A stretch of DNA of 64,000 bases from Flavobacteriales bacterium (GTDB lineage: Bacteria > Bacteroidota > Bacteroidia > Flavobacteriales_G > JALEGO01): contig JAHDCS010000003.1 in the NCBI GenBank assembly GCA_020629755.1, forward strand, positions 9,510 through 73,509, written 5' to 3'. Made by a program: the position numbers and the translations under genes. Shown piece after piece: positions 1 to 64,000 of this stretch. A model generated the notes under the pieces. It was not told the DNA's origin, did no database searches, and saw only the letters and a program-made list of their open reading frames with translations. Each line of letters opens with the position of its first letter. The first letter of the stretch is position 1.

Positions 1-2650
1 GCAACCATCGCCATCAGAATCTCTATCACAAGCATTCACTATACCGTCGTTGTCAACATCATTGTTGCCACTTGAGAAACAAATATTCTGCAACACAAAC
101 ACTGGTTGATTATTCGCATTAACACCTGAAGTATCCGTAAAACTAGATATTGCACTCACCGGAAAATCAAAACAGAACTTCACCATCGCTGATGTATCTA
201 CAAGAGAAAGATCAGAAGAATGTAAAGAAGATATAAACACAGAGTGTGTTGCATCTGTACTTACATTAACCTGTGAACCTTGTGCACATACGTATGGTGT
301 AATATCTGCTATTAAATTACCGCTAGCATCATAAACATCAATGTAAACCTCTTCTTCTACATCCATCTCATATGCATAGAATTCTAAACTATCTGCTACA
401 GGGGTAAATACATACTTAATCGTATCATCCCATGAAGCACCTATTCCAGTAACAGCAGATGTGCCATTTAAAGGTATGTAATTAAATATACCGCTTGAAC
501 CCGCATTTACATCTATTAATGTAAGCGTTCCTTCAGAAAATGTGAACGGCGTTGTGTCATTTGGTAAGTAACTATTATTAGGTAACCCTGTTAACCATTC
601 AGAAATACATCCGCCTCCAGATCCTGCTTCGTCTGTATCTAAAATACCATCGTTGTCATCGTCTAAATCTGCCTTATCACAAACCCCATCATTGTCTTTA
701 TCGGTACTTTCATTGGCATCTGAAGGATCACAATCTACTCCGTTTAAAACACCATCATTATCGCAATCGGCTAATGGATCTAATAGATCGCATATTGGTG
801 CAGCACAGCTATCGCTCTGCATGGTTGAATCTAATGTCATCCCTATCATTTGACCACCAGAAGCTAATGTAGGCACACCGTTAGCATCAACTGATCCTGA
901 AAGTGAACTATCAGACGCTAAATCTGAAAAATTAAACGTGCCCGCTCCCTCTAAAGCATCTGGGCAACCATCGCCATCAGAATCTCTATCACAAGCATTC
1001 ACTATACCGTCGTTGTCATAATCACTATTTGGGCTTTGAAAGCAAACATTTTGCATCATAAATACCGGCTGATTATTTGGGCTTACACCAGAAGTATCTG
1101 TAAAGCTAGCTATCATACTAACAGGAGTATTGATACAAAATGTAGCAGCACCTGAAGTGTCAAGTGTACTTTTGTTCGTGTTATTTGTAGTTGATAGAAA
1201 AGCTGAATGTGAAGGAGCTGTAGAAATATTAACATCTGAACCTTGTTGGCATATATACGGTGTAATATCTGCTATTAAATTGCCGTTGGCGTCGTATACG
1301 TCTAAATATACTTCTTCTTGAATATCCATGTCTAAAACAAAGAAAACAAGACTATCAAGGATGGGCGAAAAGACATATTTAATAGTATCGTCATAAGAAC
1401 CCCCTATTCCAGTTAAAGCATTTCCTAAGTATGGTGTGTAGTTAAATACCCCGCTAGATCCTGGATTTACATCTATAATTTGTATAGTACCTTCTGTTAG
1501 GGTAATATTAGTAGTATCAGAAGGTAGATACGCGTTATTTCCGGCTCCAGTCACCCAATTTACAACACATCCACCACCACTCACTGTTTCATCTGTATCT
1601 AAAATACCATCATTATCATCATCTAAATCAGCATTATCGCATACCCCATCGTTATCTTTATCTCCACTCTCTGTGGCATCTTCAGGATCACAATCTACCC
1701 CATTTAAAACGCCATCATTATCACAATCTGCAAGCGGATCTAGTAGATCACAAGGTGGTGCAATATAACAACTGTCGCCTAATACTGTTGAATCTTGGGC
1801 TGTACCAAAAGCTATCCCTCCAGCAGCAGAAACAGGCACCCCGTTGCCATCAACAGCACCAGCTAAAGAAGAATCTGCAGCATCTAAATCATCGTAATTA
1901 AATATGCCCGCATTTTCAATAGCATCAGGGCAACCATCGCCATCTGCATCTAAATCAAGTGCGTTAACAATACCATCGCCATCTATATCGTTATTCCCTC
2001 CAGAAAAACAAACTGTTTGTAGCATATAAACCGGTTGGTTATTTGCACTTGCTGTTGAAGATGCCGTTACTCCAGTGATGGCACTAATTTCTGTAGTAAT
2101 ACAAAAACGTACGCCAGCTGCAGTATCTGTAGTGGCATAGTTTGATGCATTGGTTGTAGTAACAAGCGCAGAATGCACTGGATCTGTAAGCACGTCTACA
2201 ATAGCACCTTTTTGACATACATAAGGCGTAATGTCTGCGATATGATTGCCGTTTTCATCATAAGCATCAATGTAAATTTCTTCTTCAAAATCAACATCTA
2301 ATATCACAAAATCTAAATTTGATAAATGCGGAATAAAATTATACCGAAGCGTATCATCATAAGTAGCACCAACACCCGTTAAGGCATTGCCGTTCCATGG
2401 ATTATAATTGTAAATCCCCCCAGAATTTACATCTACAATTTGTATTGTTCCCTCACCAAATGGAATGTTGGTGGTGTCATTTGGAAAGTACCCCGAAGGT
2501 AATCCAGTGACCCATGTGGGTAAACATCCACCAGAACCGTAGATTTCATTTATATCTAAAATACCGTCATTGTCATTGTCTAGATCAGAGCCGTTAGCAA
2601 CTCCATCATCATCGCAATCTAAAAGTGGATCAGATAAATTACATTGAGCA
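1..2650 (-). repeat. Tandem ~963-bp intragenic modules (about 3 copies, last truncated by window edge)
   Basis: GCAACCATCGCCATC... recurs at ~1, ~964 and ~1930; bases 1-54 and 964-1017 are essentially identical; the encoded modules share GCxxxWxTG...IQIxDVN...ITPYxCxxG...NNQPVxxxQxxCF. Confidence 0.85.
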
Positions 2651-2727
2651 AAACTACTCTGTGGCAATATAAGCAAAAATGCTACAAACACAAAAAACGA
2701 AAGAGGAGTAAGAATTATTTTTTTCAT
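1..2727 (-). CDS. Secreted modular surface protein with thrombospondin type-3-like Asp-rich repeats (partial, runs off left edge)
   Basis: Manual minus-strand reading: ATG at 2727, MKKIILTPLSFFVFVAFLLILPQSSFAQ signal peptide, then repeated D-x-D-x-D-G runs (DNDNDGILDINE, DDDNDGILDTDE, DGDGCPDA) without stop to base 1. Absent from the ORF track, presumably because it is open at the edge. Confidence 0.85.
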   Translation of the reverse strand, partial: MKKIILTPLSFFVFVAFLLILPQSSFAQCNLSDPLLDCDDDGVANGSDLDNDNDGILDINEIYGSGGCLPTWVTGLPSGYFPNDTTNIPFGEGTIQIVDVNSGGIYNYNPWNGNALTGVGATYDDTLRYNFIPHLSNLDFVILDVDFEEEIYIDAYDENGNHIADITPYVCQKGAIVDVLTDPVHSALVTTTNASNYATTDTAAGVRFCITTEISAITGVTASSTASANNQPVYMLQTVCFSGGNNDIDGDGIVNALDLDADGDGCPDAIENAGIFNYDDLDAADSSLAGAVDGNGVPVSAAGGIAFGTAQDSTVLGDSCYIAPPCDLLDPLADCDNDGVLNGVDCDPEDATESGDKDNDGVCDNADLDDDNDGILDTDETVSGGGCVVNWVTGAGNNAYLPSDTTNITLTEGTIQIIDVNPGSSGVFNYTPYLGNALTGIGGSYDDTIKYVFSPILDSLVFFVLDMDIQEEVYLDVYDANGNLIADITPYICQQGSDVNISTAPSHSAFLSTTNNTNKSTLDTSGAATFCINTPVSMIASFTDTSGVSPNNQPVFMMQNVCFQSPNSDYDNDGIVNACDRDSDGDGCPDALEGAGTFNFSDLASDSSLSGSVDANGVPTLASGGQMIGMTLDSTMQSDSCAAPICDLLDPLADCDNDGVLNGVDCDPSDANESTDKDNDGVCDKADLDDDNDGILDTDEAGSGGGCISEWLTGLPNNSYLPNDTTPFTFSEGTLTLIDVNAGSSGIFNYIPLNGTSAVTGIGASWDDTIKYVFTPVADSLEFYAYEMDVEEEVYIDVYDASGNLIADITPYVCAQGSQVNVSTDATHSVFISSLHSSDLSLVDTSAMVKFCFDFPVSAISSFTDTSGVNANNQPVFVLQNICFSSGNNDVDNDGIVNACDRDSDGDGC
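2414..2421 (-). repeat. Dispersed G6AT motif site 1
   Basis: TTCTGGGGGGATTT on minus. Confidence 0.7.
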
Positions 2728-2880
2728 AAAAAGTATACTTTCAATTTTATCAGTAATCAAAATCCAGAAAACTGAACCGAACTAAAGTAGATATTTTTTA
2801 CAAATACATGCGCATAAAATGTAAAAAAATATTATCTAAACCGCCACTTGATGAAAAACAAAGGTGAACCTGTGTTTTTA

Positions 2881-3603
2881 CTAAGTGAGCCTACTCTTAT
2901 ACATTAATACTGCGTTTTTTAACCCAATGTATAAACTATCTGAAATAAGGGCGTGCCCAATCGACACTTCTTTGAGTTTTTTAAGTTGAGTAGAAAAAAA
3001 CTCTAGATTATCTAAATTTAAATCGTGGCCTGCATTGATTTCTAGTGCTATTTCATGGCATAAATTGGCTGCAGAACAAAATGGTGCGATGGCTTTTTTC
3101 TTATTTTTTAAAAATCCGCGCGCATAACTCTCCGTATAGAGCTCAATTCTATCTGTGCCTATGCGTTTTGCATATTCTATCTTTTTCAGATCACACTCCA
3201 TAAAAATAGAGGTTCTAATGCCTTTGTTTTTGAAATCTAAAATAATATCTCTTAAGAATGATTCGTGTTTAATGGTATTCCAGCCAGCATTTGAGGTGAG
3301 TTGATTAGGTTTGTCAGGCACTAAAGTGACTTGGGTAGGTTTAGTGCTTAAAACTAGCGCAATAAATTTTTTAGAGGGATATCCTTCTATATTAAATTCT
3401 TTATTCGGGAGGATGTTTTTTTTTAGCTGCTTAACATCGCTGTATCTAATATGTCTCTGATCGGGTCTTGGGTGAACTGTAATGCCGTCTGCACCAAAAT
3501 TCTGAATAGCTAGGGCTGCTTTAATTAAATTAGGCACATCACCACCTCTTGCGTTTCTTAAGGTGGCAATCTTATTGATATTTACACTGAGTTTAGTGGG
3601 CAT
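2881..3603 (-). CDS. pdxJ: Pyridoxine 5'-phosphate synthase
   Basis: MPTKLSVNINKIATLRNARGG...GADGITVHPRPDQRHI...RIELYTE...NAGHDLN: PdxJ hallmarks. Confidence 0.95.
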   Translation of the reverse strand: MPTKLSVNINKIATLRNARGGDVPNLIKAALAIQNFGADGITVHPRPDQRHIRYSDVKQLKKNILPNKEFNIEGYPSKKFIALVLSTKPTQVTLVPDKPNQLTSNAGWNTIKHESFLRDIILDFKNKGIRTSIFMECDLKKIEYAKRIGTDRIELYTESYARGFLKNKKKAIAPFCSAANLCHEIALEINAGHDLNLDNLEFFSTQLKKLKEVSIGHALISDSLYIGLKNAVLMYKSRLT

Positions 3604-4504
3604 AATACTGTTGTATTGAATCTGCTAGTTGTTCAGAAAATCTAATCGCAGAAGTGCTGTCAAGATGAGACCCATCATAAATATAATACCCTCTATTTGA
3701 AAAGGACAACCATTTACCTCCCGCTTGTTCAAAACGCTCTTTTACTTGGTTTTCTTTATATCCGCTTTGAGTGTTTTCTATTTGTTTTACACTTTGTGTG
3801 GTTAAGGGCCTAAAAGCAAAAATATCAATTCCGGATACTCTGGCTTTTTTAACAGATTTCAAAAACACATCAAAGGCTTGTGTATCAAATCTGTTTTGAT
3901 CAAACTTTCCTGAATATACCTGATCGCCTTCTGTAGAGTCTGAAGGTATTTTATAGCTTGCAATAAATCCGTTGTCTCTAAAATCAAAGTAATTTCCATG
4001 ATTACTTCTTTTGATTTTTTTAATTATATCAAATGCTGTAATGCTCGAAAAAAAAGAGGTGATGCCAGATAAATAGTGTGTAGAAAAAATAGTAAATCTG
4101 TCTTTAGATAAATATTGATTAAAAGCTTCGTTTTTCAATGCATCTGGAGTAAAGCTAAAAGGGGTTAATCCTAAAACGATTATTCTCTTCTTTGGTTTCT
4201 CTTCTAGTTTAGAGCTTATGAAATCAAAATATTCAGCTGAAAAACCACCGGATGAATAGGCTAAATTTAATCCTTTGTAGCCCGTTATCTCTTCAATGGT
4301 TTGAGGGTCTACTCCTCTGTGTACTCGAGAGTCACCCCCATAAATGATCTGAAATTTTTCTTTTGTATGTGTCTTTTTAATCCAGTAATTTTTTTCAGCT
4401 TGCTTATTGGTTGGGGTATAATCTATTTTAAAATATTTTACTATAAAAACCCCCGTGACAATCAATAGCATACTCAAAATGATTTTGTATTTCACCTCTT
4501 TCAT
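3593..4504 (-). CDS. Membrane-anchored SGNH/AlgX-like hypothetical protein paired with MBOAT
   Basis: N-terminal TM, GGDSRVHRGVDP motif and late DGSHLDSTSA; follows the MBOAT gene directly on the same strand. Confidence 0.6.
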   Translation of the reverse strand: MKEVKYKIILSMLLIVTGVFIVKYFKIDYTPTNKQAEKNYWIKKTHTKEKFQIIYGGDSRVHRGVDPQTIEEITGYKGLNLAYSSGGFSAEYFDFISSKLEEKPKKRIIVLGLTPFSFTPDALKNEAFNQYLSKDRFTIFSTHYLSGITSFFSSITAFDIIKKIKRSNHGNYFDFRDNGFIASYKIPSDSTEGDQVYSGKFDQNRFDTQAFDVFLKSVKKARVSGIDIFAFRPLTTQSVKQIENTQSGYKENQVKERFEQAGGKWLSFSNRGYYIYDGSHLDSTSAIRFSEQLADSIQQYYAH

Positions 4505-4513
4505 CCCTCCAGT

Positions 4514-5929
4514 TTAAAATTGAAAATAAATGAATTGTGCCCCATCCCCCCTAAAAAATAAACAAAGAATCACCGCAAAAGACACCCAAAGCACATCTAA
4601 ATGATATTTTTTGTTCAAACAGGCAATGTAAAGATGCTTTTTGCGATAATACACCATGACTTCTATTATAATTGCTAAGCCAATAAATACAATATTATTG
4701 ATGTAAAAATTCACACATTTAAGCGGTGTTGATTCATATAAAAACATATGGGCAAAAACGTCATGGGCTTGTTGAATGTTTTCTGCTCTAAAATATACCC
4801 AGCCAATTAATGTCTGAATAAATACAATAGCAATAACCAAACCCTCTATACTGATGCGTTTGTTCCATTTGGTTTGTTTTTCTAACAACAGCCAAAAGGC
4901 ATGTATGGCCCCCCAAGCAATAAATGTATAATTGGCCCCATGCCACAACCCAGAGAGCAGCATAGTTGAAATAGTCGCTAAATAAAATGCCCATTTACCG
5001 TTTTTAGACCCTCCTAATGGGATGTAGACATAATCTCTAAACCAAGTAGAAAGCGAGATGTGCCAGCGTGCCCAAAATTCTTTAAAACTTTTTGAAAGAT
5101 AGGGGTGGTTAAAATTCATCCGAAAATGGTAGCCCATCAGTTTTGCTAAACCCCTGGCAATAGAACTATATCCGCTAAAATCAGCGTAAATTTGAAGGCT
5201 AAACCCAATCATAACCATCCACCAAAATAAGGTGCCGCTATACGGCGCCTTGCCTTCGAACGCACTGTCTACTAAAAAGGCCATATTGTCTGCAATGACT
5301 ACTTTTTGAAACATGCCATAAGCCACTAGTTTTAAGCCATTCCATATTTCAAGTGTATTGGGGATTCTATATTTTGAAAGTTGATCTAAAAAATGCTTCG
5401 CGCGAACAATTGGCCCGGCCACCAATTGCGGAAACATAGAGAGGTAAGCAAAGAAGTGAAAGATGTTTTTAGTGGGCTGTAATTGTTTTTTATAAATATC
5501 AATGGTGTAGCTCATGGATTGAAAAGTATAAAAGCTAATGCCTACAGGTAAAATAAGTGCAAAGTCTGGAATCCTTTCAACCAGCTGGATTGAAACCCCG
5601 AAAAAACCAAATAGGTCTTCAAGCGTTTCTCCAAAAAAGCGGCTGTATTTAAACACCGATAAAGAGCCTAAATTGCCAATTAGTGACAAGATAAGGTACC
5701 TCTTTTTTTTGCCCTGGTTTTCTGAGATATGTATTTTATGGCCACAGTAAAAATCAATAAGCCCACTGCCTATGATTAAAAATAAAAACCGCCAATCCCA
5801 CCAGCCATAAAAAATAAAACTGCAGATAGTTAGATAGATCCACCTGCTGTTGTTTTTTCTTCTGAATATAGGCCAGAAGAGAAAAAACAGAATCCCAAAA
5901 AGAATAAATTCAAGTGAATTAAAAACCAT
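4514..5929 (-). CDS. MBOAT family O-acyltransferase (AlgI/DltB-like)
   Basis: Multi-TM; FYTFQSMSYTIDIY, FPQLVAGPIVRA, FWARWHISLSTWFRDYVYIPLGG, SGLWHGANYTFIAWG. Confidence 0.93.
   Translation of the reverse strand: MVFNSLEFILFGILFFLFWPIFRRKNNSRWIYLTICSFIFYGWWDWRFLFLIIGSGLIDFYCGHKIHISENQGKKKRYLILSLIGNLGSLSVFKYSRFFGETLEDLFGFFGVSIQLVERIPDFALILPVGISFYTFQSMSYTIDIYKKQLQPTKNIFHFFAYLSMFPQLVAGPIVRAKHFLDQLSKYRIPNTLEIWNGLKLVAYGMFQKVVIADNMAFLVDSAFEGKAPYSGTLFWWMVMIGFSLQIYADFSGYSSIARGLAKLMGYHFRMNFNHPYLSKSFKEFWARWHISLSTWFRDYVYIPLGGSKNGKWAFYLATISTMLLSGLWHGANYTFIAWGAIHAFWLLLEKQTKWNKRISIEGLVIAIVFIQTLIGWVYFRAENIQQAHDVFAHMFLYESTPLKCVNFYINNIVFIGLAIIIEVMVYYRKKHLYIACLNKKYHLDVLWVSFAVILCLFFRGDGAQFIYFQF
4544..4551 (-). 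repeat. Dispersed G6AT motif site 2
   Basis: TTTAGGGGGGATGG on minus. Confidence 0.7.
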
Positions 5930-6013
5930 ACCGAAACCCCAAAGCTAAAAAACTAACTGAAATTTAAAGCCCTGATTTGAAATGCAATTGAAATATTTAT
6001 ACATTTAAGTAAA

Positions 6014-6679
6014 ATGCATTTAGATCAATATATTCATAACGCCTTACCGCCTTTAAAAGATTCAGATAGTCTTAAAAAAGGATTAAGGTGGATGGATGAG
6101 TTTAAAGTGATGCATCTGCCTATTTTAAATGAAAAAGGCGTGTTATTAGGGATTGTTTCTGAAGAAGACATTATTGATAATGATGATATTTTAAAGACTT
6201 TTAAAGAAACGAGCATTCATTATCAAATGCTTTTTGCTTCTAATACCGCACATATTTTAGACATCATTAAACTTTTTGCACACACCTCTTCTTCTGTAGT
6301 TCCGATTATTGATAAAAAAGAAAAATACATTGGCTGCATAAGCTATGATTCACTTATGAAGCAAATGGGACACATCTCTTTTTTTTGCGATCCGGGGGGT
6401 ATCATAGCTTTAGAGATGAATCATCACGATTATACCTTAACCCAAATTGCAAATATTGTAGAAGGCAATGGCGCTAAACTGTTAGGGGTGTATGTAAAAA
6501 ACCATGAAGATTCCACTAAAATTACCGTTACCATCAAAATAAACAGAAACGAAATATCTGATATTATTCAAACCTTTAATAGATATGAATACTCTATTGT
6601 AGGTACCTTTTCGGCCTCTGAATATAACGACGATTTACAAGATAAACTCGATCAGTTTATGAACTATTTGAATGTATAG
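6014..6679 (+). CDS. CBS-domain-containing protein
   Basis: Paired CBS-like segments (HLPILNEKGVLLGIVSEEDII; VVPIIDKKEKYIGCISYDSL); upstream of nadK. Confidence 0.8.
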   Translation: MHLDQYIHNALPPLKDSDSLKKGLRWMDEFKVMHLPILNEKGVLLGIVSEEDIIDNDDILKTFKETSIHYQMLFASNTAHILDIIKLFAHTSSSVVPIIDKKEKYIGCISYDSLMKQMGHISFFCDPGGIIALEMNHHDYTLTQIANIVEGNGAKLLGVYVKNHEDSTKITVTIKINRNEISDIIQTFNRYEYSIVGTFSASEYNDDLQDKLDQFMNYLNV

Positions 6680-6682
6680 AAA

Positions 6683-7564
6683 ATGACTATCGCAATTTTT
6701 GGCAAAGACTTTTCTAACAATTACACCAAAGACATTAAGGCTTTGTTTAAACTCTTTAACAAAGAACAGATCGCTTATTATATTTATGAGCCTTTTATTG
6801 ATGCCTTAAACCGCCAAGACATAAACACATCTGATTGTAAAACCTTTAGCAAAAAAAGTGAACTCAAAGAGTTTGATGTAAAAGTGCTCGTAAGTATTGG
6901 GGGCGATGGCACCATCTTACAGGCCGCCACTATGGTAGTGGGCACCCCTATTCCTATTTTTGGTATTAATACAGGACGAATGGGGTTTTTGTCGACCGTT
7001 TCTTTTGATAATCTCTCTTCAGCTATACAAGATTTAAAAGCCCAAAAATTTACCATAGAAAAAAGAAATTTACTCTCTTTAAAAACCAATGAAAAATTAT
7101 TTGGCAAGCTCAATTTTGCTTTAAATGATTTAACCATTGCACGAAGAGACGTTTCTGCCATGATTAAGGTTCAGGTTTTTTTAAACGAAGAGTACTTAAA
7201 CACCTATTGGTCAGATGGCTTAATTATCTCAACGGCCACAGGATCTACTGCCTATTCTTTAAGTTGTGGAGGCCCTGTTGTATACCCTAATACCTCTAAT
7301 TTTATCATTACCCCTATCGCGCCTCATAATTTAAATGTTCGCCCCCTTGTTGTACCCGATGATTATGAGCTTACGCTTATGGTTGAGGGTCGACATGATT
7401 CTTATTTAGTGTCTTTAGATTCTAGAACTGAGGTCGTTGAAAAACAGGTGGTGTTAAAGATAAAAAAGCACCACAGACGCGTGGGTATTGTGCGCTTAAA
7501 AGGACACAGTTACTTGCAAACCATAAGAGAAAAACTAAGCTGGGGAATCGATAAGCGTAATTAA
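6683..7564 (+). CDS. nadK: NAD kinase
   Basis: SIGGDGTILQA, INTGRMGFLS, DGLIISTATGSTAYSLSCGGP. Confidence 0.95.
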   Translation: MTIAIFGKDFSNNYTKDIKALFKLFNKEQIAYYIYEPFIDALNRQDINTSDCKTFSKKSELKEFDVKVLVSIGGDGTILQAATMVVGTPIPIFGINTGRMGFLSTVSFDNLSSAIQDLKAQKFTIEKRNLLSLKTNEKLFGKLNFALNDLTIARRDVSAMIKVQVFLNEEYLNTYWSDGLIISTATGSTAYSLSCGGPVVYPNTSNFIITPIAPHNLNVRPLVVPDDYELTLMVEGRHDSYLVSLDSRTEVVEKQVVLKIKKHHRRVGIVRLKGHSYLQTIREKLSWGIDKRN

Positions 7565-7569
7565 TAACA

Positions 7570-7911
7570 ATGCCCATTAATAATCATATTAACTATATTG
7601 AGTTAAAGTCGAAAAATATTTCACAAACAAAAACGTTTTATACCAACACATTTGGGTGGTCTTTTACGGATTACTCCACTCATTATACCGCTTTTAATAA
7701 TAGTGGTCTTCAGGGCGGATTTGAAAAAACAGATGGTGATATTAAAAAAGGTGTTTTAATTGTTTTATATCATAATAATCTCGATATGATTCAAGAGAAA
7801 ATCAAAAAAAATGGCGGTAAAATTTCTGTGCCTACTTTTTCTTTTCCGGGAGGACAACGTTTTCATTTTTTAGACCCCTGCGGAAATGAATTAGCTATTT
7901 GGTCAGAATAA
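7570..7911 (+). CDS. VOC/glyoxalase family protein
   Basis: NYIELKSKNISQTKTFYTNTFGWSF...FHFLDPCGNELAIWSE. Confidence 0.88.
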   Translation: MPINNHINYIELKSKNISQTKTFYTNTFGWSFTDYSTHYTAFNNSGLQGGFEKTDGDIKKGVLIVLYHNNLDMIQEKIKKNGGKISVPTFSFPGGQRFHFLDPCGNELAIWSE

Positions 7912-7914
7912 TTT

Positions 7915-8793
7915 TTATGTGTTTGGGGGGATGTAATCCGCAGGTTTTTTGCGTTTCCACCTTCGATGGGTCCACAACCAATACTCTGGAGTTTCCCTAA
8001 TTACTGTTTCTAGTTTTTTAGCATGTGCTTCTGTAATGGCTCCGTAGGATTCTTTGTTGGGATACTCTGTTAAAAGTTCGCAATGAATGTCGTACTGCCC
8101 TCTTGAGGTTTTGATAACTTTACCAAAAATCACTACACAATCGTATTTTTTAGCATAGTGCTCAACGCCAAAAAAAATGGGTGTTTCTCTATTTAAAAAC
8201 TGCATCCAATATGATTTGTAAGGATTAGACGGACATTGATCTGCCAAAAAAATAATGCTAAAGGCTTCATTTGATTTTTCTTTGAAAAGTGCATCAACAC
8301 TTTTGGGGTGCACAAAAATAACACCTGCTTTTGATCTAGAAGCTTTTATTTTTTCATTTAAAAATGGGTTGCTTAAAGGGGTATAGATGCCATGAACCGG
8401 ATGTGTTAGGGCTGCAGGAGTAGAAAAAGCAGAAATCTCCCAATTTCCGTAATGGCCACTCACTAAAATCACCTTCCGTCCTTTTTTGGTATAATGATTT
8501 ACCAGCTCAGGATTAATGACTCTAACTGCTTTTTTTGCCCATGTATCATTTTTAGAAAAACTTTTAATCGCCTCTACCACCAAATCACAAAAATGTCTGT
8601 AAAACCGATCACACAAACGCTGAATGTCTTGTGGTGACTTGTCTGGAAAAGATTTTGTAAGATTCTCTAACACCACTTTTTTTCTATACCCAATAAGCTT
8701 ATAGACTAAAATATACATCCCCCCAGAAATAAAATACAACGCCCTTAAAGGAAGTCTTGAGAGTGGGTAAATAAATAGATAATAGAAAAACAC
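7915..8793 (-). CDS. Lipid A biosynthesis-type (LpxL/HtrB) lysophospholipid acyltransferase
   Basis: LVSGHYGNWE, FLADQCPS, WLWTHRRWK. Confidence 0.88.
   Translation of the reverse strand: MFFYYLFIYPLSRLPLRALYFISGGMYILVYKLIGYRKKVVLENLTKSFPDKSPQDIQRLCDRFYRHFCDLVVEAIKSFSKNDTWAKKAVRVINPELVNHYTKKGRKVILVSGHYGNWEISAFSTPAALTHPVHGIYTPLSNPFLNEKIKASRSKAGVIFVHPKSVDALFKEKSNEAFSIIFLADQCPSNPYKSYWMQFLNRETPIFFGVEHYAKKYDCVVIFGKVIKTSRGQYDIHCELLTEYPNKESYGAITEAHAKKLETVIRETPEYWLWTHRRWKRKKPADYIPPNT
7925..7932 (+). repeat. Dispersed G6AT motif site 3
   Basis: GTTTGGGGGGATGT. Confidence 0.7.
8717..8724 (-). repeat. Dispersed G6AT motif site 4
   Basis: TTCTGGGGGGATGTA on minus. Confidence 0.7.
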
Positions 8794-8849
8794 TTCTAAT
8801 TGTTTAATAAGAAAGGTAAAAAAATCCTATTTTTAACAAAACACATACC

Positions 8850-9245
8850 ATGAAACTTTTATCTTTTTTTATCGCCATTACATTTTTTTCGATCAACACA
8901 ATGTGTGCTCAAGCCAGTGTTGAAGAGATGAAAAACAATCCAAAATTAAAGTTTATTATTAAAGGATGGGTTAAAGATAATTCGACCAAAAAAGCATTAG
9001 AAGGTGCTACTGTTTTACTTACGGGCACTAATGGTACTATGGCAAAGGTGACCACTAAAAAAAACGGAAAGTATAAATTCTATAAAAACAGTGAGACTAA
9101 AGAAAAACTTATTTTAGCCGATGAAGACTACCACATCACGATCAGCAAAGACGGATACATACAAACAAAATATACAGAATCTACACAAGGCATCTATGAC
9201 AATGAAGTTTTTGAAGACGATATTTATCTAGAAGCTGAGAAATAA
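8850..9245 (+). CDS. Secreted carboxypeptidase-regulatory-like domain protein
   Basis: Signal peptide + KGWVKDNSTKKALEGATVLLTGTNG...KKNGKYKF. Confidence 0.7.
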   Translation: MKLLSFFIAITFFSINTMCAQASVEEMKNNPKLKFIIKGWVKDNSTKKALEGATVLLTGTNGTMAKVTTKKNGKYKFYKNSETKEKLILADEDYHITISKDGYIQTKYTESTQGIYDNEVFEDDIYLEAEK

Positions 9246-9246
9246 A

Positions 9247-9276
9247 AAAAGGGGCATATTCTTAACCCCCTTTTAA
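9247..9276. terminator. Bidirectional intrinsic terminator between convergent genes
   Basis: AAAAGGGG...CCCCTTTT stem between convergent 8850-9245(+) and 9300-9722(-). Confidence 0.6.
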
Positions 9277-9299
9277 ATCTCTATTTGAAGCTTTAAGTT

Positions 9300-9722
9300 T
9301 TAATAAGGAAAATACACCCCAACTGTTTTTTGTATAGCCTCGTCTTCACCATCAGGGACAATTGAATAATCAAAGTACACATGACCTCCAGTATAGCGTA
9401 GTGGATTTCCTGTAAATTCAATAGTAGAATAGGTGTTGCCGGTATTATATGTCTCTTCAGCTTCTTCAGAAGTGCCATCACCATAATACCAAATTGATTT
9501 AATTGTTAGGGTTGAATTAAAACCAGAGTTAAAGTAAACTCCTGTGTTTTCTACTTTATACGCCACATAACTTTCTGTATCGTATAATTTTACAGGTTGT
9601 ACCGTAAAGCCATCGTTTTGTAGCTCTTGCAAACGCACATCTGTAAAATCAGATCCGCAACCTGTATTAGACAATAAAAGTGAAATAAATCCGAGTGCAA
9701 AAAATAGTTTAATTGTTTTCAT
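9300..9722 (-). CDS. Hypothetical lipoprotein
   Basis: MKTIKLFFALGFISLLLSNTGCGSD lipobox. Confidence 0.65.
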   Translation of the reverse strand: MKTIKLFFALGFISLLLSNTGCGSDFTDVRLQELQNDGFTVQPVKLYDTESYVAYKVENTGVYFNSGFNSTLTIKSIWYYGDGTSEEAEETYNTGNTYSTIEFTGNPLRYTGGHVYFDYSIVPDGEDEAIQKTVGVYFPY

Positions 9723-9782
9723 GATTAAAATAGGTTTTTAAATTTTCTACAAAATTGAAGAATTAAAAAAGGCGAGTCAAGT

Positions 9783-10406
9783 TTATTTTGCTTCCCAGAG
9801 CATTACTTTAAGTGCATTATTAAAATAATAACCTGGTATATGGGCGTAATTTCCGCCTAAAACACGATCGCCATTAAATACTGTAGAATGGCCTGTGGCA
9901 TCATTCCAAAGATTACCTGTTTCAAACAAAATAATGCCTTTATGGCCAATAAATTCGTCTTTATTTTTTCCCACAATTGTAGGTTCACCATATGCTTGAA
10001 TCAAATATTCTTTCATGGTTTTTACTCTAAAAACATACACATATCCATTGTCTGCCGAAGAAGTTTCATTAGACATAAATGGCATGGGGTGTCCGCTTAA
10101 ATTTATAGTGTGGCTTAACTTTAGCGCACAGGTATTGTTGCCCCAATAGCCAGCATCTAAATTTAACTTAACCAATCCACCAACCATATCTGCAAATTCT
10201 TGATCAGACATCCCGCTATCTGGTAAATGCTTGCCATACTCTGGGTAATTGGCAATCAATGCTGATGCAGAAGGTAATGTTTGGTAAGACACAATAACCG
10301 AGTCATGTAATACTACTTTTAGGTCTTCTTCTTGTCGTTCACAGCTTGTATAAGAAAAAAGAAGCGATGTGAAGATAACCCCTAATAATAAAATTTGTTT
10401 TTTCAT
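9783..10406 (-). CDS. Hypothetical lipoprotein
   Basis: MKKQILLLGVIFTSLLFSYTSCERQ lipobox. Confidence 0.65.
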   Translation of the reverse strand: MKKQILLLGVIFTSLLFSYTSCERQEEDLKVVLHDSVIVSYQTLPSASALIANYPEYGKHLPDSGMSDQEFADMVGGLVKLNLDAGYWGNNTCALKLSHTINLSGHPMPFMSNETSSADNGYVYVFRVKTMKEYLIQAYGEPTIVGKNKDEFIGHKGIILFETGNLWNDATGHSTVFNGDRVLGGNYAHIPGYYFNNALKVMLWEAK

Positions 10407-10472
10407 AATGCAAAATTAGAGCTACAAACAAAGCAATGCAATAATTTTTTATTTTAGTAAAAAAAGACCTCT

Positions 10473-10880
10473 ATGCTAAAACATATTGAACATATCGGAA
10501 TAGCTGTTGATTCACTTGAAGAGGCTTCAAAAATTTTTGATGTTTTATTTGAAAAAAAAGCATATAAAGATGAGGTAGTTGCTTCTGAAGGTGTAACTAC
10601 CCGGTTTTATAAAATTGGGAATACTAAAATTGAATTGTTACAGGCCAATAATTCAACTAGCCCAATTGCTAAATTTTTAGAAAAAAAAGGCAAAGGCGTG
10701 CATCATCTAGCTTTTGAAACTGACGATATTGAATCAGAAATTAGTCGGTTAACCTCAGCTGGTTTTAATCTAATTCACTCTACTCCAAAAAAAGGAGCCG
10801 ATAATAAGCGTATTGCTTTTTTACATCCTAAAAGCACAGAGAAAGTACTTATTGAGCTTTGTCAAGAGAATAATACATAA
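10473..10880 (+). CDS. mce: Methylmalonyl-CoA epimerase
   Basis: IEHIGIAVDSLEEA...KGVHHLAFETDDI...HPKSTEKVLIELCQ. Confidence 0.92.
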   Translation: MLKHIEHIGIAVDSLEEASKIFDVLFEKKAYKDEVVASEGVTTRFYKIGNTKIELLQANNSTSPIAKFLEKKGKGVHHLAFETDDIESEISRLTSAGFNLIHSTPKKGADNKRIAFLHPKSTEKVLIELCQENNT

Positions 10881-12682
10881 GTGATTTTAGCACAGAAAAT
10901 AGCTAAAGTTGTCATCCCTAAAAACTGCAAAAGAGGCCATTTAAATGTCTTTGTTTCTTTTTTAACAACAGCTATGGTGCTGATGCATTGTAAAGCTAAA
11001 GCATAAAAAACAAGCAAAGACATCCCTGTCGCTAAGCTATAGACGCTTGACCCATCTTCAAAAACATCTTGTCTCATAGCATGTATGAGGCCTTGTTCGT
11101 TTTCATCACTCATGCCATATATGGCCGCCATACTTCCAACGAATACTTCACGAGCTGCAAAAGATGAAATAATCCCCACGCCTATCTTCCAGTTATACCC
11201 CAAGGGTTTAATCACTGGCTCTATGGCTTTCCCGGCTATAGCCAAATAAGAATGCTCTATTTGTGGTTCACTCGTCTTATAAAAGCTCATGTTGGGCCCA
11301 TTACTGGCTAAAAACCATAAAATAATAGACGCAAAGAATATATACTTTCCGGCTTCTAAAACAAAGCGCTTGCATTGGGTAAAAACGACCACGCATACTT
11401 TGTATATCTCAGGCCATCTTAAAGCAGGTAATTGAGTAATGTTTTTTTGGGGGGATGTTGATATTGGTGTAACTGTTTTACTTAAAATAAACGCCGCTAA
11501 GGCTGTTGTGAAAATGCTTAAAAAATACAATAAAAATAGCGCCCAAGATTTGTAGCTTAATCCTAAAAATAAACCTGAAGGAATCACTAAAGTGATAAGC
11601 AGTACATAAACTGGAAGTCGGGCAGAGCAAGATAAAAACGGAATCACTAAATTAGAAATCAATCGTTTTTTAGGATCTGCTATGGTTCTAGTGGCCATAA
11701 TAGCTGGTACTGCGCAAGCGTGAGCGCTAACCATTGGAATCATTGCGTTTCCAGTCAGGCCTATTTTAGTAAACAACCCGTTCATTAAAAATGATGCTCT
11801 TGGTAAATACCCAGATTGAGACAGCCACTCTAAAATAAAAAACAAGAAGGCTATTTGTGGAATAAAAACTACCACACCGGCTATTCCTGGTATAATTGCT
11901 TGAGAAAGCAATCTTGAAAACCAATGATTTTCAAACAAATGCGCACTTAATAAAGAGGTTTTTTCAAACGAATATTCTATAAACGCTATTGGGTAATCTG
12001 AAAAAGTAAATAACAGTTGAAATAGCCCTAAAAGGACAATACAAAACAACACAATTCCTAGAATAGGGTGGGTGCTTAACTTGTGTAGACTATCTTGTAA
12101 AGTGTTGTTTTGTTGATCTTGCTGATACTGACTTACTTTTAAAACACGATCGATGTTTTGATAAATTGATAAATACCCCATTTCTTTGGAGGGATGTGCT
12201 GTATCCGTTTTTGTATTTTTTTTAAAAATAGCTTTTAAAAAAGAGTCTATTTTTTGCACGTTTTTTTGAAAAAAAACCGGAATACCTAAAGCTTTTGACA
12301 GCTGCTCTACATCAATGCTATTGTGTTTTGATTCTTGCAACACTAAAATAATTGGCAGGCCCAGGTTTTTAATCTGATAAAATAAAAGAAGGTCTTGCCT
12401 TAAATTTTGTAAAGGCGCTATATAAACTACTAGACTGTTTTGTTGGATGTTTTTTATCTTTTCAGTGGCAACTTTTTCGTCTTCACTCCTTGGTTGTAAA
12501 CTGTAGGTACCGGGCAGATCATAAAACGTAAACGATTTAGTATTGTATTCAATTGTTTTTTGTTGGATGGATGTGGTTACTCCATCATAATTGCCTGTTT
12601 TTAAATGTGTGCCGCAAATTTGATTAAAAAAGCTTGTCTTTCCTGCATTAGGATTTCCTGAAATATAAAAGTGCTTAAACAC
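10862..12682 (-). CDS. feoB: Ferrous iron transport protein B
   Basis: ISGNPNAGKTSFFNQICG G1, DLPGTYSL G3, GLTGNAMIPMVSAHACAVPAIMATRT, FSSFAAREVFVGSMAAIYG. Confidence 0.93.
   Translation of the reverse strand: MFKHFYISGNPNAGKTSFFNQICGTHLKTGNYDGVTTSIQQKTIEYNTKSFTFYDLPGTYSLQPRSEDEKVATEKIKNIQQNSLVVYIAPLQNLRQDLLLFYQIKNLGLPIILVLQESKHNSIDVEQLSKALGIPVFFQKNVQKIDSFLKAIFKKNTKTDTAHPSKEMGYLSIYQNIDRVLKVSQYQQDQQNNTLQDSLHKLSTHPILGIVLFCIVLLGLFQLLFTFSDYPIAFIEYSFEKTSLLSAHLFENHWFSRLLSQAIIPGIAGVVVFIPQIAFLFFILEWLSQSGYLPRASFLMNGLFTKIGLTGNAMIPMVSAHACAVPAIMATRTIADPKKRLISNLVIPFLSCSARLPVYVLLITLVIPSGLFLGLSYKSWALFLLYFLSIFTTALAAFILSKTVTPISTSPQKNITQLPALRWPEIYKVCVVVFTQCKRFVLEAGKYIFFASIILWFLASNGPNMSFYKTSEPQIEHSYLAIAGKAIEPVIKPLGYNWKIGVGIISSFAAREVFVGSMAAIYGMSDENEQGLIHAMRQDVFEDGSSVYSLATGMSLLVFYALALQCISTIAVVKKETKTFKWPLLQFLGMTTLAIFCAKITYVLFS
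11449..11456 (+). repeat. Dispersed G6AT motif site 5
   Basis: TTTTGGGGGGATGTT. Confidence 0.75.
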
Positions 12683-12983
12683 GTTCTACTTCTATTTTTT
12701 GAGCTAATACATGTGCTATAGTTAGTATGGATTGCTCTTTTTTACACATTACTCCCCCTTTTAAAATCGCTTTGGTTTGAATAGATAACACATCCCCCAC
12801 AAACAAACCAAAAGCAGATAATTCTATCTGATTGCCTTCAGGTATTTTTTTAATCCGATACGCAATCCCTGGATTTGCCTGATGCAAAAACAATGGGTTT
12901 ACTTTAGTATCTGTAATGCTCTGGCTTATAAGGCCCTTCAACCTTAACAGATATATAATCGGCCTGATCTTTAGATAATTCAT
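12675..12983 (-). CDS. feoA: Ferrous iron transport protein A (start uncertain)
   Basis: FeoA-like [23 protein letters not shown]; overlaps feoB start by 8 bp; the ATG start would overlap the ahcY 3' end by ~80 bp. Confidence 0.7.
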
Positions 12984-14241
12984 CTAACTCTACACCGATC
13001 TTATCTAGATGTAATCGGGCTACTTTTTCATCTAACTTTTTTGGAAGTGTATATACCTTATTCTCGTATTTTTGAGGGTTGTTCCAAAGTTCAATTTGCG
13101 CTAGTGTTTGATTGGTGAAAGAAGCTGACATCACAAAAGAAGGATGGCCAGTGGCGCAACCTAAATTTACTAATCGTCCTTCAGCGAGTATAATAATATC
13201 TTTTCCATCAATTGTATAGAGATCTACCTGTGGTTTAATTGTGTTTTTAGTATCGCCATAGGTCTTGTTTAACCAAGCCATATCAATTTCGTTGTCAAAG
13301 TGACCAATATTACAAACAATGGCTTTGTCTTTCATTTTTCTGAAGGCTTTTTCTGTAATGATATCTTTATTGCCTGTAGTAGTCACTACAATATCTGCTT
13401 GACCTACTACGTTTAATAACTTTTTTACTTCAAAGCCCTCCATGGCTGCTTGTAAAGCACAAATTGGGTCAATTTCTGTCACAATTACTCTTGCTCCTGC
13501 CGCACGAAGAGATTCAGCAGATCCTTTTCCAACATCTCCAAATCCACAAACAACAGCTACTTTACCCGCCATCATAACATCTGTTGCTCTACGAATGCCG
13601 TCTACCAAAGACTCTCTACACCCGTATTTATTATCAAATTTAGATTTAGTTACCGAATCATTAACATTGATAGCCGGTGTAAGAAGTGTTCCGTTTTTTT
13701 CTCTTTCATACAAGCGGTGAACGCCTGTGGTTGTCTCTTCTGATAAGCCTTTAATGTCTTTGACAAGTTCAGGGTAATGATCAAACACCATATTCGTCAA
13801 ATCGCCACCGTCGTCTAAAATCATATTTAAAGGTTGTCCGTCTTTAAAAAAGAGCGTTTGCTCAATACACCAGTCAAACTCTTCTTCATTCATGCCTTTC
13901 CAAGCATATACAGGTATGCCGGCAGCAGCAATAGCGGCAGCGGCATGGTCTTGTGTAGAGAAGATATTACAAGACGACCAGGTCACCTCAGCGCCTAAAT
14001 CTACTAATGTTTCAATCAAAACAGCGGTTTGAATGGTCATGTGCAAACAACCAGCAATACGTGCCCCTTGTAGTGGTTTTGTTTTTTTATACTCTTCTCT
14101 AAGAGCCATAAGGCCAGGCATTTCAGCTTCAGCTAATCTGATCTCTTTTCTCCCCCATTCTGCTAGGGATATGTCTTTTACTTTATAGGGTACTTTTTCG
14201 CTAGTCATAGATTCAGGCATAAGAATTTTTTTAGACCACAA
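12904..14241 (-). CDS. ahcY: Adenosylhomocysteinase
   Basis: [75 protein letters not shown]-terminal KPEHYRY. Confidence 0.97.
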
Positions 14242-14305
14242 ATTTAACCCTTTTATCGGGGTTTAATAGCGTTTTTAAAGAAATTTCATGGAAACTGTTT
14301 AGGTT

Positions 14306-15319
14306 TTAGTTGGTTTTGCTTTCTTTAGGCCAAATAAATTCGCCTTTGGTGTTGATGTAGCCAAATTTTGACGCTTTAAAACGTCCTGTTTGAACTTTAG
14401 CAATGCCATGATGAAAATCTGAGGCGTTCTGAAATTCACGTGCAATTACTACTGCGCCCGATTTATTAATGTACCCAAATTTTGTTTTTCCAGCATCTGC
14501 AGTGCCAATAGAAGCCATCCCGTCTTTAAAAGAAAAAGCACGATCATAATTCATGCCAATTACTTGCGTGCCTTTTGCATTAACATACCCGTATTTAGCA
14601 GTTTTTTTAGGCCCTTTTTGCACCAAAGCTAATCCTTCCGAAAACGGCACAGCAAAATCATACGTAGGCTCAATGACATAGACTCCTTTTGTGTTGATAT
14701 ACCCCCATTTTCCGGTACTGTAATCTTTTGCTGGGGCTAATCCCTCTTTAAAATTAGAAGCCCTCATAAATTTTGTCGGAATGATTTCGTTGCCTGTCTT
14801 ATCCATATACCCCCATTCTTTATTGCGTTCAAACTTTGCCAATCCTTCAAAAAATCCATAGACGTTTACGCCTTTTGTTTCAAAAATTTCTTTTCCGGTT
14901 TTATCTATAAATACATAGTGTTTATCCGCCTTTTTTAAGCGGGCCAAACCATCTGAAAAAGAGTATGCACTCAGGGCTTCAACAGATAGTTTTTCTTCGC
15001 CTTTTTTATCAATATATTTCCATTGACCCTCTTGTTTCACGGCTGCCAATCCTTCTGAAAAATCATACACCTTCTCATATTTTGCCTCAATGATAATTTT
15101 TCCAGTATGGTTTACAAATCCATACTTTTCATCCATCCGAATTCTTGCCATACCCTCTTTGAATAAATATGCATAATCATAGGTAGGCGCTATGAGTTGG
15201 CGCCCCATTTTATCAATAAAACCATACTTTTGTGTTGAATCTTGTATCGGATACAAGTAATTCTGTGCAATACAAATCGATGAAAGTAAAAAAAGAAAAG
15301 AAAATTTAAAGGTTTTCAT
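14306..15319 (-). CDS. Secreted WG-repeat protein
   Basis: Signal peptide MKTFKFSFLFLLSSICIAQ; about 10 WG-type repeats (KYGFVNHTGKIIIEAKYEKVYDFSEGLA...). Confidence 0.88.
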   Translation of the reverse strand: MKTFKFSFLFLLSSICIAQNYLYPIQDSTQKYGFIDKMGRQLIAPTYDYAYLFKEGMARIRMDEKYGFVNHTGKIIIEAKYEKVYDFSEGLAAVKQEGQWKYIDKKGEEKLSVEALSAYSFSDGLARLKKADKHYVFIDKTGKEIFETKGVNVYGFFEGLAKFERNKEWGYMDKTGNEIIPTKFMRASNFKEGLAPAKDYSTGKWGYINTKGVYVIEPTYDFAVPFSEGLALVQKGPKKTAKYGYVNAKGTQVIGMNYDRAFSFKDGMASIGTADAGKTKFGYINKSGAVVIAREFQNASDFHHGIAKVQTGRFKASKFGYINTKGEFIWPKESKTN

Positions 15320-15974
15320 GGTGTTTGACTTAGAACCAAAATACATAAAAATACTGAATAAATCCCTTTGTTTTTATCAGATTTGCTCTGGTTATGAGCT
15401 TTGTGTATTTGATGTCAAACCAATTCAAAAAAGCAGCGAATTTTCTGCCTTTTTAGTTCCTAAAAAACTATGTCTTAATCATAAAAAAAGACACTTAGAA
15501 AGAAAAACAACCGCCTTTTTATTATGGCAAATAAAACCCCATTTGTACTCTAGTTTTTGCTATAAAAAAACAGGTAAGCCTGTGTTTAAAAACCAAGAGG
15601 TTTTCATGAGTATTTCTCATCATCACCATTTTTTCGCCTTAATTTTTTCAAAAAACCGTTGCGGTATTGATGTTTTAAAAAGGGATGTCAACTTATCTAA
15701 ACTTCAAAAGAAATTCTTTTTTGTGAAGCAAAAAAACATCCCCCAAAAGAGTAATAAAAAGAGACTTCTTCAACTTATATGGACTTCAAAAGAAGCCTTA
15801 TATAAAACAGAAAAAAAGCAAAAAAACATCCACATAAATTCTTTTAAACATATGAGTACCACACAACGATCAAAAAATAGTTTTGAGAGTTTTTTTAGAC
15901 TTGACAAAAATAAAATACAAACCTTTACCACCTATCAAAAAGCCTTTACGCTCTCTTTTGTAATTAATTACTAA
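15318..15974 (+). CDS. 4'-phosphopantetheinyl transferase superfamily protein
   Basis: SISHHHHFFALIFSKNRCGIDVLK...LLQLIWTSKEALYK; start uncertain. Confidence 0.75.
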   Translation: MVFDLEPKYIKILNKSLCFYQICSGYELCVFDVKPIQKSSEFSAFLVPKKLCLNHKKRHLERKTTAFLLWQIKPHLYSSFCYKKTGKPVFKNQEVFMSISHHHHFFALIFSKNRCGIDVLKRDVNLSKLQKKFFFVKQKNIPQKSNKKRLLQLIWTSKEALYKTEKKQKNIHINSFKHMSTTQRSKNSFESFFRLDKNKIQTFTTYQKAFTLSFVINY

Positions 15975-15982
15975 ATTTAAGA

Positions 15983-16735
15983 ATGTCTCGACGCTTTTTA
16001 GATCAGATCATTGAGAATAAAATATACCGTGGTGGATCGATTGCGGTTTTAATTGATCCTGAAAAAACCACTGTAGATCAAGTCAAATTTATTGCCCAAA
16101 AGATTGAACGTATAGAGTGTATTTCTTTTGCTTTTTTAGGGGGATCTTACATTGCTGATCAGTCCACTGATCGGTGGATAGAAACATTTAAGTTGTTTTG
16201 CTCAAAACCTTTGGTGTTGTTTCCGGGAGACGATTCACAATTAAGTGATAAAGCAGACGCTCTGTTACTGTTAAATTTAATTTCTGGACGTAATCCAAGG
16301 TATTTAATAGAAAAGCATATTGGCGCTGCGCAAAAGATTAAATCTCTTAAGATTGAAACCATATCGACCTCTTATATTTTAATTGATGGGCACACCTGTT
16401 CATCGGTACAGTATTTCACTCAAACAACGCCTATCCCCTCGCATTTAGATGCTGTTGTTGCCAATACCGCCTTGGCAGGCGAATTAATAGGGCATAAACT
16501 TATTTACCTTGAAGCTGGTAGTGGTGCTCTAATGCCTGTTAGCACACAGAGTATAAAAAAAGTACGTGAGAGTTGTGTAAATCCGATTATTGTGGGTGGA
16601 GGGATTAAAACTACCGATCAGATTCTAGACCATTTTAAAGCTGGAGCTTCTGTTGTGGTGATTGGCAATCACATAGAAAAAAATCCTGATTTTTTTGATG
16701 CCCTTGAAGGTTTAAATATAGGTGTATGCAATTAA
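15983..16735 (+). CDS. Geranylgeranylglyceryl phosphate synthase (GGGPS/PcrB) family protein
   Basis: GGSIAVLIDPEKT, FLGGSYIAD, YLEAGSGA, IIVGGGIKTTDQILDHFKAGASVVVIGN. Confidence 0.88.
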   Translation: MSRRFLDQIIENKIYRGGSIAVLIDPEKTTVDQVKFIAQKIERIECISFAFLGGSYIADQSTDRWIETFKLFCSKPLVLFPGDDSQLSDKADALLLLNLISGRNPRYLIEKHIGAAQKIKSLKIETISTSYILIDGHTCSSVQYFTQTTPIPSHLDAVVANTALAGELIGHKLIYLEAGSGALMPVSTQSIKKVRESCVNPIIVGGGIKTTDQILDHFKAGASVVVIGNHIEKNPDFFDALEGLNIGVCN

Positions 16736-17352
16736 TCTGTTTTTCACAATCTAGATATCTTAAAGACGAATCAAAACAATTGATATCGCTGTTTAATGCA
16801 GGATTAAAAACCTTACATATTCAAAAGAAAGACAAGTCTAAAAGACGGCTTAAAGCACTGTTGAGTAAACTCCCAAAAGAGTACCATTCTAGAATTGTAA
16901 TTCACCATGCGTATGGGTTGGTTTTTAAATTTAAATTGAAAGGCATTCATCTCACTCGAAAAGAAAAAGCCAAACGGTTTAGTAAGCTGAAAATCTTTTT
17001 TATTAAACTTTTGAATCCAAAACTTACCATAAGTCTTTCTGCGCACAGCTTAGATAAACTCTCTACGACTCAGTATGGACTCGTAAAACTCAATTACTTG
17101 TTTTTAAGTCCGGTTTTTGATTCCATATCCAAACGCGGACATTTGGCCGCCTTTGCCTTTAAAGACATTAAAGTGCATTTAAAAAACAAAAAACTCCCTG
17201 TTATCGCCTTAGGTGGAGTTTCTTCAGAAGTGGTTTCTCAGGCTTCATTAGTAGGATTTAGTGGTGTTGCTATCGCGGGATTTTTATGGAAACAAAAAGA
17301 AGTGTTTTTAAACAACTTTAAACGTATTAAACACGCTTGTGCTGAACTGTAA
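16726..17352 (+). CDS. Thiamine phosphate synthase-like (ThiE/TenI) TIM-barrel protein
   Basis: LHIQKKD...GIHLTRKE...SLSAHSLDKL...YLFLSPVFDSISKRGH...VIALGGVSSE. Confidence 0.8.
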   Translation: MQLICFSQSRYLKDESKQLISLFNAGLKTLHIQKKDKSKRRLKALLSKLPKEYHSRIVIHHAYGLVFKFKLKGIHLTRKEKAKRFSKLKIFFIKLLNPKLTISLSAHSLDKLSTTQYGLVKLNYLFLSPVFDSISKRGHLAAFAFKDIKVHLKNKKLPVIALGGVSSEVVSQASLVGFSGVAIAGFLWKQKEVFLNNFKRIKHACAEL

Positions 17353-17383
17353 AAAGCGTTAAGCCAAATTAAATTTTATTTTG

Positions 17384-17391
17384 TACATTTG
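17384..17391 (+). promoter_or_regulatory. Putative Bacteroidota -7 element upstream of tRNA-fMet
   Basis: TACATTTG matches the TAnnTTTG consensus 10 bp upstream of the tRNA. Confidence 0.45.
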
Positions 17392-17400
17392 TACTCACAT

Positions 17401-17473
<73 letters not shown>

Positions 17474-17475
17474 CT

Positions 17476-17518
17476 AAAAAGGACTTTTTAGCTTTATTGT
17501 TGAGGAGTCCTTTTTTGT
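17476..17518. terminator. Intrinsic terminator downstream of tRNA-fMet, overlapping helicase 3' end
   Basis: AAAAAGGACT...AGTCCTTTTTT inverted repeat. Confidence 0.7.
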
Positions 17519-18741
17519 TTCCTTGACTTTTTTTTAGAAAAATATTCTTGTTTTCTTCTTTGCTTTTCTTTGTTTTGTTGCTTTTTTTGTTCTGCCGTCA
17601 TAGGTTTATCTGTCTGTGGAAACGGGCTATCTTTAACCTCTTTGATTTTATGCCCAATTAGTTTTTGAATGTCTCTGAGATAAATGTTTTCTTCTGGCTC
17701 ACAAAGAGAAATCGCTGTACCTAACTCGCCTGCTCTGCCTGATCTACCTATTCTGTGTACATATGTTTCTGGCTGATTGGGTATTTCAAAATTGATTACG
17801 TACTTTAACTTATCTATATCAATACCTCGAGCAGCAATATCTGTAGCTACAAGTATTTGAAGATCTCCTTTTTTAAATTGTTTTAAGGCTTTTTGTCTTT
17901 GATTTTGAGATTTATTTCCATGAATTGCTGCTGCTCTAAAATCGTTTTTCTGTAGTTTTTTGCACAACTTATCTGCTCCATATTTTGTTCTTGTAAACAC
18001 AAGTACTTCCTCTATTTTTTCAGTTTCAATAATGTATTTAAGTAAGCTTATTTTAGAACTTCTATTTGTAAGATAAGCAAACTGTTTAATGGTCTCTGCT
18101 GTACTAGAAGCTGGTGTTACTTCAATTTTTTTAGGATTGTTTAATATTGTTTTTGATAAATCAATGATGTTTTGAGGCATTGTAGCAGAAAAAAACAGCG
18201 ACTGTCTTTTTGATGGCAATAGTTTAATTATCTTTTTAACATCATGAATAAAGCCCATGTCTAACATTCTGTCTGCTTCATCCAAAACAAATATCTTTAT
18301 GTCATTTAATGAAATAAATCGCTGATTTATCAAATCTAGCAGACGGCCTGGAGTGGCCACCAAAATATGAATGCCCCTTTTTAATTTTTCAACCTGAGAC
18401 CCTTGTTTAACGCCCCCAAATATAACAGTGTGTTTGATTTTTGTGTGTTTACTGTAATCGCGAATGTTTTCATCTATTTGAATAGCTAACTCTCTTGTTG
18501 GTGTTACTATTAAAGCCTCTATTTTAATACGTTGACTCATCTGTTGTTGTTGAATGAGTTGTATTGTAGGTATCGCAAATGCAGCTGTTTTTCCTGTACC
18601 TGTTTGTGCACAACCTAAAACATCTTGTTTCTCTAAAACGAGTGGTATGGCTTGTTCTTGTATTTCTGTAGGTTCAGTATATCCTTTCTCTTCTAAAGCC
18701 CTTAAAATAGGGTTGATTAGTGCTAGTTCTGAAAATTTCAT
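17494..18741 (-). CDS. DEAD/DEAH-box ATP-dependent RNA helicase (RhlE-like)
   Basis: AQTGTGKTAAF, PTRELA, TPGRLLD, DEADRML, SAT, HRIGRSGR; basic C-tail. Confidence 0.95.
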   Translation of the reverse strand: MKFSELALINPILRALEEKGYTEPTEIQEQAIPLVLEKQDVLGCAQTGTGKTAAFAIPTIQLIQQQQMSQRIKIEALIVTPTRELAIQIDENIRDYSKHTKIKHTVIFGGVKQGSQVEKLKRGIHILVATPGRLLDLINQRFISLNDIKIFVLDEADRMLDMGFIHDVKKIIKLLPSKRQSLFFSATMPQNIIDLSKTILNNPKKIEVTPASSTAETIKQFAYLTNRSSKISLLKYIIETEKIEEVLVFTRTKYGADKLCKKLQKNDFRAAAIHGNKSQNQRQKALKQFKKGDLQILVATDIAARGIDIDKLKYVINFEIPNQPETYVHRIGRSGRAGELGTAISLCEPEENIYLRDIQKLIGHKIKEVKDSPFPQTDKPMTAEQKKQQNKEKQRRKQEYFSKKKSRKQKRTPQQ

Positions 18742-18982
18742 GTTTTTATTTGTCTTTTTCTGCTACTCAAAAATAGCTAGGCTTATAGTAAAGCCCTTTA
18801 TTCTGAATCAAAAGTAGTCAATAAATTAGTAGATACTCATTGATGTGTTTCTCTTAATTGACAATCTATCAGATCTATGCATAATATTTGGATTGTATAA
18901 TTTGTATACTTTATTTCAATCCTGTCCTAAACGTTTTGGATTATATTTTTTGTAGTTTTGGCAAAATTTTAAAACTATAAAA

Positions 18983-19249
18983 ATGAAAAAATTAACCATT
19001 ATTTTAGCTGCCTCTGGATTAGCATTTGCTTCTTGTAAAAAGAAATGTGACGAAAATGATTTAGCTGATAAAATATCTGATATTAACTCTGCAGCTGCTA
19101 CTTTCGCTACTGATGACTCTGATTCTAACTGTCAAGCTTTACGAAATGCTTATGAAGATTATCTAGACGGTATTGAAGATTGTGATGGTGTCACTCAAGC
19201 GACTATTGACTCTTACAATGCTAGCATAAACGCGTTACCTTGTAACTAA
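18983..19249 (+). CDS. Small Cys-rich lipoprotein, hypothetical
   Basis: MKKLTIILAASGLAFASCKKKCDEND lipobox; followed by terminator. Confidence 0.65.
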   Translation: MKKLTIILAASGLAFASCKKKCDENDLADKISDINSAAATFATDDSDSNCQALRNAYEDYLDGIEDCDGVTQATIDSYNASINALPCN

Positions 19250-19272
19250 ACCAAGGTCTTTAATAATATACT

Positions 19273-19308
19273 AAAACCTCCTAATTAAAATTAGGGGGTT
19301 TTTTATTT
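19273..19308 (+). terminator. Intrinsic terminator
   Basis: AAAACCTCCTAATT-AA-AATTAGGGGGTTTTTT hairpin + T-tract. Confidence 0.75.
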
Positions 19309-19313
19309 AATAG

Positions 19314-20198
19314 ATGACGTCTAATACACACAAAGCAGGTTTTGTAGCCATAATAGGTAGCCCAAATGCCGGAAAATCTACGCTGTTAAATGCGCTAATC
19401 GGAGAACCTCTAGCAATTTCTACCCCTAAAGCCCAAACAACACGTCATCGCATTTTAGGTATTTTTAATACACATTCTACTCAAATTATATTCTCAGATA
19501 CACCCGGCATAGTAGATCCGAGCTATTTGTTGCATGAAAATATGCACGCTAAAATTGAAGAGTCTATTTCTGATGCCGATGTGGTGATTTATTTGGCTGA
19601 TGGCGATAAAACGCATATCAAATCCCCCCAAATAAAAGAAAAATTAGAGCAGCTTAACTGCCCTTTTTTAGTCGTTATCAATAAAGCAGACCTATTGAAA
19701 GAGGATGAAATTGAAACCCTTAGAGCGCATTGGAATAAAGTATTTCCTAAGGCTGAAGTGCGTGTTATATCAGCCTTACACAACGTACATACTCTTAAGC
19801 TTTTAGAGCGCATCAAAACACTTTTGCCTGAGCACCCGCCTTATTTTTCTAAATCAGAGTTTACAGATAGGTCGTCAAGATTTGTGGTCTCAGAAATCAT
19901 TCGAAAACATATTTTTTTGCTTTATGAAAAAGAAGTGCCTTACGCCTCTCAGGTAGTAGTTGAACGGTTTAAACAAAAAGAAAATCTCTTGAAAATTTGG
20001 GCAGAAATTTACGTAGAGCGAAACACACAAAAAGGCATTATTATTGGTAAGGGGGGTAAAAGTCTTACGGCACTTGGCAAAGCAGCGCGCCTTGAGGTTG
20101 AATCGTTTTTTGAGCAAAACGTTTTTTTAGACATAAAGGTTAAGGTGGCTAAAGACTGGCGCAAAAAAGAAGGAATGCTTAAAAAATTTGGGTACTAG
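19314..20198 (+). CDS. era: GTPase Era
   Basis: GSPNAGKSTLLNALIGE, DTPGI, NKADL, KH domain IIGKGGKSLTALGKAAR. Confidence 0.97.
   Translation: MTSNTHKAGFVAIIGSPNAGKSTLLNALIGEPLAISTPKAQTTRHRILGIFNTHSTQIIFSDTPGIVDPSYLLHENMHAKIEESISDADVVIYLADGDKTHIKSPQIKEKLEQLNCPFLVVINKADLLKEDEIETLRAHWNKVFPKAEVRVISALHNVHTLKLLERIKTLLPEHPPYFSKSEFTDRSSRFVVSEIIRKHIFLLYEKEVPYASQVVVERFKQKENLLKIWAEIYVERNTQKGIIIGKGGKSLTALGKAARLEVESFFEQNVFLDIKVKVAKDWRKKEGMLKKFGY
19622..19629 (-). repeat. Dispersed G6AT motif site 6
   Basis: ATTTGGGGGGATTTG on minus. Confidence 0.7.
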
Positions 20199-20240
20199 TA
20201 TGCTTTACACAGGTCAATATTAACCCTACCTTTATAAAGA

Positions 20241-21557
20241 ATGTCAAAAATTGTAGCCATAGTCGGACGCCCTAATGTGGGCAAATCAACACTTTTTAAT
20301 CGATTAACTGAAAGCAGGAGCGCTATTGTAGATCCGACCAGTGGCGTAACACGAGACAGGCATTATGGTGAGGTGATTTGGGGGGATAAGTCTTTTACTT
20401 TAATTGACACAGGAGGGATGATTACGGGTTCTGACGATGTGTTTGAACAAGAAATCAATGCGCAAGTAGAACTTGCCATTGAAGAAGCGGCTGTTATTCT
20501 TTTTTTAGTGGATGTCAATAGTGGTATTACCGATTTAGATCAAAAAATATCTAAAAAACTACGTAAAGCGTCTAAGCCTGTTATTTTAGTAGTAAACAAG
20601 GTAGATAATGCCTCAAGACGATTAGATGCAAGTGAATTTTACAATTTAGGCCGTGGTGACTTTTTTATGCTCTCTTCAACCAACGGCTCTGGTACTGGAG
20701 ATTTACTAGATCAAGTAATTAAAAATTTGCCTTCTATTGCTGTAGATTCGTTTGATAAAGATGAACAGCGATTGCCAAGATTTACTGTTGTTGGTAGGCC
20801 CAATGTAGGTAAATCATCTCTTACTAATGTACTTTTAGGTGAAGATAGAGCAATTGTGAACCCCAAGGCAGGCACCACAAGAGATTCAGTTGATAGGCGA
20901 TACAAAGCCTATGGTTTTGACTTCTTTTTAGTAGATACGGCTGGGCTTAGAAAAAAAGCAAAGGTGAGAGAAAACATAGAGTTTTACTCTGTAATGCGCT
21001 CTATAAAAGCTATTGAAAATTCTGATGTATGCATCCTTATGATTGATGCTGAAATTGGCATTCATGCGCAAGACATCAATATTTTAGGGCTTATCCAAAA
21101 AAATAACAAAGGGGTTATACTTGTAGTAAATAAATGGGATTTAATTGAAAAAGACCACACTACAACCCTAGCCTTTGAAGAAAAAATACGAGAAAAAACA
21201 GCCCCCTTTACTGATTATCCGATTGTATTTACCTCTGTATTAACCAAGCAACGTATCCATAAAGTTTTAGAGCAAGCCGTTGACGTTTTTCAAAGAAGGA
21301 AAGTAAAAATCAAAACCTCATCTCTTAATGAAGAGGTTTTACCTATATTAAAAAACGCCCCTCCACCAATGTATAAAGGAAAGGTAGTAAACATTAAATT
21401 TATCACTCAACTCTCTACCCCCTATCCGTCTTTTGGGGTGTTTTGTAATTTACCACAATATGTTCGAGACCCCTACAAACGTTTTGTCGAAAATAAAATG
21501 CGAAAAACATTTGATTTTAGCGGTGTGCCTATTAACCTGTTTTTTAGGAAGAGTTGA
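20241..21557 (+). CDS. der: Ribosome biogenesis GTPase Der (EngA)
   Basis: Two G domains (GRPNVGKSTLFNRL; GRPNVGKSSLTNVLLGE) and KH-like C-terminus. Confidence 0.97.
   Translation: MSKIVAIVGRPNVGKSTLFNRLTESRSAIVDPTSGVTRDRHYGEVIWGDKSFTLIDTGGMITGSDDVFEQEINAQVELAIEEAAVILFLVDVNSGITDLDQKISKKLRKASKPVILVVNKVDNASRRLDASEFYNLGRGDFFMLSSTNGSGTGDLLDQVIKNLPSIAVDSFDKDEQRLPRFTVVGRPNVGKSSLTNVLLGEDRAIVNPKAGTTRDSVDRRYKAYGFDFFLVDTAGLRKKAKVRENIEFYSVMRSIKAIENSDVCILMIDAEIGIHAQDINILGLIQKNNKGVILVVNKWDLIEKDHTTTLAFEEKIREKTAPFTDYPIVFTSVLTKQRIHKVLEQAVDVFQRRKVKIKTSSLNEEVLPILKNAPPPMYKGKVVNIKFITQLSTPYPSFGVFCNLPQYVRDPYKRFVENKMRKTFDFSGVPINLFFRKS
20380..20387 (+). repeat. Dispersed G6AT motif site 7
   Basis: ATTTGGGGGGATAAG. 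Confidence 0.7.
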
Positions 21558-21597
21558 TTCTAAAACTCTGTGATTCACTAAAATTTAGCGCTAATAG

Positions 21598-21628
21598 TTG
21601 ACTGGCGTTTTTAAGCCTACTAAATTTG
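21598..21628 (+). promoter_or_regulatory. Putative Bacteroidota promoter (TTG-N20-TAnnTTTG)
   Basis: TTG at 21598 and TAAATTTG at 21621-21628 upstream of CDS 21643. Confidence 0.45.
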
Positions 21629-21642
21629 TGAAAAATTAAATC

Positions 21643-22443
21643 ATGAAAAAACTATTACTTAGTCTTTTTGCTGGAACCTCTTTTTTTGCATATTCACAAA
21701 AAGTGGCAATAGGACCTGATGTTGGCTTAAATGTAATGAAGGTAAACGCTTCAAAAATTTCTCCCAATTACCAAATGGGATTTAATGGTGGCGTTAAATT
21801 ATTTGTTGGATTAACAGATAAAGTATCTTTAAGCACTGGTTTATACGCCGATCAGCGTTTTCAAACCTATGAAAATTCTAGTTTTAAGCCTTTAACAGAT
21901 TACTCTCCAACTCTGGCCGCTATCATAGATGCAGATGCTCTAAATATTAATGGCTTATTTTTAAATGTAATTGAAGAAAATTCTGCCCGAGTAAACAATT
22001 TTTATGGGCGCTTACCCATTACCTTAAATCTACATGTTGAGAAATTTCATTTTTCTTTTGGTGGATATTATGCGCACTTGCTATCGTCTCGAACAAACAT
22101 AGAAACAAATACCAGAGTGCCTGTTTTAGAAACCATAGACATAGGTGAAATAATTGGAGACAATGTGATCGGAAACATTACCTCTTCTTTATTGCCAGAT
22201 GCTTCTAATTTTACCTCAGATTTTATAAAATCTAAAGACGGTTTAAACTCTAGTGATGCCGGATTAATTGTTGGGGTGGGTTACATGGATGAAAATGCAG
22301 GTTTTAATATTAATTATATGTACGGTGTTTTAGATTACAGAGCCTCTAAAAGTGGTGACCTTGTGAATAACAGCACTTTAAACTTTACCTTTTCTTATCT
22401 GATAGATTTTAAACAACGCTACAATAAAAAAACGGTTGAGTAA
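21643..22443 (+). CDS. Outer-membrane beta-barrel protein (PorT-like family)
   Basis: Signal peptide; GPDVGLNVMKVNA...NYQMGFNGGVKLFVGLTDKVSLSTGLYADQR. Confidence 0.7.
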   Translation: MKKLLLSLFAGTSFFAYSQKVAIGPDVGLNVMKVNASKISPNYQMGFNGGVKLFVGLTDKVSLSTGLYADQRFQTYENSSFKPLTDYSPTLAAIIDADALNINGLFLNVIEENSARVNNFYGRLPITLNLHVEKFHFSFGGYYAHLLSSRTNIETNTRVPVLETIDIGEIIGDNVIGNITSSLLPDASNFTSDFIKSKDGLNSSDAGLIVGVGYMDENAGFNINYMYGVLDYRASKSGDLVNNSTLNFTFSYLIDFKQRYNKKTVE

Positions 22444-23718
22444 TTATTCTATGATTAACCTTGCATTTTTTGTGTGAGTTGATAATATATAAACCGAAGG
22501 TTTAAGAAATTGCAAATCAAGCATTTTGTTTTGGGGGGATGTCTGAAAAAGACATTCCCCTTTTGTATTGTATACCCGTACGCTATTCAACTCTTCATTA
22601 AAATAAACCATCCCCTGGGTGGGATTGGGATAAAAGGTTAAAGGTGTTGTTTTTAATCTATTGTCTTTAAAACGAGTTGGAAATCCAAACCATAATTTTA
22701 ATATCTGATTGCTCACTCTTGCGCTATCAATCATCCCTCCTAAGAAATAAAAACCTTCTTGAGTTTCTCCTACCCCTCTTAAATCAAAAGGAAGATTGCT
22801 TAGTGTTTGATCTGTAAATGTTTTACTAATAGGATTATAGCTTGCTATAAGGTTTGATGGATCAACTATTGTATTGTTTTGATAGGATAATCCATTGTAA
22901 TTAAAAGTTTGAAGGCTTCCGCCAAGCCACAGAGGGTTGTTTTGAAAATTAACCGCTGCTGTTCTATACAACCCTGTTGTAAAAGTAGTGTCTGACCATT
23001 GGATTTGAGTGGGGTCATTTTGATTGATCACCCCTATTCGTAAATTATTTTGAATCGGAAAATTAAAGCCCATCCTGGCCCCTCCATAATAGTATATCGT
23101 ATCGCCAATAATTACTCCGCTTGAACCAAAAGATTTATAAATATTGGTGTTGGGTACCGCTGTACCTGCTTGCCATGTGTTTGTATGCGTATCATAGATC
23201 TGCACATCTGATTTATTTGTGGTGTTACTCCAGCCCGTTATCAGATAAATATATCTGTTTTTATATACCCCTTGCACATGATCGTCAATAGGCACTGGTA
23301 TTGGGGCACCATCTGCAATAAACGCATTTTGAGAAATCACATAGCGATGTACCTTATTAGAAGAGACTTCGTGGCCGTTTGAAAAAACGTGGTATCCGCC
23401 CATAATATAAATGGTATCTCCTATAGTGCTAGCCGCAGAGGCTATTTTACCTAGAGTATCAGGCAAGTCATCTATTTGAATTACCGTTCCTGTAATGGTA
23501 TTGTATCTGGCACATTTTCTATGAATCCCTTGATGCGTTTTAAGGGTATCTATCCCCCCGAAAGAAAAGACAAATGCAGTGTCATTAAAAACACCACTAC
23601 ATACTGCATTATTACTGGTGTAAAAAGGCAAAGTGCCCACTGTTTCTAACTGCCAAGATTGCGCTAAAAGCAAACTGTAAGGCAATACAAACAGAAAAAA
23701 GACTATTCTAATCTGCAA
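22444..23718 (-). CDS. Kelch-repeat protein with T9SS type-A sorting domain
   Basis: GDTIYIMGGYH, GDTIYYYGGAR, YFLGGM Kelch blades; C-terminal FYPNPTQGMVYF...YILSTHTKNARLIIE. Confidence 0.85.
   Translation of the reverse strand: MQIRIVFFLFVLPYSLLLAQSWQLETVGTLPFYTSNNAVCSGVFNDTAFVFSFGGIDTLKTHQGIHRKCARYNTITGTVIQIDDLPDTLGKIASAASTIGDTIYIMGGYHVFSNGHEVSSNKVHRYVISQNAFIADGAPIPVPIDDHVQGVYKNRYIYLITGWSNTTNKSDVQIYDTHTNTWQAGTAVPNTNIYKSFGSSGVIIGDTIYYYGGARMGFNFPIQNNLRIGVINQNDPTQIQWSDTTFTTGLYRTAAVNFQNNPLWLGGSLQTFNYNGLSYQNNTIVDPSNLIASYNPISKTFTDQTLSNLPFDLRGVGETQEGFYFLGGMIDSARVSNQILKLWFGFPTRFKDNRLKTTPLTFYPNPTQGMVYFNEELNSVRVYNTKGECLFQTSPQNKMLDLQFLKPSVYILSTHTKNARLIIE
22533..22540 (+). repeat. Dispersed G6AT motif site 8
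   Basis: TTTTGGGGGGATGTC. Confidence 0.75.
23552..23559 (-). repeat. Dispersed G6AT motif site 9
   Basis: TTTCGGGGGGATAG on minus. Confidence 0.65.
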
Positions 23719-24193
23719 AATTTGGCGTGTAAGGTTTGTTATTGATGATCTTATATAAGTCGTCTTCTAAAGACACTACCGGCGACTCAATAATGCGCCC
23801 TATTTCTTTGCCATCTTTATACACAATAAACGTAGGCACACGTTTGATGTTTTTGTCTTTTTCATAACCCTTCTCACTTGATTTTTTGGTATTTAATCCG
23901 TAAAGTTCATAATAAAGGCTGTGGTGTTCTGCAGTTTTAATAAACCGTGGCAACCACTTGTGGCAATCTTCACACCATGTTCCAAAAAATACATCAATTT
24001 TAATAGAATCTGTTTGTAGTATTACGTCTTGATTAACCGTGTATACATTATAGCTTTTATCGTACCAAGTAGATTTATACGGCTCTTTTTGTAAAACACT
24101 TGGCTCTGTTTTACCAATAAGATCTGGGTTATTATTTGTCATGTGGCAAGAAAAAATAAGAACAACGAAAAGAGCGCAGAGAAGTTTTTGCAT
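23708..24193 (-). CDS. Thioredoxin-like lipoprotein
   Basis: FGTWCEDCHKWLPRF CxxC motif, VPTFIVYKDGKEIGRI, N-terminal lipobox. Confidence 0.82.
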   Translation of the reverse strand: MQKLLCALFVVLIFSCHMTNNNPDLIGKTEPSVLQKEPYKSTWYDKSYNVYTVNQDVILQTDSIKIDVFFGTWCEDCHKWLPRFIKTAEHHSLYYELYGLNTKKSSEKGYEKDKNIKRVPTFIVYKDGKEIGRIIESPVVSLEDDLYKIINNKPYTPNFAD

Positions 24194-24233
24194 CTAAACA
24201 GTTTATTATATCTTGCAAAGGTAATATTTAGAG

Positions 24234-25169
24234 ATGATAGTTTACGATTCAAAAGAAAAGTGGGGCTTACTTAAGGTAATTATAAAAACCTTCAAAGAAA
24301 GTTATAACATGCGACAATTGCTTTTTTTGGTTTTGCTTACAGCTATCTATGCAAGTGTATTCACTATTGTGAACTTAGAATACTTACATCAAAAAGTAGC
24401 GATTGATACTGTGTTTTTTTCTCTTTTGGGTGTGGTGCTTTCGTTATTTTTGGTCTTTCGATTAAATAGCGCGTATGACCGCTGGTGGGAAGGTAGAAAA
24501 CAATGGGGTAAACTGGTAAACGACTGCAGAACCTTTGCCTTAAATCTGAACAGTATAATTCCTTCAGATGATAAAAAACGTCGTCGTTTTTTTGTGAAAG
24601 CAATTGCAAATTTTTGTGTGGCTTTACAATGGCACTTAAGAAATGATATTAAATACGGAAGATTCATTCATATCAATAAAGACATCACTGAAGATATTGA
24701 AAACGCGATGCATGTGCCCAATGAAATAGCGTCTCATATGTTTAATGAAGTGGAGAATATGTGGAAAGAAAAAATAATGAACGATTTAGACAAGTTTCAA
24801 CTCAAAGAGCTTATGCAAGGATTTATAGATGTATTGGGAGCTTGTGAGCGGATTAAAAAAACCCCTATTCCGTTTTCTCATAGCACGTTTATTAAAATGT
24901 TTACGGTCATTTATATTTTTATTTTACCCTTTGGTTTAATTAGTATGTTTGGGTACTTGACTATTCCGGCAGTGACCGTAATGGGATTTGCTATGTTTGG
25001 TATTAACGTGATTTCTGATGAAATTGAAGACCCTTTTGGTTTAGATGCCAATGATTTACCCACTGGTCGAATAGCAGATGTTATTCGTGAAAATGTCTAT
25101 GAAATTCTACAGGTAAAATCAAGCTTTGAGCGTGTTAAGGTAGCTCAGGTTGCTGAAGTACAACATTAA
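24234..25169 (+). CDS. Bestrophin family membrane channel protein
   Basis: LSLFLVFRLNSAYDRWWEGRKQWGKLVNDCR; GINVISDEIEDPFG. Confidence 0.92.
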   Translation: MIVYDSKEKWGLLKVIIKTFKESYNMRQLLFLVLLTAIYASVFTIVNLEYLHQKVAIDTVFFSLLGVVLSLFLVFRLNSAYDRWWEGRKQWGKLVNDCRTFALNLNSIIPSDDKKRRRFFVKAIANFCVALQWHLRNDIKYGRFIHINKDITEDIENAMHVPNEIASHMFNEVENMWKEKIMNDLDKFQLKELMQGFIDVLGACERIKKTPIPFSHSTFIKMFTVIYIFILPFGLISMFGYLTIPAVTVMGFAMFGINVISDEIEDPFGLDANDLPTGRIADVIRENVYEILQVKSSFERVKVAQVAEVQH

Positions 25170-25221
25170 TGTATTGCAAAAACTAGTGTTTATAAGTATT
25201 GTCTCTGACTAAACTTTTTAG

Positions 25222-26658
25222 ATGATATTTAACTCATTAGATTTTGCCGTTTTTTTACCTATTGTATTTTTACTTTACTGGTGTTTAAACCACCATTTAA
25301 AAATTCAAAACCTTCTAATTCTTTGTGCAAGTTATTTTTTTTACGGTTGGTGGGATTGGCGATTTTTATCTTTAATTCTTTTTAGCTCTGTCACAGATTA
25401 TCTTATAGGGCTTAAATTATCAAATGAAAAAAGCATAATCAAAAGAAAATGGCTTTTAGGTACAAGCCTTTTTACCAACTTGGGGTTGCTTGGGTTTTTT
25501 AAATATTATAATTTCTTTTTAGACAATTTTAGAACTGCTTTTTCTTTTTTTAATCTGTCTTTTAATAGTGCTACATTAGACATTATACTCCCGGTAGGTA
25601 TTAGTTTTTATACCTTTCAAACCTTAAGCTATACCATTGATGTTTACCGAGAAAAAATTCAGCCTACAAAAGATTTTATTGCCTTTGGTGCTTTTGTGAG
25701 CTTTTTTCCGCAGCTCGTAGCGGGCCCAATAGAAAGGGCAAGCAGACTTCTTGGACAATTCTCAAAAACAAGAACTCTTTCTTATAAAAATGCGGTAAAT
25801 GGATTTAACTTAATGCTATGGGGGCTTTTTAAAAAAATAGTAATCGCTGATCGATTAGCTATAGTGGTCAATGAAATCTACAATCATCCACAAGAGTATC
25901 ATGGATTTACTTTAATAATCGGAACTGTATTTTTTGCTTTTCAGATTTATTGTGATTTTTCAGGCTATTCAAATATTGCTATTGGCTGCGCCAAGCTTTT
26001 TGGATTTAATCTTATGACAAACTTTAAAACACCTTATTTTTCAAAAAGTTTAAGCGCGTTTTGGAGACGTTGGCATATCTCTTTATCAACTTGGTTCAGA
26101 GATTATGTGTACATACCGCTTGGAGGTAATAAAGTAAATAAATGCAGATGGTATTTTAATATCTTAATTGTTTTTGTAATTAGTGGATTTTGGCACGGCG
26201 CCCAATGGACTTTTATTATTTGGGGAGCTATTCATGGCATTTTTTTAATTATAGAATCTATTAAAATCAACCAAAAATATTTTATCAATAACTGGTTTTC
26301 TGTAATAAGAGTTGTTTATGTATTTAGTATTGTTTGCTTTGGATGGATTTTTTTTAGAGCTAATTCATTACATGATGCGCTTTATATCCTAGAAAATGTT
26401 TTAACCGTTTCTAACTACCAATTATCTCAATTAAGCTTTTATATGATTCCTGTTGTAAAGCAAAGTGTATATGCTACAGATGTCTTTCTGTCTCTGTTTT
26501 TTATTTTGCTTTTAGTGGCAAGTGAAGCTTTAAACTTAAAGTACCCATTTAGATGCTTTCAGTTCAGATACAAACTACCATTTTATATTCTTTTGATTTG
26601 GAGTATCTATCTATTTGGTGCTTTTGAGAAAAATGAATTTATATATTTTCAATTTTAA
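25222..26658 (+). CDS. MBOAT family O-acyltransferase (second copy)
   Basis: FYTFQTLSYTIDVYR, FFPQLVAGPIERA, FWRRWHISLSTWFRDYVYIPLGGN, SGFWHGAQWTFIIWG. Confidence 0.93.
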   Translation: MIFNSLDFAVFLPIVFLLYWCLNHHLKIQNLLILCASYFFYGWWDWRFLSLILFSSVTDYLIGLKLSNEKSIIKRKWLLGTSLFTNLGLLGFFKYYNFFLDNFRTAFSFFNLSFNSATLDIILPVGISFYTFQTLSYTIDVYREKIQPTKDFIAFGAFVSFFPQLVAGPIERASRLLGQFSKTRTLSYKNAVNGFNLMLWGLFKKIVIADRLAIVVNEIYNHPQEYHGFTLIIGTVFFAFQIYCDFSGYSNIAIGCAKLFGFNLMTNFKTPYFSKSLSAFWRRWHISLSTWFRDYVYIPLGGNKVNKCRWYFNILIVFVISGFWHGAQWTFIIWGAIHGIFLIIESIKINQKYFINNWFSVIRVVYVFSIVCFGWIFFRANSLHDALYILENVLTVSNYQLSQLSFYMIPVVKQSVYATDVFLSLFFILLLVASEALNLKYPFRCFQFRYKLPFYILLIWSIYLFGAFEKNEFIYFQF

Positions 26659-26659
26659 G

Positions 26660-27586
26660 ATGAAAAAAAACATCATAAAATTAGCTCTCTTAGTTTTAGG
26701 AACCACTTTGTCTCTTTGGTTTACTCAGTGCTTTATTATCAGCACAATGAAAAATTGTACAAGCGGTACCATCGGAAAAATAAATGCTGTAATGCGGCAT
26801 CAAATAGATGTAGAGGTTTCTATTTGGGGAGCTTCTACTGCGTATGTAAACATTAACCCCAAAATCATGATAGATACATTACATCAAAGTGTAATCAACA
26901 TGGGGATAGACGGCACAAATATTGATCAATACGCAGGGTTACTTCATGAATATTTAGACTATACTAAAAAAACAAAACGATTAATTATTGCTTTAGATCT
27001 TCATGGTGGGCTTGAAGAAAGAAATTCGTTTTATCACCTTCATAATTGGCTACACCACACAAATAATCAGCACATTTTTAATTGCCTATCTGATATAGAC
27101 TATCAAACAATGAATAAATTAAAGTATGTCCCTTTTTATAGCTTAACGCTTTTTGATAAACATGCTTTTCCATACTTTAGAAAGAGTCTTTTTAATCCAC
27201 ACAAAGAATTTGATTTTAAAAACCGTGGTTTTTCCCCCGCCGGAAATATGTCTATCACTAATCAAATAGATACTACAATTACTGCTTCTATTAATGCTAG
27301 GCCCATTAAAAAATTAACCGCTCTACTCTCTAAGGCCAAGCATAAAAATATTATGACATATCTTGTTATTACCCCTTGTTACATAAAAGGTTTATCTCAA
27401 ATAAAAAACAGCAAAGATTTTATTTCAACCGTTAAAACATTCGCGTGCGAAAATGTTAAAGTCCTTGATTTTTCAAATTGTTCAATTTCTAAAGGCGCCA
27501 CTCTTTTTAAAGACAATACGCATTTAAACTCTCGGGGTGCGGATGAATTCACACGGCTTTTATCACATGAACTTGCTCTTCATTAG
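26660..27586 (+). CDS. SGNH/AlgX-like membrane-anchored protein paired with MBOAT
   Basis: MKKNIIKLALLVLGTTLSLWF anchor; WGASTAYVNINP; DNTHLNSRGADEF SGNH-like His block. Confidence 0.65.
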   Translation: MKKNIIKLALLVLGTTLSLWFTQCFIISTMKNCTSGTIGKINAVMRHQIDVEVSIWGASTAYVNINPKIMIDTLHQSVINMGIDGTNIDQYAGLLHEYLDYTKKTKRLIIALDLHGGLEERNSFYHLHNWLHHTNNQHIFNCLSDIDYQTMNKLKYVPFYSLTLFDKHAFPYFRKSLFNPHKEFDFKNRGFSPAGNMSITNQIDTTITASINARPIKKLTALLSKAKHKNIMTYLVITPCYIKGLSQIKNSKDFISTVKTFACENVKVLDFSNCSISKGATLFKDNTHLNSRGADEFTRLLSHELALH

Positions 27587-27602
27587 TGCATGATTACAAC
27601 AC

Positions 27603-27633
27603 TTGATATCTCGCATAAGTTAAAGTAACTTTG
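27603..27633 (+). promoter_or_regulatory. Putative Bacteroidota promoter (TTG-N20-TAnnTTTG)
   Basis: TTG at 27603 and TAACTTTG at 27626-27633 upstream of CDS 27649. Confidence 0.45.
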
Positions 27634-27648
27634 TATAAATATTGAATT

Positions 27649-28428
27649 ATGAGACTGTTTTATTTATTTGGGGGGATGTTAATTCTGTTTTTATCGTCTT
27701 GCGCCGATATTTATGAAGACGTGTATTTTCAGGAAGATGGTTCTGGAAGGGTCGAATATTCAGTAAACCTTTACAATTCTTTAAATACTCTTAACTCTTT
27801 TGCATCCTCTATGGATAGCGATAGTTCGAAGTCGAAAACTGAAGGTAAAGATATTTTTGCTTCTATGTTAAAAAACAGTAAAAACGATAAGTTTGATACC
27901 ACCTTTAGCTTTTTTGATGCTTTAAAAGACTCTATTGTTGATCCAGAAAAAATAGGTCTGCTTAAAAAAAGCAGCATGGGCTTTCATATTGATAAAACAA
28001 AAGAAGAGGCTAACTTTATTTTTAAATTAGGGTTTAATAACACCAATCAGCTTAATAATATGCTAGGTGAAATTTTAAAAGAGTCTTTAAGCCCAAAAGA
28101 TACAAGCAATAAAGCAATGCCTTTTATGGATATGATGGCCGGATCATCAAAAAACGATGTCTTTAGTTTTTCAAAAAAACAATTTGAACGACACTCTACA
28201 CCTTTGCCAAAAAAAGAAGAAGAAAATAAAGATCCTAAAGACAAAGCTATGATGCAGATGATGTTTGCCAACAATAAATACATTACGCGGTATCATTTTC
28301 CTAAAAAAATAAAGTCTGCAAACTTAAAAGAAGCCGAAATAAAAGGTAAAGATCTTATAATTGAACGCTCTTTGATTGAAGGAATGATGAATCCAAAAGA
28401 AGAACATCTAAAAGTGAAGTTTAAGTAG
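27649..28428 (+). CDS. Hypothetical lipoprotein
   Basis: MRLFYLFGGMLILFLSSCADIYEDV lipobox. Confidence 0.7.
   Translation: MRLFYLFGGMLILFLSSCADIYEDVYFQEDGSGRVEYSVNLYNSLNTLNSFASSMDSDSSKSKTEGKDIFASMLKNSKNDKFDTTFSFFDALKDSIVDPEKIGLLKKSSMGFHIDKTKEEANFIFKLGFNNTNQLNNMLGEILKESLSPKDTSNKAMPFMDMMAGSSKNDVFSFSKKQFERHSTPLPKKEEENKDPKDKAMMQMMFANNKYITRYHFPKKIKSANLKEAEIKGKDLIIERSLIEGMMNPKEEHLKVKFK
27670..27677 (+). repeat. Dispersed G6AT motif site 10
   Basis: ATTTGGGGGGATGTTA. Confidence 0.75.
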
Positions 28429-28458
28429 CTTTCTAAAGCTATTACTTAAGCAAGTTAT

Positions 28459-29058
28459 TTAGTCATCCTTTCTTTTATTTATTTCGTCTCTAATTTTAGA
28501 TGCCTTTTCGTAATCTTCTCTAGCAATCGCCTTGTCTAAATGCGCTTGTAATTCTTTTAAAGACAGTTCTTTGGTAACAGGTGCTTTTGTTTTTTCGACC
28601 TTAGCCTCTTCTACTGAAGATTCTTTAGCAATAATTTCATTGTCTTGATCGTCTAAAATAATACCAGCAGACGACAAAATAAATTCATGAGTGTAGATCG
28701 GGCAATTAAACCGAAGTGCTAAAGCAACGGCATCAGAAGTGCGGGTATCTATTTCTATAGTTTCGCCATTTTTCTCACAAACAAGCTTTGAATAAAAGAT
28801 CCCTTCTACTAAATTGTAAATGATAATCTCTGATAAATCAATTTCAAATGATCGTGCAAAATTTTTAAATAAATCATGCGTTAAAGGCCTTGAAGGCTTC
28901 ATCTTTTCCATTTCAATGGCAATTGCCTGAGCTTCAAATCCGCCAATGATAATAGGTAATCTTCTTTTACCTTCAGTTTCTCCTAATACAAGTGCATAGG
29001 CTCCTGTTTGTGTCTGAGAATAAGACAACCCTACTATTTCTAATGCAACTTTTTTCAC
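28459..29058 (-). CDS. Bifunctional nuclease (DUF151) family protein with C-terminal UvrB/UvrC motif
   Basis: VALEIVGLSYSQTQTGAYALVLGETEGKRRLPIIIGGFEAQAIA...IDTRTSDAVALALR...LDKAIAREDYEKASKIRDEI; GTG at 29058 avoids the etfA overlap of the listed ORF. Confidence 0.9.
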   Translation of the reverse strand: MKKVALEIVGLSYSQTQTGAYALVLGETEGKRRLPIIIGGFEAQAIAIEMEKMKPSRPLTHDLFKNFARSFEIDLSEIIIYNLVEGIFYSKLVCEKNGETIEIDTRTSDAVALALRFNCPIYTHEFILSSAGIILDDQDNEIIAKESSVEEAKVEKTKAPVTKELSLKELQAHLDKAIAREDYEKASKIRDEINKRKDD

Positions 29059-29065
29059 GCCTAAC

Positions 29066-30019
29066 TTAGCTGGCTTTAAATTTTTTAACTGCCTCTGTAA
29101 GCTTGGGTAAAACATCAAAAGCATCGCCTACAATTCCGTAATCTGCCGCCTTAAAAAATGGCGCTTCTGGGTCGGTATTAATGACCACAATAACTTTACT
29201 TCCATTTACGCCTGCTAGATGTTGAATTGCGCCTGAAATACCTGCTGCAATGTATAAATTTGGGCGTATCGCAACTCCTGTTTGACCAACATGTTCATGG
29301 TGTGGACGCCATCCTATATCAGCTACTGGTCTAGAACATGCTGTAGTAGCGCCTAAAGCATTTGCTAAATCTTCTACAATCCCCCAGTTCTCTGGCCCCT
29401 TGAGCCCTCTGCCTGCTGAAACAACTAATTCTGCTTCAGGCAATGGCGCTGCACCTCCTGAAGAAGCTTGCGCAGATTGTGTGATTTTTACTTTAGAGCC
29501 TTCTATCTGTCCTGAAAACTCAGTAACGCTCGCTGATCCTCCTTTATTTTCTGCCCCTAAAGCATTGGGTAAAACCGATACTACTTTGATGGGTGACGTT
29601 ATTTTGACATGGGCAAATGCTTTTCCAGAAAAAGCCATTTTCTTGACTGTAAATCCAGAAGATGTGTCTGGATAATCTATAGCTCCGCTTACTAAGCCAG
29701 CGTTTAACTTAACCGCTACCCTACCAGCAACTGCTTTTCCAGTAAAGTCTTGAGAAAATACTACAGCTTCTGAACCTTCTGATTGCGCCACAGAGCAAAC
29801 AAGAGAAGTAAGGGCTTGTGAATCATTATCGCTTAGTGATGAAGCTTTGATTACTTTTTGAGCTCCATATGCACCTAATGCTGAGAGTTGATCATCTGAA
29901 ACACCAGCATAAGTTACCACAGTGACTTCAGAGGCAAATTTTGAGGCGTAACTAATCGCTTCAAAACTTGATTTTACAATAGATCCGTCTTTTGAATCTG
30001 CAAATACTAAGGCTTTCAT
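29066..30019 (-). CDS. etfA: Electron transfer flavoprotein subunit alpha
   Basis: VVSAGRGLKGPENW...GATTACSRPVAD...QTGVAIRPNLYIAAGISGAIQHLAG...INTDPEAPFF. Confidence 0.96.
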   Translation of the reverse strand: MKALVFADSKDGSIVKSSFEAISYASKFASEVTVVTYAGVSDDQLSALGAYGAQKVIKASSLSDNDSQALTSLVCSVAQSEGSEAVVFSQDFTGKAVAGRVAVKLNAGLVSGAIDYPDTSSGFTVKKMAFSGKAFAHVKITSPIKVVSVLPNALGAENKGGSASVTEFSGQIEGSKVKITQSAQASSGGAAPLPEAELVVSAGRGLKGPENWGIVEDLANALGATTACSRPVADIGWRPHHEHVGQTGVAIRPNLYIAAGISGAIQHLAGVNGSKVIVVINTDPEAPFFKAADYGIVGDAFDVLPKLTEAVKKFKAS

Positions 30020-30020
30020 A

Positions 30021-30761
30021 TTAAATTACTTTGGCTTCTGTGTGTAAGAGTTCGACGAGTTGGTCCATTTGGTCTGGTTCTAGGTATTTACACTCTGCTT
30101 TTCCAGAAGGCATTTCATAGGAAACAACCTGAGTGTGTACATCTGAACCTGTTGGTTCTATTACCTCTAATGGTTTTGTTCGCGCAGCCATAATACCTTT
30201 CATGTTAGGTATACGTTGTTCAGCCATACCCTTAGCTGCACTCAACACAAAAGGTGTTTGAACCTCTACTGTTTCTTCTCCGCCTGCGCCATCTCTTTGC
30301 AAAGTAGCTGTAGAGCCATTAATATCTAATTTTGTAGCCAAACTAATTAGCGGATAATCTAAATGAGCAGCAATCATAGCGGGTACTTGAGAGCTGTTGT
30401 AATTAATAGTCTCTTTACCACATAATACAATATCAAAATTTTCTTTGGCAGCATAGTCTGCAATTTGGTTTGCTACAAAACCAGAATCTGTAGCTTCTGC
30501 ATTAATTCTAACCGCTTTATCGGCCCCAATAGCCAAGGCTTTGCGCATCACTGGTTCATCCGCTTGAGGCCCTACCGTGATAATGGTTACCTCACCTCCT
30601 GAAGACTCTTTGAGTTCAAGCGCTCTAACTAAAGCATACCATTCATCATAAGGATTGATGATATACTGAATACCTGCTTCGTTAAATTTTGTGGCATTAT
30701 CTGTAAAATCAATCTTAGAAGTGGTGTCTGGCGCTTTACTGATACAGACGAGAAATTTCAT
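30021..30761 (-). CDS. etfB: Electron transfer flavoprotein subunit beta
   Basis: MKFLVCISKAPDTTSKI...INPYDEWYALVRALELKE...CGKETINYNSSQVPAMIAAHL. Confidence 0.96.
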   Translation of the reverse strand: MKFLVCISKAPDTTSKIDFTDNATKFNEAGIQYIINPYDEWYALVRALELKESSGGEVTIITVGPQADEPVMRKALAIGADKAVRINAEATDSGFVANQIADYAAKENFDIVLCGKETINYNSSQVPAMIAAHLDYPLISLATKLDINGSTATLQRDGAGGEETVEVQTPFVLSAAKGMAEQRIPNMKGIMAARTKPLEVIEPTGSDVHTQVVSYEMPSGKAECKYLEPDQMDQLVELLHTEAKVI

Positions 30762-30848
30762 ATTCTATTTTCTTTTAATTAATGATTAATTCGGTAATTC
30801 AAGATACATAATACCTTTGAATTGCATGCAAAATTTTCTTGTTTTTTT

Positions 30849-30856
30849 GGGGGGAT
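30849..30856 (+). repeat. Dispersed G6AT motif site 11 (intergenic)
   Basis: TTTTGGGGGGATGAAA between etfB start and OmpA terminator. Confidence 0.75.
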
Positions 30857-30870
30857 GAAATACGGATATA

Positions 30871-30905
30871 AAAAAACCCGTTTTGTATAGCAAAACGGGT
30901 TTTTA
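30871..30905. terminator. Intrinsic terminator downstream of OmpA-family gene
   Basis: AAAAAACCCGTTTTG-tatag-CAAAACGGGTTTTT perfect hairpin with T/A tracts. Confidence 0.85.
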
Positions 30906-30925
30906 GACTGTTTAGCAAGGCTGAT

Positions 30926-32086
30926 TTAGAACACAACCATAAAGTTTACTCTTCTGTTTTTAGCTCTTCCTTCTTCAGTGTCGTTAGACGCCACTGGTCG
31001 AGTTTGGCCATATCCATCAGAAGCAATTCTTGACGCATCTATACCATTTGCAACTAAATAATCTTTAGCGGCAGCAGCTCTATCTTTTGACAATTGAAGG
31101 TTTTTAGAAGCATCTCCTGTATTGTCAGTATGTCCTTCAATGGCTAAATTATACTCAGGATGTCTTTTTAATACATCTACAACATTATTAAGAACTCCTT
31201 TTGATTCTTCTTTAATGTTCGCTGATCCGGTTTCAAAATAAAGCCCTTGCATTGCCATGCTTAACACTTTAAGATCTGCTTTATCAACTTTCGGACATCC
31301 TTTGTTGGCTTCAATACCCGGTAGAGTCTTACATTTATCCATTTTATCAGACACACCATCGCCATCCGTATCTGGACAACCGTTAGCGTCTTGAGATCCT
31401 TTTGTTTCTGGACAAAGATCTTGATCGTCTGGCACACCATCTCTATCCATATCTTCAATGGTATTGAAGTTAAACTTCAAACCAACAGACGTAAATAAGA
31501 AGTTATCATTCTTTGGTTTTGTGCTTCTAGACTGCCATCCGTCATAGGCATCTGTCATGGTCCAGTGATGAGTCGTTTGAATTATACCACTCAATCTGCT
31601 TGCAGGCGCAATTACAATACCACCACCTAATGGAAAGTTGAAATCAATTGAACTGTTATCATTCGGATAAGTATTAGAAGAGGTAATGGCATCTCCAACA
31701 CCTACGTGTAAGAAAGGAGCAACCGGGAAATCAACCGGAAGCATATATCCGTTATTAAACTTATAGCGTAGCATAAGATCAATATTGTTTACTACTGTTC
31801 TAAATGATGGATTTAAAATACCAGAATTATGACGAATCGTACCATGCATAAAGGTAATGTTCGCATCTAAAGATTTATTTATGTAGTGGTTGTAAGACAA
31901 TCCTATAGCAGGCTTGGCTTCGTTAGATCCAAAGTCAGTACTATAGTACTGGTTGGCTAAATCACCATTATATTGGATAGTTCCAAAATGAACCCCTATG
32001 CCATGCATGTAGGTTTCGTTTTGTGCAGTTAGCTTACCTAAACTTAAAGTTGCTAATGCTAAAGCGGGTAAAATTATTTTTTTCAT
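30926..32086 (-). CDS. OmpA family outer-membrane protein with TSP3-like repeats
   Basis: DRDGVPDDQDLCPETKGSQDANGCPDTDGDGVSD; OmpA C-domain IEGHTDNTGDASKNLQLSKDRAAAAKDYL. Confidence 0.95.
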   Translation of the reverse strand: MKKIILPALALATLSLGKLTAQNETYMHGIGVHFGTIQYNGDLANQYYSTDFGSNEAKPAIGLSYNHYINKSLDANITFMHGTIRHNSGILNPSFRTVVNNIDLMLRYKFNNGYMLPVDFPVAPFLHVGVGDAITSSNTYPNDNSSIDFNFPLGGGIVIAPASRLSGIIQTTHHWTMTDAYDGWQSRSTKPKNDNFLFTSVGLKFNFNTIEDMDRDGVPDDQDLCPETKGSQDANGCPDTDGDGVSDKMDKCKTLPGIEANKGCPKVDKADLKVLSMAMQGLYFETGSANIKEESKGVLNNVVDVLKRHPEYNLAIEGHTDNTGDASKNLQLSKDRAAAAKDYLVANGIDASRIASDGYGQTRPVASNDTEEGRAKNRRVNFMVVF

Positions 32087-32172
32087 CTTTCTTAAATTTT
32101 AAATCCTGTTTTATAGGACACAATTTTGCCCCTAAATTATAACAATACTTTGAAAATAAAAACCCTTGTTTA

Positions 32173-32922
32173 TTAAAGTGTTAACAATTGGGTGTGAATA
32201 CCATCAAAAACAGCGTAAGTCGGCTGACTTAACCAGTCACCTGTATTGATGTATTTGGCATTACCTACACTTTTTTCTATAGGTAAGTGCCGGTGCCCGA
32301 AAATAAAGTAATCAATCTTGGCGTTTTTGGTTTGTAAATACCGCTTACAATACTGAAATAGGTATTCTTGTTGATCTCCTAAATAGCTTTGCTCTTCTTT
32401 AGGCGTGTTGTGCCTACTATATTTAGACCACTTATGCGCCATAAAAAAACTTAAGTTAGGATGAAGTCTTGCAAATAAAAATTGACAGAACCGATTTTTG
32501 AACACCTTTTTTAATAGCTTGTATTTGTAATCTTTGGGGCCTAAGCCATCCCCATGGCCTAATAAAAATGTTTTATTATGAAAAGTGAATTCTTGTTTTT
32601 CATAATATAAAGTAAGCCCTTTAATTTGCTTGGTTAAATAGGTTTTGAGCCACATATCATGATTGCCTGTAAATATATGAATGTGAATGCCGCTTACTGA
32701 TAACTCATCTAATTTAGCAAGTAGTCTGAATCCGCCTTTTGGAACGACGTATTTGTATTCAAACCAAAAATCAAAGACATCCCCCAATAAAAAAACATCT
32801 GAAGCCTCTTTCTTTATATGATCAAGCCATTGTACAATTTTTCTTTCTCGAATTATACTCTGCTCAAGATCAGGAGCGCCCAAATGAAAATCTGATGCAA
32901 AATATATTTTTTTACCTGGCAT
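32173..32922 (-). CDS. lpxH: UDP-2,3-diacylglucosamine diphosphatase-like metallophosphoesterase
   Basis: FASDFHLGAP, LLGDVFDFWFEY, FTGNHDMW, LGHGDGLGP, FGHRHLP. Confidence 0.85.
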   Translation of the reverse strand: MPGKKIYFASDFHLGAPDLEQSIIRERKIVQWLDHIKKEASDVFLLGDVFDFWFEYKYVVPKGGFRLLAKLDELSVSGIHIHIFTGNHDMWLKTYLTKQIKGLTLYYEKQEFTFHNKTFLLGHGDGLGPKDYKYKLLKKVFKNRFCQFLFARLHPNLSFFMAHKWSKYSRHNTPKEEQSYLGDQQEYLFQYCKRYLQTKNAKIDYFIFGHRHLPIEKSVGNAKYINTGDWLSQPTYAVFDGIHTQLLTL

Positions 32923-32935
32923 TTTTAAACACTAT

Positions 32936-35900
32936 TTAAAATATTTTAGAGGGGAGTTCAAAAATATTCAATAAATCAAAATCAATGGTAAATCTAATTT
33001 TTTCAAGATAATTTAGCGCTTCAAAAGCAGGTACCTGGTCTATGTTCTCAGACCAAACAGCCGGAAAATAAATGGACGCTATTGGCCCTATTTTTACTTC
33101 AGCGCCTAACGCCCAAGCAGGATCGTAATTGTTGGCAAAACCTAAATCAAAATTAGCTGCAATTAATTTAGTAAAAGGAAAATCTAAACTTGTGTTTATT
33201 GCGCTTATCCACGAGGCTGATTGCCCCACGGGTGTAGAAATTTTAAAGCCACCATCGCCCATATAAAACTGATTTGACCATAAACCAGATGAATTATTTC
33301 TGCCTACAAATAAATGCTCGTATCGATAGTCTAAGCCTTTTGCATTTACCCCATCCATTCTAAAATTATACCGAGAGCTAACGGTGTTGTTAAAGAGAAA
33401 AATACCTGAAAAGGCTCTAATAGAAAATCTACTACCCTTTTGATTATAGCGTTTAGAATACGTATACGCGGCATCAAACTTTAAAAAATCTTCTCTGAAA
33501 CCCGATACATATTTATATTCTAATTCGGTTTGAAAATCATGCGCATACAACGCCTTTTTTTGATTTAAAGTATATAAAACAGACGAATAATGGTAGTGTC
33601 TATCTGATCTATACACAAAGGGTTCATCTGAAGGGGTCAATGAAAATAATTCAAGGTGTTCAGTAATGAAATCATGCGCTAAAACAAGTTTCGAAGAAAT
33701 GTGTTTTAGCGGTTTGGTAGAAAAATTAAGGGTAATCATTGGTTTTATTTTCACAAAATAAGACGCCAAATCATTTTTCTTTTCAAAGGTATTATTGCCT
33801 ATAGAAAATTTAGCTAACCTTAGGGCATAGGTAAGGCTATTGAGTTTTTTATCGAATGGCATAACCCTGTAATTTAAACCTGCATACCCAGAGAGTTCTT
33901 TGCTTTTTAACCCATACATTGGTAAAATGTAATAATTGAATTTTGGGGTCGGAAAAAAGCTGTTGTAAAATCCTAAGCCTACCATATACCCATCGTGCGC
34001 ATTGTACCCAGAAAGAGGTAAGATAGAAAGTTGGTTTTTGTCTTTGTTTGGGATAGAAAACCCTGTATTCAATTTTAAGCCTTCGGCTTTTTTAAACAGC
34101 CCCTTAAGTCGAGAGGTGTTGTTTGTAAAGTCAACCTCTGGTAATCTTTCAGATGTATTTAATTGGATTTTATGTGTGTTTTCTGGATAATCTAAAATTA
34201 TTTTTTCTGTTTTATTTGTGCTAAATAATCCTTTTGTATCTATCCATTTTTGTGCAATAGACTGGTTTTCTTTGTCTAAAAAACTAAGTGTAAAAGGCGC
34301 ACTAATATGTTGATGACTCTTAATGTTTAATTCTATTTTATCTTCTTTTTTCTTAACTTTTTTAAGATTAAAATCTAATTTCTTATTGGTTTGTAAAAGC
34401 TCATTAAAAAACCAATCTAAAGATTTTCCGGTCTGCTCTTCTAAAGTATTTTGTAAGTCTTTTGAGGATGGATGTTTAAACTTCCAGGTATTGTAATAGG
34501 CCTGAAAGGCTTTATCATAAGCTTCTTCGCCTAAATATTCGTGTAAATACGCAAATAAAATGGCTGATTTCATATACACCTCTACCCCGTAGTTAACATC
34601 AAGATAATCGGCCGAATGACACTTTAACCCTTGGTCTTTGTTTTGGGATGCACTGAGCATATAAGAAAGGTAATACTGCTTAAAATAAGGCAATGCAAAG
34701 CCCTTTTTCTTAAATATTTTGGGGGGATTTTTCCCTAAAATTGTAAGATTGGGGTATTTAGTTTCCATATATCGAAGTTCATTAAACGAATTAATCCCTT
34801 CATCCATCCAAGGGGTGGTTCTCTCATTTGACCCTAATACACCATAAAACCATTGATGCCCGGTTTCGTGCATAATAACTGTTTCTAAGGCTTGCGCTCT
34901 AGAGGTGCTTCCTATTACGGTTATGTTCGGATACTCCATGCCTCCTCCAGCAGTTAATGCTCCGTCAACAGCGGTCATTTGTTTGTAAGGATAATCTCCA
35001 TTCCATTTTGAATAATAATAAATAGCATCATGTAAATATTCATCTGACTTAAACCAAACCTCAGCATTATTATTCAAGAACATTGACCATAAGGTGACCT
35101 TATCTTTAGAATGCGGTAATTCTACTTGGTGTTTTAGTACATGCCAGCGTTTGTCTGCAAAAAATGCAAAGTCATGCACCTTATCTTGCACATACCTTAT
35201 GGTTTTTAATGTATCGTTACTTGGGGGGATGTTGTGTTTAGACTGATGTGCGTCTGAATCGAAATTTTTAATCCACGCTTTAGTTTGTACTGCTTTTTGA
35301 TTGAGCCATTCTGTTTCAGATGGGGTTTGTAAATCACCAGTAGCCCCTACTACATAATTTTTTGGTAGGGTAATTTCAACATCAAAGCTGCCATACTCAG
35401 AGTAAAATTCACCCATATTTAAATAGGGCATATAATGCCACCCATCTTTATCATATACCGCAGGTTTGGGATACCATTGTGTAATTTGGTAAGATTGCTT
35501 TAAATGGCCAAGTCTTGAAAAAACACCTTTAGGTATTTTAACATAAAACGGGGTAGATATTTCAATGGTTTGCCCTGGCTGCAAAGGCGTGTTTAAAATA
35601 AGCTTACATATATCAATATGCTCAGGGTGATATTCCCATTGCACTTGAGCGCCGTCTACCTTAAAATCTAAACTGTCTATATATCCTCGCTCTTGCTTTG
35701 ATGAATAATAAAATCTTGTGTTTTTACTAGATAAAAGTTGCTTAGCTAAAGCCGTATTGTTGTTTTTATACGCATTAGGCCATAAATGAAACCAAATTTC
35801 AGTTAATGTATTTGGAGAATTGTTTTTGTATTTGATGGTTTGAAAAGCCTCTAATGAATGTGTTTTATCGTTAAGTTTTACCTTAATGGTATAATCTGTT

Positions 35901-35989
35901 TTTTGTTGAAAATAGTCTTGTGTGAAAACTGCAGGGCTAAAAAACATCCCCCCCCAAAAAATGAACAGCCCAAAAACTCCAGAACGCAT
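32936..35989 (-). CDS. M1 family metallopeptidase
   Basis: GGGMEYPNITVIG, VIMHETGHQWFYGVLGSNERTTPWMDEGINSF. Confidence 0.93.
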   Translation of the reverse strand: MRSGVFGLFIFWGGMFFSPAVFTQDYFQQKTDYTIKVKLNDKTHSLEAFQTIKYKNNSPNTLTEIWFHLWPNAYKNNNTALAKQLLSSKNTRFYYSSKQERGYIDSLDFKVDGAQVQWEYHPEHIDICKLILNTPLQPGQTIEISTPFYVKIPKGVFSRLGHLKQSYQITQWYPKPAVYDKDGWHYMPYLNMGEFYSEYGSFDVEITLPKNYVVGATGDLQTPSETEWLNQKAVQTKAWIKNFDSDAHQSKHNIPPSNDTLKTIRYVQDKVHDFAFFADKRWHVLKHQVELPHSKDKVTLWSMFLNNNAEVWFKSDEYLHDAIYYYSKWNGDYPYKQMTAVDGALTAGGGMEYPNITVIGSTSRAQALETVIMHETGHQWFYGVLGSNERTTPWMDEGINSFNELRYMETKYPNLTILGKNPPKIFKKKGFALPYFKQYYLSYMLSASQNKDQGLKCHSADYLDVNYGVEVYMKSAILFAYLHEYLGEEAYDKAFQAYYNTWKFKHPSSKDLQNTLEEQTGKSLDWFFNELLQTNKKLDFNLKKVKKKEDKIELNIKSHQHISAPFTLSFLDKENQSIAQKWIDTKGLFSTNKTEKIILDYPENTHKIQLNTSERLPEVDFTNNTSRLKGLFKKAEGLKLNTGFSIPNKDKNQLSILPLSGYNAHDGYMVGLGFYNSFFPTPKFNYYILPMYGLKSKELSGYAGLNYRVMPFDKKLNSLTYALRLAKFSIGNNTFEKKNDLASYFVKIKPMITLNFSTKPLKHISSKLVLAHDFITEHLELFSLTPSDEPFVYRSDRHYHYSSVLYTLNQKKALYAHDFQTELEYKYVSGFREDFLKFDAAYTYSKRYNQKGSRFSIRAFSGIFLFNNTVSSRYNFRMDGVNAKGLDYRYEHLFVGRNNSSGLWSNQFYMGDGGFKISTPVGQSASWISAINTSLDFPFTKLIAANFDLGFANNYDPAWALGAEVKIGPIASIYFPAVWSENIDQVPAFEALNYLEKIRFTIDFDLLNIFELPSKIF
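34721..34728 (+). repeat. Dispersed G6AT motif site 12
   Basis: TTTTGGGGGGATTTTT. Confidence 0.7.
35223..35230 (+). repeat. Dispersed G6AT motif site 13
   Basis: ACTTGGGGGGATGTTG. Confidence 0.75.
35946..35955 (-). repeat. Dispersed motif site 14 with G8 run
   Basis: TTTTGGGGGGGGATGTT on minus. Confidence 0.75.
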
Positions 35990-36027
35990 CTTTAAAATTT
36001 TTTACAAAGATACGCCAAACAATAGCG

Positions 36028-36495
36028 CTACAAAGGCCTGAGTTCTAAATAAATGTCTTCACACGAATTACAAGAAACAAAGTCGGTGCCCATTGGGCCT
36101 GAAAAACACACACTACACCCTCTGCAATCAATAATTTGAAAATTTGTGATTTCGGCTCCACAGAGTAAAGCATTATCGACATTGTAAGTATCTAATGAAA
36201 GGGTGTCGGTCATTAGTGTTTGATCCAAAGTATAGGAAAGTACAATCGGAGAAAATCCATCGTAGTGGCAATTGTTATTTGAACTGGGTTGCCATACTAT
36301 ATACAAACAAGAATCATTTGTGTTTTGGGTGGATGTTGTATCAATATTTAAGGTATCTGTACCATGATTGTTTTGTAATGTAGTGTCGTAATGTGTTGTA
36401 ATATCATTTTGTACGTATGGAGAAATCCCTTCTCTGTCTTTGGTACAAGAACAGTACAATAAAACAAAAACAAAGAATACAAATGCCTCTTTCAT
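36028..36495 (-). CDS. Hypothetical lipoprotein, Cys-rich C-terminus
   Basis: MKEAFVFFVFVLLYCSCTKDRE lipobox. Confidence 0.65.
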   Translation of the reverse strand: MKEAFVFFVFVLLYCSCTKDREGISPYVQNDITTHYDTTLQNNHGTDTLNIDTTSTQNTNDSCLYIVWQPSSNNNCHYDGFSPIVLSYTLDQTLMTDTLSLDTYNVDNALLCGAEITNFQIIDCRGCSVCFSGPMGTDFVSCNSCEDIYLELRPL

Positions 36496-36526
36496 GACTC
36501 TGTTAAACGAAAGGGAGGGTGAAAAG

Positions 36527-39500
36527 TTACAAGGTAAACCTTAAGCTAATACCAGATTTAATATTAGAGGTCGGAAAAGAATTAGAAATAAATGGATCGG
36601 TACTGATCCAATCAAAGAAATAACGCAAGGTCATTTTTTGAGATAACTTATAATCGGCTGCTGTTTTAAGGCTGTATACTTTTTGGCCGGATGACTTAGT
36701 AATCGTGTTTTCTACTATTTTTCTAAGGCCCGTTTTATTGTCTCGCATCGAAAAATCTACCCTTAAATTTAATGCAGAGGTCACTTTTTTACTTTGTCCT
36801 GGTAAGAGCCACGGAAACTTCACCTTCGGAATTGTATAGCCCGAGCCTATCACAAACTCTAAACCATTCATTTCTGTGATTTGTGTATTTGGCACACTTA
36901 AGGTTACTGTTCTATCTTTTTTGATTTCAAAACGCGCCTGTAATGAGTTTTTAAACGTCATATCTATCTTGATTAACGGGGCAATTTGTTCAGATAGTAC
37001 AACGGTGTTAATTTGATAGCGGTTAATAAAGTTGGCTTTGCCATCTAAACTGTCTGTATAAGGCTCCGAATTGCCTTCTTCTTGGTTTTCTGTAAATAAC
37101 AAGTTGGAGGTAAATGACCCAAAAGATATAGATGATTTGTAGCCGTGACTTATAGAAAAGTTTCTAAAATATTTTTTAAATAATTTCACATTCTTAAGCC
37201 CTGTATATGTGACTCTCCAGTTTACGGCTGGCAATCCTTTGATTGGGTTTAGTTTTTGTTTTTTCGGGTCTTTGCCACCATAGGTAGCTAAAAAAGTAGG
37301 GATTAAAACCTCTTGATTGGTTGCCCCAAAACCGGTGGTGTATCCGCCGCTATCTAAGGGGTGTAATCCTCCAGAATAACCCGGTACATTATTAATTCTG
37401 TCTTGCTCAAGTCTATTAGAAATAATGTCTCTGCTGTTTAAAAAGGCCTGATGAATGGCAGAATTAAAATTAGAATCAATCTTATCAAAAGCTGTTCCCC
37501 AACTGATATATGAGCGTGAAAACATACCGTTTTCGATGTAGCTCTGAGGTTCATACCAACCTAAGGTTCCGTCTATAGGGCTAAGAATAGAATCGTTCCA
37601 GTTGTAAAATTGATTGGTATTAAACCCATAGGTTGAGTTGGCAGTTAAATCAACCCTAAAATCTTTTATAGGCTCAATAGAACTTCTAAAGTTTATTTTT
37701 TCATTATGCGTGGTAATGTGTTGAGTTGTGATGTTCTGCCCTTGAATTAACCAACCTTTAGAGGCTGCATATGGTGCAAAGTCATCTTGGGCTGTTGGGT
37801 CGCCTAACCAATTATTGGTGGCGGTAATAAACGGAACACCAGGGGCTGTAAACCCATTTCTCATGCCCATAAGGTTACTTTTAAAATCTACCCCAGGTAA
37901 AATCATACCATTGTCTTGATTGTAAGTCAGCGATGCTGTTTTTACACCCATCAGCACCTTAGCAACACGATCGGTAATGGTAATTGGATCACTTTTCTCT
38001 CTTTTTTGCTTCTTGATTTCTTTTTTAGTTTTGGTAGAGTCTGATATGTCATCAATTACTTTTTTAACGCCTTTTTCTAGTTTAGAATTGCCTTTGGGTT
38101 TCTTGCGCTTGTCAGACGCTGCTTTTTTAAACTTGCGGTCTACCTTTTTCAGATACGGAATGTTATTATAAAGGTTTTTAAAATTAAAATTTCCGTTCAC
38201 TTGAACCGTGTTTGAATTTTGAATGGTGTGCCCCTGCTCTTCTGCAGCAAACGGCGCTCTAATCCAATTGTAATTCACACCATATTTAGCTGTTGTTTTT
38301 ACCCAATTTAAATAGGGTAGCTTATGGATGGGTAAAGTATAGTTTAAATTTGCTTGGTGTCTGTAGTCTATGTTTTCTCCGCCTTTCATAACATTATTCC
38401 AGACTTGTGATTTCCATATATCATAACCCCCTGGGTCGTTTTTCTTATCTACAGCCCCTAAAGGTTCTTCAATTAATGATTGATTTATGGCATTAAAATC
38501 AAACTTTAAATTTTTAGTAATATCATATTTGAGATCGTATTTTCTAGCCCATCTAAATGTCTTGTTATAAAATGGAGGCAAGTCTGCTTTAATGCCCGGA
38601 TTTGTATTTCTTGTAATACGTTCATTATAAAACCTGTCTATATCTGTACTAAAGCCAATTTGTTTGGGCTTGGTGTAAAAATTAAAATCTTTAATTAAAG
38701 AGAGGTGTTTAGATTTTATTGCTTTTTTGAAGGGTTCAATAGGTTTGGATGTAGGGCTAAATGAATAGGTTAAGTTTCCGTGGTAGGTTTTTGTTAAGTC
38801 TCTTTCTAAAGTAAAGTTTCTTTGGTGGGTTTCTGTAAAGGCATAACTGGCTGTTAAATTAGATACATCGTAAAAATGTGACTTTTTGCTCTTTTTGCTT
38901 TTGAGTTTTCTTACACCTGTAAAGTTTAAACTCTTTCTGGTAGTCACATCGCGAATTACTTTTAAAATAGAGTCTTTTTCAAAATCGTCTTGGGTGTTGG
39001 TTAAAATGGTTTTGGTTTCTACATCCGGATCCAGCGGATTAAACCTGGGTGTAATGACATTTTTAGCATATCCCACATACATGGGGGCTTGAAGCGGTGT
39101 TTTTTCACCCAATAACTTTCCTAAGTCTGTTTCAAAAGACAAGTCATAATGTTGATTGGTTTCGAGTTGGCGTTCGGATACACGCTTTTCAATACTTCCA
39201 AAACCCGGCGTACTCATCCCTCCAGACAAAGACAAAGTGCCTAATCCTGGCAATTCTGACACTACCCTACCAATGGTGGCCCAACCTCCATCGTTATTAA
39301 AATCGGTAAGTCTAAGTTCGTTTACCCAAACCTCAACACATTTAGAAGGTCCGTTGTCTTTAGGGTTTTTAACCCCTACCATAACCGTTTTAAGTGTGCT
39401 TAAATTAGGGTTCCCGACCACAATGATGTTGTTGTCTGGATAATTCGGATCAGGCGCAGAAAAAGGCGTGCTGTATTGTGCTATATTATTGCCTACTGAT

Positions 39501-42500
39501 GAATTTCTGTTTAGCTTTACTCTTTGTAGTTGTGCAAATTCAATATCAAAATTATTATCTGAAGGCCAAACCGCTAAACGACTTGATTCGTTATCGGCGG
39601 CTGTAAAATAATTTTGCCCCCCGGGGGTTATTTTTAAAGGCACTTCGTATTCATAATAGTTGTTTTCAAAATCGGTTCCCATTCTGACAAACACTTTAAG
39701 TTCGTCATCTAAAACCTCATCTTGATTGAGCACAGATTCGCCATGCACAAACATTTGTAAACGTCTGTACATCCGTACATCATAATCAAAGTTACGATAG
39801 GCCCCCACAAAAGTGCCATCACCTAAATCACAAGTGTTTACAAATAATGCTTGTTCGTTCTGAAGTACCTGGTTAACCGTTGTCAGATCTACTTGCCTGT
39901 CAATGGTTGGAGGCAATACATAATTAACGGGCGACTTTTGTGCATTTTCTTCAATGTTAACTGCTCCAATATTAAAACTCGTAAAGGCATCATCGTCTTC
40001 ATGTTCGCCTGGCGCTTGGCCATCGCCCAAATATTTACGCCACTGCCCAGTCACTAATTCTAAACGCGCAAACCTTAAATGAAGAGGATCTTTAAATCCT
40101 TTTACAAAAATCCGCATAAATCGAATAGAGTTTAATCCTTGAATGCCTCCGTAGGCCTCTCTATTTAAATCGCGCACTGGTATTTTAAACTGATACCACT
40201 TCACTGGCTTTGTGGTGCCATTTTGTAAATTAGCATTGGTTTCTAATACATTAGTGATGTAATTTGAGCCCGCTGCGTTTTCATTGATATCACCTGGTGA
40301 TACTTTAACTCTATATTGGTAATAACTCTCGCCGTAATTAATAGTCTTATCTCTATTTATATCTTCGGTGTTGGGTAATGTAGAAGCGGTAGTCGGATAG
40401 CCGGCTTGATTTTGAGCTGCATACTGATCTGAGGTGGGCGAATTGCCTTCAAAATTGTTCCAATCTTTGTAGCGTTCTAATATATCAAGTTCGTCTTGGT
40501 CGTAATCGTCTCCTAAAAAATAATGGTAATCGTCATTCGAAGGGTCACGCTGTGCATTCAAATACGCATTAGAGTTGGTGCCTCCAAATTTATTTTCAAT
40601 ACGGTCTAAGTAAGAGGATTTAAAAAAGATTTGCTCTTGCTCATTGGCAAGACCGTCTAAGCCTACATCCTGATAGGGTCTAGTGGACGGATTGTTGTCA
40701 AAGGCGTCTAATAAATAAGGGATTGAACTAGGGATAACACGCCCCCAAGGAGACAAGGTGTCTCCTGATAAGTCTGCTGCTTCTTGCTGTGTAGAACCAA
40801 GGCCGTTTTCAAAAAAACGTTGGTCATCCCTGAGGATATCTTCAGAAATGTTTCCAATATTAATAAACAGCTCTCCTGTATTGGTGCCATCTGAAAAACC
40901 ATCTGTGCCCGCTTCTGCATACGGATCCATCATCCAAAATTGAATGAATTCAACATTCGATGCATCAAAATCATTGGTGTTGATCTCACGCATAATCCCC
41001 CCCCAACGTTCTTGCGGATTAATTAAATTACCATCGGTATCTATCCCTGAACTGTATGTGTTTCCTGAAGTGTCTGTACCGTCTACATCATAGTTGTACG
41101 GACCACGTTCAGACGGATAATAAGACAAGTCAAACATATTGATAAACTGCGACTGCGTTACATTTAATTGCCTGTTCGGAAATACTTCATTTTCAGGAAT
41201 CCAACGCATAAAATGATTTTCTACAATACTGTCATCATCTAAAATATAAGACGGAACCAGGTTGTTTGATCGATAAAAAACGGAAGGATCTACTGTGTAC
41301 CAGGCCAATTTTGCTCTGTTGTAGCCATTGGCTAAGTTAGAGGTTAAATTACCTTCCGGAAAAAGACCAGGTTGCCCCTGTGGTGTTGAGGCAATTTTCC
41401 AGGCTATGGGCGAACGCAGCTCAATGGTGGATACGCTGCCTTCAAAATCATCTAAATACGACACCCCATCTCTACCAATAGCTCTTGAATTACCCGGTAT
41501 AAGTTTTGCGAATTCTCCGGTAAAATTAACTTTTGCTTTGCCTTTTGAATTTAAGAACGGAATCTTTTTAAGAATATCTGTTAAAAATTCTGACTCATCG
41601 TTATACGTTGCATCCAAACCCAACATGGTGTTGTTAATAGGCTCAAAGCCTGCGTTTACTTTTTGCGTAATAGGCCTTTCTCTAAGGTTCATAAGTGTAC
41701 CTCCTAAATGCAAGTGCTTATTAAATTCGTAATCAAAGCGAGCACCCATCATGCTTTTTTGTTGTGCGTTAAATAAAGAGTTACTCTCAAAATCTACTTG
41801 AATAGGCGAGGCTGCTTCTAATAAAGACGGATTGATAATCTTTACCCGACCCAAGTTATAATCGACCGTATAATCTGAGTTTTCTACAAGCCGCCTGCCT
41901 CCTTGAGTTACACTTACCGATCCTTGTGGTAAGTTAAAGGCCCCTAATGAAAATTCTGAGGTCACATCGCTTTGGTATTGCCCTCTTATGTAAAATCGAT
42001 TTTTATTTGGAAAGTTTACCCGCGCCAATGAGCGTGAAGTCACATAAAGAGAATCAAATGCGTAGCCTTCAGCTAAGCTTTGCTCAGTATTAGGAAATGA
42101 CGATCTTAAGCCTGATCCAAAAGGTTCTAATTTTGTGAATATTAAACGTGCTTTTTCAGGATCAATGGTAATCATAGGATTATTCAAAAAATCAAACACC
42201 CCATCTCCGTCAGGAGTGGGTTGATTGTTTATCGTAAGCTTATCCATCCCTAACACCTGAATAATGGATTTGTCTTTTAAAGAACCATCCGGAAAGTAAT
42301 TGATTTGCACCCCTGTTTTAGCATCTAAATACCAAACATCAAGCATAAACCCTTCTTTTTTTACTTGATAAGCATTGCCTAATCCGTAAATGTTTTTCAT
42401 CATTAAATCCCACATAGGCGCTTTAAAGTCTAGTTCTACACTTTTAAGCATTTTTAAGATTAACGCTTGTTCGCCCACTATACCATCGGTTGAAAATTCA

Positions 42501-43861
42501 CCTACTTGATAGGTTTTGCCTCTATAGGTAAATTGAAAAGCCACACACAGCGCAAAATCAACAGGTAATTCAGTATTTAAAGAAATATACCCTAACTGCT
42601 TATTAACTGTATAGTGCTGCCCTTCTTGTAAAAGCTCAGCCTGGCCAATGGTTAAATAATCTTTTCTGTCTTGAAGGTTCATGGCGTTTAATGCCCCAAC
42701 AGCACCAGAAAAACCCCTTACTGAGGGCTTATTTACCTGATCGTATAAAGAATTGGCTTTATTAAACGGCACATCATTCGATTGCAAGTCATTTACAACG
42801 CCAGGATTAAATAATCGAGACGGATCTGCTGTTCCTAAATCTTGAAAGGCAATGATGTTTCTTGTATTATCAAATACATTTCTAGGGGTTTTGTAGACCT
42901 CTATTTTGGTGATGAAAAAGTCTGAATTGATTAAGGGTGGATTAGAAACGGCTTGCTCGTAACGGTCTCTAAAAAAATGATCTAAAAAGAAGTGTTTATT
43001 ATACTCATATTCATCCGCTTTTACTTCAAAGTCTTGCACCTGAGCACCGTTTTTAATTTCTATAGATTCTTTTTTGCCTTGTTGTTGAGAAAGGATGGTT
43101 GTGACATTTAGTTTTCCAAACTTTAAGCCTGTCTTTACCCCAAATAGAGTTTGAGACCCTGTAATCAAAGAACTATTAAGCGGTAAAGAGACGTTACCCA
43201 GTTCAATGAGTTGGATGATGTCGTCTTCTTTTCCTTCATAAGTAAGTTTAGTGAGGTTTTCAAAATTAAACATCGCCTCAGTGTTAAAGCTTAGATTTAA
43301 TTTCATTTTATCGCCAATAGAGCCCTGAAGATTAAATTGAATTTTTTGATCAAACAAAAAATTAGTGATGCGTTGTTGTTGTATGGGGATGGCTGGATTG
43401 GCTGTTTTTGAGCTTTGAACCCCCATAATAACCTCAACAGACCCTTGAGGTTTTATTTCTATTTTATCTGATCCAAAAATACGGTCGATTACTTCGTTGT
43501 TTAAATCTATTTCAGGACGAAACCCTCCGCCTTTTTCTTCTGTTTTTTCTTCAATTTCTTCTTGGCGGCGTTTGTTCCAAAAATCTTTATACGATTTTGC
43601 CATATCGTAATCTAAGTACTCTTTAATACTCATAGACTCTGAAGGTCTAAAGGGCAATCCATCCCCAATGGTTTGTTTAACCTCGTACTTACCTGTTTGA
43701 TGATTATACTCTACATCAGACTTTATGTTGGAAGGATTATTTAAGTATAAGCCTCCGTTTTGTGTGTTGCTCGATGGGCTAAAACTCTCGTCCTGAAATT
43801 CAAAAGGCAAATCCAATCCATCCGTAGAAGTTGAATCATCTGTTTGCGCATACATAGACAT
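36527..43861 (-). CDS. sprA: T9SS outer-membrane translocon protein SprA (true start probably upstream, see findings)
   Basis: 2444 aa; SprA-like N-terminus GDGLPFRPSESMSIKEYLDYDMAKSYKDFWNKRRQEE, long beta-strand-rich body, next to ruvA. Confidence 0.93.
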   Translation of the reverse strand: MSMYAQTDDSTSTDGLDLPFEFQDESFSPSSNTQNGGLYLNNPSNIKSDVEYNHQTGKYEVKQTIGDGLPFRPSESMSIKEYLDYDMAKSYKDFWNKRRQEEIEEKTEEKGGGFRPEIDLNNEVIDRIFGSDKIEIKPQGSVEVIMGVQSSKTANPAIPIQQQRITNFLFDQKIQFNLQGSIGDKMKLNLSFNTEAMFNFENLTKLTYEGKEDDIIQLIELGNVSLPLNSSLITGSQTLFGVKTGLKFGKLNVTTILSQQQGKKESIEIKNGAQVQDFEVKADEYEYNKHFFLDHFFRDRYEQAVSNPPLINSDFFITKIEVYKTPRNVFDNTRNIIAFQDLGTADPSRLFNPGVVNDLQSNDVPFNKANSLYDQVNKPSVRGFSGAVGALNAMNLQDRKDYLTIGQAELLQEGQHYTVNKQLGYISLNTELPVDFALCVAFQFTYRGKTYQVGEFSTDGIVGEQALILKMLKSVELDFKAPMWDLMMKNIYGLGNAYQVKKEGFMLDVWYLDAKTGVQINYFPDGSLKDKSIIQVLGMDKLTINNQPTPDGDGVFDFLNNPMITIDPEKARLIFTKLEPFGSGLRSSFPNTEQSLAEGYAFDSLYVTSRSLARVNFPNKNRFYIRGQYQSDVTSEFSLGAFNLPQGSVSVTQGGRRLVENSDYTVDYNLGRVKIINPSLLEAASPIQVDFESNSLFNAQQKSMMGARFDYEFNKHLHLGGTLMNLRERPITQKVNAGFEPINNTMLGLDATYNDESEFLTDILKKIPFLNSKGKAKVNFTGEFAKLIPGNSRAIGRDGVSYLDDFEGSVSTIELRSPIAWKIASTPQGQPGLFPEGNLTSNLANGYNRAKLAWYTVDPSVFYRSNNLVPSYILDDDSIVENHFMRWIPENEVFPNRQLNVTQSQFINMFDLSYYPSERGPYNYDVDGTDTSGNTYSSGIDTDGNLINPQERWGGIMREINTNDFDASNVEFIQFWMMDPYAEAGTDGFSDGTNTGELFINIGNISEDILRDDQRFFENGLGSTQQEAADLSGDTLSPWGRVIPSSIPYLLDAFDNNPSTRPYQDVGLDGLANEQEQIFFKSSYLDRIENKFGGTNSNAYLNAQRDPSNDDYHYFLGDDYDQDELDILERYKDWNNFEGNSPTSDQYAAQNQAGYPTTASTLPNTEDINRDKTINYGESYYQYRVKVSPGDINENAAGSNYITNVLETNANLQNGTTKPVKWYQFKIPVRDLNREAYGGIQGLNSIRFMRIFVKGFKDPLHLRFARLELVTGQWRKYLGDGQAPGEHEDDDAFTSFNIGAVNIEENAQKSPVNYVLPPTIDRQVDLTTVNQVLQNEQALFVNTCDLGDGTFVGAYRNFDYDVRMYRRLQMFVHGESVLNQDEVLDDELKVFVRMGTDFENNYYEYEVPLKITPGGQNYFTAADNESSRLAVWPSDNNFDIEFAQLQRVKLNRNSSVGNNIAQYSTPFSAPDPNYPDNNIIVVGNPNLSTLKTVMVGVKNPKDNGPSKCVEVWVNELRLTDFNNDGGWATIGRVVSELPGLGTLSLSGGMSTPGFGSIEKRVSERQLETNQHYDLSFETDLGKLLGEKTPLQAPMYVGYAKNVITPRFNPLDPDVETKTILTNTQDDFEKDSILKVIRDVTTRKSLNFTGVRKLKSKKSKKSHFYDVSNLTASYAFTETHQRNFTLERDLTKTYHGNLTYSFSPTSKPIEPFKKAIKSKHLSLIKDFNFYTKPKQIGFSTDIDRFYNERITRNTNPGIKADLPPFYNKTFRWARKYDLKYDITKNLKFDFNAINQSLIEEPLGAVDKKNDPGGYDIWKSQVWNNVMKGGENIDYRHQANLNYTLPIHKLPYLNWVKTTAKYGVNYNWIRAPFAAEEQGHTIQNSNTVQVNGNFNFKNLYNNIPYLKKVDRKFKKAASDKRKKPKGNSKLEKGVKKVIDDISDSTKTKKEIKKQKREKSDPITITDRVAKVLMGVKTASLTYNQDNGMILPGVDFKSNLMGMRNGFTAPGVPFITATNNWLGDPTAQDDFAPYAASKGWLIQGQNITTQHITTHNEKINFRSSIEPIKDFRVDLTANSTYGFNTNQFYNWNDSILSPIDGTLGWYEPQSYIENGMFSRSYISWGTAFDKIDSNFNSAIHQAFLNSRDIISNRLEQDRINNVPGYSGGLHPLDSGGYTTGFGATNQEVLIPTFLATYGGKDPKKQKLNPIKGLPAVNWRVTYTGLKNVKLFKKYFRNFSISHGYKSSISFGSFTSNLLFTENQEEGNSEPYTDSLDGKANFINRYQINTVVLSEQIAPLIKIDMTFKNSLQARFEIKKDRTVTLSVPNTQITEMNGLEFVIGSGYTIPKVKFPWLLPGQSKKVTSALNLRVDFSMRDNKTGLRKIVENTITKSSGQKVYSLKTAADYKLSQKMTLRYFFDWISTDPFISNSFPTSNIKSGISLRFTL
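40995..41004 (-). repeat. Dispersed motif site 15 with G8 run
   Basis: CGTTGGGGGGGGATTAT on minus. Confidence 0.7.
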
Positions 43862-43867
43862 CCCCCC
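43860..43867 (-). repeat. Dispersed G6AT motif site 16
   Basis: TTTTCGGGGGGATGTC on minus, overlapping the first in-frame ATG of sprA. Confidence 0.7.
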
Positions 43868-43910
43868 GAAAAGAAAAAAGAAAAATATATGTGTATAAAC
43901 GCGTTTCAGT

Positions 43911-44492
43911 TTACAATAATTTTAGTGCTTGTTTAATTACCCCTTCAACGCCTAAGGTAGGATCTTCACTTAGAATTTTATTAACCACTTTATGTACTTG
44001 CATTTTTTGAAAGCCAAGGGCTTGTAATGCAGAAAACGCTTCATTGGCTGAATTATTGTTTGAGCTTTCTGTATTTTCAATAGAAATACCTAAACCAGAT
44101 ACTTTATCTTTTAAATCTAAAATAACGCGCTGGGCTGTTTTTGGCCCAATGCCTTTTATGGCTTTAATGATGCCCACATTTTCTAAAGCTATGGCTTCGC
44201 TGAGTTCTTTTGGTGACAGAGAAGAAAGCATAAGACGAGCTGTATTGGTTCCGATGCCAGACACACTTATTAGTTTTCTAAACAATTCGCGCTCTAACTT
44301 TGTTGTAAACCCATAAAGTGTGTGTGCGTCTTCTTTAATAGACTGATGAATGTAAAACAGATTAGGCTTCTGTTTTTGATAGGTTTCATAACTGTGTAAA
44401 GAAATGTGTATGTAATATCCTACCCCTTTATTATCCATGATTAAATGGTCTGGGGTTATTTCTTGAATCTCTCCTTTTATGTACTCAAACAA
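43911..44492 (-). CDS. ruvA: Holliday junction branch migration protein RuvA
   Basis: MFEYIKGEIQEITPDHLIMDNKGVGYYIHI; LISVSGIGTNTARLMLS; IKAIKGIGPKTAQRVILDLKDK. Confidence 0.96.
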   Translation of the reverse strand: MFEYIKGEIQEITPDHLIMDNKGVGYYIHISLHSYETYQKQKPNLFYIHQSIKEDAHTLYGFTTKLERELFRKLISVSGIGTNTARLMLSSLSPKELSEAIALENVGIIKAIKGIGPKTAQRVILDLKDKVSGLGISIENTESSNNNSANEAFSALQALGFQKMQVHKVVNKILSEDPTLGVEGVIKQALKLL

Positions 44493-44625
44493 AGCTTAAA
44501 GTATAATCAATAAAGGTATAACAATTCGTAAAACAGGACTCAATTAATCGGCGCAATTTTCACAAAAAAATAAGACCTGGTTTTTATCTTTTTTAATAAG
44601 AATAATTTCTTCTCTTAAAGTTGCT

Positions 44626-44633
44626 TATATTTG
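44626..44633 (+). promoter_or_regulatory. Putative Bacteroidota -7 element upstream of secDF
   Basis: TATATTTG (TAnnTTTG) 22 bp upstream of the ATG; no clear -33 seen. Confidence 0.35.
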
Positions 44634-44655
44634 CCCACTTAAATAAACCATAACC

Positions 44656-47600
44656 ATGCAAAACAGAACTGCTCTTTGGATATTCATCATTCTTTTAGCT
44701 GCGGCTTGTATATACTCTGTTTCTTTTACTTTTAGCGCCAATAGTGAAAATTCTGCTGCTGATGCCTATGCACAAAATAAATTAGATTCAGTGCTATCAC
44801 TAAACAGTGCTATTTCTTCTAAGTCTAGAGATTCCATTTTATCGGTGGGTAAATCCGATTATATTAAAAATAATGTTTCGAATTCTTTTCTTGGATTTAC
44901 CATGGATGAAGTCAGAAAAAAACAAATCAACCGCGGTTTAGATTTACAGGGCGGCATGAATGTTACCTTAGAGGTTTCTGTGGTTGATTTAGTTCGAAAT
45001 TTAGCAGCTAACAAACAAGATAAGGAGTTTAAAGCGGCCATTCAAAAAGCAACAGAATTACAAAAAAACAGCGGATCAGATTTCGTGACTTTATTTGGCC
45101 AGGCCTACAATGAAATTGCGCCAAATGGCAAATTAGCCGCTATTTTTCATTCTAGAGACAATAAAGATCTTATTCCTAGAAGCGCTTCTAATGCAGAGGT
45201 TTTAACTATTTTATCAGACGAGGCTAAAGCCGCTGTAAGCAGAACAGAGCAGGTTATTCGTAAAAGAATTGACAACCTTGGGGTTGTACAACCTAAAGTA
45301 CAAAGACTTGAATCTGGACGCATATTAGTAGAGTTGCCTGGTGTTAAAGAAAAAGCCAGAGTAAGAAAAATATTACAAGGAACTGCTAAGTTAGAATTTT
45401 GGGAAACCTACGATAACACTGAGTTTTTTACTTATTTAAACAAGGCTAATACCCTATTAAAAAATGAATTAAAAGCAGAACAAAGCGCAAATACACAAAC
45501 AGATTCTCTAGTGGCTGAAAAAGAGGGTTTAACCACCACTCAAGATAGTTCTTCAGCATTAGAAGATCTGTTGACCAATCAAACAAGCTCTTCTTCTGAT
45601 AGCGCGAGTGCTTCGATAGACTTTAAAGAAGAAAATCCGTTATTTGCGGTGTTAAGCCCTTCATTAACAAGAGAAAACAACATTCAAAAGGGGCCTGTTG
45701 TTGGCTATGCTTCTAAAAACGATACCAGTAAGGTAAATGCGTTTTTAAAACGAGAAAATATTTCTGTTTTATTTCCGAGGGCTAAGCTTTTGTGGGGCGC
45801 AAGTGGTATTGGAGATGCTAAAGACTTCTTTCAATTATTTGCTATTAAAGTTGCTAATATTGACGGTAAAGCGCCTTTAGAAGGAGATGTGGTGGTTGAT
45901 GCACGGCAAGATTTTGATCAATTAGGTAGATCTGAAGTATCTCTTGCTATGAACTCAGATGGCGCTAAGCGATGGAAAACACTCACTGGAAATAACATTG
46001 GTAATTCGGTTGCCATTGTGTTGGATGACAAGGTGTATTCTTCACCCACTGTTCAGGGTGAAATTGCAGGCGGAAGAACATCAATATCTGGATCATTTGA
46101 TGTACAAGAAGCAGAAGATTTAGCAAGTATTCTTAAAGCAGGTAAACTCCCTGCGCCATCTAGAATAATTGAAGAAGCGGTTGTGGGTCCTTCTTTAGGT
46201 GAAGAAAATGTCAACTCTAGTTTTAAATCTTTTTTACTTGCCCTAGGACTCGTGCTTATTTACATGATTTTATATTACAATAAAGCTGGTGTTGTTGCTA
46301 ATATTGCGCTGTTAGCCAATATTTTCTTTGTCATTGGGGTTTTAGCTTCGCTTGGTGCAACATTAACCCTGCCAGGTATCGCCGGTATTGTGTTAACCAT
46401 TGGTATGTCCTTAGATGCCAATGTGCTTTTCTTTGAACGGGTCAGAGAAGAACTTAGAGCTGGCAAGGGCACACGTTTGGCTATAAAAGATGCCTACGGA
46501 TTTAAAGGCGCATTGCCTTCTATTTTAGATGCCAATGTAACTTCTATTATCACGGCTTTTATACTGCTTTTATTCGCAACAGGTCCTGTTCAAGGATTTG
46601 CCACCACTCTACTTATAGGTATTTTCACCTCTTTGGTGTCTGCTATTTTTATTACACGTCTGATTTTTGAATGGATGTTAGACCGTAAAATGAATTTAGA
46701 TTTTGAAACTGGATTTTCAAGAAATTTATTCAGAGATCTAAACATAAATTTTGTTGAAAAAAGAAAGGTGTTTTATCTCGTTTCTTTAACTGCCGTTTTA
46801 ATTTCATTAGGTTCATTGTTTACTAAGGGCTTAGATTTAGGCGTTGATTTTTCTGGAGGAAGAACCTTTCAGGTGCGATTCGACGAGCCTGTTGCTGCGG
46901 ATAAAATTGCCTCTAACTTAGGGGATGTTTTTGTTGAAAACGGCAAAAGAGATGTTCCTGAGGTAAAAACATATGGCGCATCGAACCAGGTTTTGGTTAC
47001 TACTAATTATTTAATTGGAGACAACAGCTCTCAGGCCTCTGATTTGGTTGAAGAAAAATTAAAGGACGGATTAGCCAGCATGAATAACACCTTTGAAATA
47101 GTAAGTTCTCAAAAAGTTGGGCCAACCATTGCGGATGACATTAAGTCTTCATCGTTTTACGCTACCATCTTCGCTCTTATTGCTATTTTCTTATACATTG
47201 GTGTGCGATTCAAAAAAATGCAATTCGGAACAGGAGCCATCGCGGCACTTTTTCACGATGTAATCATTGTACTTGGTTTGTATTCGTTGTTGTGGGGGAT
47301 TTTACCGTTCTCACTAGAAATTGATCAGGCCTTTATTGCAGCTATTTTAACAGTAGTTGGATATTCTGTTAACGATACGGTTGTTATTTTTGATAGAATT
47401 AGAGAATACTTAGGTATTTATAGAAAAGAGTCAAAAAACAGCGTGGTAAACAAAGCCTTGAACTCTACGCTTACCAGAACATTTAACACCTCTATTACGA
47501 CCTTAATAGTACTGGCGCTTATTTTTATGTTTGGCGGAGAATCTATTCAAGGTTTTGTTTTCGCCATTATGATTGGTGTATTTGTTGGAACGTATTCTTC

Positions 47601-47727
47601 TTTATTTATCGCTACACCAGTGATGTTAGATTTAGATAAATCGGATACGCTTAAAAAAGATGCTATTAGAAAAAACGAAGAAGCTAAAAAGAAAAAACGT
47701 AAAGCCAAAAAGAAGCAACTCGCATAA
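44656..47727 (+). CDS. secDF: Protein translocase SecDF fusion
   Basis: RGLDLQGGMNVTLEV; IAGIVLTIGMSLDANVLFFERVREELR; GVDFSGGRTFQVRF; VGYSVNDTVVIFDRIRE. Confidence 0.96.
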   Translation: MQNRTALWIFIILLAAACIYSVSFTFSANSENSAADAYAQNKLDSVLSLNSAISSKSRDSILSVGKSDYIKNNVSNSFLGFTMDEVRKKQINRGLDLQGGMNVTLEVSVVDLVRNLAANKQDKEFKAAIQKATELQKNSGSDFVTLFGQAYNEIAPNGKLAAIFHSRDNKDLIPRSASNAEVLTILSDEAKAAVSRTEQVIRKRIDNLGVVQPKVQRLESGRILVELPGVKEKARVRKILQGTAKLEFWETYDNTEFFTYLNKANTLLKNELKAEQSANTQTDSLVAEKEGLTTTQDSSSALEDLLTNQTSSSSDSASASIDFKEENPLFAVLSPSLTRENNIQKGPVVGYASKNDTSKVNAFLKRENISVLFPRAKLLWGASGIGDAKDFFQLFAIKVANIDGKAPLEGDVVVDARQDFDQLGRSEVSLAMNSDGAKRWKTLTGNNIGNSVAIVLDDKVYSSPTVQGEIAGGRTSISGSFDVQEAEDLASILKAGKLPAPSRIIEEAVVGPSLGEENVNSSFKSFLLALGLVLIYMILYYNKAGVVANIALLANIFFVIGVLASLGATLTLPGIAGIVLTIGMSLDANVLFFERVREELRAGKGTRLAIKDAYGFKGALPSILDANVTSIITAFILLLFATGPVQGFATTLLIGIFTSLVSAIFITRLIFEWMLDRKMNLDFETGFSRNLFRDLNINFVEKRKVFYLVSLTAVLISLGSLFTKGLDLGVDFSGGRTFQVRFDEPVAADKIASNLGDVFVENGKRDVPEVKTYGASNQVLVTTNYLIGDNSSQASDLVEEKLKDGLASMNNTFEIVSSQKVGPTIADDIKSSSFYATIFALIAIFLYIGVRFKKMQFGTGAIAALFHDVIIVLGLYSLLWGILPFSLEIDQAFIAAILTVVGYSVNDTVVIFDRIREYLGIYRKESKNSVVNKALNSTLTRTFNTSITTLIVLALIFMFGGESIQGFVFAIMIGVFVGTYSSLFIATPVMLDLDKSDTLKKDAIRKNEEAKKKKRKAKKKQLA

Positions 47728-47777
47728 AAGCTTTACAAATGTTCTTTTTAATCTTATAGGTTTTTTATCTTTAAAGC

Positions 47778-47990
47778 ATGTACCTATTTATAAGTGGCCC
47801 AGAGCTCATTGTAGTTTTTTTAGTTGTTATCCTATTTTTTGGTTCTAAAAAAATTCCGGAACTCGCTAGAGGCCTTGGTCGAGGTATAAAAGAATTTAAG
47901 AACGCCACAGGCGAAATTCAAAGAGAAATCAATAACAGTACACGAGAAATAGAGTCTTCTACAAACACGCACCAAAACAAATCGCTTTAA
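47778..47990 (+). CDS. tatA: Sec-independent protein translocase TatA/TatB
   Basis: [37 protein letters not shown]. Confidence 0.94.
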
Positions 47991-48914
47991 ATGTCTTGGT
48001 TTTTTCTTTTTTTAGGTTTAGCTGTTTTAATTATTGGCGGAGAACTTCTTGTTAAAGGAGCTGTTGGTATTGCGGCTAAATTGAATATTTCAATGTTGGT
48101 TGTAGGCTTAACGGTAGTTGCTTTTGGCACCTCTGCACCTGAACTAGTGATTAGTCTTACGGCTGCTGTAAAAGATCAGGCTGGTATTTCTCTTGGGAAT
48201 ATTGTAGGGTCAAATATTTATAATATTTCTCTTATACTTGGTACGGCCGCTCTTATTTTTCCGATTGTTTCTGAAAAACAAACCATTAAACTAGATTGGC
48301 CGGTAATGATGGTTGCGTCTAGTTTGCTTTATATTTTTTTACTTAACCAAACTCTAGAACGGTATGAGGGGTTTATTTTATTTAGTTTTTTAATCGGTTT
48401 TATTGTGTATGTAATCCAAAAGAGCAGAAATGAGGATACCGAAGCTATTGATGTGAAACCAAATATGTTTAGAGATACCACCTTAGTTGTATTGGGCTCT
48501 TTAGCGCTTATGTTTGGTGCTGAATGGTTTTTAAGAGGCGCTGTTGACATCTTTAAGTCTTTTGGTTTTTCTGATCAACTCATTGGTTTAACTATTGTAG
48601 CGCTTGGCACAAGTATGCCAGAACTTGTCACTTCTGTTGTTGCCTCTTTTAAAAAACGTACAGATATTTCAATCGGAAACCTTATAGGGTCTAATATTTT
48701 TAATGTATTGGCTGTTGGAGGGCTTACTTCAATTGCCAAACCCATTGTTATTCAAAACGGGCCAGAAATGTCATACAACCTTTACTGGATGCTCGGAATT
48801 TCTCTTTTGATTTTTCCTTTGGTTTATTTTGGAAATAAAATTGGACGACTCAAAGGCCTACTCTTATTAGCGATTTTTACACTTTATACCTGTAGCTTAT
48901 TCTTTGAATTATAA
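47991..48914 (+). CDS. Calcium/sodium antiporter (YrbG family)
   Basis: Two repeats: VAFGTSAPELVISL...GNIVGSNIYNI and VALGTSMPELVTSV...GNLIGSNIFNV. Confidence 0.95.
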   Translation: MSWFFLFLGLAVLIIGGELLVKGAVGIAAKLNISMLVVGLTVVAFGTSAPELVISLTAAVKDQAGISLGNIVGSNIYNISLILGTAALIFPIVSEKQTIKLDWPVMMVASSLLYIFLLNQTLERYEGFILFSFLIGFIVYVIQKSRNEDTEAIDVKPNMFRDTTLVVLGSLALMFGAEWFLRGAVDIFKSFGFSDQLIGLTIVALGTSMPELVTSVVASFKKRTDISIGNLIGSNIFNVLAVGGLTSIAKPIVIQNGPEMSYNLYWMLGISLLIFPLVYFGNKIGRLKGLLLLAIFTLYTCSLFFEL

Positions 48915-51900
48915 TGTCGCTTTCTAAACGATTAGTCTATTCTATTCTATTCTTTTTAATAGGATTAGCTTTGTTTTTTTGCGCTAGTCATTTAAAAAAT
49001 AATTATCAAGAAAACGCGCATAAAAACACCAAAGAGAATTTTCAATTAGCGCTTCATAAAGCTGAGCAATCATTAGAAGACAATCTTTTAAAACAAGACT
49101 TCTCGCAATTACAAAAACACCAAGACTATAGCTATTATTTGTATGTGCGCGATACCCTTAAGCGTTGGACAAGCCATCTTGTGCCAATTGATCCTATTAT
49201 AAAACCATCGAGCTACAGTAAAATTTGTTTTTTAAAAAACGGGTGGTATTTGTCATCTGTTAAACACTTTAATGACTCTACTCTTGTTGGGTTATTTAAA
49301 ATAAAATCTGAATATCCTTTTGAAAACGACTATTTACAAAATGATTTTTCAGTGCTTTTAGATCATCAAAATATTTTTGATATCGCCATTGAAAAACCAA
49401 ATAACAAACCTGTTTTTACCCTATATACCCTTAATAAGACAGGTGCTTTTTATTTAATTCCTAAAAACATCCCCCCTTTAAATAAACTATTAATCATTGA
49501 TGTTTTAGCGCTATTGTGCATTTGTTTTTCATTATGGATAGGATTTGGTGTTTTATGTTCTAAGCCCCTAAGTAGTATACTTGTGTTTTTAAGCCTTCTG
49601 GTTTTTAGAGGCGTGAGTCTTTTGTATTACAGATATCCAGAAGCATTTTCTTCATTAGATTTTTTTCAAAACACAAACCCGCAAAGTATTATAAATCAGA
49701 CTCTTGGAGATTACTTAATCAACAATTCTCTTTTTATTTTATTGGTTTGGATTTTTTATTGGGCTTTCAGGGATGTTAAAAAATATACTTGGTTTATCCT
49801 CTTTATAGTTATAAGTATTTTTAGCATTTCTTTTTATCAGGTTTATGATGGATTTGGGTTTGAGCATGTGCCCCTAAATCCTTCAGATGTGTCATTGTTT
49901 TCGTTTTATAGCATTTTAGTATACATCTCTTTTGGCGCTTTATTGCTTTTGCCATGGGTGTTTATTAAAAACATAGACGCTTTAAAATCACATCGTTTTT
50001 CTTTAGGTGTTAAATTATTAGTACTTGTATTTATAATATGTCCCTTTTTTTTTCACAACCTTTTTATTGTTGTGTTCTCTTGTATTGGCGTGGTGGGATG
50101 TCTGTTTTTTACTTCTTCTTTTCACAACATAAAAGAGCGTGTAAACAGAAGTTTAATTTACTTAGTTATTGTCGCCTTTTTTGGGTCTTTTTTTATTGCT
50201 ATTATCTCTGAACAAAAAAAAGCATTGCGCGTTGATACGCTCTCTAAAAACCTTTCTATAAATAAAGATTTAAGTTTAGAATATAATATTGAAAACTATT
50301 ACTCTGCCATTCAAGCCTACACGAACGAAACCTTATTTGAGTACGAAAAACAAGATCTTTCTATAAAAGAATACGTGTCGTATATCTCTGATTTATACTT
50401 TTCAAAATTTTTAACAAAATACGATTTAAACGTGTTTGTTTTTGAGAAAAAAGAACCCGTGTTTTCTTCACTAACACTAAGTAAAAGTTGGGGGGATTTA
50501 GAAAAAATAAAAACAGAAGGCATTCAAAATAAAAACCTCCCGTTTTTATACAACACACACAACTCTTCAGATCAACAAGAATATATCTTAGATCTCTACG
50601 CTCCTAAAGGGGCTGTAAATGCCTTTGAAGTATCGATTAGTTTTAGTTTAAAATCAAATAAAGAATTAATCGGATACCCCGTTCTTTTAAGCGAAGCTGC
50701 CAGCAATACTATTGGGGGATCCACTTATGATTTTGCACATTACAAAAACGGGATGCTTTCTTATAAAAAAGGTGATTTTAGATTTCCAAACCAACTTTCT
50801 TCTTTAAAGAAGATAACACATAAATCTAATACTTTCAATGTTTTTACCTCCAAAGAAAAAACCACTGTGATCTATACTAAAAAGAAGACTCTTCGATGGT
50901 TTATTCAATGTTTTTCAGTTTTACTTTTCTTTTTGATTTTATCGGGTTTTTTGTTTTATAGAAATACCATTTTTAGCTTAAATACATTTTCTTCTTGGTC
51001 TTTGTCTTATAAGTTTCAAATCACGCTTATTTTATTGTTATTTATCTCTGTGATAACCATTGGGGTGGGCACTTACTTTACAACAAAAAAGGCATTTGAC
51101 GACCAAAACACTTTACTTTTAGAGGATAAATTACGCTCGATTTTATTTGAGGTAGAATACAAATTGTCTAAAAAAACGAGCCAAGATATAAATACCCAAA
51201 ATGCGTATGTTGAAAAAATATTAAACAAGTTCTCTAATGTTTTTTATTCTGATATTACTCTATTTGATAAATCTGGTAGTTTAACCGCATCTTCAGCGTC
51301 TTCTCTTTTCAATAGAGGTATTCTTTCAAAAAAAATACACCCCGATGCCTATGAAGATTTATTAAAAAATGAGTACGCCTCAGTGATTCATTTAGAACAC
51401 CTAGGGCGCCTGTCTTTTTTGTCTGCTTATTGCCCCGTGTATAATGCTAAAAATGAAATGTTGGGGTATTTACACCTTCCGTACTTTGTAAAACAAAAAG
51501 ACTTTGAACAACGTTGGGGAGCGTTTTTATCGGGTCTTTTAAATATTTATTCTTTACTTCTTTTTGCTTTAATTGTGGTCTCTATTTTTCTAAGTAGCTA
51601 TTTAACGAAGCCTTTAAGAAAATTAAGATTGATGCTTCAGAATATAGAGATTAACAGTGAAGATCAAACCCTAAAATATGACGGTGAAAATGAAATTGGC
51701 AAGTTAGCCAAAGCCTACAATACTAAAGTAATTGAACTAAAAGAACAATCTAAAAAACTTGCTGAAACTCAAAAACAAATGGCTTGGAAAGAAATGGCGA
51801 AACAAGTGGCACACGAAATCAAAAACCCCTTAACGCCAATGAAACTCTCTACCCAACATTTACTTATGAGTTTACAAACTAAAGACACTAAAAATAAAGA

Positions 51901-52435
51901 AAAACTTCAAGCATATACGCAAAGAATGATTGACCAAATAGACGTATTAAGTTCTATTGCTTCAGAATTTTCTGATTTTGCTTCAATGCCCTCTATGCAA
52001 TTAGATTCTGAAAATTTAAGTCTTATTTTAAAAGATATTATTAGACTAAACACCCCTTTGTTATCTCATATAGATGTACAAGAAAATATTCACTTGGCTA
52101 ACAATATTAAATGTGATAAAAATCAAATGATAAGAGTCTTTCAAAATCTTCTTAAGAATGCGATCGAGGCTTTAAGTGAAACTGCAAATGCTCAATTAAT
52201 TCTTAGACTTGAAAAACAAAAAAATCAGGCTTATTTTTCAATCACCGACAATGGCATTGGCATCCCCCCAGACATTCAGACCAAAATATTTACTCCAAAT
52301 TTTACCACTAAAAGCAAAGGAAAGGGTCTTGGGCTCGCGATGTGTAAAAAAATTATTGACGCCCACAAGGGTGAGATTGGCTTTCAGAGTGAAAAAAATA
52401 AGACGGTTTTTTATTTTACTCTACCTTTGAGCTAG
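48914..52435 (+). CDS. Large multi-TM sensor histidine kinase (NtrY-like architecture)
   Basis: Many TMs; HAMP-like linker; WKEMAKQVAHEIKNPLTPMKLSTQHL H-box; FSITDNGIGIPPDIQ; GLGLAMCKKIIDAHKG. Confidence 0.92.
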   Translation: MSLSKRLVYSILFFLIGLALFFCASHLKNNYQENAHKNTKENFQLALHKAEQSLEDNLLKQDFSQLQKHQDYSYYLYVRDTLKRWTSHLVPIDPIIKPSSYSKICFLKNGWYLSSVKHFNDSTLVGLFKIKSEYPFENDYLQNDFSVLLDHQNIFDIAIEKPNNKPVFTLYTLNKTGAFYLIPKNIPPLNKLLIIDVLALLCICFSLWIGFGVLCSKPLSSILVFLSLLVFRGVSLLYYRYPEAFSSLDFFQNTNPQSIINQTLGDYLINNSLFILLVWIFYWAFRDVKKYTWFILFIVISIFSISFYQVYDGFGFEHVPLNPSDVSLFSFYSILVYISFGALLLLPWVFIKNIDALKSHRFSLGVKLLVLVFIICPFFFHNLFIVVFSCIGVVGCLFFTSSFHNIKERVNRSLIYLVIVAFFGSFFIAIISEQKKALRVDTLSKNLSINKDLSLEYNIENYYSAIQAYTNETLFEYEKQDLSIKEYVSYISDLYFSKFLTKYDLNVFVFEKKEPVFSSLTLSKSWGDLEKIKTEGIQNKNLPFLYNTHNSSDQQEYILDLYAPKGAVNAFEVSISFSLKSNKELIGYPVLLSEAASNTIGGSTYDFAHYKNGMLSYKKGDFRFPNQLSSLKKITHKSNTFNVFTSKEKTTVIYTKKKTLRWFIQCFSVLLFFLILSGFLFYRNTIFSLNTFSSWSLSYKFQITLILLLFISVITIGVGTYFTTKKAFDDQNTLLLEDKLRSILFEVEYKLSKKTSQDINTQNAYVEKILNKFSNVFYSDITLFDKSGSLTASSASSLFNRGILSKKIHPDAYEDLLKNEYASVIHLEHLGRLSFLSAYCPVYNAKNEMLGYLHLPYFVKQKDFEQRWGAFLSGLLNIYSLLLFALIVVSIFLSSYLTKPLRKLRLMLQNIEINSEDQTLKYDGENEIGKLAKAYNTKVIELKEQSKKLAETQKQMAWKEMAKQVAHEIKNPLTPMKLSTQHLLMSLQTKDTKNKEKLQAYTQRMIDQIDVLSSIASEFSDFASMPSMQLDSENLSLILKDIIRLNTPLLSHIDVQENIHLANNIKCDKNQMIRVFQNLLKNAIEALSETANAQLILRLEKQKNQAYFSITDNGIGIPPDIQTKIFTPNFTTKSKGKGLGLAMCKKIIDAHKGEIGFQSEKNKTVFYFTLPLS
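49469..49476 (-). repeat. Dispersed G6AT motif site 17
   Basis: TAAAGGGGGGATGTT on minus. Confidence 0.7.
50490..50497 (+). repeat. Dispersed G6AT motif site 18
   Basis: AGTTGGGGGGATTTAG. Confidence 0.7.
52262..52269 (-). repeat. Dispersed G6AT motif site 19
   Basis: GTCTGGGGGGATGCC on minus. Confidence 0.7.
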
Positions 52436-52447
52436 AATACTTTTCTT

Positions 52448-54493
52448 ATGATTTTAGATAATTATGTATGTGGATCTTGGGTAAAAAGCTCAGGAAAAGG
52501 GGTTGCTCTTTTTAATTCGGTAACGGGTGAGCATATTGCCACGAGTAACACCAAAAATATTGATTTTAAAAAGGCCTTAGATTATGGCCGTAAAACAGGG
52601 GGTAGTGCTCTTCGAAAAATGACCTTTCATCAGCGCGGACGAATGCTAAAAGCGCTTGCCTTACATTTACATAAGCACAAAGAAAAGTTTTACCCTATCA
52701 GTTATAGTACTGGTGCTACACGCATTGATTCATGGATTGATATTGAGGGCGGTATTGGTAATTTATTTGCCAATGCATCCTTACGGCGTAAATTACCTAA
52801 TACCTCCTTTTATTTAGATGGCGAATACGCACCAATGTCAAAAACAGGTTCGTTTATTGGCCACCATTTAATGGTGCCAAAACAAGGGGTGGCGCTACAT
52901 ATTAATGCGTACAATTTTCCGATTTGGGGGATGCTTGAAAAAATAGCCGTAAATCTTTTAGCTGGTGTTCCGGCTGTGGTTAAACCTGCAACTGTAACCA
53001 GTTTTTTGACCCACGCAATGGTAAAAGAAATTATTTCTTCAAAAATTTTACCCAAAGGAGCCCTTCAGCTTATTTGTGGGTCTGCGGGAGATATTTTAGA
53101 CCATGTTATGGAGCAAGATGTAGTCACGTTTACAGGCTCTGCTTCTACTGGGCAAAAACTCAAAAGCCATCCTTCTATTATTGCAAATGCCGTTCCGTTT
53201 AACATGGAGGCTGATTCTTTAAATAGTTCTGTTTTAGGGGAGGATGCTAAGCCGGGCACTGAAGAATTTGATTTATTTATCAAAGAAGTCGCTAAAGAAA
53301 TCACTATAAAATGTGGGCAAAAATGTACCGCCATCAGGCGGATACTGGTGCCTAAAAAACATATTGATCAGGTGCAAAAAGCCCTGAGTGAAAAACTAGA
53401 AAAAACCACTGTTGGTAATCCTGAGTTAAAAGAAGTACGTATGGGGGCTTTGGCGGGCAAAGAGCAGCTTAAAGACGTTGTTTCAAATGTTAAAAAACTA
53501 TTAAAGCATTCTGAGCTTGTGAGTGGAGATTTAGCAAAAGTTGAAGTGCTTGGAGCTAGTAAAACAAAAGGTGCTTTTCTATCGCCAATGCTTTTAAGAA
53601 ATGACAAGCCTTTTACCCGCACATCCACCCATAATATTGAAGCCTTTGGCCCAGTAAGTACACTGATTCCTTATAAAACACTAGATGAAGCTATTGAAAT
53701 TACAAAAATGGGCTTAGGTTCTTTGTGTGCTTCTATTGTGACCAATGATGCTAAAATTGCACGTGATTTTACGCTTGGTGCAGCCAGTTATCATGGGCGG
53801 ATTTTAACCTTAAACAGAGAGTGTGCCAAAGAAAGTACAGGACATGGCTCGCCTATGCCTCTTTTGGTTCATGGCGGACCTGGGCGTGCTGGTGGCGGTG
53901 AAGAAATGGGCGGACTACGTGGTATTAAACACTATATGCAACGCACAGCCATTCAAGGGTCTCCTTCTATGATTGCAGCTATATCTGATGTTTATCAAAT
54001 AGGTGCTAAACAAAGCTATCCGGTTAAACATTTGTTTCAAAAATATTTTGAGGAACTTAAAATTGGTGAAACGTATATTACCCATAAGCATACCATTACA
54101 GATGCTGATATTGTAAATTTTGCCAATGTAAGTGGTGATCATTTTTATGCCCATACCGATGAAACTTCTTTAGAGGGTACTATCTTTGAGAGACGAGTAG
54201 CACATGGATATTACTTGTTAAGTAAAGCGGCGGGTATGTTTGTTGATCCAAGAAAAGGGCCGGTGCTTTTAAACTATGGCATAGATGAAGCGCGTTTTAC
54301 TAAGCCAGTCTATCCAGGAACAACCATTGGCGTACGTTTAACAGTCAAAGAAAAAATAGCGGGCGAGAAAAAAGATGTTGATGATATCTTAAAAGGCATT
54401 GTTAAATTTCAAGTAGAAATATACGATCAAGACAATGAAACAGTTGCTTTGGCTACTATTTTAACCATGGTAAAAAACAAAAAACAAGGCTAA
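52448..54493 (+). CDS. paaZ: Oxepin-CoA hydrolase / 3-oxo-5,6-dehydrosuberyl-CoA semialdehyde dehydrogenase (bifunctional)
   Basis: ALDH domain (VTFTGSASTGQKL, IKCGQKCTAIRRILVP) fused to C-terminal MaoC-like hydratase (HTITDADIVNFANVSGDHFYAHTD). Confidence 0.93.
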   Translation: MILDNYVCGSWVKSSGKGVALFNSVTGEHIATSNTKNIDFKKALDYGRKTGGSALRKMTFHQRGRMLKALALHLHKHKEKFYPISYSTGATRIDSWIDIEGGIGNLFANASLRRKLPNTSFYLDGEYAPMSKTGSFIGHHLMVPKQGVALHINAYNFPIWGMLEKIAVNLLAGVPAVVKPATVTSFLTHAMVKEIISSKILPKGALQLICGSAGDILDHVMEQDVVTFTGSASTGQKLKSHPSIIANAVPFNMEADSLNSSVLGEDAKPGTEEFDLFIKEVAKEITIKCGQKCTAIRRILVPKKHIDQVQKALSEKLEKTTVGNPELKEVRMGALAGKEQLKDVVSNVKKLLKHSELVSGDLAKVEVLGASKTKGAFLSPMLLRNDKPFTRTSTHNIEAFGPVSTLIPYKTLDEAIEITKMGLGSLCASIVTNDAKIARDFTLGAASYHGRILTLNRECAKESTGHGSPMPLLVHGGPGRAGGGEEMGGLRGIKHYMQRTAIQGSPSMIAAISDVYQIGAKQSYPVKHLFQKYFEELKIGETYITHKHTITDADIVNFANVSGDHFYAHTDETSLEGTIFERRVAHGYYLLSKAAGMFVDPRKGPVLLNYGIDEARFTKPVYPGTTIGVRLTVKEKIAGEKKDVDDILKGIVKFQVEIYDQDNETVALATILTMVKNKKQG

Positions 54494-55086
54494 TTCAAAA
54501 AGGTTTTTAACCCTTCTGTTTGGAAATAATAAGATCCGAATTGTGCGCACCATTCAGAATTGGCGGTTATCGTTAAGCAAGAATCGTTGAGTAGATCAAT
54601 CGTGTAAAAAATAGTGTCTGAGGGTTGTTGCTCATAGGCAATCATTAGGGTTTCTCCATTCTCGGTTAAATCCCAAAAGGCATAGGTGTTGGTTACGCTT
54701 ACATTTTTAAAAAATCCGGTGTTTGCGGTATCGTATTTAATATAAGACTCTTGGTTGTTGTAATTCGAAAAGGTGCTGTCTGAAAGTGTGTCTGTGTTAC
54801 AATTATAGGTTAAGAGCTGTGAGGTGCGCCAATACCATTTATCTTTAGATATTAATAAACTCTTTCTTGTGTCTTTTAAGTTTATTATTTGAGTGGTGTC
54901 TATGGTTGTAGTATCTAAAGGCGTATTATATACACAACAATTTTGACAAGGTGTTTCTGCCTGAGTATCATAGTTTGTAGCTTGCGGATCTGTGCAGCCT
55001 TCTTTTTTCTTGCAAGCGAAAACAACAACAATAAATCCAAGTACACTCGCGAAGTGTTTTATGCTATTTTGATGTATATAAAACAT
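54490..55086 (-). CDS. Hypothetical lipoprotein
   Basis: FASVLGFIVVVFACKKKEGCTDPQATNYD. Confidence 0.65.
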   Translation of the reverse strand: MFYIHQNSIKHFASVLGFIVVVFACKKKEGCTDPQATNYDTQAETPCQNCCVYNTPLDTTTIDTTQIINLKDTRKSLLISKDKWYWRTSQLLTYNCNTDTLSDSTFSNYNNQESYIKYDTANTGFFKNVSVTNTYAFWDLTENGETLMIAYEQQPSDTIFYTIDLLNDSCLTITANSEWCAQFGSYYFQTEGLKTFLN

Positions 55087-56458
55087 AGTCGTTTAATTCT
55101 TTAATGGGCGTAAGTAAGCTTTCTATATTCTCTAAATTAAACTCTTTTTTGAGTAAATAAAAATCGTACTTCTGTTTCTTAAAATCATCAATACTGATTT
55201 GATGATCTCTGTATAAATAACCCATTAATTGCCAGTTTGATAGATCTGGCACATCAACACCAATGCTTTGATTTGAAAGATGATTGCCGATATGGGCTAC
55301 ATTTTCTAAAAGAAGATGGTCGCGCATTGGTTTTTTATAGAAAAAAACATGTGCGGATATAGAGATGAAAAATAGAAAAAGTGCAGGCCATTTTATATTC
55401 TTTTGTGTTATGGCATCTAAAATCTTTTTGACTCTACTTTCTAAAAGAATAGCCAAAGAAATTGAAAGCATAAAAAAGGCTGGCGCAATATAAAACCCTC
55501 TTTGTTTTAAGGTAACCATTATTGGAAATACGGCTGATAATGTGATGCTAAAAAACACAAGCGCCCATTTTTTTCTAATATTATATCTATTATCAGTCAC
55601 ATTGGGTGGTTTTTTAACCCACCAAATTATTAATGCGACAATGAACATGGGCAGCGCTTTTTCTATAAAAACTTTAATAATATAGAGGCGGGTTTGAACC
55701 GTCTGCACTTCTATGGCAGAGGTGAGAAGTTGTTTGTTTACATAAGCTAAAGTATACGTCCATCCCTTTGAAGGAAATAAATATATTAGAATAAAAGGCA
55801 GAAACACCCCCACAGATTGTACAAGTATTCTCGCTGTATTTTTTTTATATTCTTTAAAATATAAGGCGTGCCAAAAAAAGAAACAGAGCGGAAATAATCC
55901 GACTGGGCCTTTTGAAAAAACAGATAAAAACAATGCTACTCCTGAGAAAAACGGATACATAACATAATCCTCTTTTTTTACAGCCAATACAGAAAAATAA
56001 ATAGAGAGTAAGGCAAATAAAATAGTTGGTATTTCAAGTAGGTTGTTTGAATACAACCAGTACAACGGAAAATAAAAAAGTAATAAAAAAAACGGAAGCA
56101 CTGCTTTTATCAGTTTTATCTGAAGTACCTCCGCGTATATTCGAGCAACCAAATAAAAACTTAAACCCCCTAATACAATCCCGTATATCCGATCCACCCA
56201 AAAATAATTACCAAATACTTTATAAAACAAGGCATGCACCCAAATTGAAAAAGGAAGGTGCTCATAAAACTCTTTAAATAGCGTATTAGATAATTTTAAT
56301 TGCCATAAGCTATTGTATTCTGTAGCTAAGTTTTTTGCAATTGCGGCATACCACAATCCATCCATAAACATCCCATCAGAAAGTAACGTAGGGGCGCAAA
56401 TAAGTATGAATATTGACGCTAAAAAAAACCAAATGTATTTATCGTTTTTAGTGTGCAT
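55064..56458 (-). CDS. Glycosyltransferase family 39-like (ArnT-type) membrane protein
   Basis: Multi-TM; MDGLWYAAIAKNLATEYNSLW, YEHLPFSIWVHALFYKVFG, SKGPVGLFPL. Confidence 0.82.
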   Translation of the reverse strand: MHTKNDKYIWFFLASIFILICAPTLLSDGMFMDGLWYAAIAKNLATEYNSLWQLKLSNTLFKEFYEHLPFSIWVHALFYKVFGNYFWVDRIYGIVLGGLSFYLVARIYAEVLQIKLIKAVLPFFLLLFYFPLYWLYSNNLLEIPTILFALLSIYFSVLAVKKEDYVMYPFFSGVALFLSVFSKGPVGLFPLCFFFWHALYFKEYKKNTARILVQSVGVFLPFILIYLFPSKGWTYTLAYVNKQLLTSAIEVQTVQTRLYIIKVFIEKALPMFIVALIIWWVKKPPNVTDNRYNIRKKWALVFFSITLSAVFPIMVTLKQRGFYIAPAFFMLSISLAILLESRVKKILDAITQKNIKWPALFLFFISISAHVFFYKKPMRDHLLLENVAHIGNHLSNQSIGVDVPDLSNWQLMGYLYRDHQISIDDFKKQKYDFYLLKKEFNLENIESLLTPIKELNDYVLYTSK

Positions 56459-57633
56459 TATAAACTAACCGCTAAATAAGCCATTAATCCAAATGAATGA
56501 TTAAATGCCTCCTGGTCAATATCAAAAGTAGGGGTATGCACCATTGAGGTAATGCCCTTTTTTTCATTTCGAACTCCTAATCTATAAAAACACACCGGAA
56601 CCTTATGCGAAAAATAAGCAAAGTCTTCAGAGGTCATTCTTAAGTCTAAATCTACTATTGCCTCTTTATCAAGATATTCAATCGCATGTTTTTTAGCTTC
56701 AGAAACTAGGTGAGCATCATTGTTTAAAAATGGGTATCCTTTTTTAATGTTAAGATCTATATTAGAGCCCCATTTTTTATTTAAATCTTCAATAATTATT
56801 TTTATTTCTTGGTGTGTTTGCGCTCTAAATTTTTCATCAAATGTTCTAAAAGTACCTTCTAAAAATACCGTGTTTGGAATTACATTCGTAGCCCCTCCGT
56901 CGCTTTGTATTTTGCCAAAACTAAGCACAGAAGGCGTAGAGAGAGTCTTGTTGTTGTTTATGAGTTCTTCTAACTTTAATAACAGTTCAGAAGAAATGAT
57001 CAGCGGATTTAAATAGCTGTCTTTAAGCGCGGCATGCCCACCTTTTCCGACCACTTTAATATATAATTCATCACAAGACGCCATATAAAGACCTGCTTTA
57101 AACCCTATGGTGCCCACCTCTAATTTGGGCGCTACATGCTGAGCCATCATGCGGGTAATGTTATGGGTTTTTAAAACCCCTTCTTCTAATACTTTTTTTG
57201 CCCCTCCTGGTAATTTTTCTTCGCCTGGCTGAAATAAAATTTTAATTGGTCTTTCTATCTTATCTTCAAAGTATTTGAGTAAAAAGGTTGTGCCTAAAAG
57301 AGAGGCCATATGCACATCATGTCCGCAGGCATGCATAATGCCTTGATGTAAAGAGGTGTATTTTTGGGAAGATTCTTCTTTAATTGGTAAAGCATCAAGC
57401 TCTGCTCTTAAGCATAATGCTTCGCCTGTTTTAGGGCCAATATGTGCGACTAATCCAGTATTGGCAATAGATTGAAATGGAATGTTATTCTCTCTGAGTA
57501 TCTCTTGTATATACTTTGAGGTGTTGAATTCCTTAAAAGAAAGCTCTGGGTGCTTATGAAGGTGTTCTCTAATAGAAATTACCTGCTGTAAAAAATCAGG
57601 TGCTTTTGATTTTATGTCACTGAGTGAAATCAA
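56458..57633 (-). CDS. M20 family amidohydrolase
   Basis: IREHLHKHPELSFKE, AELDALPIKEE, MHACGHDVHMASLLG, FQPGEEKLPGGAKKVLEEG. Confidence 0.95.
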   Translation of the reverse strand: MISLSDIKSKAPDFLQQVISIREHLHKHPELSFKEFNTSKYIQEILRENNIPFQSIANTGLVAHIGPKTGEALCLRAELDALPIKEESSQKYTSLHQGIMHACGHDVHMASLLGTTFLLKYFEDKIERPIKILFQPGEEKLPGGAKKVLEEGVLKTHNITRMMAQHVAPKLEVGTIGFKAGLYMASCDELYIKVVGKGGHAALKDSYLNPLIISSELLLKLEELINNNKTLSTPSVLSFGKIQSDGGATNVIPNTVFLEGTFRTFDEKFRAQTHQEIKIIIEDLNKKWGSNIDLNIKKGYPFLNNDAHLVSEAKKHAIEYLDKEAIVDLDLRMTSEDFAYFSHKVPVCFYRLGVRNEKKGITSMVHTPTFDIDQEAFNHSFGLMAYLAVSL

Positions 57634-60600
57634 AAATCAAGCTCAATAGATAAATAATTAATGGGGTTAAGAAAATCACCATTTTCAATCCCCCAGGCTC
57701 TATCAAACTTCACAAAATACCCAAATACTTTTGTACGTAACCCCCAACCAACAGAGGCTGCAATTGGATGTACTTGATTTTTTAAAATCACTTCTATGTT
57801 TCCATTTGTAATGGTTTGAGTGTTAAAGGCATTTTCTTCTGAAAATGGACTCACGCCATTCCAGGCAGTACCTATATCAGAAAATCCAATGATTTGAAAA
57901 TGGTTAAAAAACTCTGACTTTATAGGGTTTTTAGCAAAGTATTGTACCACTGGCCACCTTAACTCTGAATTAATTAAAGCAAAATTGTTGCCGTTTCTGG
58001 CATTTTGTAAAAATCCGCGCAACGGCGGTACAATGGTTTGAAAATAATACCCTGCATCTTGCGCAATAGGCGTTTGAAAATTAAAACTTGAATTGCCGTT
58101 AAATCTAGCCCATCTTTCTACGGCTCCTAAGTAATGAACCAATTTACGAGAGCCAAAACTGCTCGATGCCGATAATCTATTGAACCAAATAAGTTTTCTA
58201 TGGATTTTTAATCCGTTTCTAGCATCTATACCTACAACTGAAAAATCTGTTTCAGCCTCTGTGACAATTCTGTAGTGCTCTGCAAACAACTTAATTTTAG
58301 AGCCTTCGTATAAATTAAGGCCCCTGTCTAATGAGTTGTCAAAAATACTCGTGAATTTTAATGCCCCCCAGTAATTGGTAACACTGGGCTCAGCTGCCGT
58401 AATAGGATCAGTCGATAAATAAGTGCCTCTATCCACCCGAATCATTGGCGTAATGTGGGTAGAAAACACTTCATTAAATGGATATGAAAACCGTGCTTTT
58501 AACACTTGGGTGACGGTTTTGAATTGCACATTAAATAAAGAAGATATAGGTGCTTGGGTCACAGAAACCTGGCGCTGAAAACTGTATTTTTTATCCCAAC
58601 GTTTGCTTCTGTCTTCAAGCGACACAAAAAATTCAGTGACACTGCCGCTAATGCCATACCGAAGGCCTCCGGTTGCTAAATAATTTTCAAATAAATCTGT
58701 CATGTTTATTTTTAACACTACCCCCATTCCTGGCATAGTGTATGGCCCACCGTTATAGAGTTGATAAATCTGATTGGCAAAATTAAAATCCATACTAGAG
58801 GTAATTTCGCTGGCTATAAAATTGAGTTTATAGCGTCTTGATTTTGGCGTAAAAACAGATTGTTTTAAAGACTCTACACCTGAACTATCTTTGTTAAAAG
58901 TTGGTTTAGCCATGTTTTGGTCTAAGAAAACATACGCATCTGTAGAGATGTAATCTATTGGTTTTTTTTCTGCCACACTTATCTGAGAAGGCAGTGTAAT
59001 AAGGTTGTTTTTTGAAGAGAAATTCTCTGGTGTTTTAACCCCTTGAGATGGTTGTAAATCAGGGATAGAAATTGTGTCTGATTTATTGTAATACAAAAGA
59101 TTAAATCTCGATTTTTTATAAAATAAATCTGAGGCTAAGGCTTGATTGGTTGAAAAATCATAGTCTTGTAAATTTGAGTAGGCACTTGGTAACGGGGTTT
59201 TATTAATGAAAAATTGATAATGCACGGCTGTATCAATATTGGTGATCACAGAATCTGTAGTTGCAATATACTTTTGATTCACCCCACCAGTATTAATGGT
59301 AAAGGTTAAACGATCCCTGTCAAATGATTTTAAATTTTTAAACGAAACCTCATCGTCAAATGTGATTTTATTCATTTGGGGCTGATTAGAAAGATCGTAT
59401 GCATAAAGCGCATAATGCTCTTTAGGAGAAAACGCTTTTGGCTGAAGACTATCTGTTGGTCTATTAGACGAAAAGATAAGTGTTTTGTCTTCTATAATGT
59501 GTAAAGAAAGATCGTCGTATTTATCATTGGTAATGTGTTTTTGAGTGTTGCCTGTAATTCTATATAAAAACAAGTCAGATTGGCTGTTTTTTACAGCAGA
59601 CAAGACCATTTTTTTTCCTTTATCAAAGTAAGAAAAGTCTTTGACCTGGCTTATTTCAAATAAGGGTTTTTCTGTTGGTTTATCGCCATTTACAAAATAG
59701 TTATGGAGCATGGGTTGCCCTTCTTTGTTATATATAACGGTAAGCATTTTCGAAGACGGGTGCCATTTAAACACAGGATAATCGTCGCTGGTCTCTCTTT
59801 CTAAGCGAAAACCTTGTTTAAATACCTTTGTTTTTTTGTTCTTATCTATATCGTATACTATAACTTTTAGTTTACCTAAATCGTTTTCTGAATATGCCAA
59901 GTGTTTCGCGTTTGGAGAGAGGGCGATGTTTTGATATATTTTTCTTTTTTTTAGTTTTATTTGTTTTTGATTTTGGAGGGATAAGGGGGGATTCTCTTCG
60001 GTTTTTATATTGAAGGATTTTTCATAATAGGTAATCATCTGGTTTTTTAACACATTGAATTTAGCACCCAAAACAGATTCTAGACCAGATTCTACGCTTC
60101 TGGTAGCTTTGGTTAAATACAAAATATTAGGGATTAAATTTTCGCCATATTGATACGCAATATAGTGCCAAAAGGCATGCCCAAAAACGGTGTTGTCTAA
60201 CGGAGTAAAATCATTTGTTCTTTTATATCTTTTGCTTTGAATGGCATCTTTGATCATAGGTAGGGTCTCAGATATGGGTCTGGTAAAATAGTGTGTGAGG
60301 CCCTTTACATACCAATCTGGAATGGTGATAAATGCATCATTTTTTATTCTATCAATCCAGTTTTCACCATACAACATTTGATGAAGAAAGATTTGCAGAA
60401 TCCCTGATTTTATATTTCGAATAAATTTTTCTCTTTCTCCTTCGTAATATACAAATACATTTTTTCCATAAATCCGAGCCACCCCACCTATGCTTTGTGT
60501 TTCGCTCTGTAAGCCAATATTGCTTTTTTTGAAATCTTCAATATTATTATAAACCAATATATTAAACTTGTCTTTCGGGTCTAGATAAATTTCAAACTTC

Positions 60601-60836
60601 TCGCTGTACTCTTCAATGGCCTTATCTGCCGTAGAGATTACATCCCCCCAAAGATTTTCAGAGCCTTCATAAAAATACATTTTATAATGTTCGTACTTTT
60701 TAAATTCCCAGAAATAGTCTTCGGTCTGAATTCTGTTTTTGCCATAGGTCATAGAAGAAGATCCATTGTAGAATTGCGCAAACCCTAAGTATGAAACAAG
60801 AAACAAGAAGCAAAATATGAAAAGTGCCTTTTTCAC
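57630..60836 (-). CDS. TolB-like beta-propeller protein with C-terminal outer-membrane beta-barrel
   Basis: GTG-initiated signal peptide (KKALFIFCFLFLVSYLGFAQ), propeller segments, C-terminal barrel ending YLSIELDF. The listed ORF start at 60980 is antisense to a tRNA and is rejected. Confidence 0.8.
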   Translation of the reverse strand: MKKALFIFCFLFLVSYLGFAQFYNGSSSMTYGKNRIQTEDYFWEFKKYEHYKMYFYEGSENLWGDVISTADKAIEEYSEKFEIYLDPKDKFNILVYNNIEDFKKSNIGLQSETQSIGGVARIYGKNVFVYYEGEREKFIRNIKSGILQIFLHQMLYGENWIDRIKNDAFITIPDWYVKGLTHYFTRPISETLPMIKDAIQSKRYKRTNDFTPLDNTVFGHAFWHYIAYQYGENLIPNILYLTKATRSVESGLESVLGAKFNVLKNQMITYYEKSFNIKTEENPPLSLQNQKQIKLKKRKIYQNIALSPNAKHLAYSENDLGKLKVIVYDIDKNKKTKVFKQGFRLERETSDDYPVFKWHPSSKMLTVIYNKEGQPMLHNYFVNGDKPTEKPLFEISQVKDFSYFDKGKKMVLSAVKNSQSDLFLYRITGNTQKHITNDKYDDLSLHIIEDKTLIFSSNRPTDSLQPKAFSPKEHYALYAYDLSNQPQMNKITFDDEVSFKNLKSFDRDRLTFTINTGGVNQKYIATTDSVITNIDTAVHYQFFINKTPLPSAYSNLQDYDFSTNQALASDLFYKKSRFNLLYYNKSDTISIPDLQPSQGVKTPENFSSKNNLITLPSQISVAEKKPIDYISTDAYVFLDQNMAKPTFNKDSSGVESLKQSVFTPKSRRYKLNFIASEITSSMDFNFANQIYQLYNGGPYTMPGMGVVLKINMTDLFENYLATGGLRYGISGSVTEFFVSLEDRSKRWDKKYSFQRQVSVTQAPISSLFNVQFKTVTQVLKARFSYPFNEVFSTHITPMIRVDRGTYLSTDPITAAEPSVTNYWGALKFTSIFDNSLDRGLNLYEGSKIKLFAEHYRIVTEAETDFSVVGIDARNGLKIHRKLIWFNRLSASSSFGSRKLVHYLGAVERWARFNGNSSFNFQTPIAQDAGYYFQTIVPPLRGFLQNARNGNNFALINSELRWPVVQYFAKNPIKSEFFNHFQIIGFSDIGTAWNGVSPFSEENAFNTQTITNGNIEVILKNQVHPIAASVGWGLRTKVFGYFVKFDRAWGIENGDFLNPINYLSIELDF
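59985..59992 (+). repeat. Dispersed G6AT motif site 20
   Basis: TTTTGGAGGGATAAGGGGGGATTC: degenerate copy plus perfect core in tandem. Confidence 0.7.
60642..60649 (-). repeat. Dispersed G6AT motif site 21
   Basis: CTTTGGGGGGATGTAA on minus. Confidence 0.7.
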
Positions 60837-60892
60837 CACAAACAAAGATACAAATTGCACAATGATTTGTTTTCTCACAATAAGTAATTTTC

Positions 60893-60900
60893 TTATTTTT
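60893..60900 (+). promoter_or_regulatory. Putative Bacteroidota -7 element upstream of tRNA-Gln
   Basis: TATTTTTG (TAnnTTTG) 10 bp upstream of the tRNA. Confidence 0.4.
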
Positions 60901-60909
60901 GCTTTTGAT

Positions 60910-60980
60910 TGCCTGGTGGTGTAATGGTAGCACATGGGTTTTTGGTACCTTTGGTCAGGGTTCGAGTCCTTGCCGGGCAA
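60910..60980 (+). tRNA. tRNA-Gln (TTG anticodon)
   Basis: TGCCTGG...GGTTCGAGTCC...CCGGGCAA; 7-bp acceptor stem, TTG in the anticodon loop, no encoded CCA. Confidence 0.9.
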
Positions 60981-60984
60981 CTTT

Positions 60985-61018
60985 AAGGTAACTGGTTAAA
61001 CTGGTTACCTTTTTTTAT
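60985..61018 (+). terminator. Intrinsic terminator after tRNA-Gln
   Basis: AAGGTAAC-tggttaaactg-GTTACCTTTTTTT. Confidence 0.75.
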
Positions 61019-61033
61019 TTTTGATAAAAAAAG

Positions 61034-61753
61034 ATGCGTTATTTCTGTTTTATTTCTTTAAGTGCTCTGTTATTTTCGTGTAACCTGCTCAGAAATTGTG
61101 AAAATGAGACCGGTGAACCCATTACTAAATCTTTTGATGTTGAAGTTATTGAAAGTATTGACGTGCAGATAGCCTCAAAAGTTTCTGTAACACAAGGCAT
61201 GAATCCTAAAATTATTGTAACCGCTTCTCCTAATGTATTGTCGGCATTATCTAAAGAGGTGTCTTCTGGACACTGGGAAGCTCGTTTTTCAGAAGGTTGT
61301 TTTTCTGACTACAGTTTAGAAATTGAAATACAAACCCCTAAAATTAGTGCACTTGAAGTTTCTGGAAGTGCACAAATAGTTTTAGGTGATTTTATCAATC
61401 AAGACGACTTAAGTATAGAAGTAAGCGGATCTGGTAAAGTGTCGATAGGGGCCTTTTCTGGTACTGACTACATTTATATTGGAGTTTCTGGAAGTGGTGC
61501 TATTTTAGCTCAAAAACCCTTTACAGATTTAGAAGATGTAGAACTTGAAATTTCTGGCTCTGGCAAAATTGATGCCTCTAAATTAAAAACAGAAAATGGG
61601 CAAATTGAAGTCTCCGGTTCAGGTGTGTGTAAAGTGTGGGCAACAGATGATTTAGAAGTTGATATTTCTGGCTCTGGAAAAGTCTATTACACCGGAAATC
61701 CTCAGATTAGTTTAGATAAATCTGGCTCAGGAAAACTTATAGACGATAACTAG
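61034..61753 (+). CDS. Head-GIN/DUF2807 domain lipoprotein with ISGSGK repeats
   Basis: Lipobox LLFSCNLLRNC; repeated xSGSGK/xSGSGx motifs of a putative auto-transporter adhesin-like beta-helix. Confidence 0.9.
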   Translation: MRYFCFISLSALLFSCNLLRNCENETGEPITKSFDVEVIESIDVQIASKVSVTQGMNPKIIVTASPNVLSALSKEVSSGHWEARFSEGCFSDYSLEIEIQTPKISALEVSGSAQIVLGDFINQDDLSIEVSGSGKVSIGAFSGTDYIYIGVSGSGAILAQKPFTDLEDVELEISGSGKIDASKLKTENGQIEVSGSGVCKVWATDDLEVDISGSGKVYYTGNPQISLDKSGSGKLIDDN

Positions 61754-61755
61754 TT

Positions 61756-62394
61756 TTGAAGAAGGCTTCAGGTGTTTTTATTGGCTTATTTTTTCTTTTT
61801 TCGGGTCTAGATCTTTTAAGTTGTTTAAATATATTTGATCTTAGATGGTTTTCAAAACCCTTTTTACTGCCCTTACTAATGGGCTTATACCTTATTGAAT
61901 CGCCAAAGAAAAACCCTTTGTTTTTAGCCGCTCTTTTTTGTGCGTTTATGGGGGATGTGATTTTGCTCTTAGAGAATCAACATTCGTTTTTAATTGGGCT
62001 GCTTTGTTTTTTAACCATGCAAATTCTTTATTCTGTAGTGTTTTATAAACAAACTGCTCTTTTTCTAATGCGCGATAAAATGGCGCTTTTTTTGATTTCT
62101 ATTTTTGTTATAGCGTGTTTATCGGTTATGGTACCTCATGCAGGCGCCATGAAAATGCCGCTTATTATTTATGCCTTGATCTTTGGGGGGATGGCTATAA
62201 TTGCACACTGGCGCCATAAAAAACTAAAGGGTTGGTTAATGGTGTTTATAGGCGTACTATTTTTTGTGTGTTCAGACGCTCTTTTAGGAATAAATAAGTT
62301 TGTAGCGGTTTTTTCAAAAGCCAATTTTTGGATTATGTTCACCTATATTATTGGGCAATTTATGATTGTAAAGGGGTATCTAAAATCAGAATAA
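61756..62394 (+). CDS. Lysoplasmalogenase (YhhN/TMEM86 family), TTG start
   Basis: Multi-TM; FCAFMGDVILLLE, FFVCSDALLGINKF. Confidence 0.85.
   Translation: MKKASGVFIGLFFLFSGLDLLSCLNIFDLRWFSKPFLLPLLMGLYLIESPKKNPLFLAALFCAFMGDVILLLENQHSFLIGLLCFLTMQILYSVVFYKQTALFLMRDKMALFLISIFVIACLSVMVPHAGAMKMPLIIYALIFGGMAIIAHWRHKKLKGWLMVFIGVLFFVCSDALLGINKFVAVFSKANFWIMFTYIIGQFMIVKGYLKSE
62185..62192 (+). repeat. Dispersed G6AT motif site 22
   Basis: CTTTGGGGGGATGGC. Confidence 0.7.
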
Positions 62395-62400
62395 CTTCTT

Positions 62401-62755
62401 TTGATCTATATATACGAAACTCCACCATTTATCTCGTATAACCTTACCTCTAAACGTATATATACGCATAAAAACGTTTAATTTCGTATATACAATAGTT
62501 GTGCATAATGCTGAAAACCGAGCAAACCATCAACATTTAAACTAAAAAATCCAACCGCACAGTCAAGCACATTTCATTTTTTTCGTGCCTCAAAAAATAA
62601 AAAGAGCTTGCCTTTTCCCTCCGCACAACTTACCAAATTATCTTCATAACTTCCTTTTCGACCTCAATGCCCAAAATTCGACTTCAATAACTAATTTCTA
62701 AAAAAGAAGACATAGCTCTACATCTTTGGAAAGAATTTAAAACAGATTTTTTGTA
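62401..62755. other. Palindrome-rich intergenic block, possible island boundary
   Basis: CGTATATATACG palindrome (62455-62466), TAAACG...CGTTTA inverted repeat, repeated TATACG/CGTATA; no ORF. Confidence 0.4.
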
Positions 62756-64000
62756 ATGAACAGAATTTTAATACTCTTTTTAATAACATTAAGCACAACA
62801 TTTGTAGTTGCGCAAAGCAATGAAATGGATGTGCAAATTCAGTTTCAGTCCTTTCAAGAGTTGCTGAAATACGCTGATGAACACGCCATACAAATACAAA
62901 ATGCCCTTATTGGCGAGCAAATAGCAAGTGCCAATAAAAAGGGTGCAAAATCCTATTTATCTCCTTCTGTAAATGCTAGTGCAGGATATAACAACAACCT
63001 AACCTTGCAACCCACTTTGGTTCCTGAACAATTTTTTAATCCAAACGCTACTGAAGGCAGTTTTCGAGAATTAACCTTTGGACAACAACACGTTTATTCT
63101 ACGGGAATTCAAGCACAATGGAATATTCTAAATTTTCAAAAAATATTTGCTTCGGAAACAGCAGGTATAGTAACTGAACAAAGCGAAATTAACACACAAA
63201 AAAGCAAGCTTAGCACCTATAATCTTTTGGCTTCAACGTACTATTCCATTTTGCTAACACAAGAAGCTATTGTTATTTATGAAGAAAACCTAAAGGTTTC
63301 AGAAGCGATTTATAAGAGTACAAATGAAAATTTTCAAAAAGGAATCGTAAGTGAGGAAGCACTCAATTTAGCTAAAATTAAACAGTTACAAAACCGTAAC
63401 ACTTTACAACAAGCATTAAGTAATCGAAGCAGATTTTATACGCAATTGCAAAGTCAGCTAAATACTAGCCAACAAATTATGATTTCAGATTCACCTCAAA
63501 ATTTCAGTTTAACTAATACAAATTTTGAAACCATACATCCTGAAATTACTTGGCAAGAAATGGAAGTCGATAAACAAAAATCGCTTCTAAAAGAAAAGAA
63601 AGCATTGCTTCTGCCTAATCTAAGTCTTAACTATCAATACAACACGAGTTGGGCTACCGATGGATTTACAGATTTTTCAAACGCTAACGAATTACCACAA
63701 CAATATATTGTTGCAAAGCTGAATATCCCAATTTTCAGTGGATTTTCTTCTCGCTCAAAAATCAAGAAATCAAAATTAGAACTGCAACAACAAGAGTTGC
63801 AACTGGAAAACACAAAATTGGTGAAGCAAAAGGAAGATGATTTATTGCTTTTAGATGTCAATCAATTTGAAGAAGAATTAGCAGAATACACCAAAATTAT
63901 GGTGCTCAGACAAAAAAATGATGTACACGCAGAGAACAAATACAATAGTGGTATTACAAGTTTAAACGAACGTTTAGACAGTTATGAAGATTTGCTAAAT
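62756..64000 (+). CDS. TolC family outer-membrane efflux protein (partial, runs off right edge)
   Basis: Manual reading: MNRILILFLITLSTTFVVAQ signal peptide; LSPSVNASAGYNNN; NIPIFSGFSSRSKIKKSKLELQQQELQLENTKL; open through 64000. Absent from the ORF track because it is open at the edge. Confidence 0.88.
   Translation, partial: MNRILILFLITLSTTFVVAQSNEMDVQIQFQSFQELLKYADEHAIQIQNALIGEQIASANKKGAKSYLSPSVNASAGYNNNLTLQPTLVPEQFFNPNATEGSFRELTFGQQHVYSTGIQAQWNILNFQKIFASETAGIVTEQSEINTQKSKLSTYNLLASTYYSILLTQEAIVIYEENLKVSEAIYKSTNENFQKGIVSEEALNLAKIKQLQNRNTLQQALSNRSRFYTQLQSQLNTSQQIMISDSPQNFSLTNTNFETIHPEITWQEMEVDKQKSLLKEKKALLLPNLSLNYQYNTSWATDGFTDFSNANELPQQYIVAKLNIPIFSGFSSRSKIKKSKLELQQQELQLENTKLVKQKEDDLLLLDVNQFEEELAEYTKIMVLRQKNDVHAENKYNSGITSLNERLDSYEDLLN

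Follow-up and report, generated by a model that had tools for sequence, protein, structure and literature searches.

What does a short G-rich word do that recurs throughout the genome of an uncultured Flavobacteriales bacterium? Made up of a T run and then GGGGGGATG, the word turns up roughly once per 3 kb, in either direction. In the window (the whole stretch of DNA analysed, 64,000 nt), its core GGGGGGAT occurs in 22 copies, 11 per strand, against a chance level of 0.78 +/- 0.86 (maximum 3) in dinucleotide-preserving shuffles, which agrees with the value below one estimated in a preliminary description of the window. The 22 cores listed there were recovered at exactly the same coordinates with the same 11/11 strand split (Table 1), and a recount returned identical numbers for runs of at least six G (27, with AT next in 22), cores in G8 runs (two), T ahead of the run (17/22) and G behind AT (14/22). 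The motif was not recognised in that description, and our literature search (open-access papers) likewise found no report of this word or of any uptake motif in Bacteroidota.

Across the whole genome (2,363,385 bases; G000), GGGGGGAT was counted 732 times (367 + 365 by strand), or one per 3.2 kb (0.31 per kb). The reversed word gave 75 copies genome-wide, a control that is not ideal because TAGGGGGG contains a stop codon. The genome-wide count, by which the preliminary description had proposed to judge the motif, is thus far over expectation and not near chance. Several tests, including those of enrichment by word length and of flanks, were run on 1.01 Mb of genome stretches. In these, GGGGGGAT was observed 310 times against 11.0 by first-order estimate (28-fold), TTGGGGGGATG was enriched 323-fold, and TTTGGGGGGATG was found 77 times against 0.11 expected (700-fold); since enrichment rises with word length, the motif behaves like a true binding site. 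With up to three mismatches, the consensus 15-mer TTTTGGGGGGATGTT occurs 28 times in the window against 3.0 expected.

The unit opens with a T-rich tract that spans -17 to -1 upstream of the core and peaks at -3; GGGGGGAT and a preferred G follow, so that a one-sided flank of about 17 bases stands beside a hard core. Next to a T-tract, cores with a changed base at positions 5-8 (GGAT) reached only 0-2.4x, and one-base neighbours at these positions were not enriched, whereas A at position 3, or A or T at position 4, retained 22-28x. Specificity is therefore a strict GGAT plus two tolerant bases. A balance between mutation and drive might leave many decayed copies with a single mismatch in positions 5-8, and the absence of such a cloud counts against an uptake role.

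Table 1. Motif cores and variant sites in the window (positions are those of the window)
Feature	Position	Strand	Remarks
GGGGGGAT core	2414..2421	-	
GGGGGGAT core	4544..4551	-	ATG
GGGGGGAT core	7925..7932	+	T-tract, G at +8; close to ends of convergent ORFs
GGGGGGAT core	8717..8724	-	ATG
Perfect TTTTGGGGGGATGTT	11445..11459	+	sole one in window; core 11449-11456
GGGGGGAT core	19622..19629	-	T-tract
GGGGGGAT core	20380..20387	+	
TTTTGGGGGGATGTC	22529..22543	+	one mismatch to consensus; core 22533-22540
GGGGGGAT core	23552..23559	-	
ATTTGGGGGGATGTT	27666..27680	+	one mismatch to consensus; core 27670-27677
GGGGGGAT core	30849..30856	+	T-tract
TTTTGGGGGGATTTT	34717..34731	+	one mismatch to consensus; core 34721-34728
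GGGGGGAT core	35223..35230	+	ATGTT
GGGGGGAT core	35946..35953	-	within G8 run
GGGGGGAT core	40995..41002	-	within G8 run
GGGGGGAT core	43860..43867	-	T-tract; ATG
GGGGGGAT core	49469..49476	-	ATGTT
GGGGGGAT core	50490..50497	+	
GGGGGGAT core	52262..52269	-	ATG
GGGGGGAT core	59985..59992	+	variant core GGAGGGAT (59975-59982) ends 2 bases before
GGGGGGAT core	60642..60649	-	ATG
GGGGGGAT core	62185..62192	+	ATG
Variant TTTTGGGTGGATGTT	36323..36337	+	dialect core of congener, consensus otherwise perfect
Variant core GGGTGGAT	56192..56199	-	T-tract
Variant core GGGTGGAT	53623..53630	-	T-tract
Variant core GGAGGGAT	12188..12195	+	T-tract; ATG
Variant core GGGAGGAT	3407..3414	+	T-tract; ATGTT

We regard it as very improbable that the word is a by-product, whether of a preference for certain codons or dipeptides, of a mobile repeat, of biased mutation or of an artefact in the assembly. 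In the genes of 685 kb, GGGGGGAT was found 115 times sense and 74 times antisense, and this moderate surplus of sense sites is what Gly-Gly codons would produce; against such an origin, synonymous codon shuffling left 9.8 sense and 2.6 antisense copies. Because shuffling spares just ~12 of the 189 genic sites, the encoded proteins do not explain the word, as the preliminary description had maintained, and the sites are spread over many genes and frames and not confined to one family or one frame. In a mobile repeat (REP, MITE or IS), similarity would run past the word over a longer copied stretch, which is contradicted by flanks close to background outside -17 to +9 (1.01 Mb). The shuffling and flank tests refute the protein, codon and repeat versions of this explanation; the lack of enriched neighbours at positions 5-8 also speaks against a by-product, and an artefact is opposed by the different dialect seen in the independent assembly of the only congener (G001). 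A link to phage was rejected since TTTTTGGGGGGATG was merely single-copy per viral contig among the matches listed.

Sites fall between genes in proportion to sequence (8.2% of sites vs 8.6% of sequence). Spacing of the exact core was more even than random (CV 0.817 vs 0.955 +/- 0.053; 0/1000 simulations as low), and that of the degenerate core was not (CV 0.997 vs 0.972). This even spread over both strands, together with a clear core with tolerant positions, would suit a site bound by an abundant protein of the chromosome, such as a nucleoid, segregation or condensation factor. We nevertheless consider such a site quite unlikely: the FtsK-, MatS-, Noc- and ParS-type sites known to us are polar, regional or number tens per genome, not 700, and a word that differs within one genus and is unenriched in 100 other relatives would be unusual for a core chromosome protein.

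Orientation is informative for another candidate, the Chi-type recombination signal of the helicase-nuclease AddAB: at a break, AddB would read GGGGGGAT in single-stranded form, whereupon the nuclease would be attenuated and RecA loaded, the AddB of the congener reading GGGTGGAT instead. Chi sites are short, numerous and polar words, often rich in G and usually enriched on the leading strand. The word resembles them as a G-rich octamer at a density within about one per 3-5 kb, and AddA (G000:C3) and AddB (G000:C21) type proteins with their nuclease domains, which the preliminary description had suggested looking for, were found in the genome, as in nearly all relatives searched. No polarity accompanies them, however. 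Orientation relative to local GC skew was unbiased (165 vs 145, p = 0.28), and adjacent sites lay on the same strand in 107 cases and on opposite strands in 143, with no strand domains. With a 75:25 bias like that of E. coli, ~62.5% of neighbours would share a strand, which the data reject (p = 3e-10) in a test independent of origin position. We know of no Chi feature like the T-tract of 17 bases outside the core, the enrichment of 28- to 700-fold exceeds any known to us for Chi, and AddAB is conserved order-wide when the word is not and changes within the genus. A Chi role is hence judged unlikely, although less so than a chromosomal-protein site. All close pairs seen (<120 bp) run in the same direction, without terminator-forming inverted pairs, and a terminator-pair role was rejected on this ground.

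The congener uses a dialect with one letter changed, TTGGGTGGAT/G, which also has a T peak at -3. There, GGGTGGAT was counted in 246 + 221 copies vs 19 in the control, and GGGGGGAT was absent from the first 308 kb. Among 38 sites of the genome under study with an ungapped orthologue in the congener, GGGGGGAT was retained in 0 (1.4 expected), GGGTGGAT lay at the same position in 3 (0.23 expected, p = 0.0015) and GGGTGGAG was found at 1. Lineage-specific dialects with a shared core are thus present in two species of one genus, and they differ at the tolerant bases. The GGGGGGAT word was enriched in 0/100 relatives, and samples of G002, G003, G005, G006 and G009 contained no comparable word. Weak, uncertain signals were noted in G002 (GGAGGA-like words) and G043 (TTGCCGGATG-like). 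In many Bacteroidota GGGTGGAT mildly exceeds its reversed control, an excess that we do not take to be functional, given that a TAG stop lies within that control.

A one-letter dialect in a sister species suggests that the word is probably a species tag for the uptake of own DNA. We infer an uptake role, and consider it probable that this Flavobacteriales species is naturally transformable and recognises its own DNA by the motif as an uptake sequence: the enrichment of the motif far exceeds what composition and codon use predict, its strands are equal, and it spreads over coding and intergenic DNA. The preference of the preliminary description for an uptake or binding site over a polar Chi or KOPS is likewise supported by the genome-wide enrichment, the lack of a protein explanation and the absence of polarity. 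Under the uptake reading, double-stranded DNA bearing the T-tract and GGNNGGAT word would be bound by a receptor at the surface or in the periplasm and would preferentially cross the outer membrane; ComEC would convert it to a single strand, which DprA and RecA would recombine. Biased uptake and recombination could then build up the word in both orientations, evenly spaced, in any tolerant gene, and the dialect of the sister species could stem from a receptor whose specificity shifted at the two tolerant bases of the core.

To our knowledge, firmly established uptake sequences are limited to two families, Neisseriaceae and Pasteurellaceae, and both of these have type IV pili. The present word shares with the Neisseriaceae DUS its shortness, its hundreds to thousands of copies and its dialects around a strict inner core, but differs in sequence, phylum, lower density, one-sided T-tract and lack of inverted terminator pairs. 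Uptake sequences (USS) of Haemophilus and other Pasteurellaceae are, as here, evenly spaced and combine a strict core with an A/T-rich flank on one side; they also share coding and non-coding sites and lineage-specific variants, although their core is AAGTGCGGT and not GGGGGGATG. DUS dialects all keep CTG, and the copies can number as many as 5918 in 2.4 Mb (PMC3630211).

The secretin PF00263, present in 14/46 genomes searched, was found neither in this genome nor in its congener, in which respect both known systems differ; without it, a ComP/type IV pilus route is probably lacking. Such a secretin is machinery of the known systems and does not define the sequence class. Transformation in Riemerella requires ComEC, DprA, an HHH protein, a DUF1343 protein and an adjacent outer-membrane/DUF5689 pair, and no pilus gene is among those found to be essential (PMC8459023). 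Most gene types of that system (which also comprises ComF and RecA) are present here, as judged by domains and gene order: ComEC, DprA, an HHH protein, a NamZ_N/DUF1343 protein, and an outer-membrane barrel gene directly upstream of a DUF5689/choice-of-anchor-J lipoprotein gene, in a locus with an ExeM-like protein and two nucleases. The comEC and dprA type genes had been named in the preliminary description as a check on competence. This machinery is weak evidence because the ComEC, DprA and HHH families are common elsewhere; NamZ is likewise a widespread family.

The barrel-DUF5689 locus is a candidate for the receptor of the word. It is widespread in Bacteroidota (479 barrel loci), and it does not predict the motif, since the other sampled carriers (G003, G009) had no comparable word. 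Neither barrel nor lipoprotein had a real solved homologue by sequence. A fold search with the lipoprotein model (pLDDT 89.9) returned carbohydrate-binding jelly rolls and the Eph ligand-binding fold, matches that apparently stem from the C-terminal choice-of-anchor-J domain, and no DNA-binding lead.

Beyond the preliminary description, the 17-base T-tract, the second dialect in the genus, the map of tolerant and strict positions and the Riemerella-type gene set without secretin are new. More tentatively, Bacteroidota may own a secretin-independent class of uptake sequence, read by a TonB-dependent-receptor-like barrel and a DUF5689 lipoprotein, whose dialects, arising from receptor changes at two core bases, would genetically isolate sister species. 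R. columbina, a bacteroidote, is reported to favour its own DNA (PMC7965970), with no motif found; the published k-mer count in Riemerella gave only A/T-rich words and no uptake motif is known there. Were the word a Chi site instead, it would be the first candidate known to us for Bacteroidota AddAB, which would be useful too. If the uptake reading is true, the receptor becomes findable, uptake sequences would have evolved independently, and a clear motif with dialects and no pilus secretin would be a first lead on the way in which Bacteroidota select DNA.

All 22 cores of the dispersed word GGGGGGAT that the preliminary description had located by eye in the window were found where it placed them, and its tallies of flanks, G runs and strands proved exact; dinucleotide shuffles of the window yielded a mean of 0.78 cores and a maximum of 3. 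The window belongs to contig C88 of a 2.36 Mb genome in 92 contigs (G000), whose proteins (SecDF of PRK13024 type, SprA and Por secretion tails) assign it to Bacteroidota. Across this whole genome, GGGGGGAT was counted 367 times on the forward strand and 365 times on the reverse strand. Over-representation was assessed with a first-order model on 1.01 Mb of G000, in which 310 copies of GGGGGGAT were observed against 11.0 expected, 93 of TTGGGGGGATG against 0.29, and 77 of TTTGGGGGGATG against 0.11. The most over-represented 8- and 9-mers in 685 kb (Markov orders 1 to 3) were GGGGGGAT and its extensions. The contribution of coding sequence was estimated by synonymous-codon shuffling, which preserves proteins and codon use: genic sites numbered 115 sense and 74 antisense, against 9.8 and 2.6 after shuffling, so the sense excess is below that predicted from protein sequence alone.

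Sites were aligned on the core. A T-rich tract upstream of it spans -17 to -1 and peaks at -3 (77% T), G is preferred at +8 (60% of sites), and composition outside the tract, the core and the +8 G is near background. The same tract also precedes variant cores. Within this T-rich upstream context, cores substituted at positions 5-8 (GGAT) occurred at 0 to 2.4 times expectation. Enrichment was 22- to 28-fold for cores with A at position 3 and for those in which position 4 was A or T, and 14-fold for cores beginning with T. From these position-by-position enrichments, the motif is best written T-tract-GGNNGGAT(G), in which the first four places favour GGGG. At the strict positions 5-8, the 1.01 Mb sample contained no cloud of one-mismatch remnants, and GGGGGAAT and GGGGGGAA were even rarer than expected.

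The intergenic share of sites (8.2%) was close to that of the sequence itself (8.6%), and the spacing of exact cores was evener than random (CV: 0.817 versus 0.955 +/- 0.053). Site orientation showed no correspondence with GC skew (165 versus 145). Adjacent sites lay on opposite strands in 143 cases and on the same strand in 107, which excludes a strong replichore bias of the motif and does not require the position of the origin.

None of 100 relatives carried GGGGGGAT at comparable density. The single congener compared (G001; ~70% identity to G000 in alignable DNA) lacked it within the 308 kb examined, in which it carried GGGTGGAT and GGGTGGAG, each with TT before it. Across the whole G001 genome, GGGTGGAT was found 467 times, against 19 for reversed controls, and GGGGGGAT 11 times. 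For the comparison of orthologous sites we used 149 reciprocal-best gene pairs between the two genomes, in which 42 GGGGGGAT sites of G000 fell in aligned codons, 38 of them ungapped. At the G001 position, none of these 38 was GGGGGGAT, 3 were GGGTGGAT (p = 0.0015) and 1 was GGGTGGAG. Taken with the words of G001, these replacements make GGGGGGAT and GGGTGGAT most simply dialects of one system, differing at a tolerant position. In a sample of another relative (G043; L242-L247), TGCCGGAT was moderately over-represented (24 copies versus 2.0 at order 1 and 6.4 at order 3); this may reflect codon use, or TGCCGGAT may be a dispersed word of lesser strength.

ComEC, DprA, an HHH protein and a NamZ_N/DUF1343 protein are encoded in G000. 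Such kinds of gene are essential for transformation in Riemerella anatipestifer, including a DUF5689 gene adjoining an outer-membrane protein gene (PMC8459023); tonB mutants of that species show lower transformation, part of which the authors tie to iron (PMC8383284). R. columbina favours its own DNA, and no uptake motif was found there (PMC7965970). No secretin was found in G000, G001 or a further relative (G002), so that uptake through type IV pili or by the type II route is unlikely.

By analogy, a barrel-DUF5689 locus of G000 is a candidate for encoding the receptor of the motif.

Genes of the barrel-DUF5689 locus in G000
Gene	Contig	Arrangement or similarity
Nuclease	C81	divergent from barrel gene
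Barrel	C81	weak TonB plug match in orthologues
DUF5689/choice-of-anchor-J lipoprotein	C81	after barrel gene
T9SS-tailed protein with ExeM-like domain	C81	after lipoprotein gene
Second nuclease	C81	after ExeM-like protein gene

Gene order is kept across Bacteroidota, and in 69 of 80 loci the DUF5689 gene accompanies that of the barrel. The locus is far commoner than the motif, and so may lend support to a role and cannot prove one. At L241:5812-13706, where this conserved Bacteroidota locus comprises two nucleases, a TonB-receptor-like barrel, a DUF5689 lipoprotein and an ExeM-like T9SS protein, the barrel matched no Pfam family at gathering level. Around the barrel gene of other Flavobacteriales (L271:1-18513, also L266 and L332), TTACGAGTTAC-type words were very frequent (GTAACTCGTA in L271: 14 copies per 18.5 kb versus 0.02 expected) and may be intergenic or tandem repeats. 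The words GACGTCGTCC, ACATTAACAC and GTAACGGTGA were each repeated 7-14 times inside a single locus (among L307, L315 and L272), possibly as coding or tandem repeats.

AddA and AddB type proteins are also encoded in G000, and the presence of AddAB would fit a Chi site; however, the motif is without polarity, has a long flank and turns over rapidly as a word, which makes Chi an unlikely reading. That the motif serves as another chromosomal binding site appears less likely still. Known uptake sequences have the strand balance, even spacing and extreme enrichment of the G000 motif, and its strict inner core, one-sided T flank and species dialects match theirs; the dialects of the Neisseria uptake sequence have a strict core in common (PMC3630211). 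The motif is thus probably a DNA-uptake sequence.
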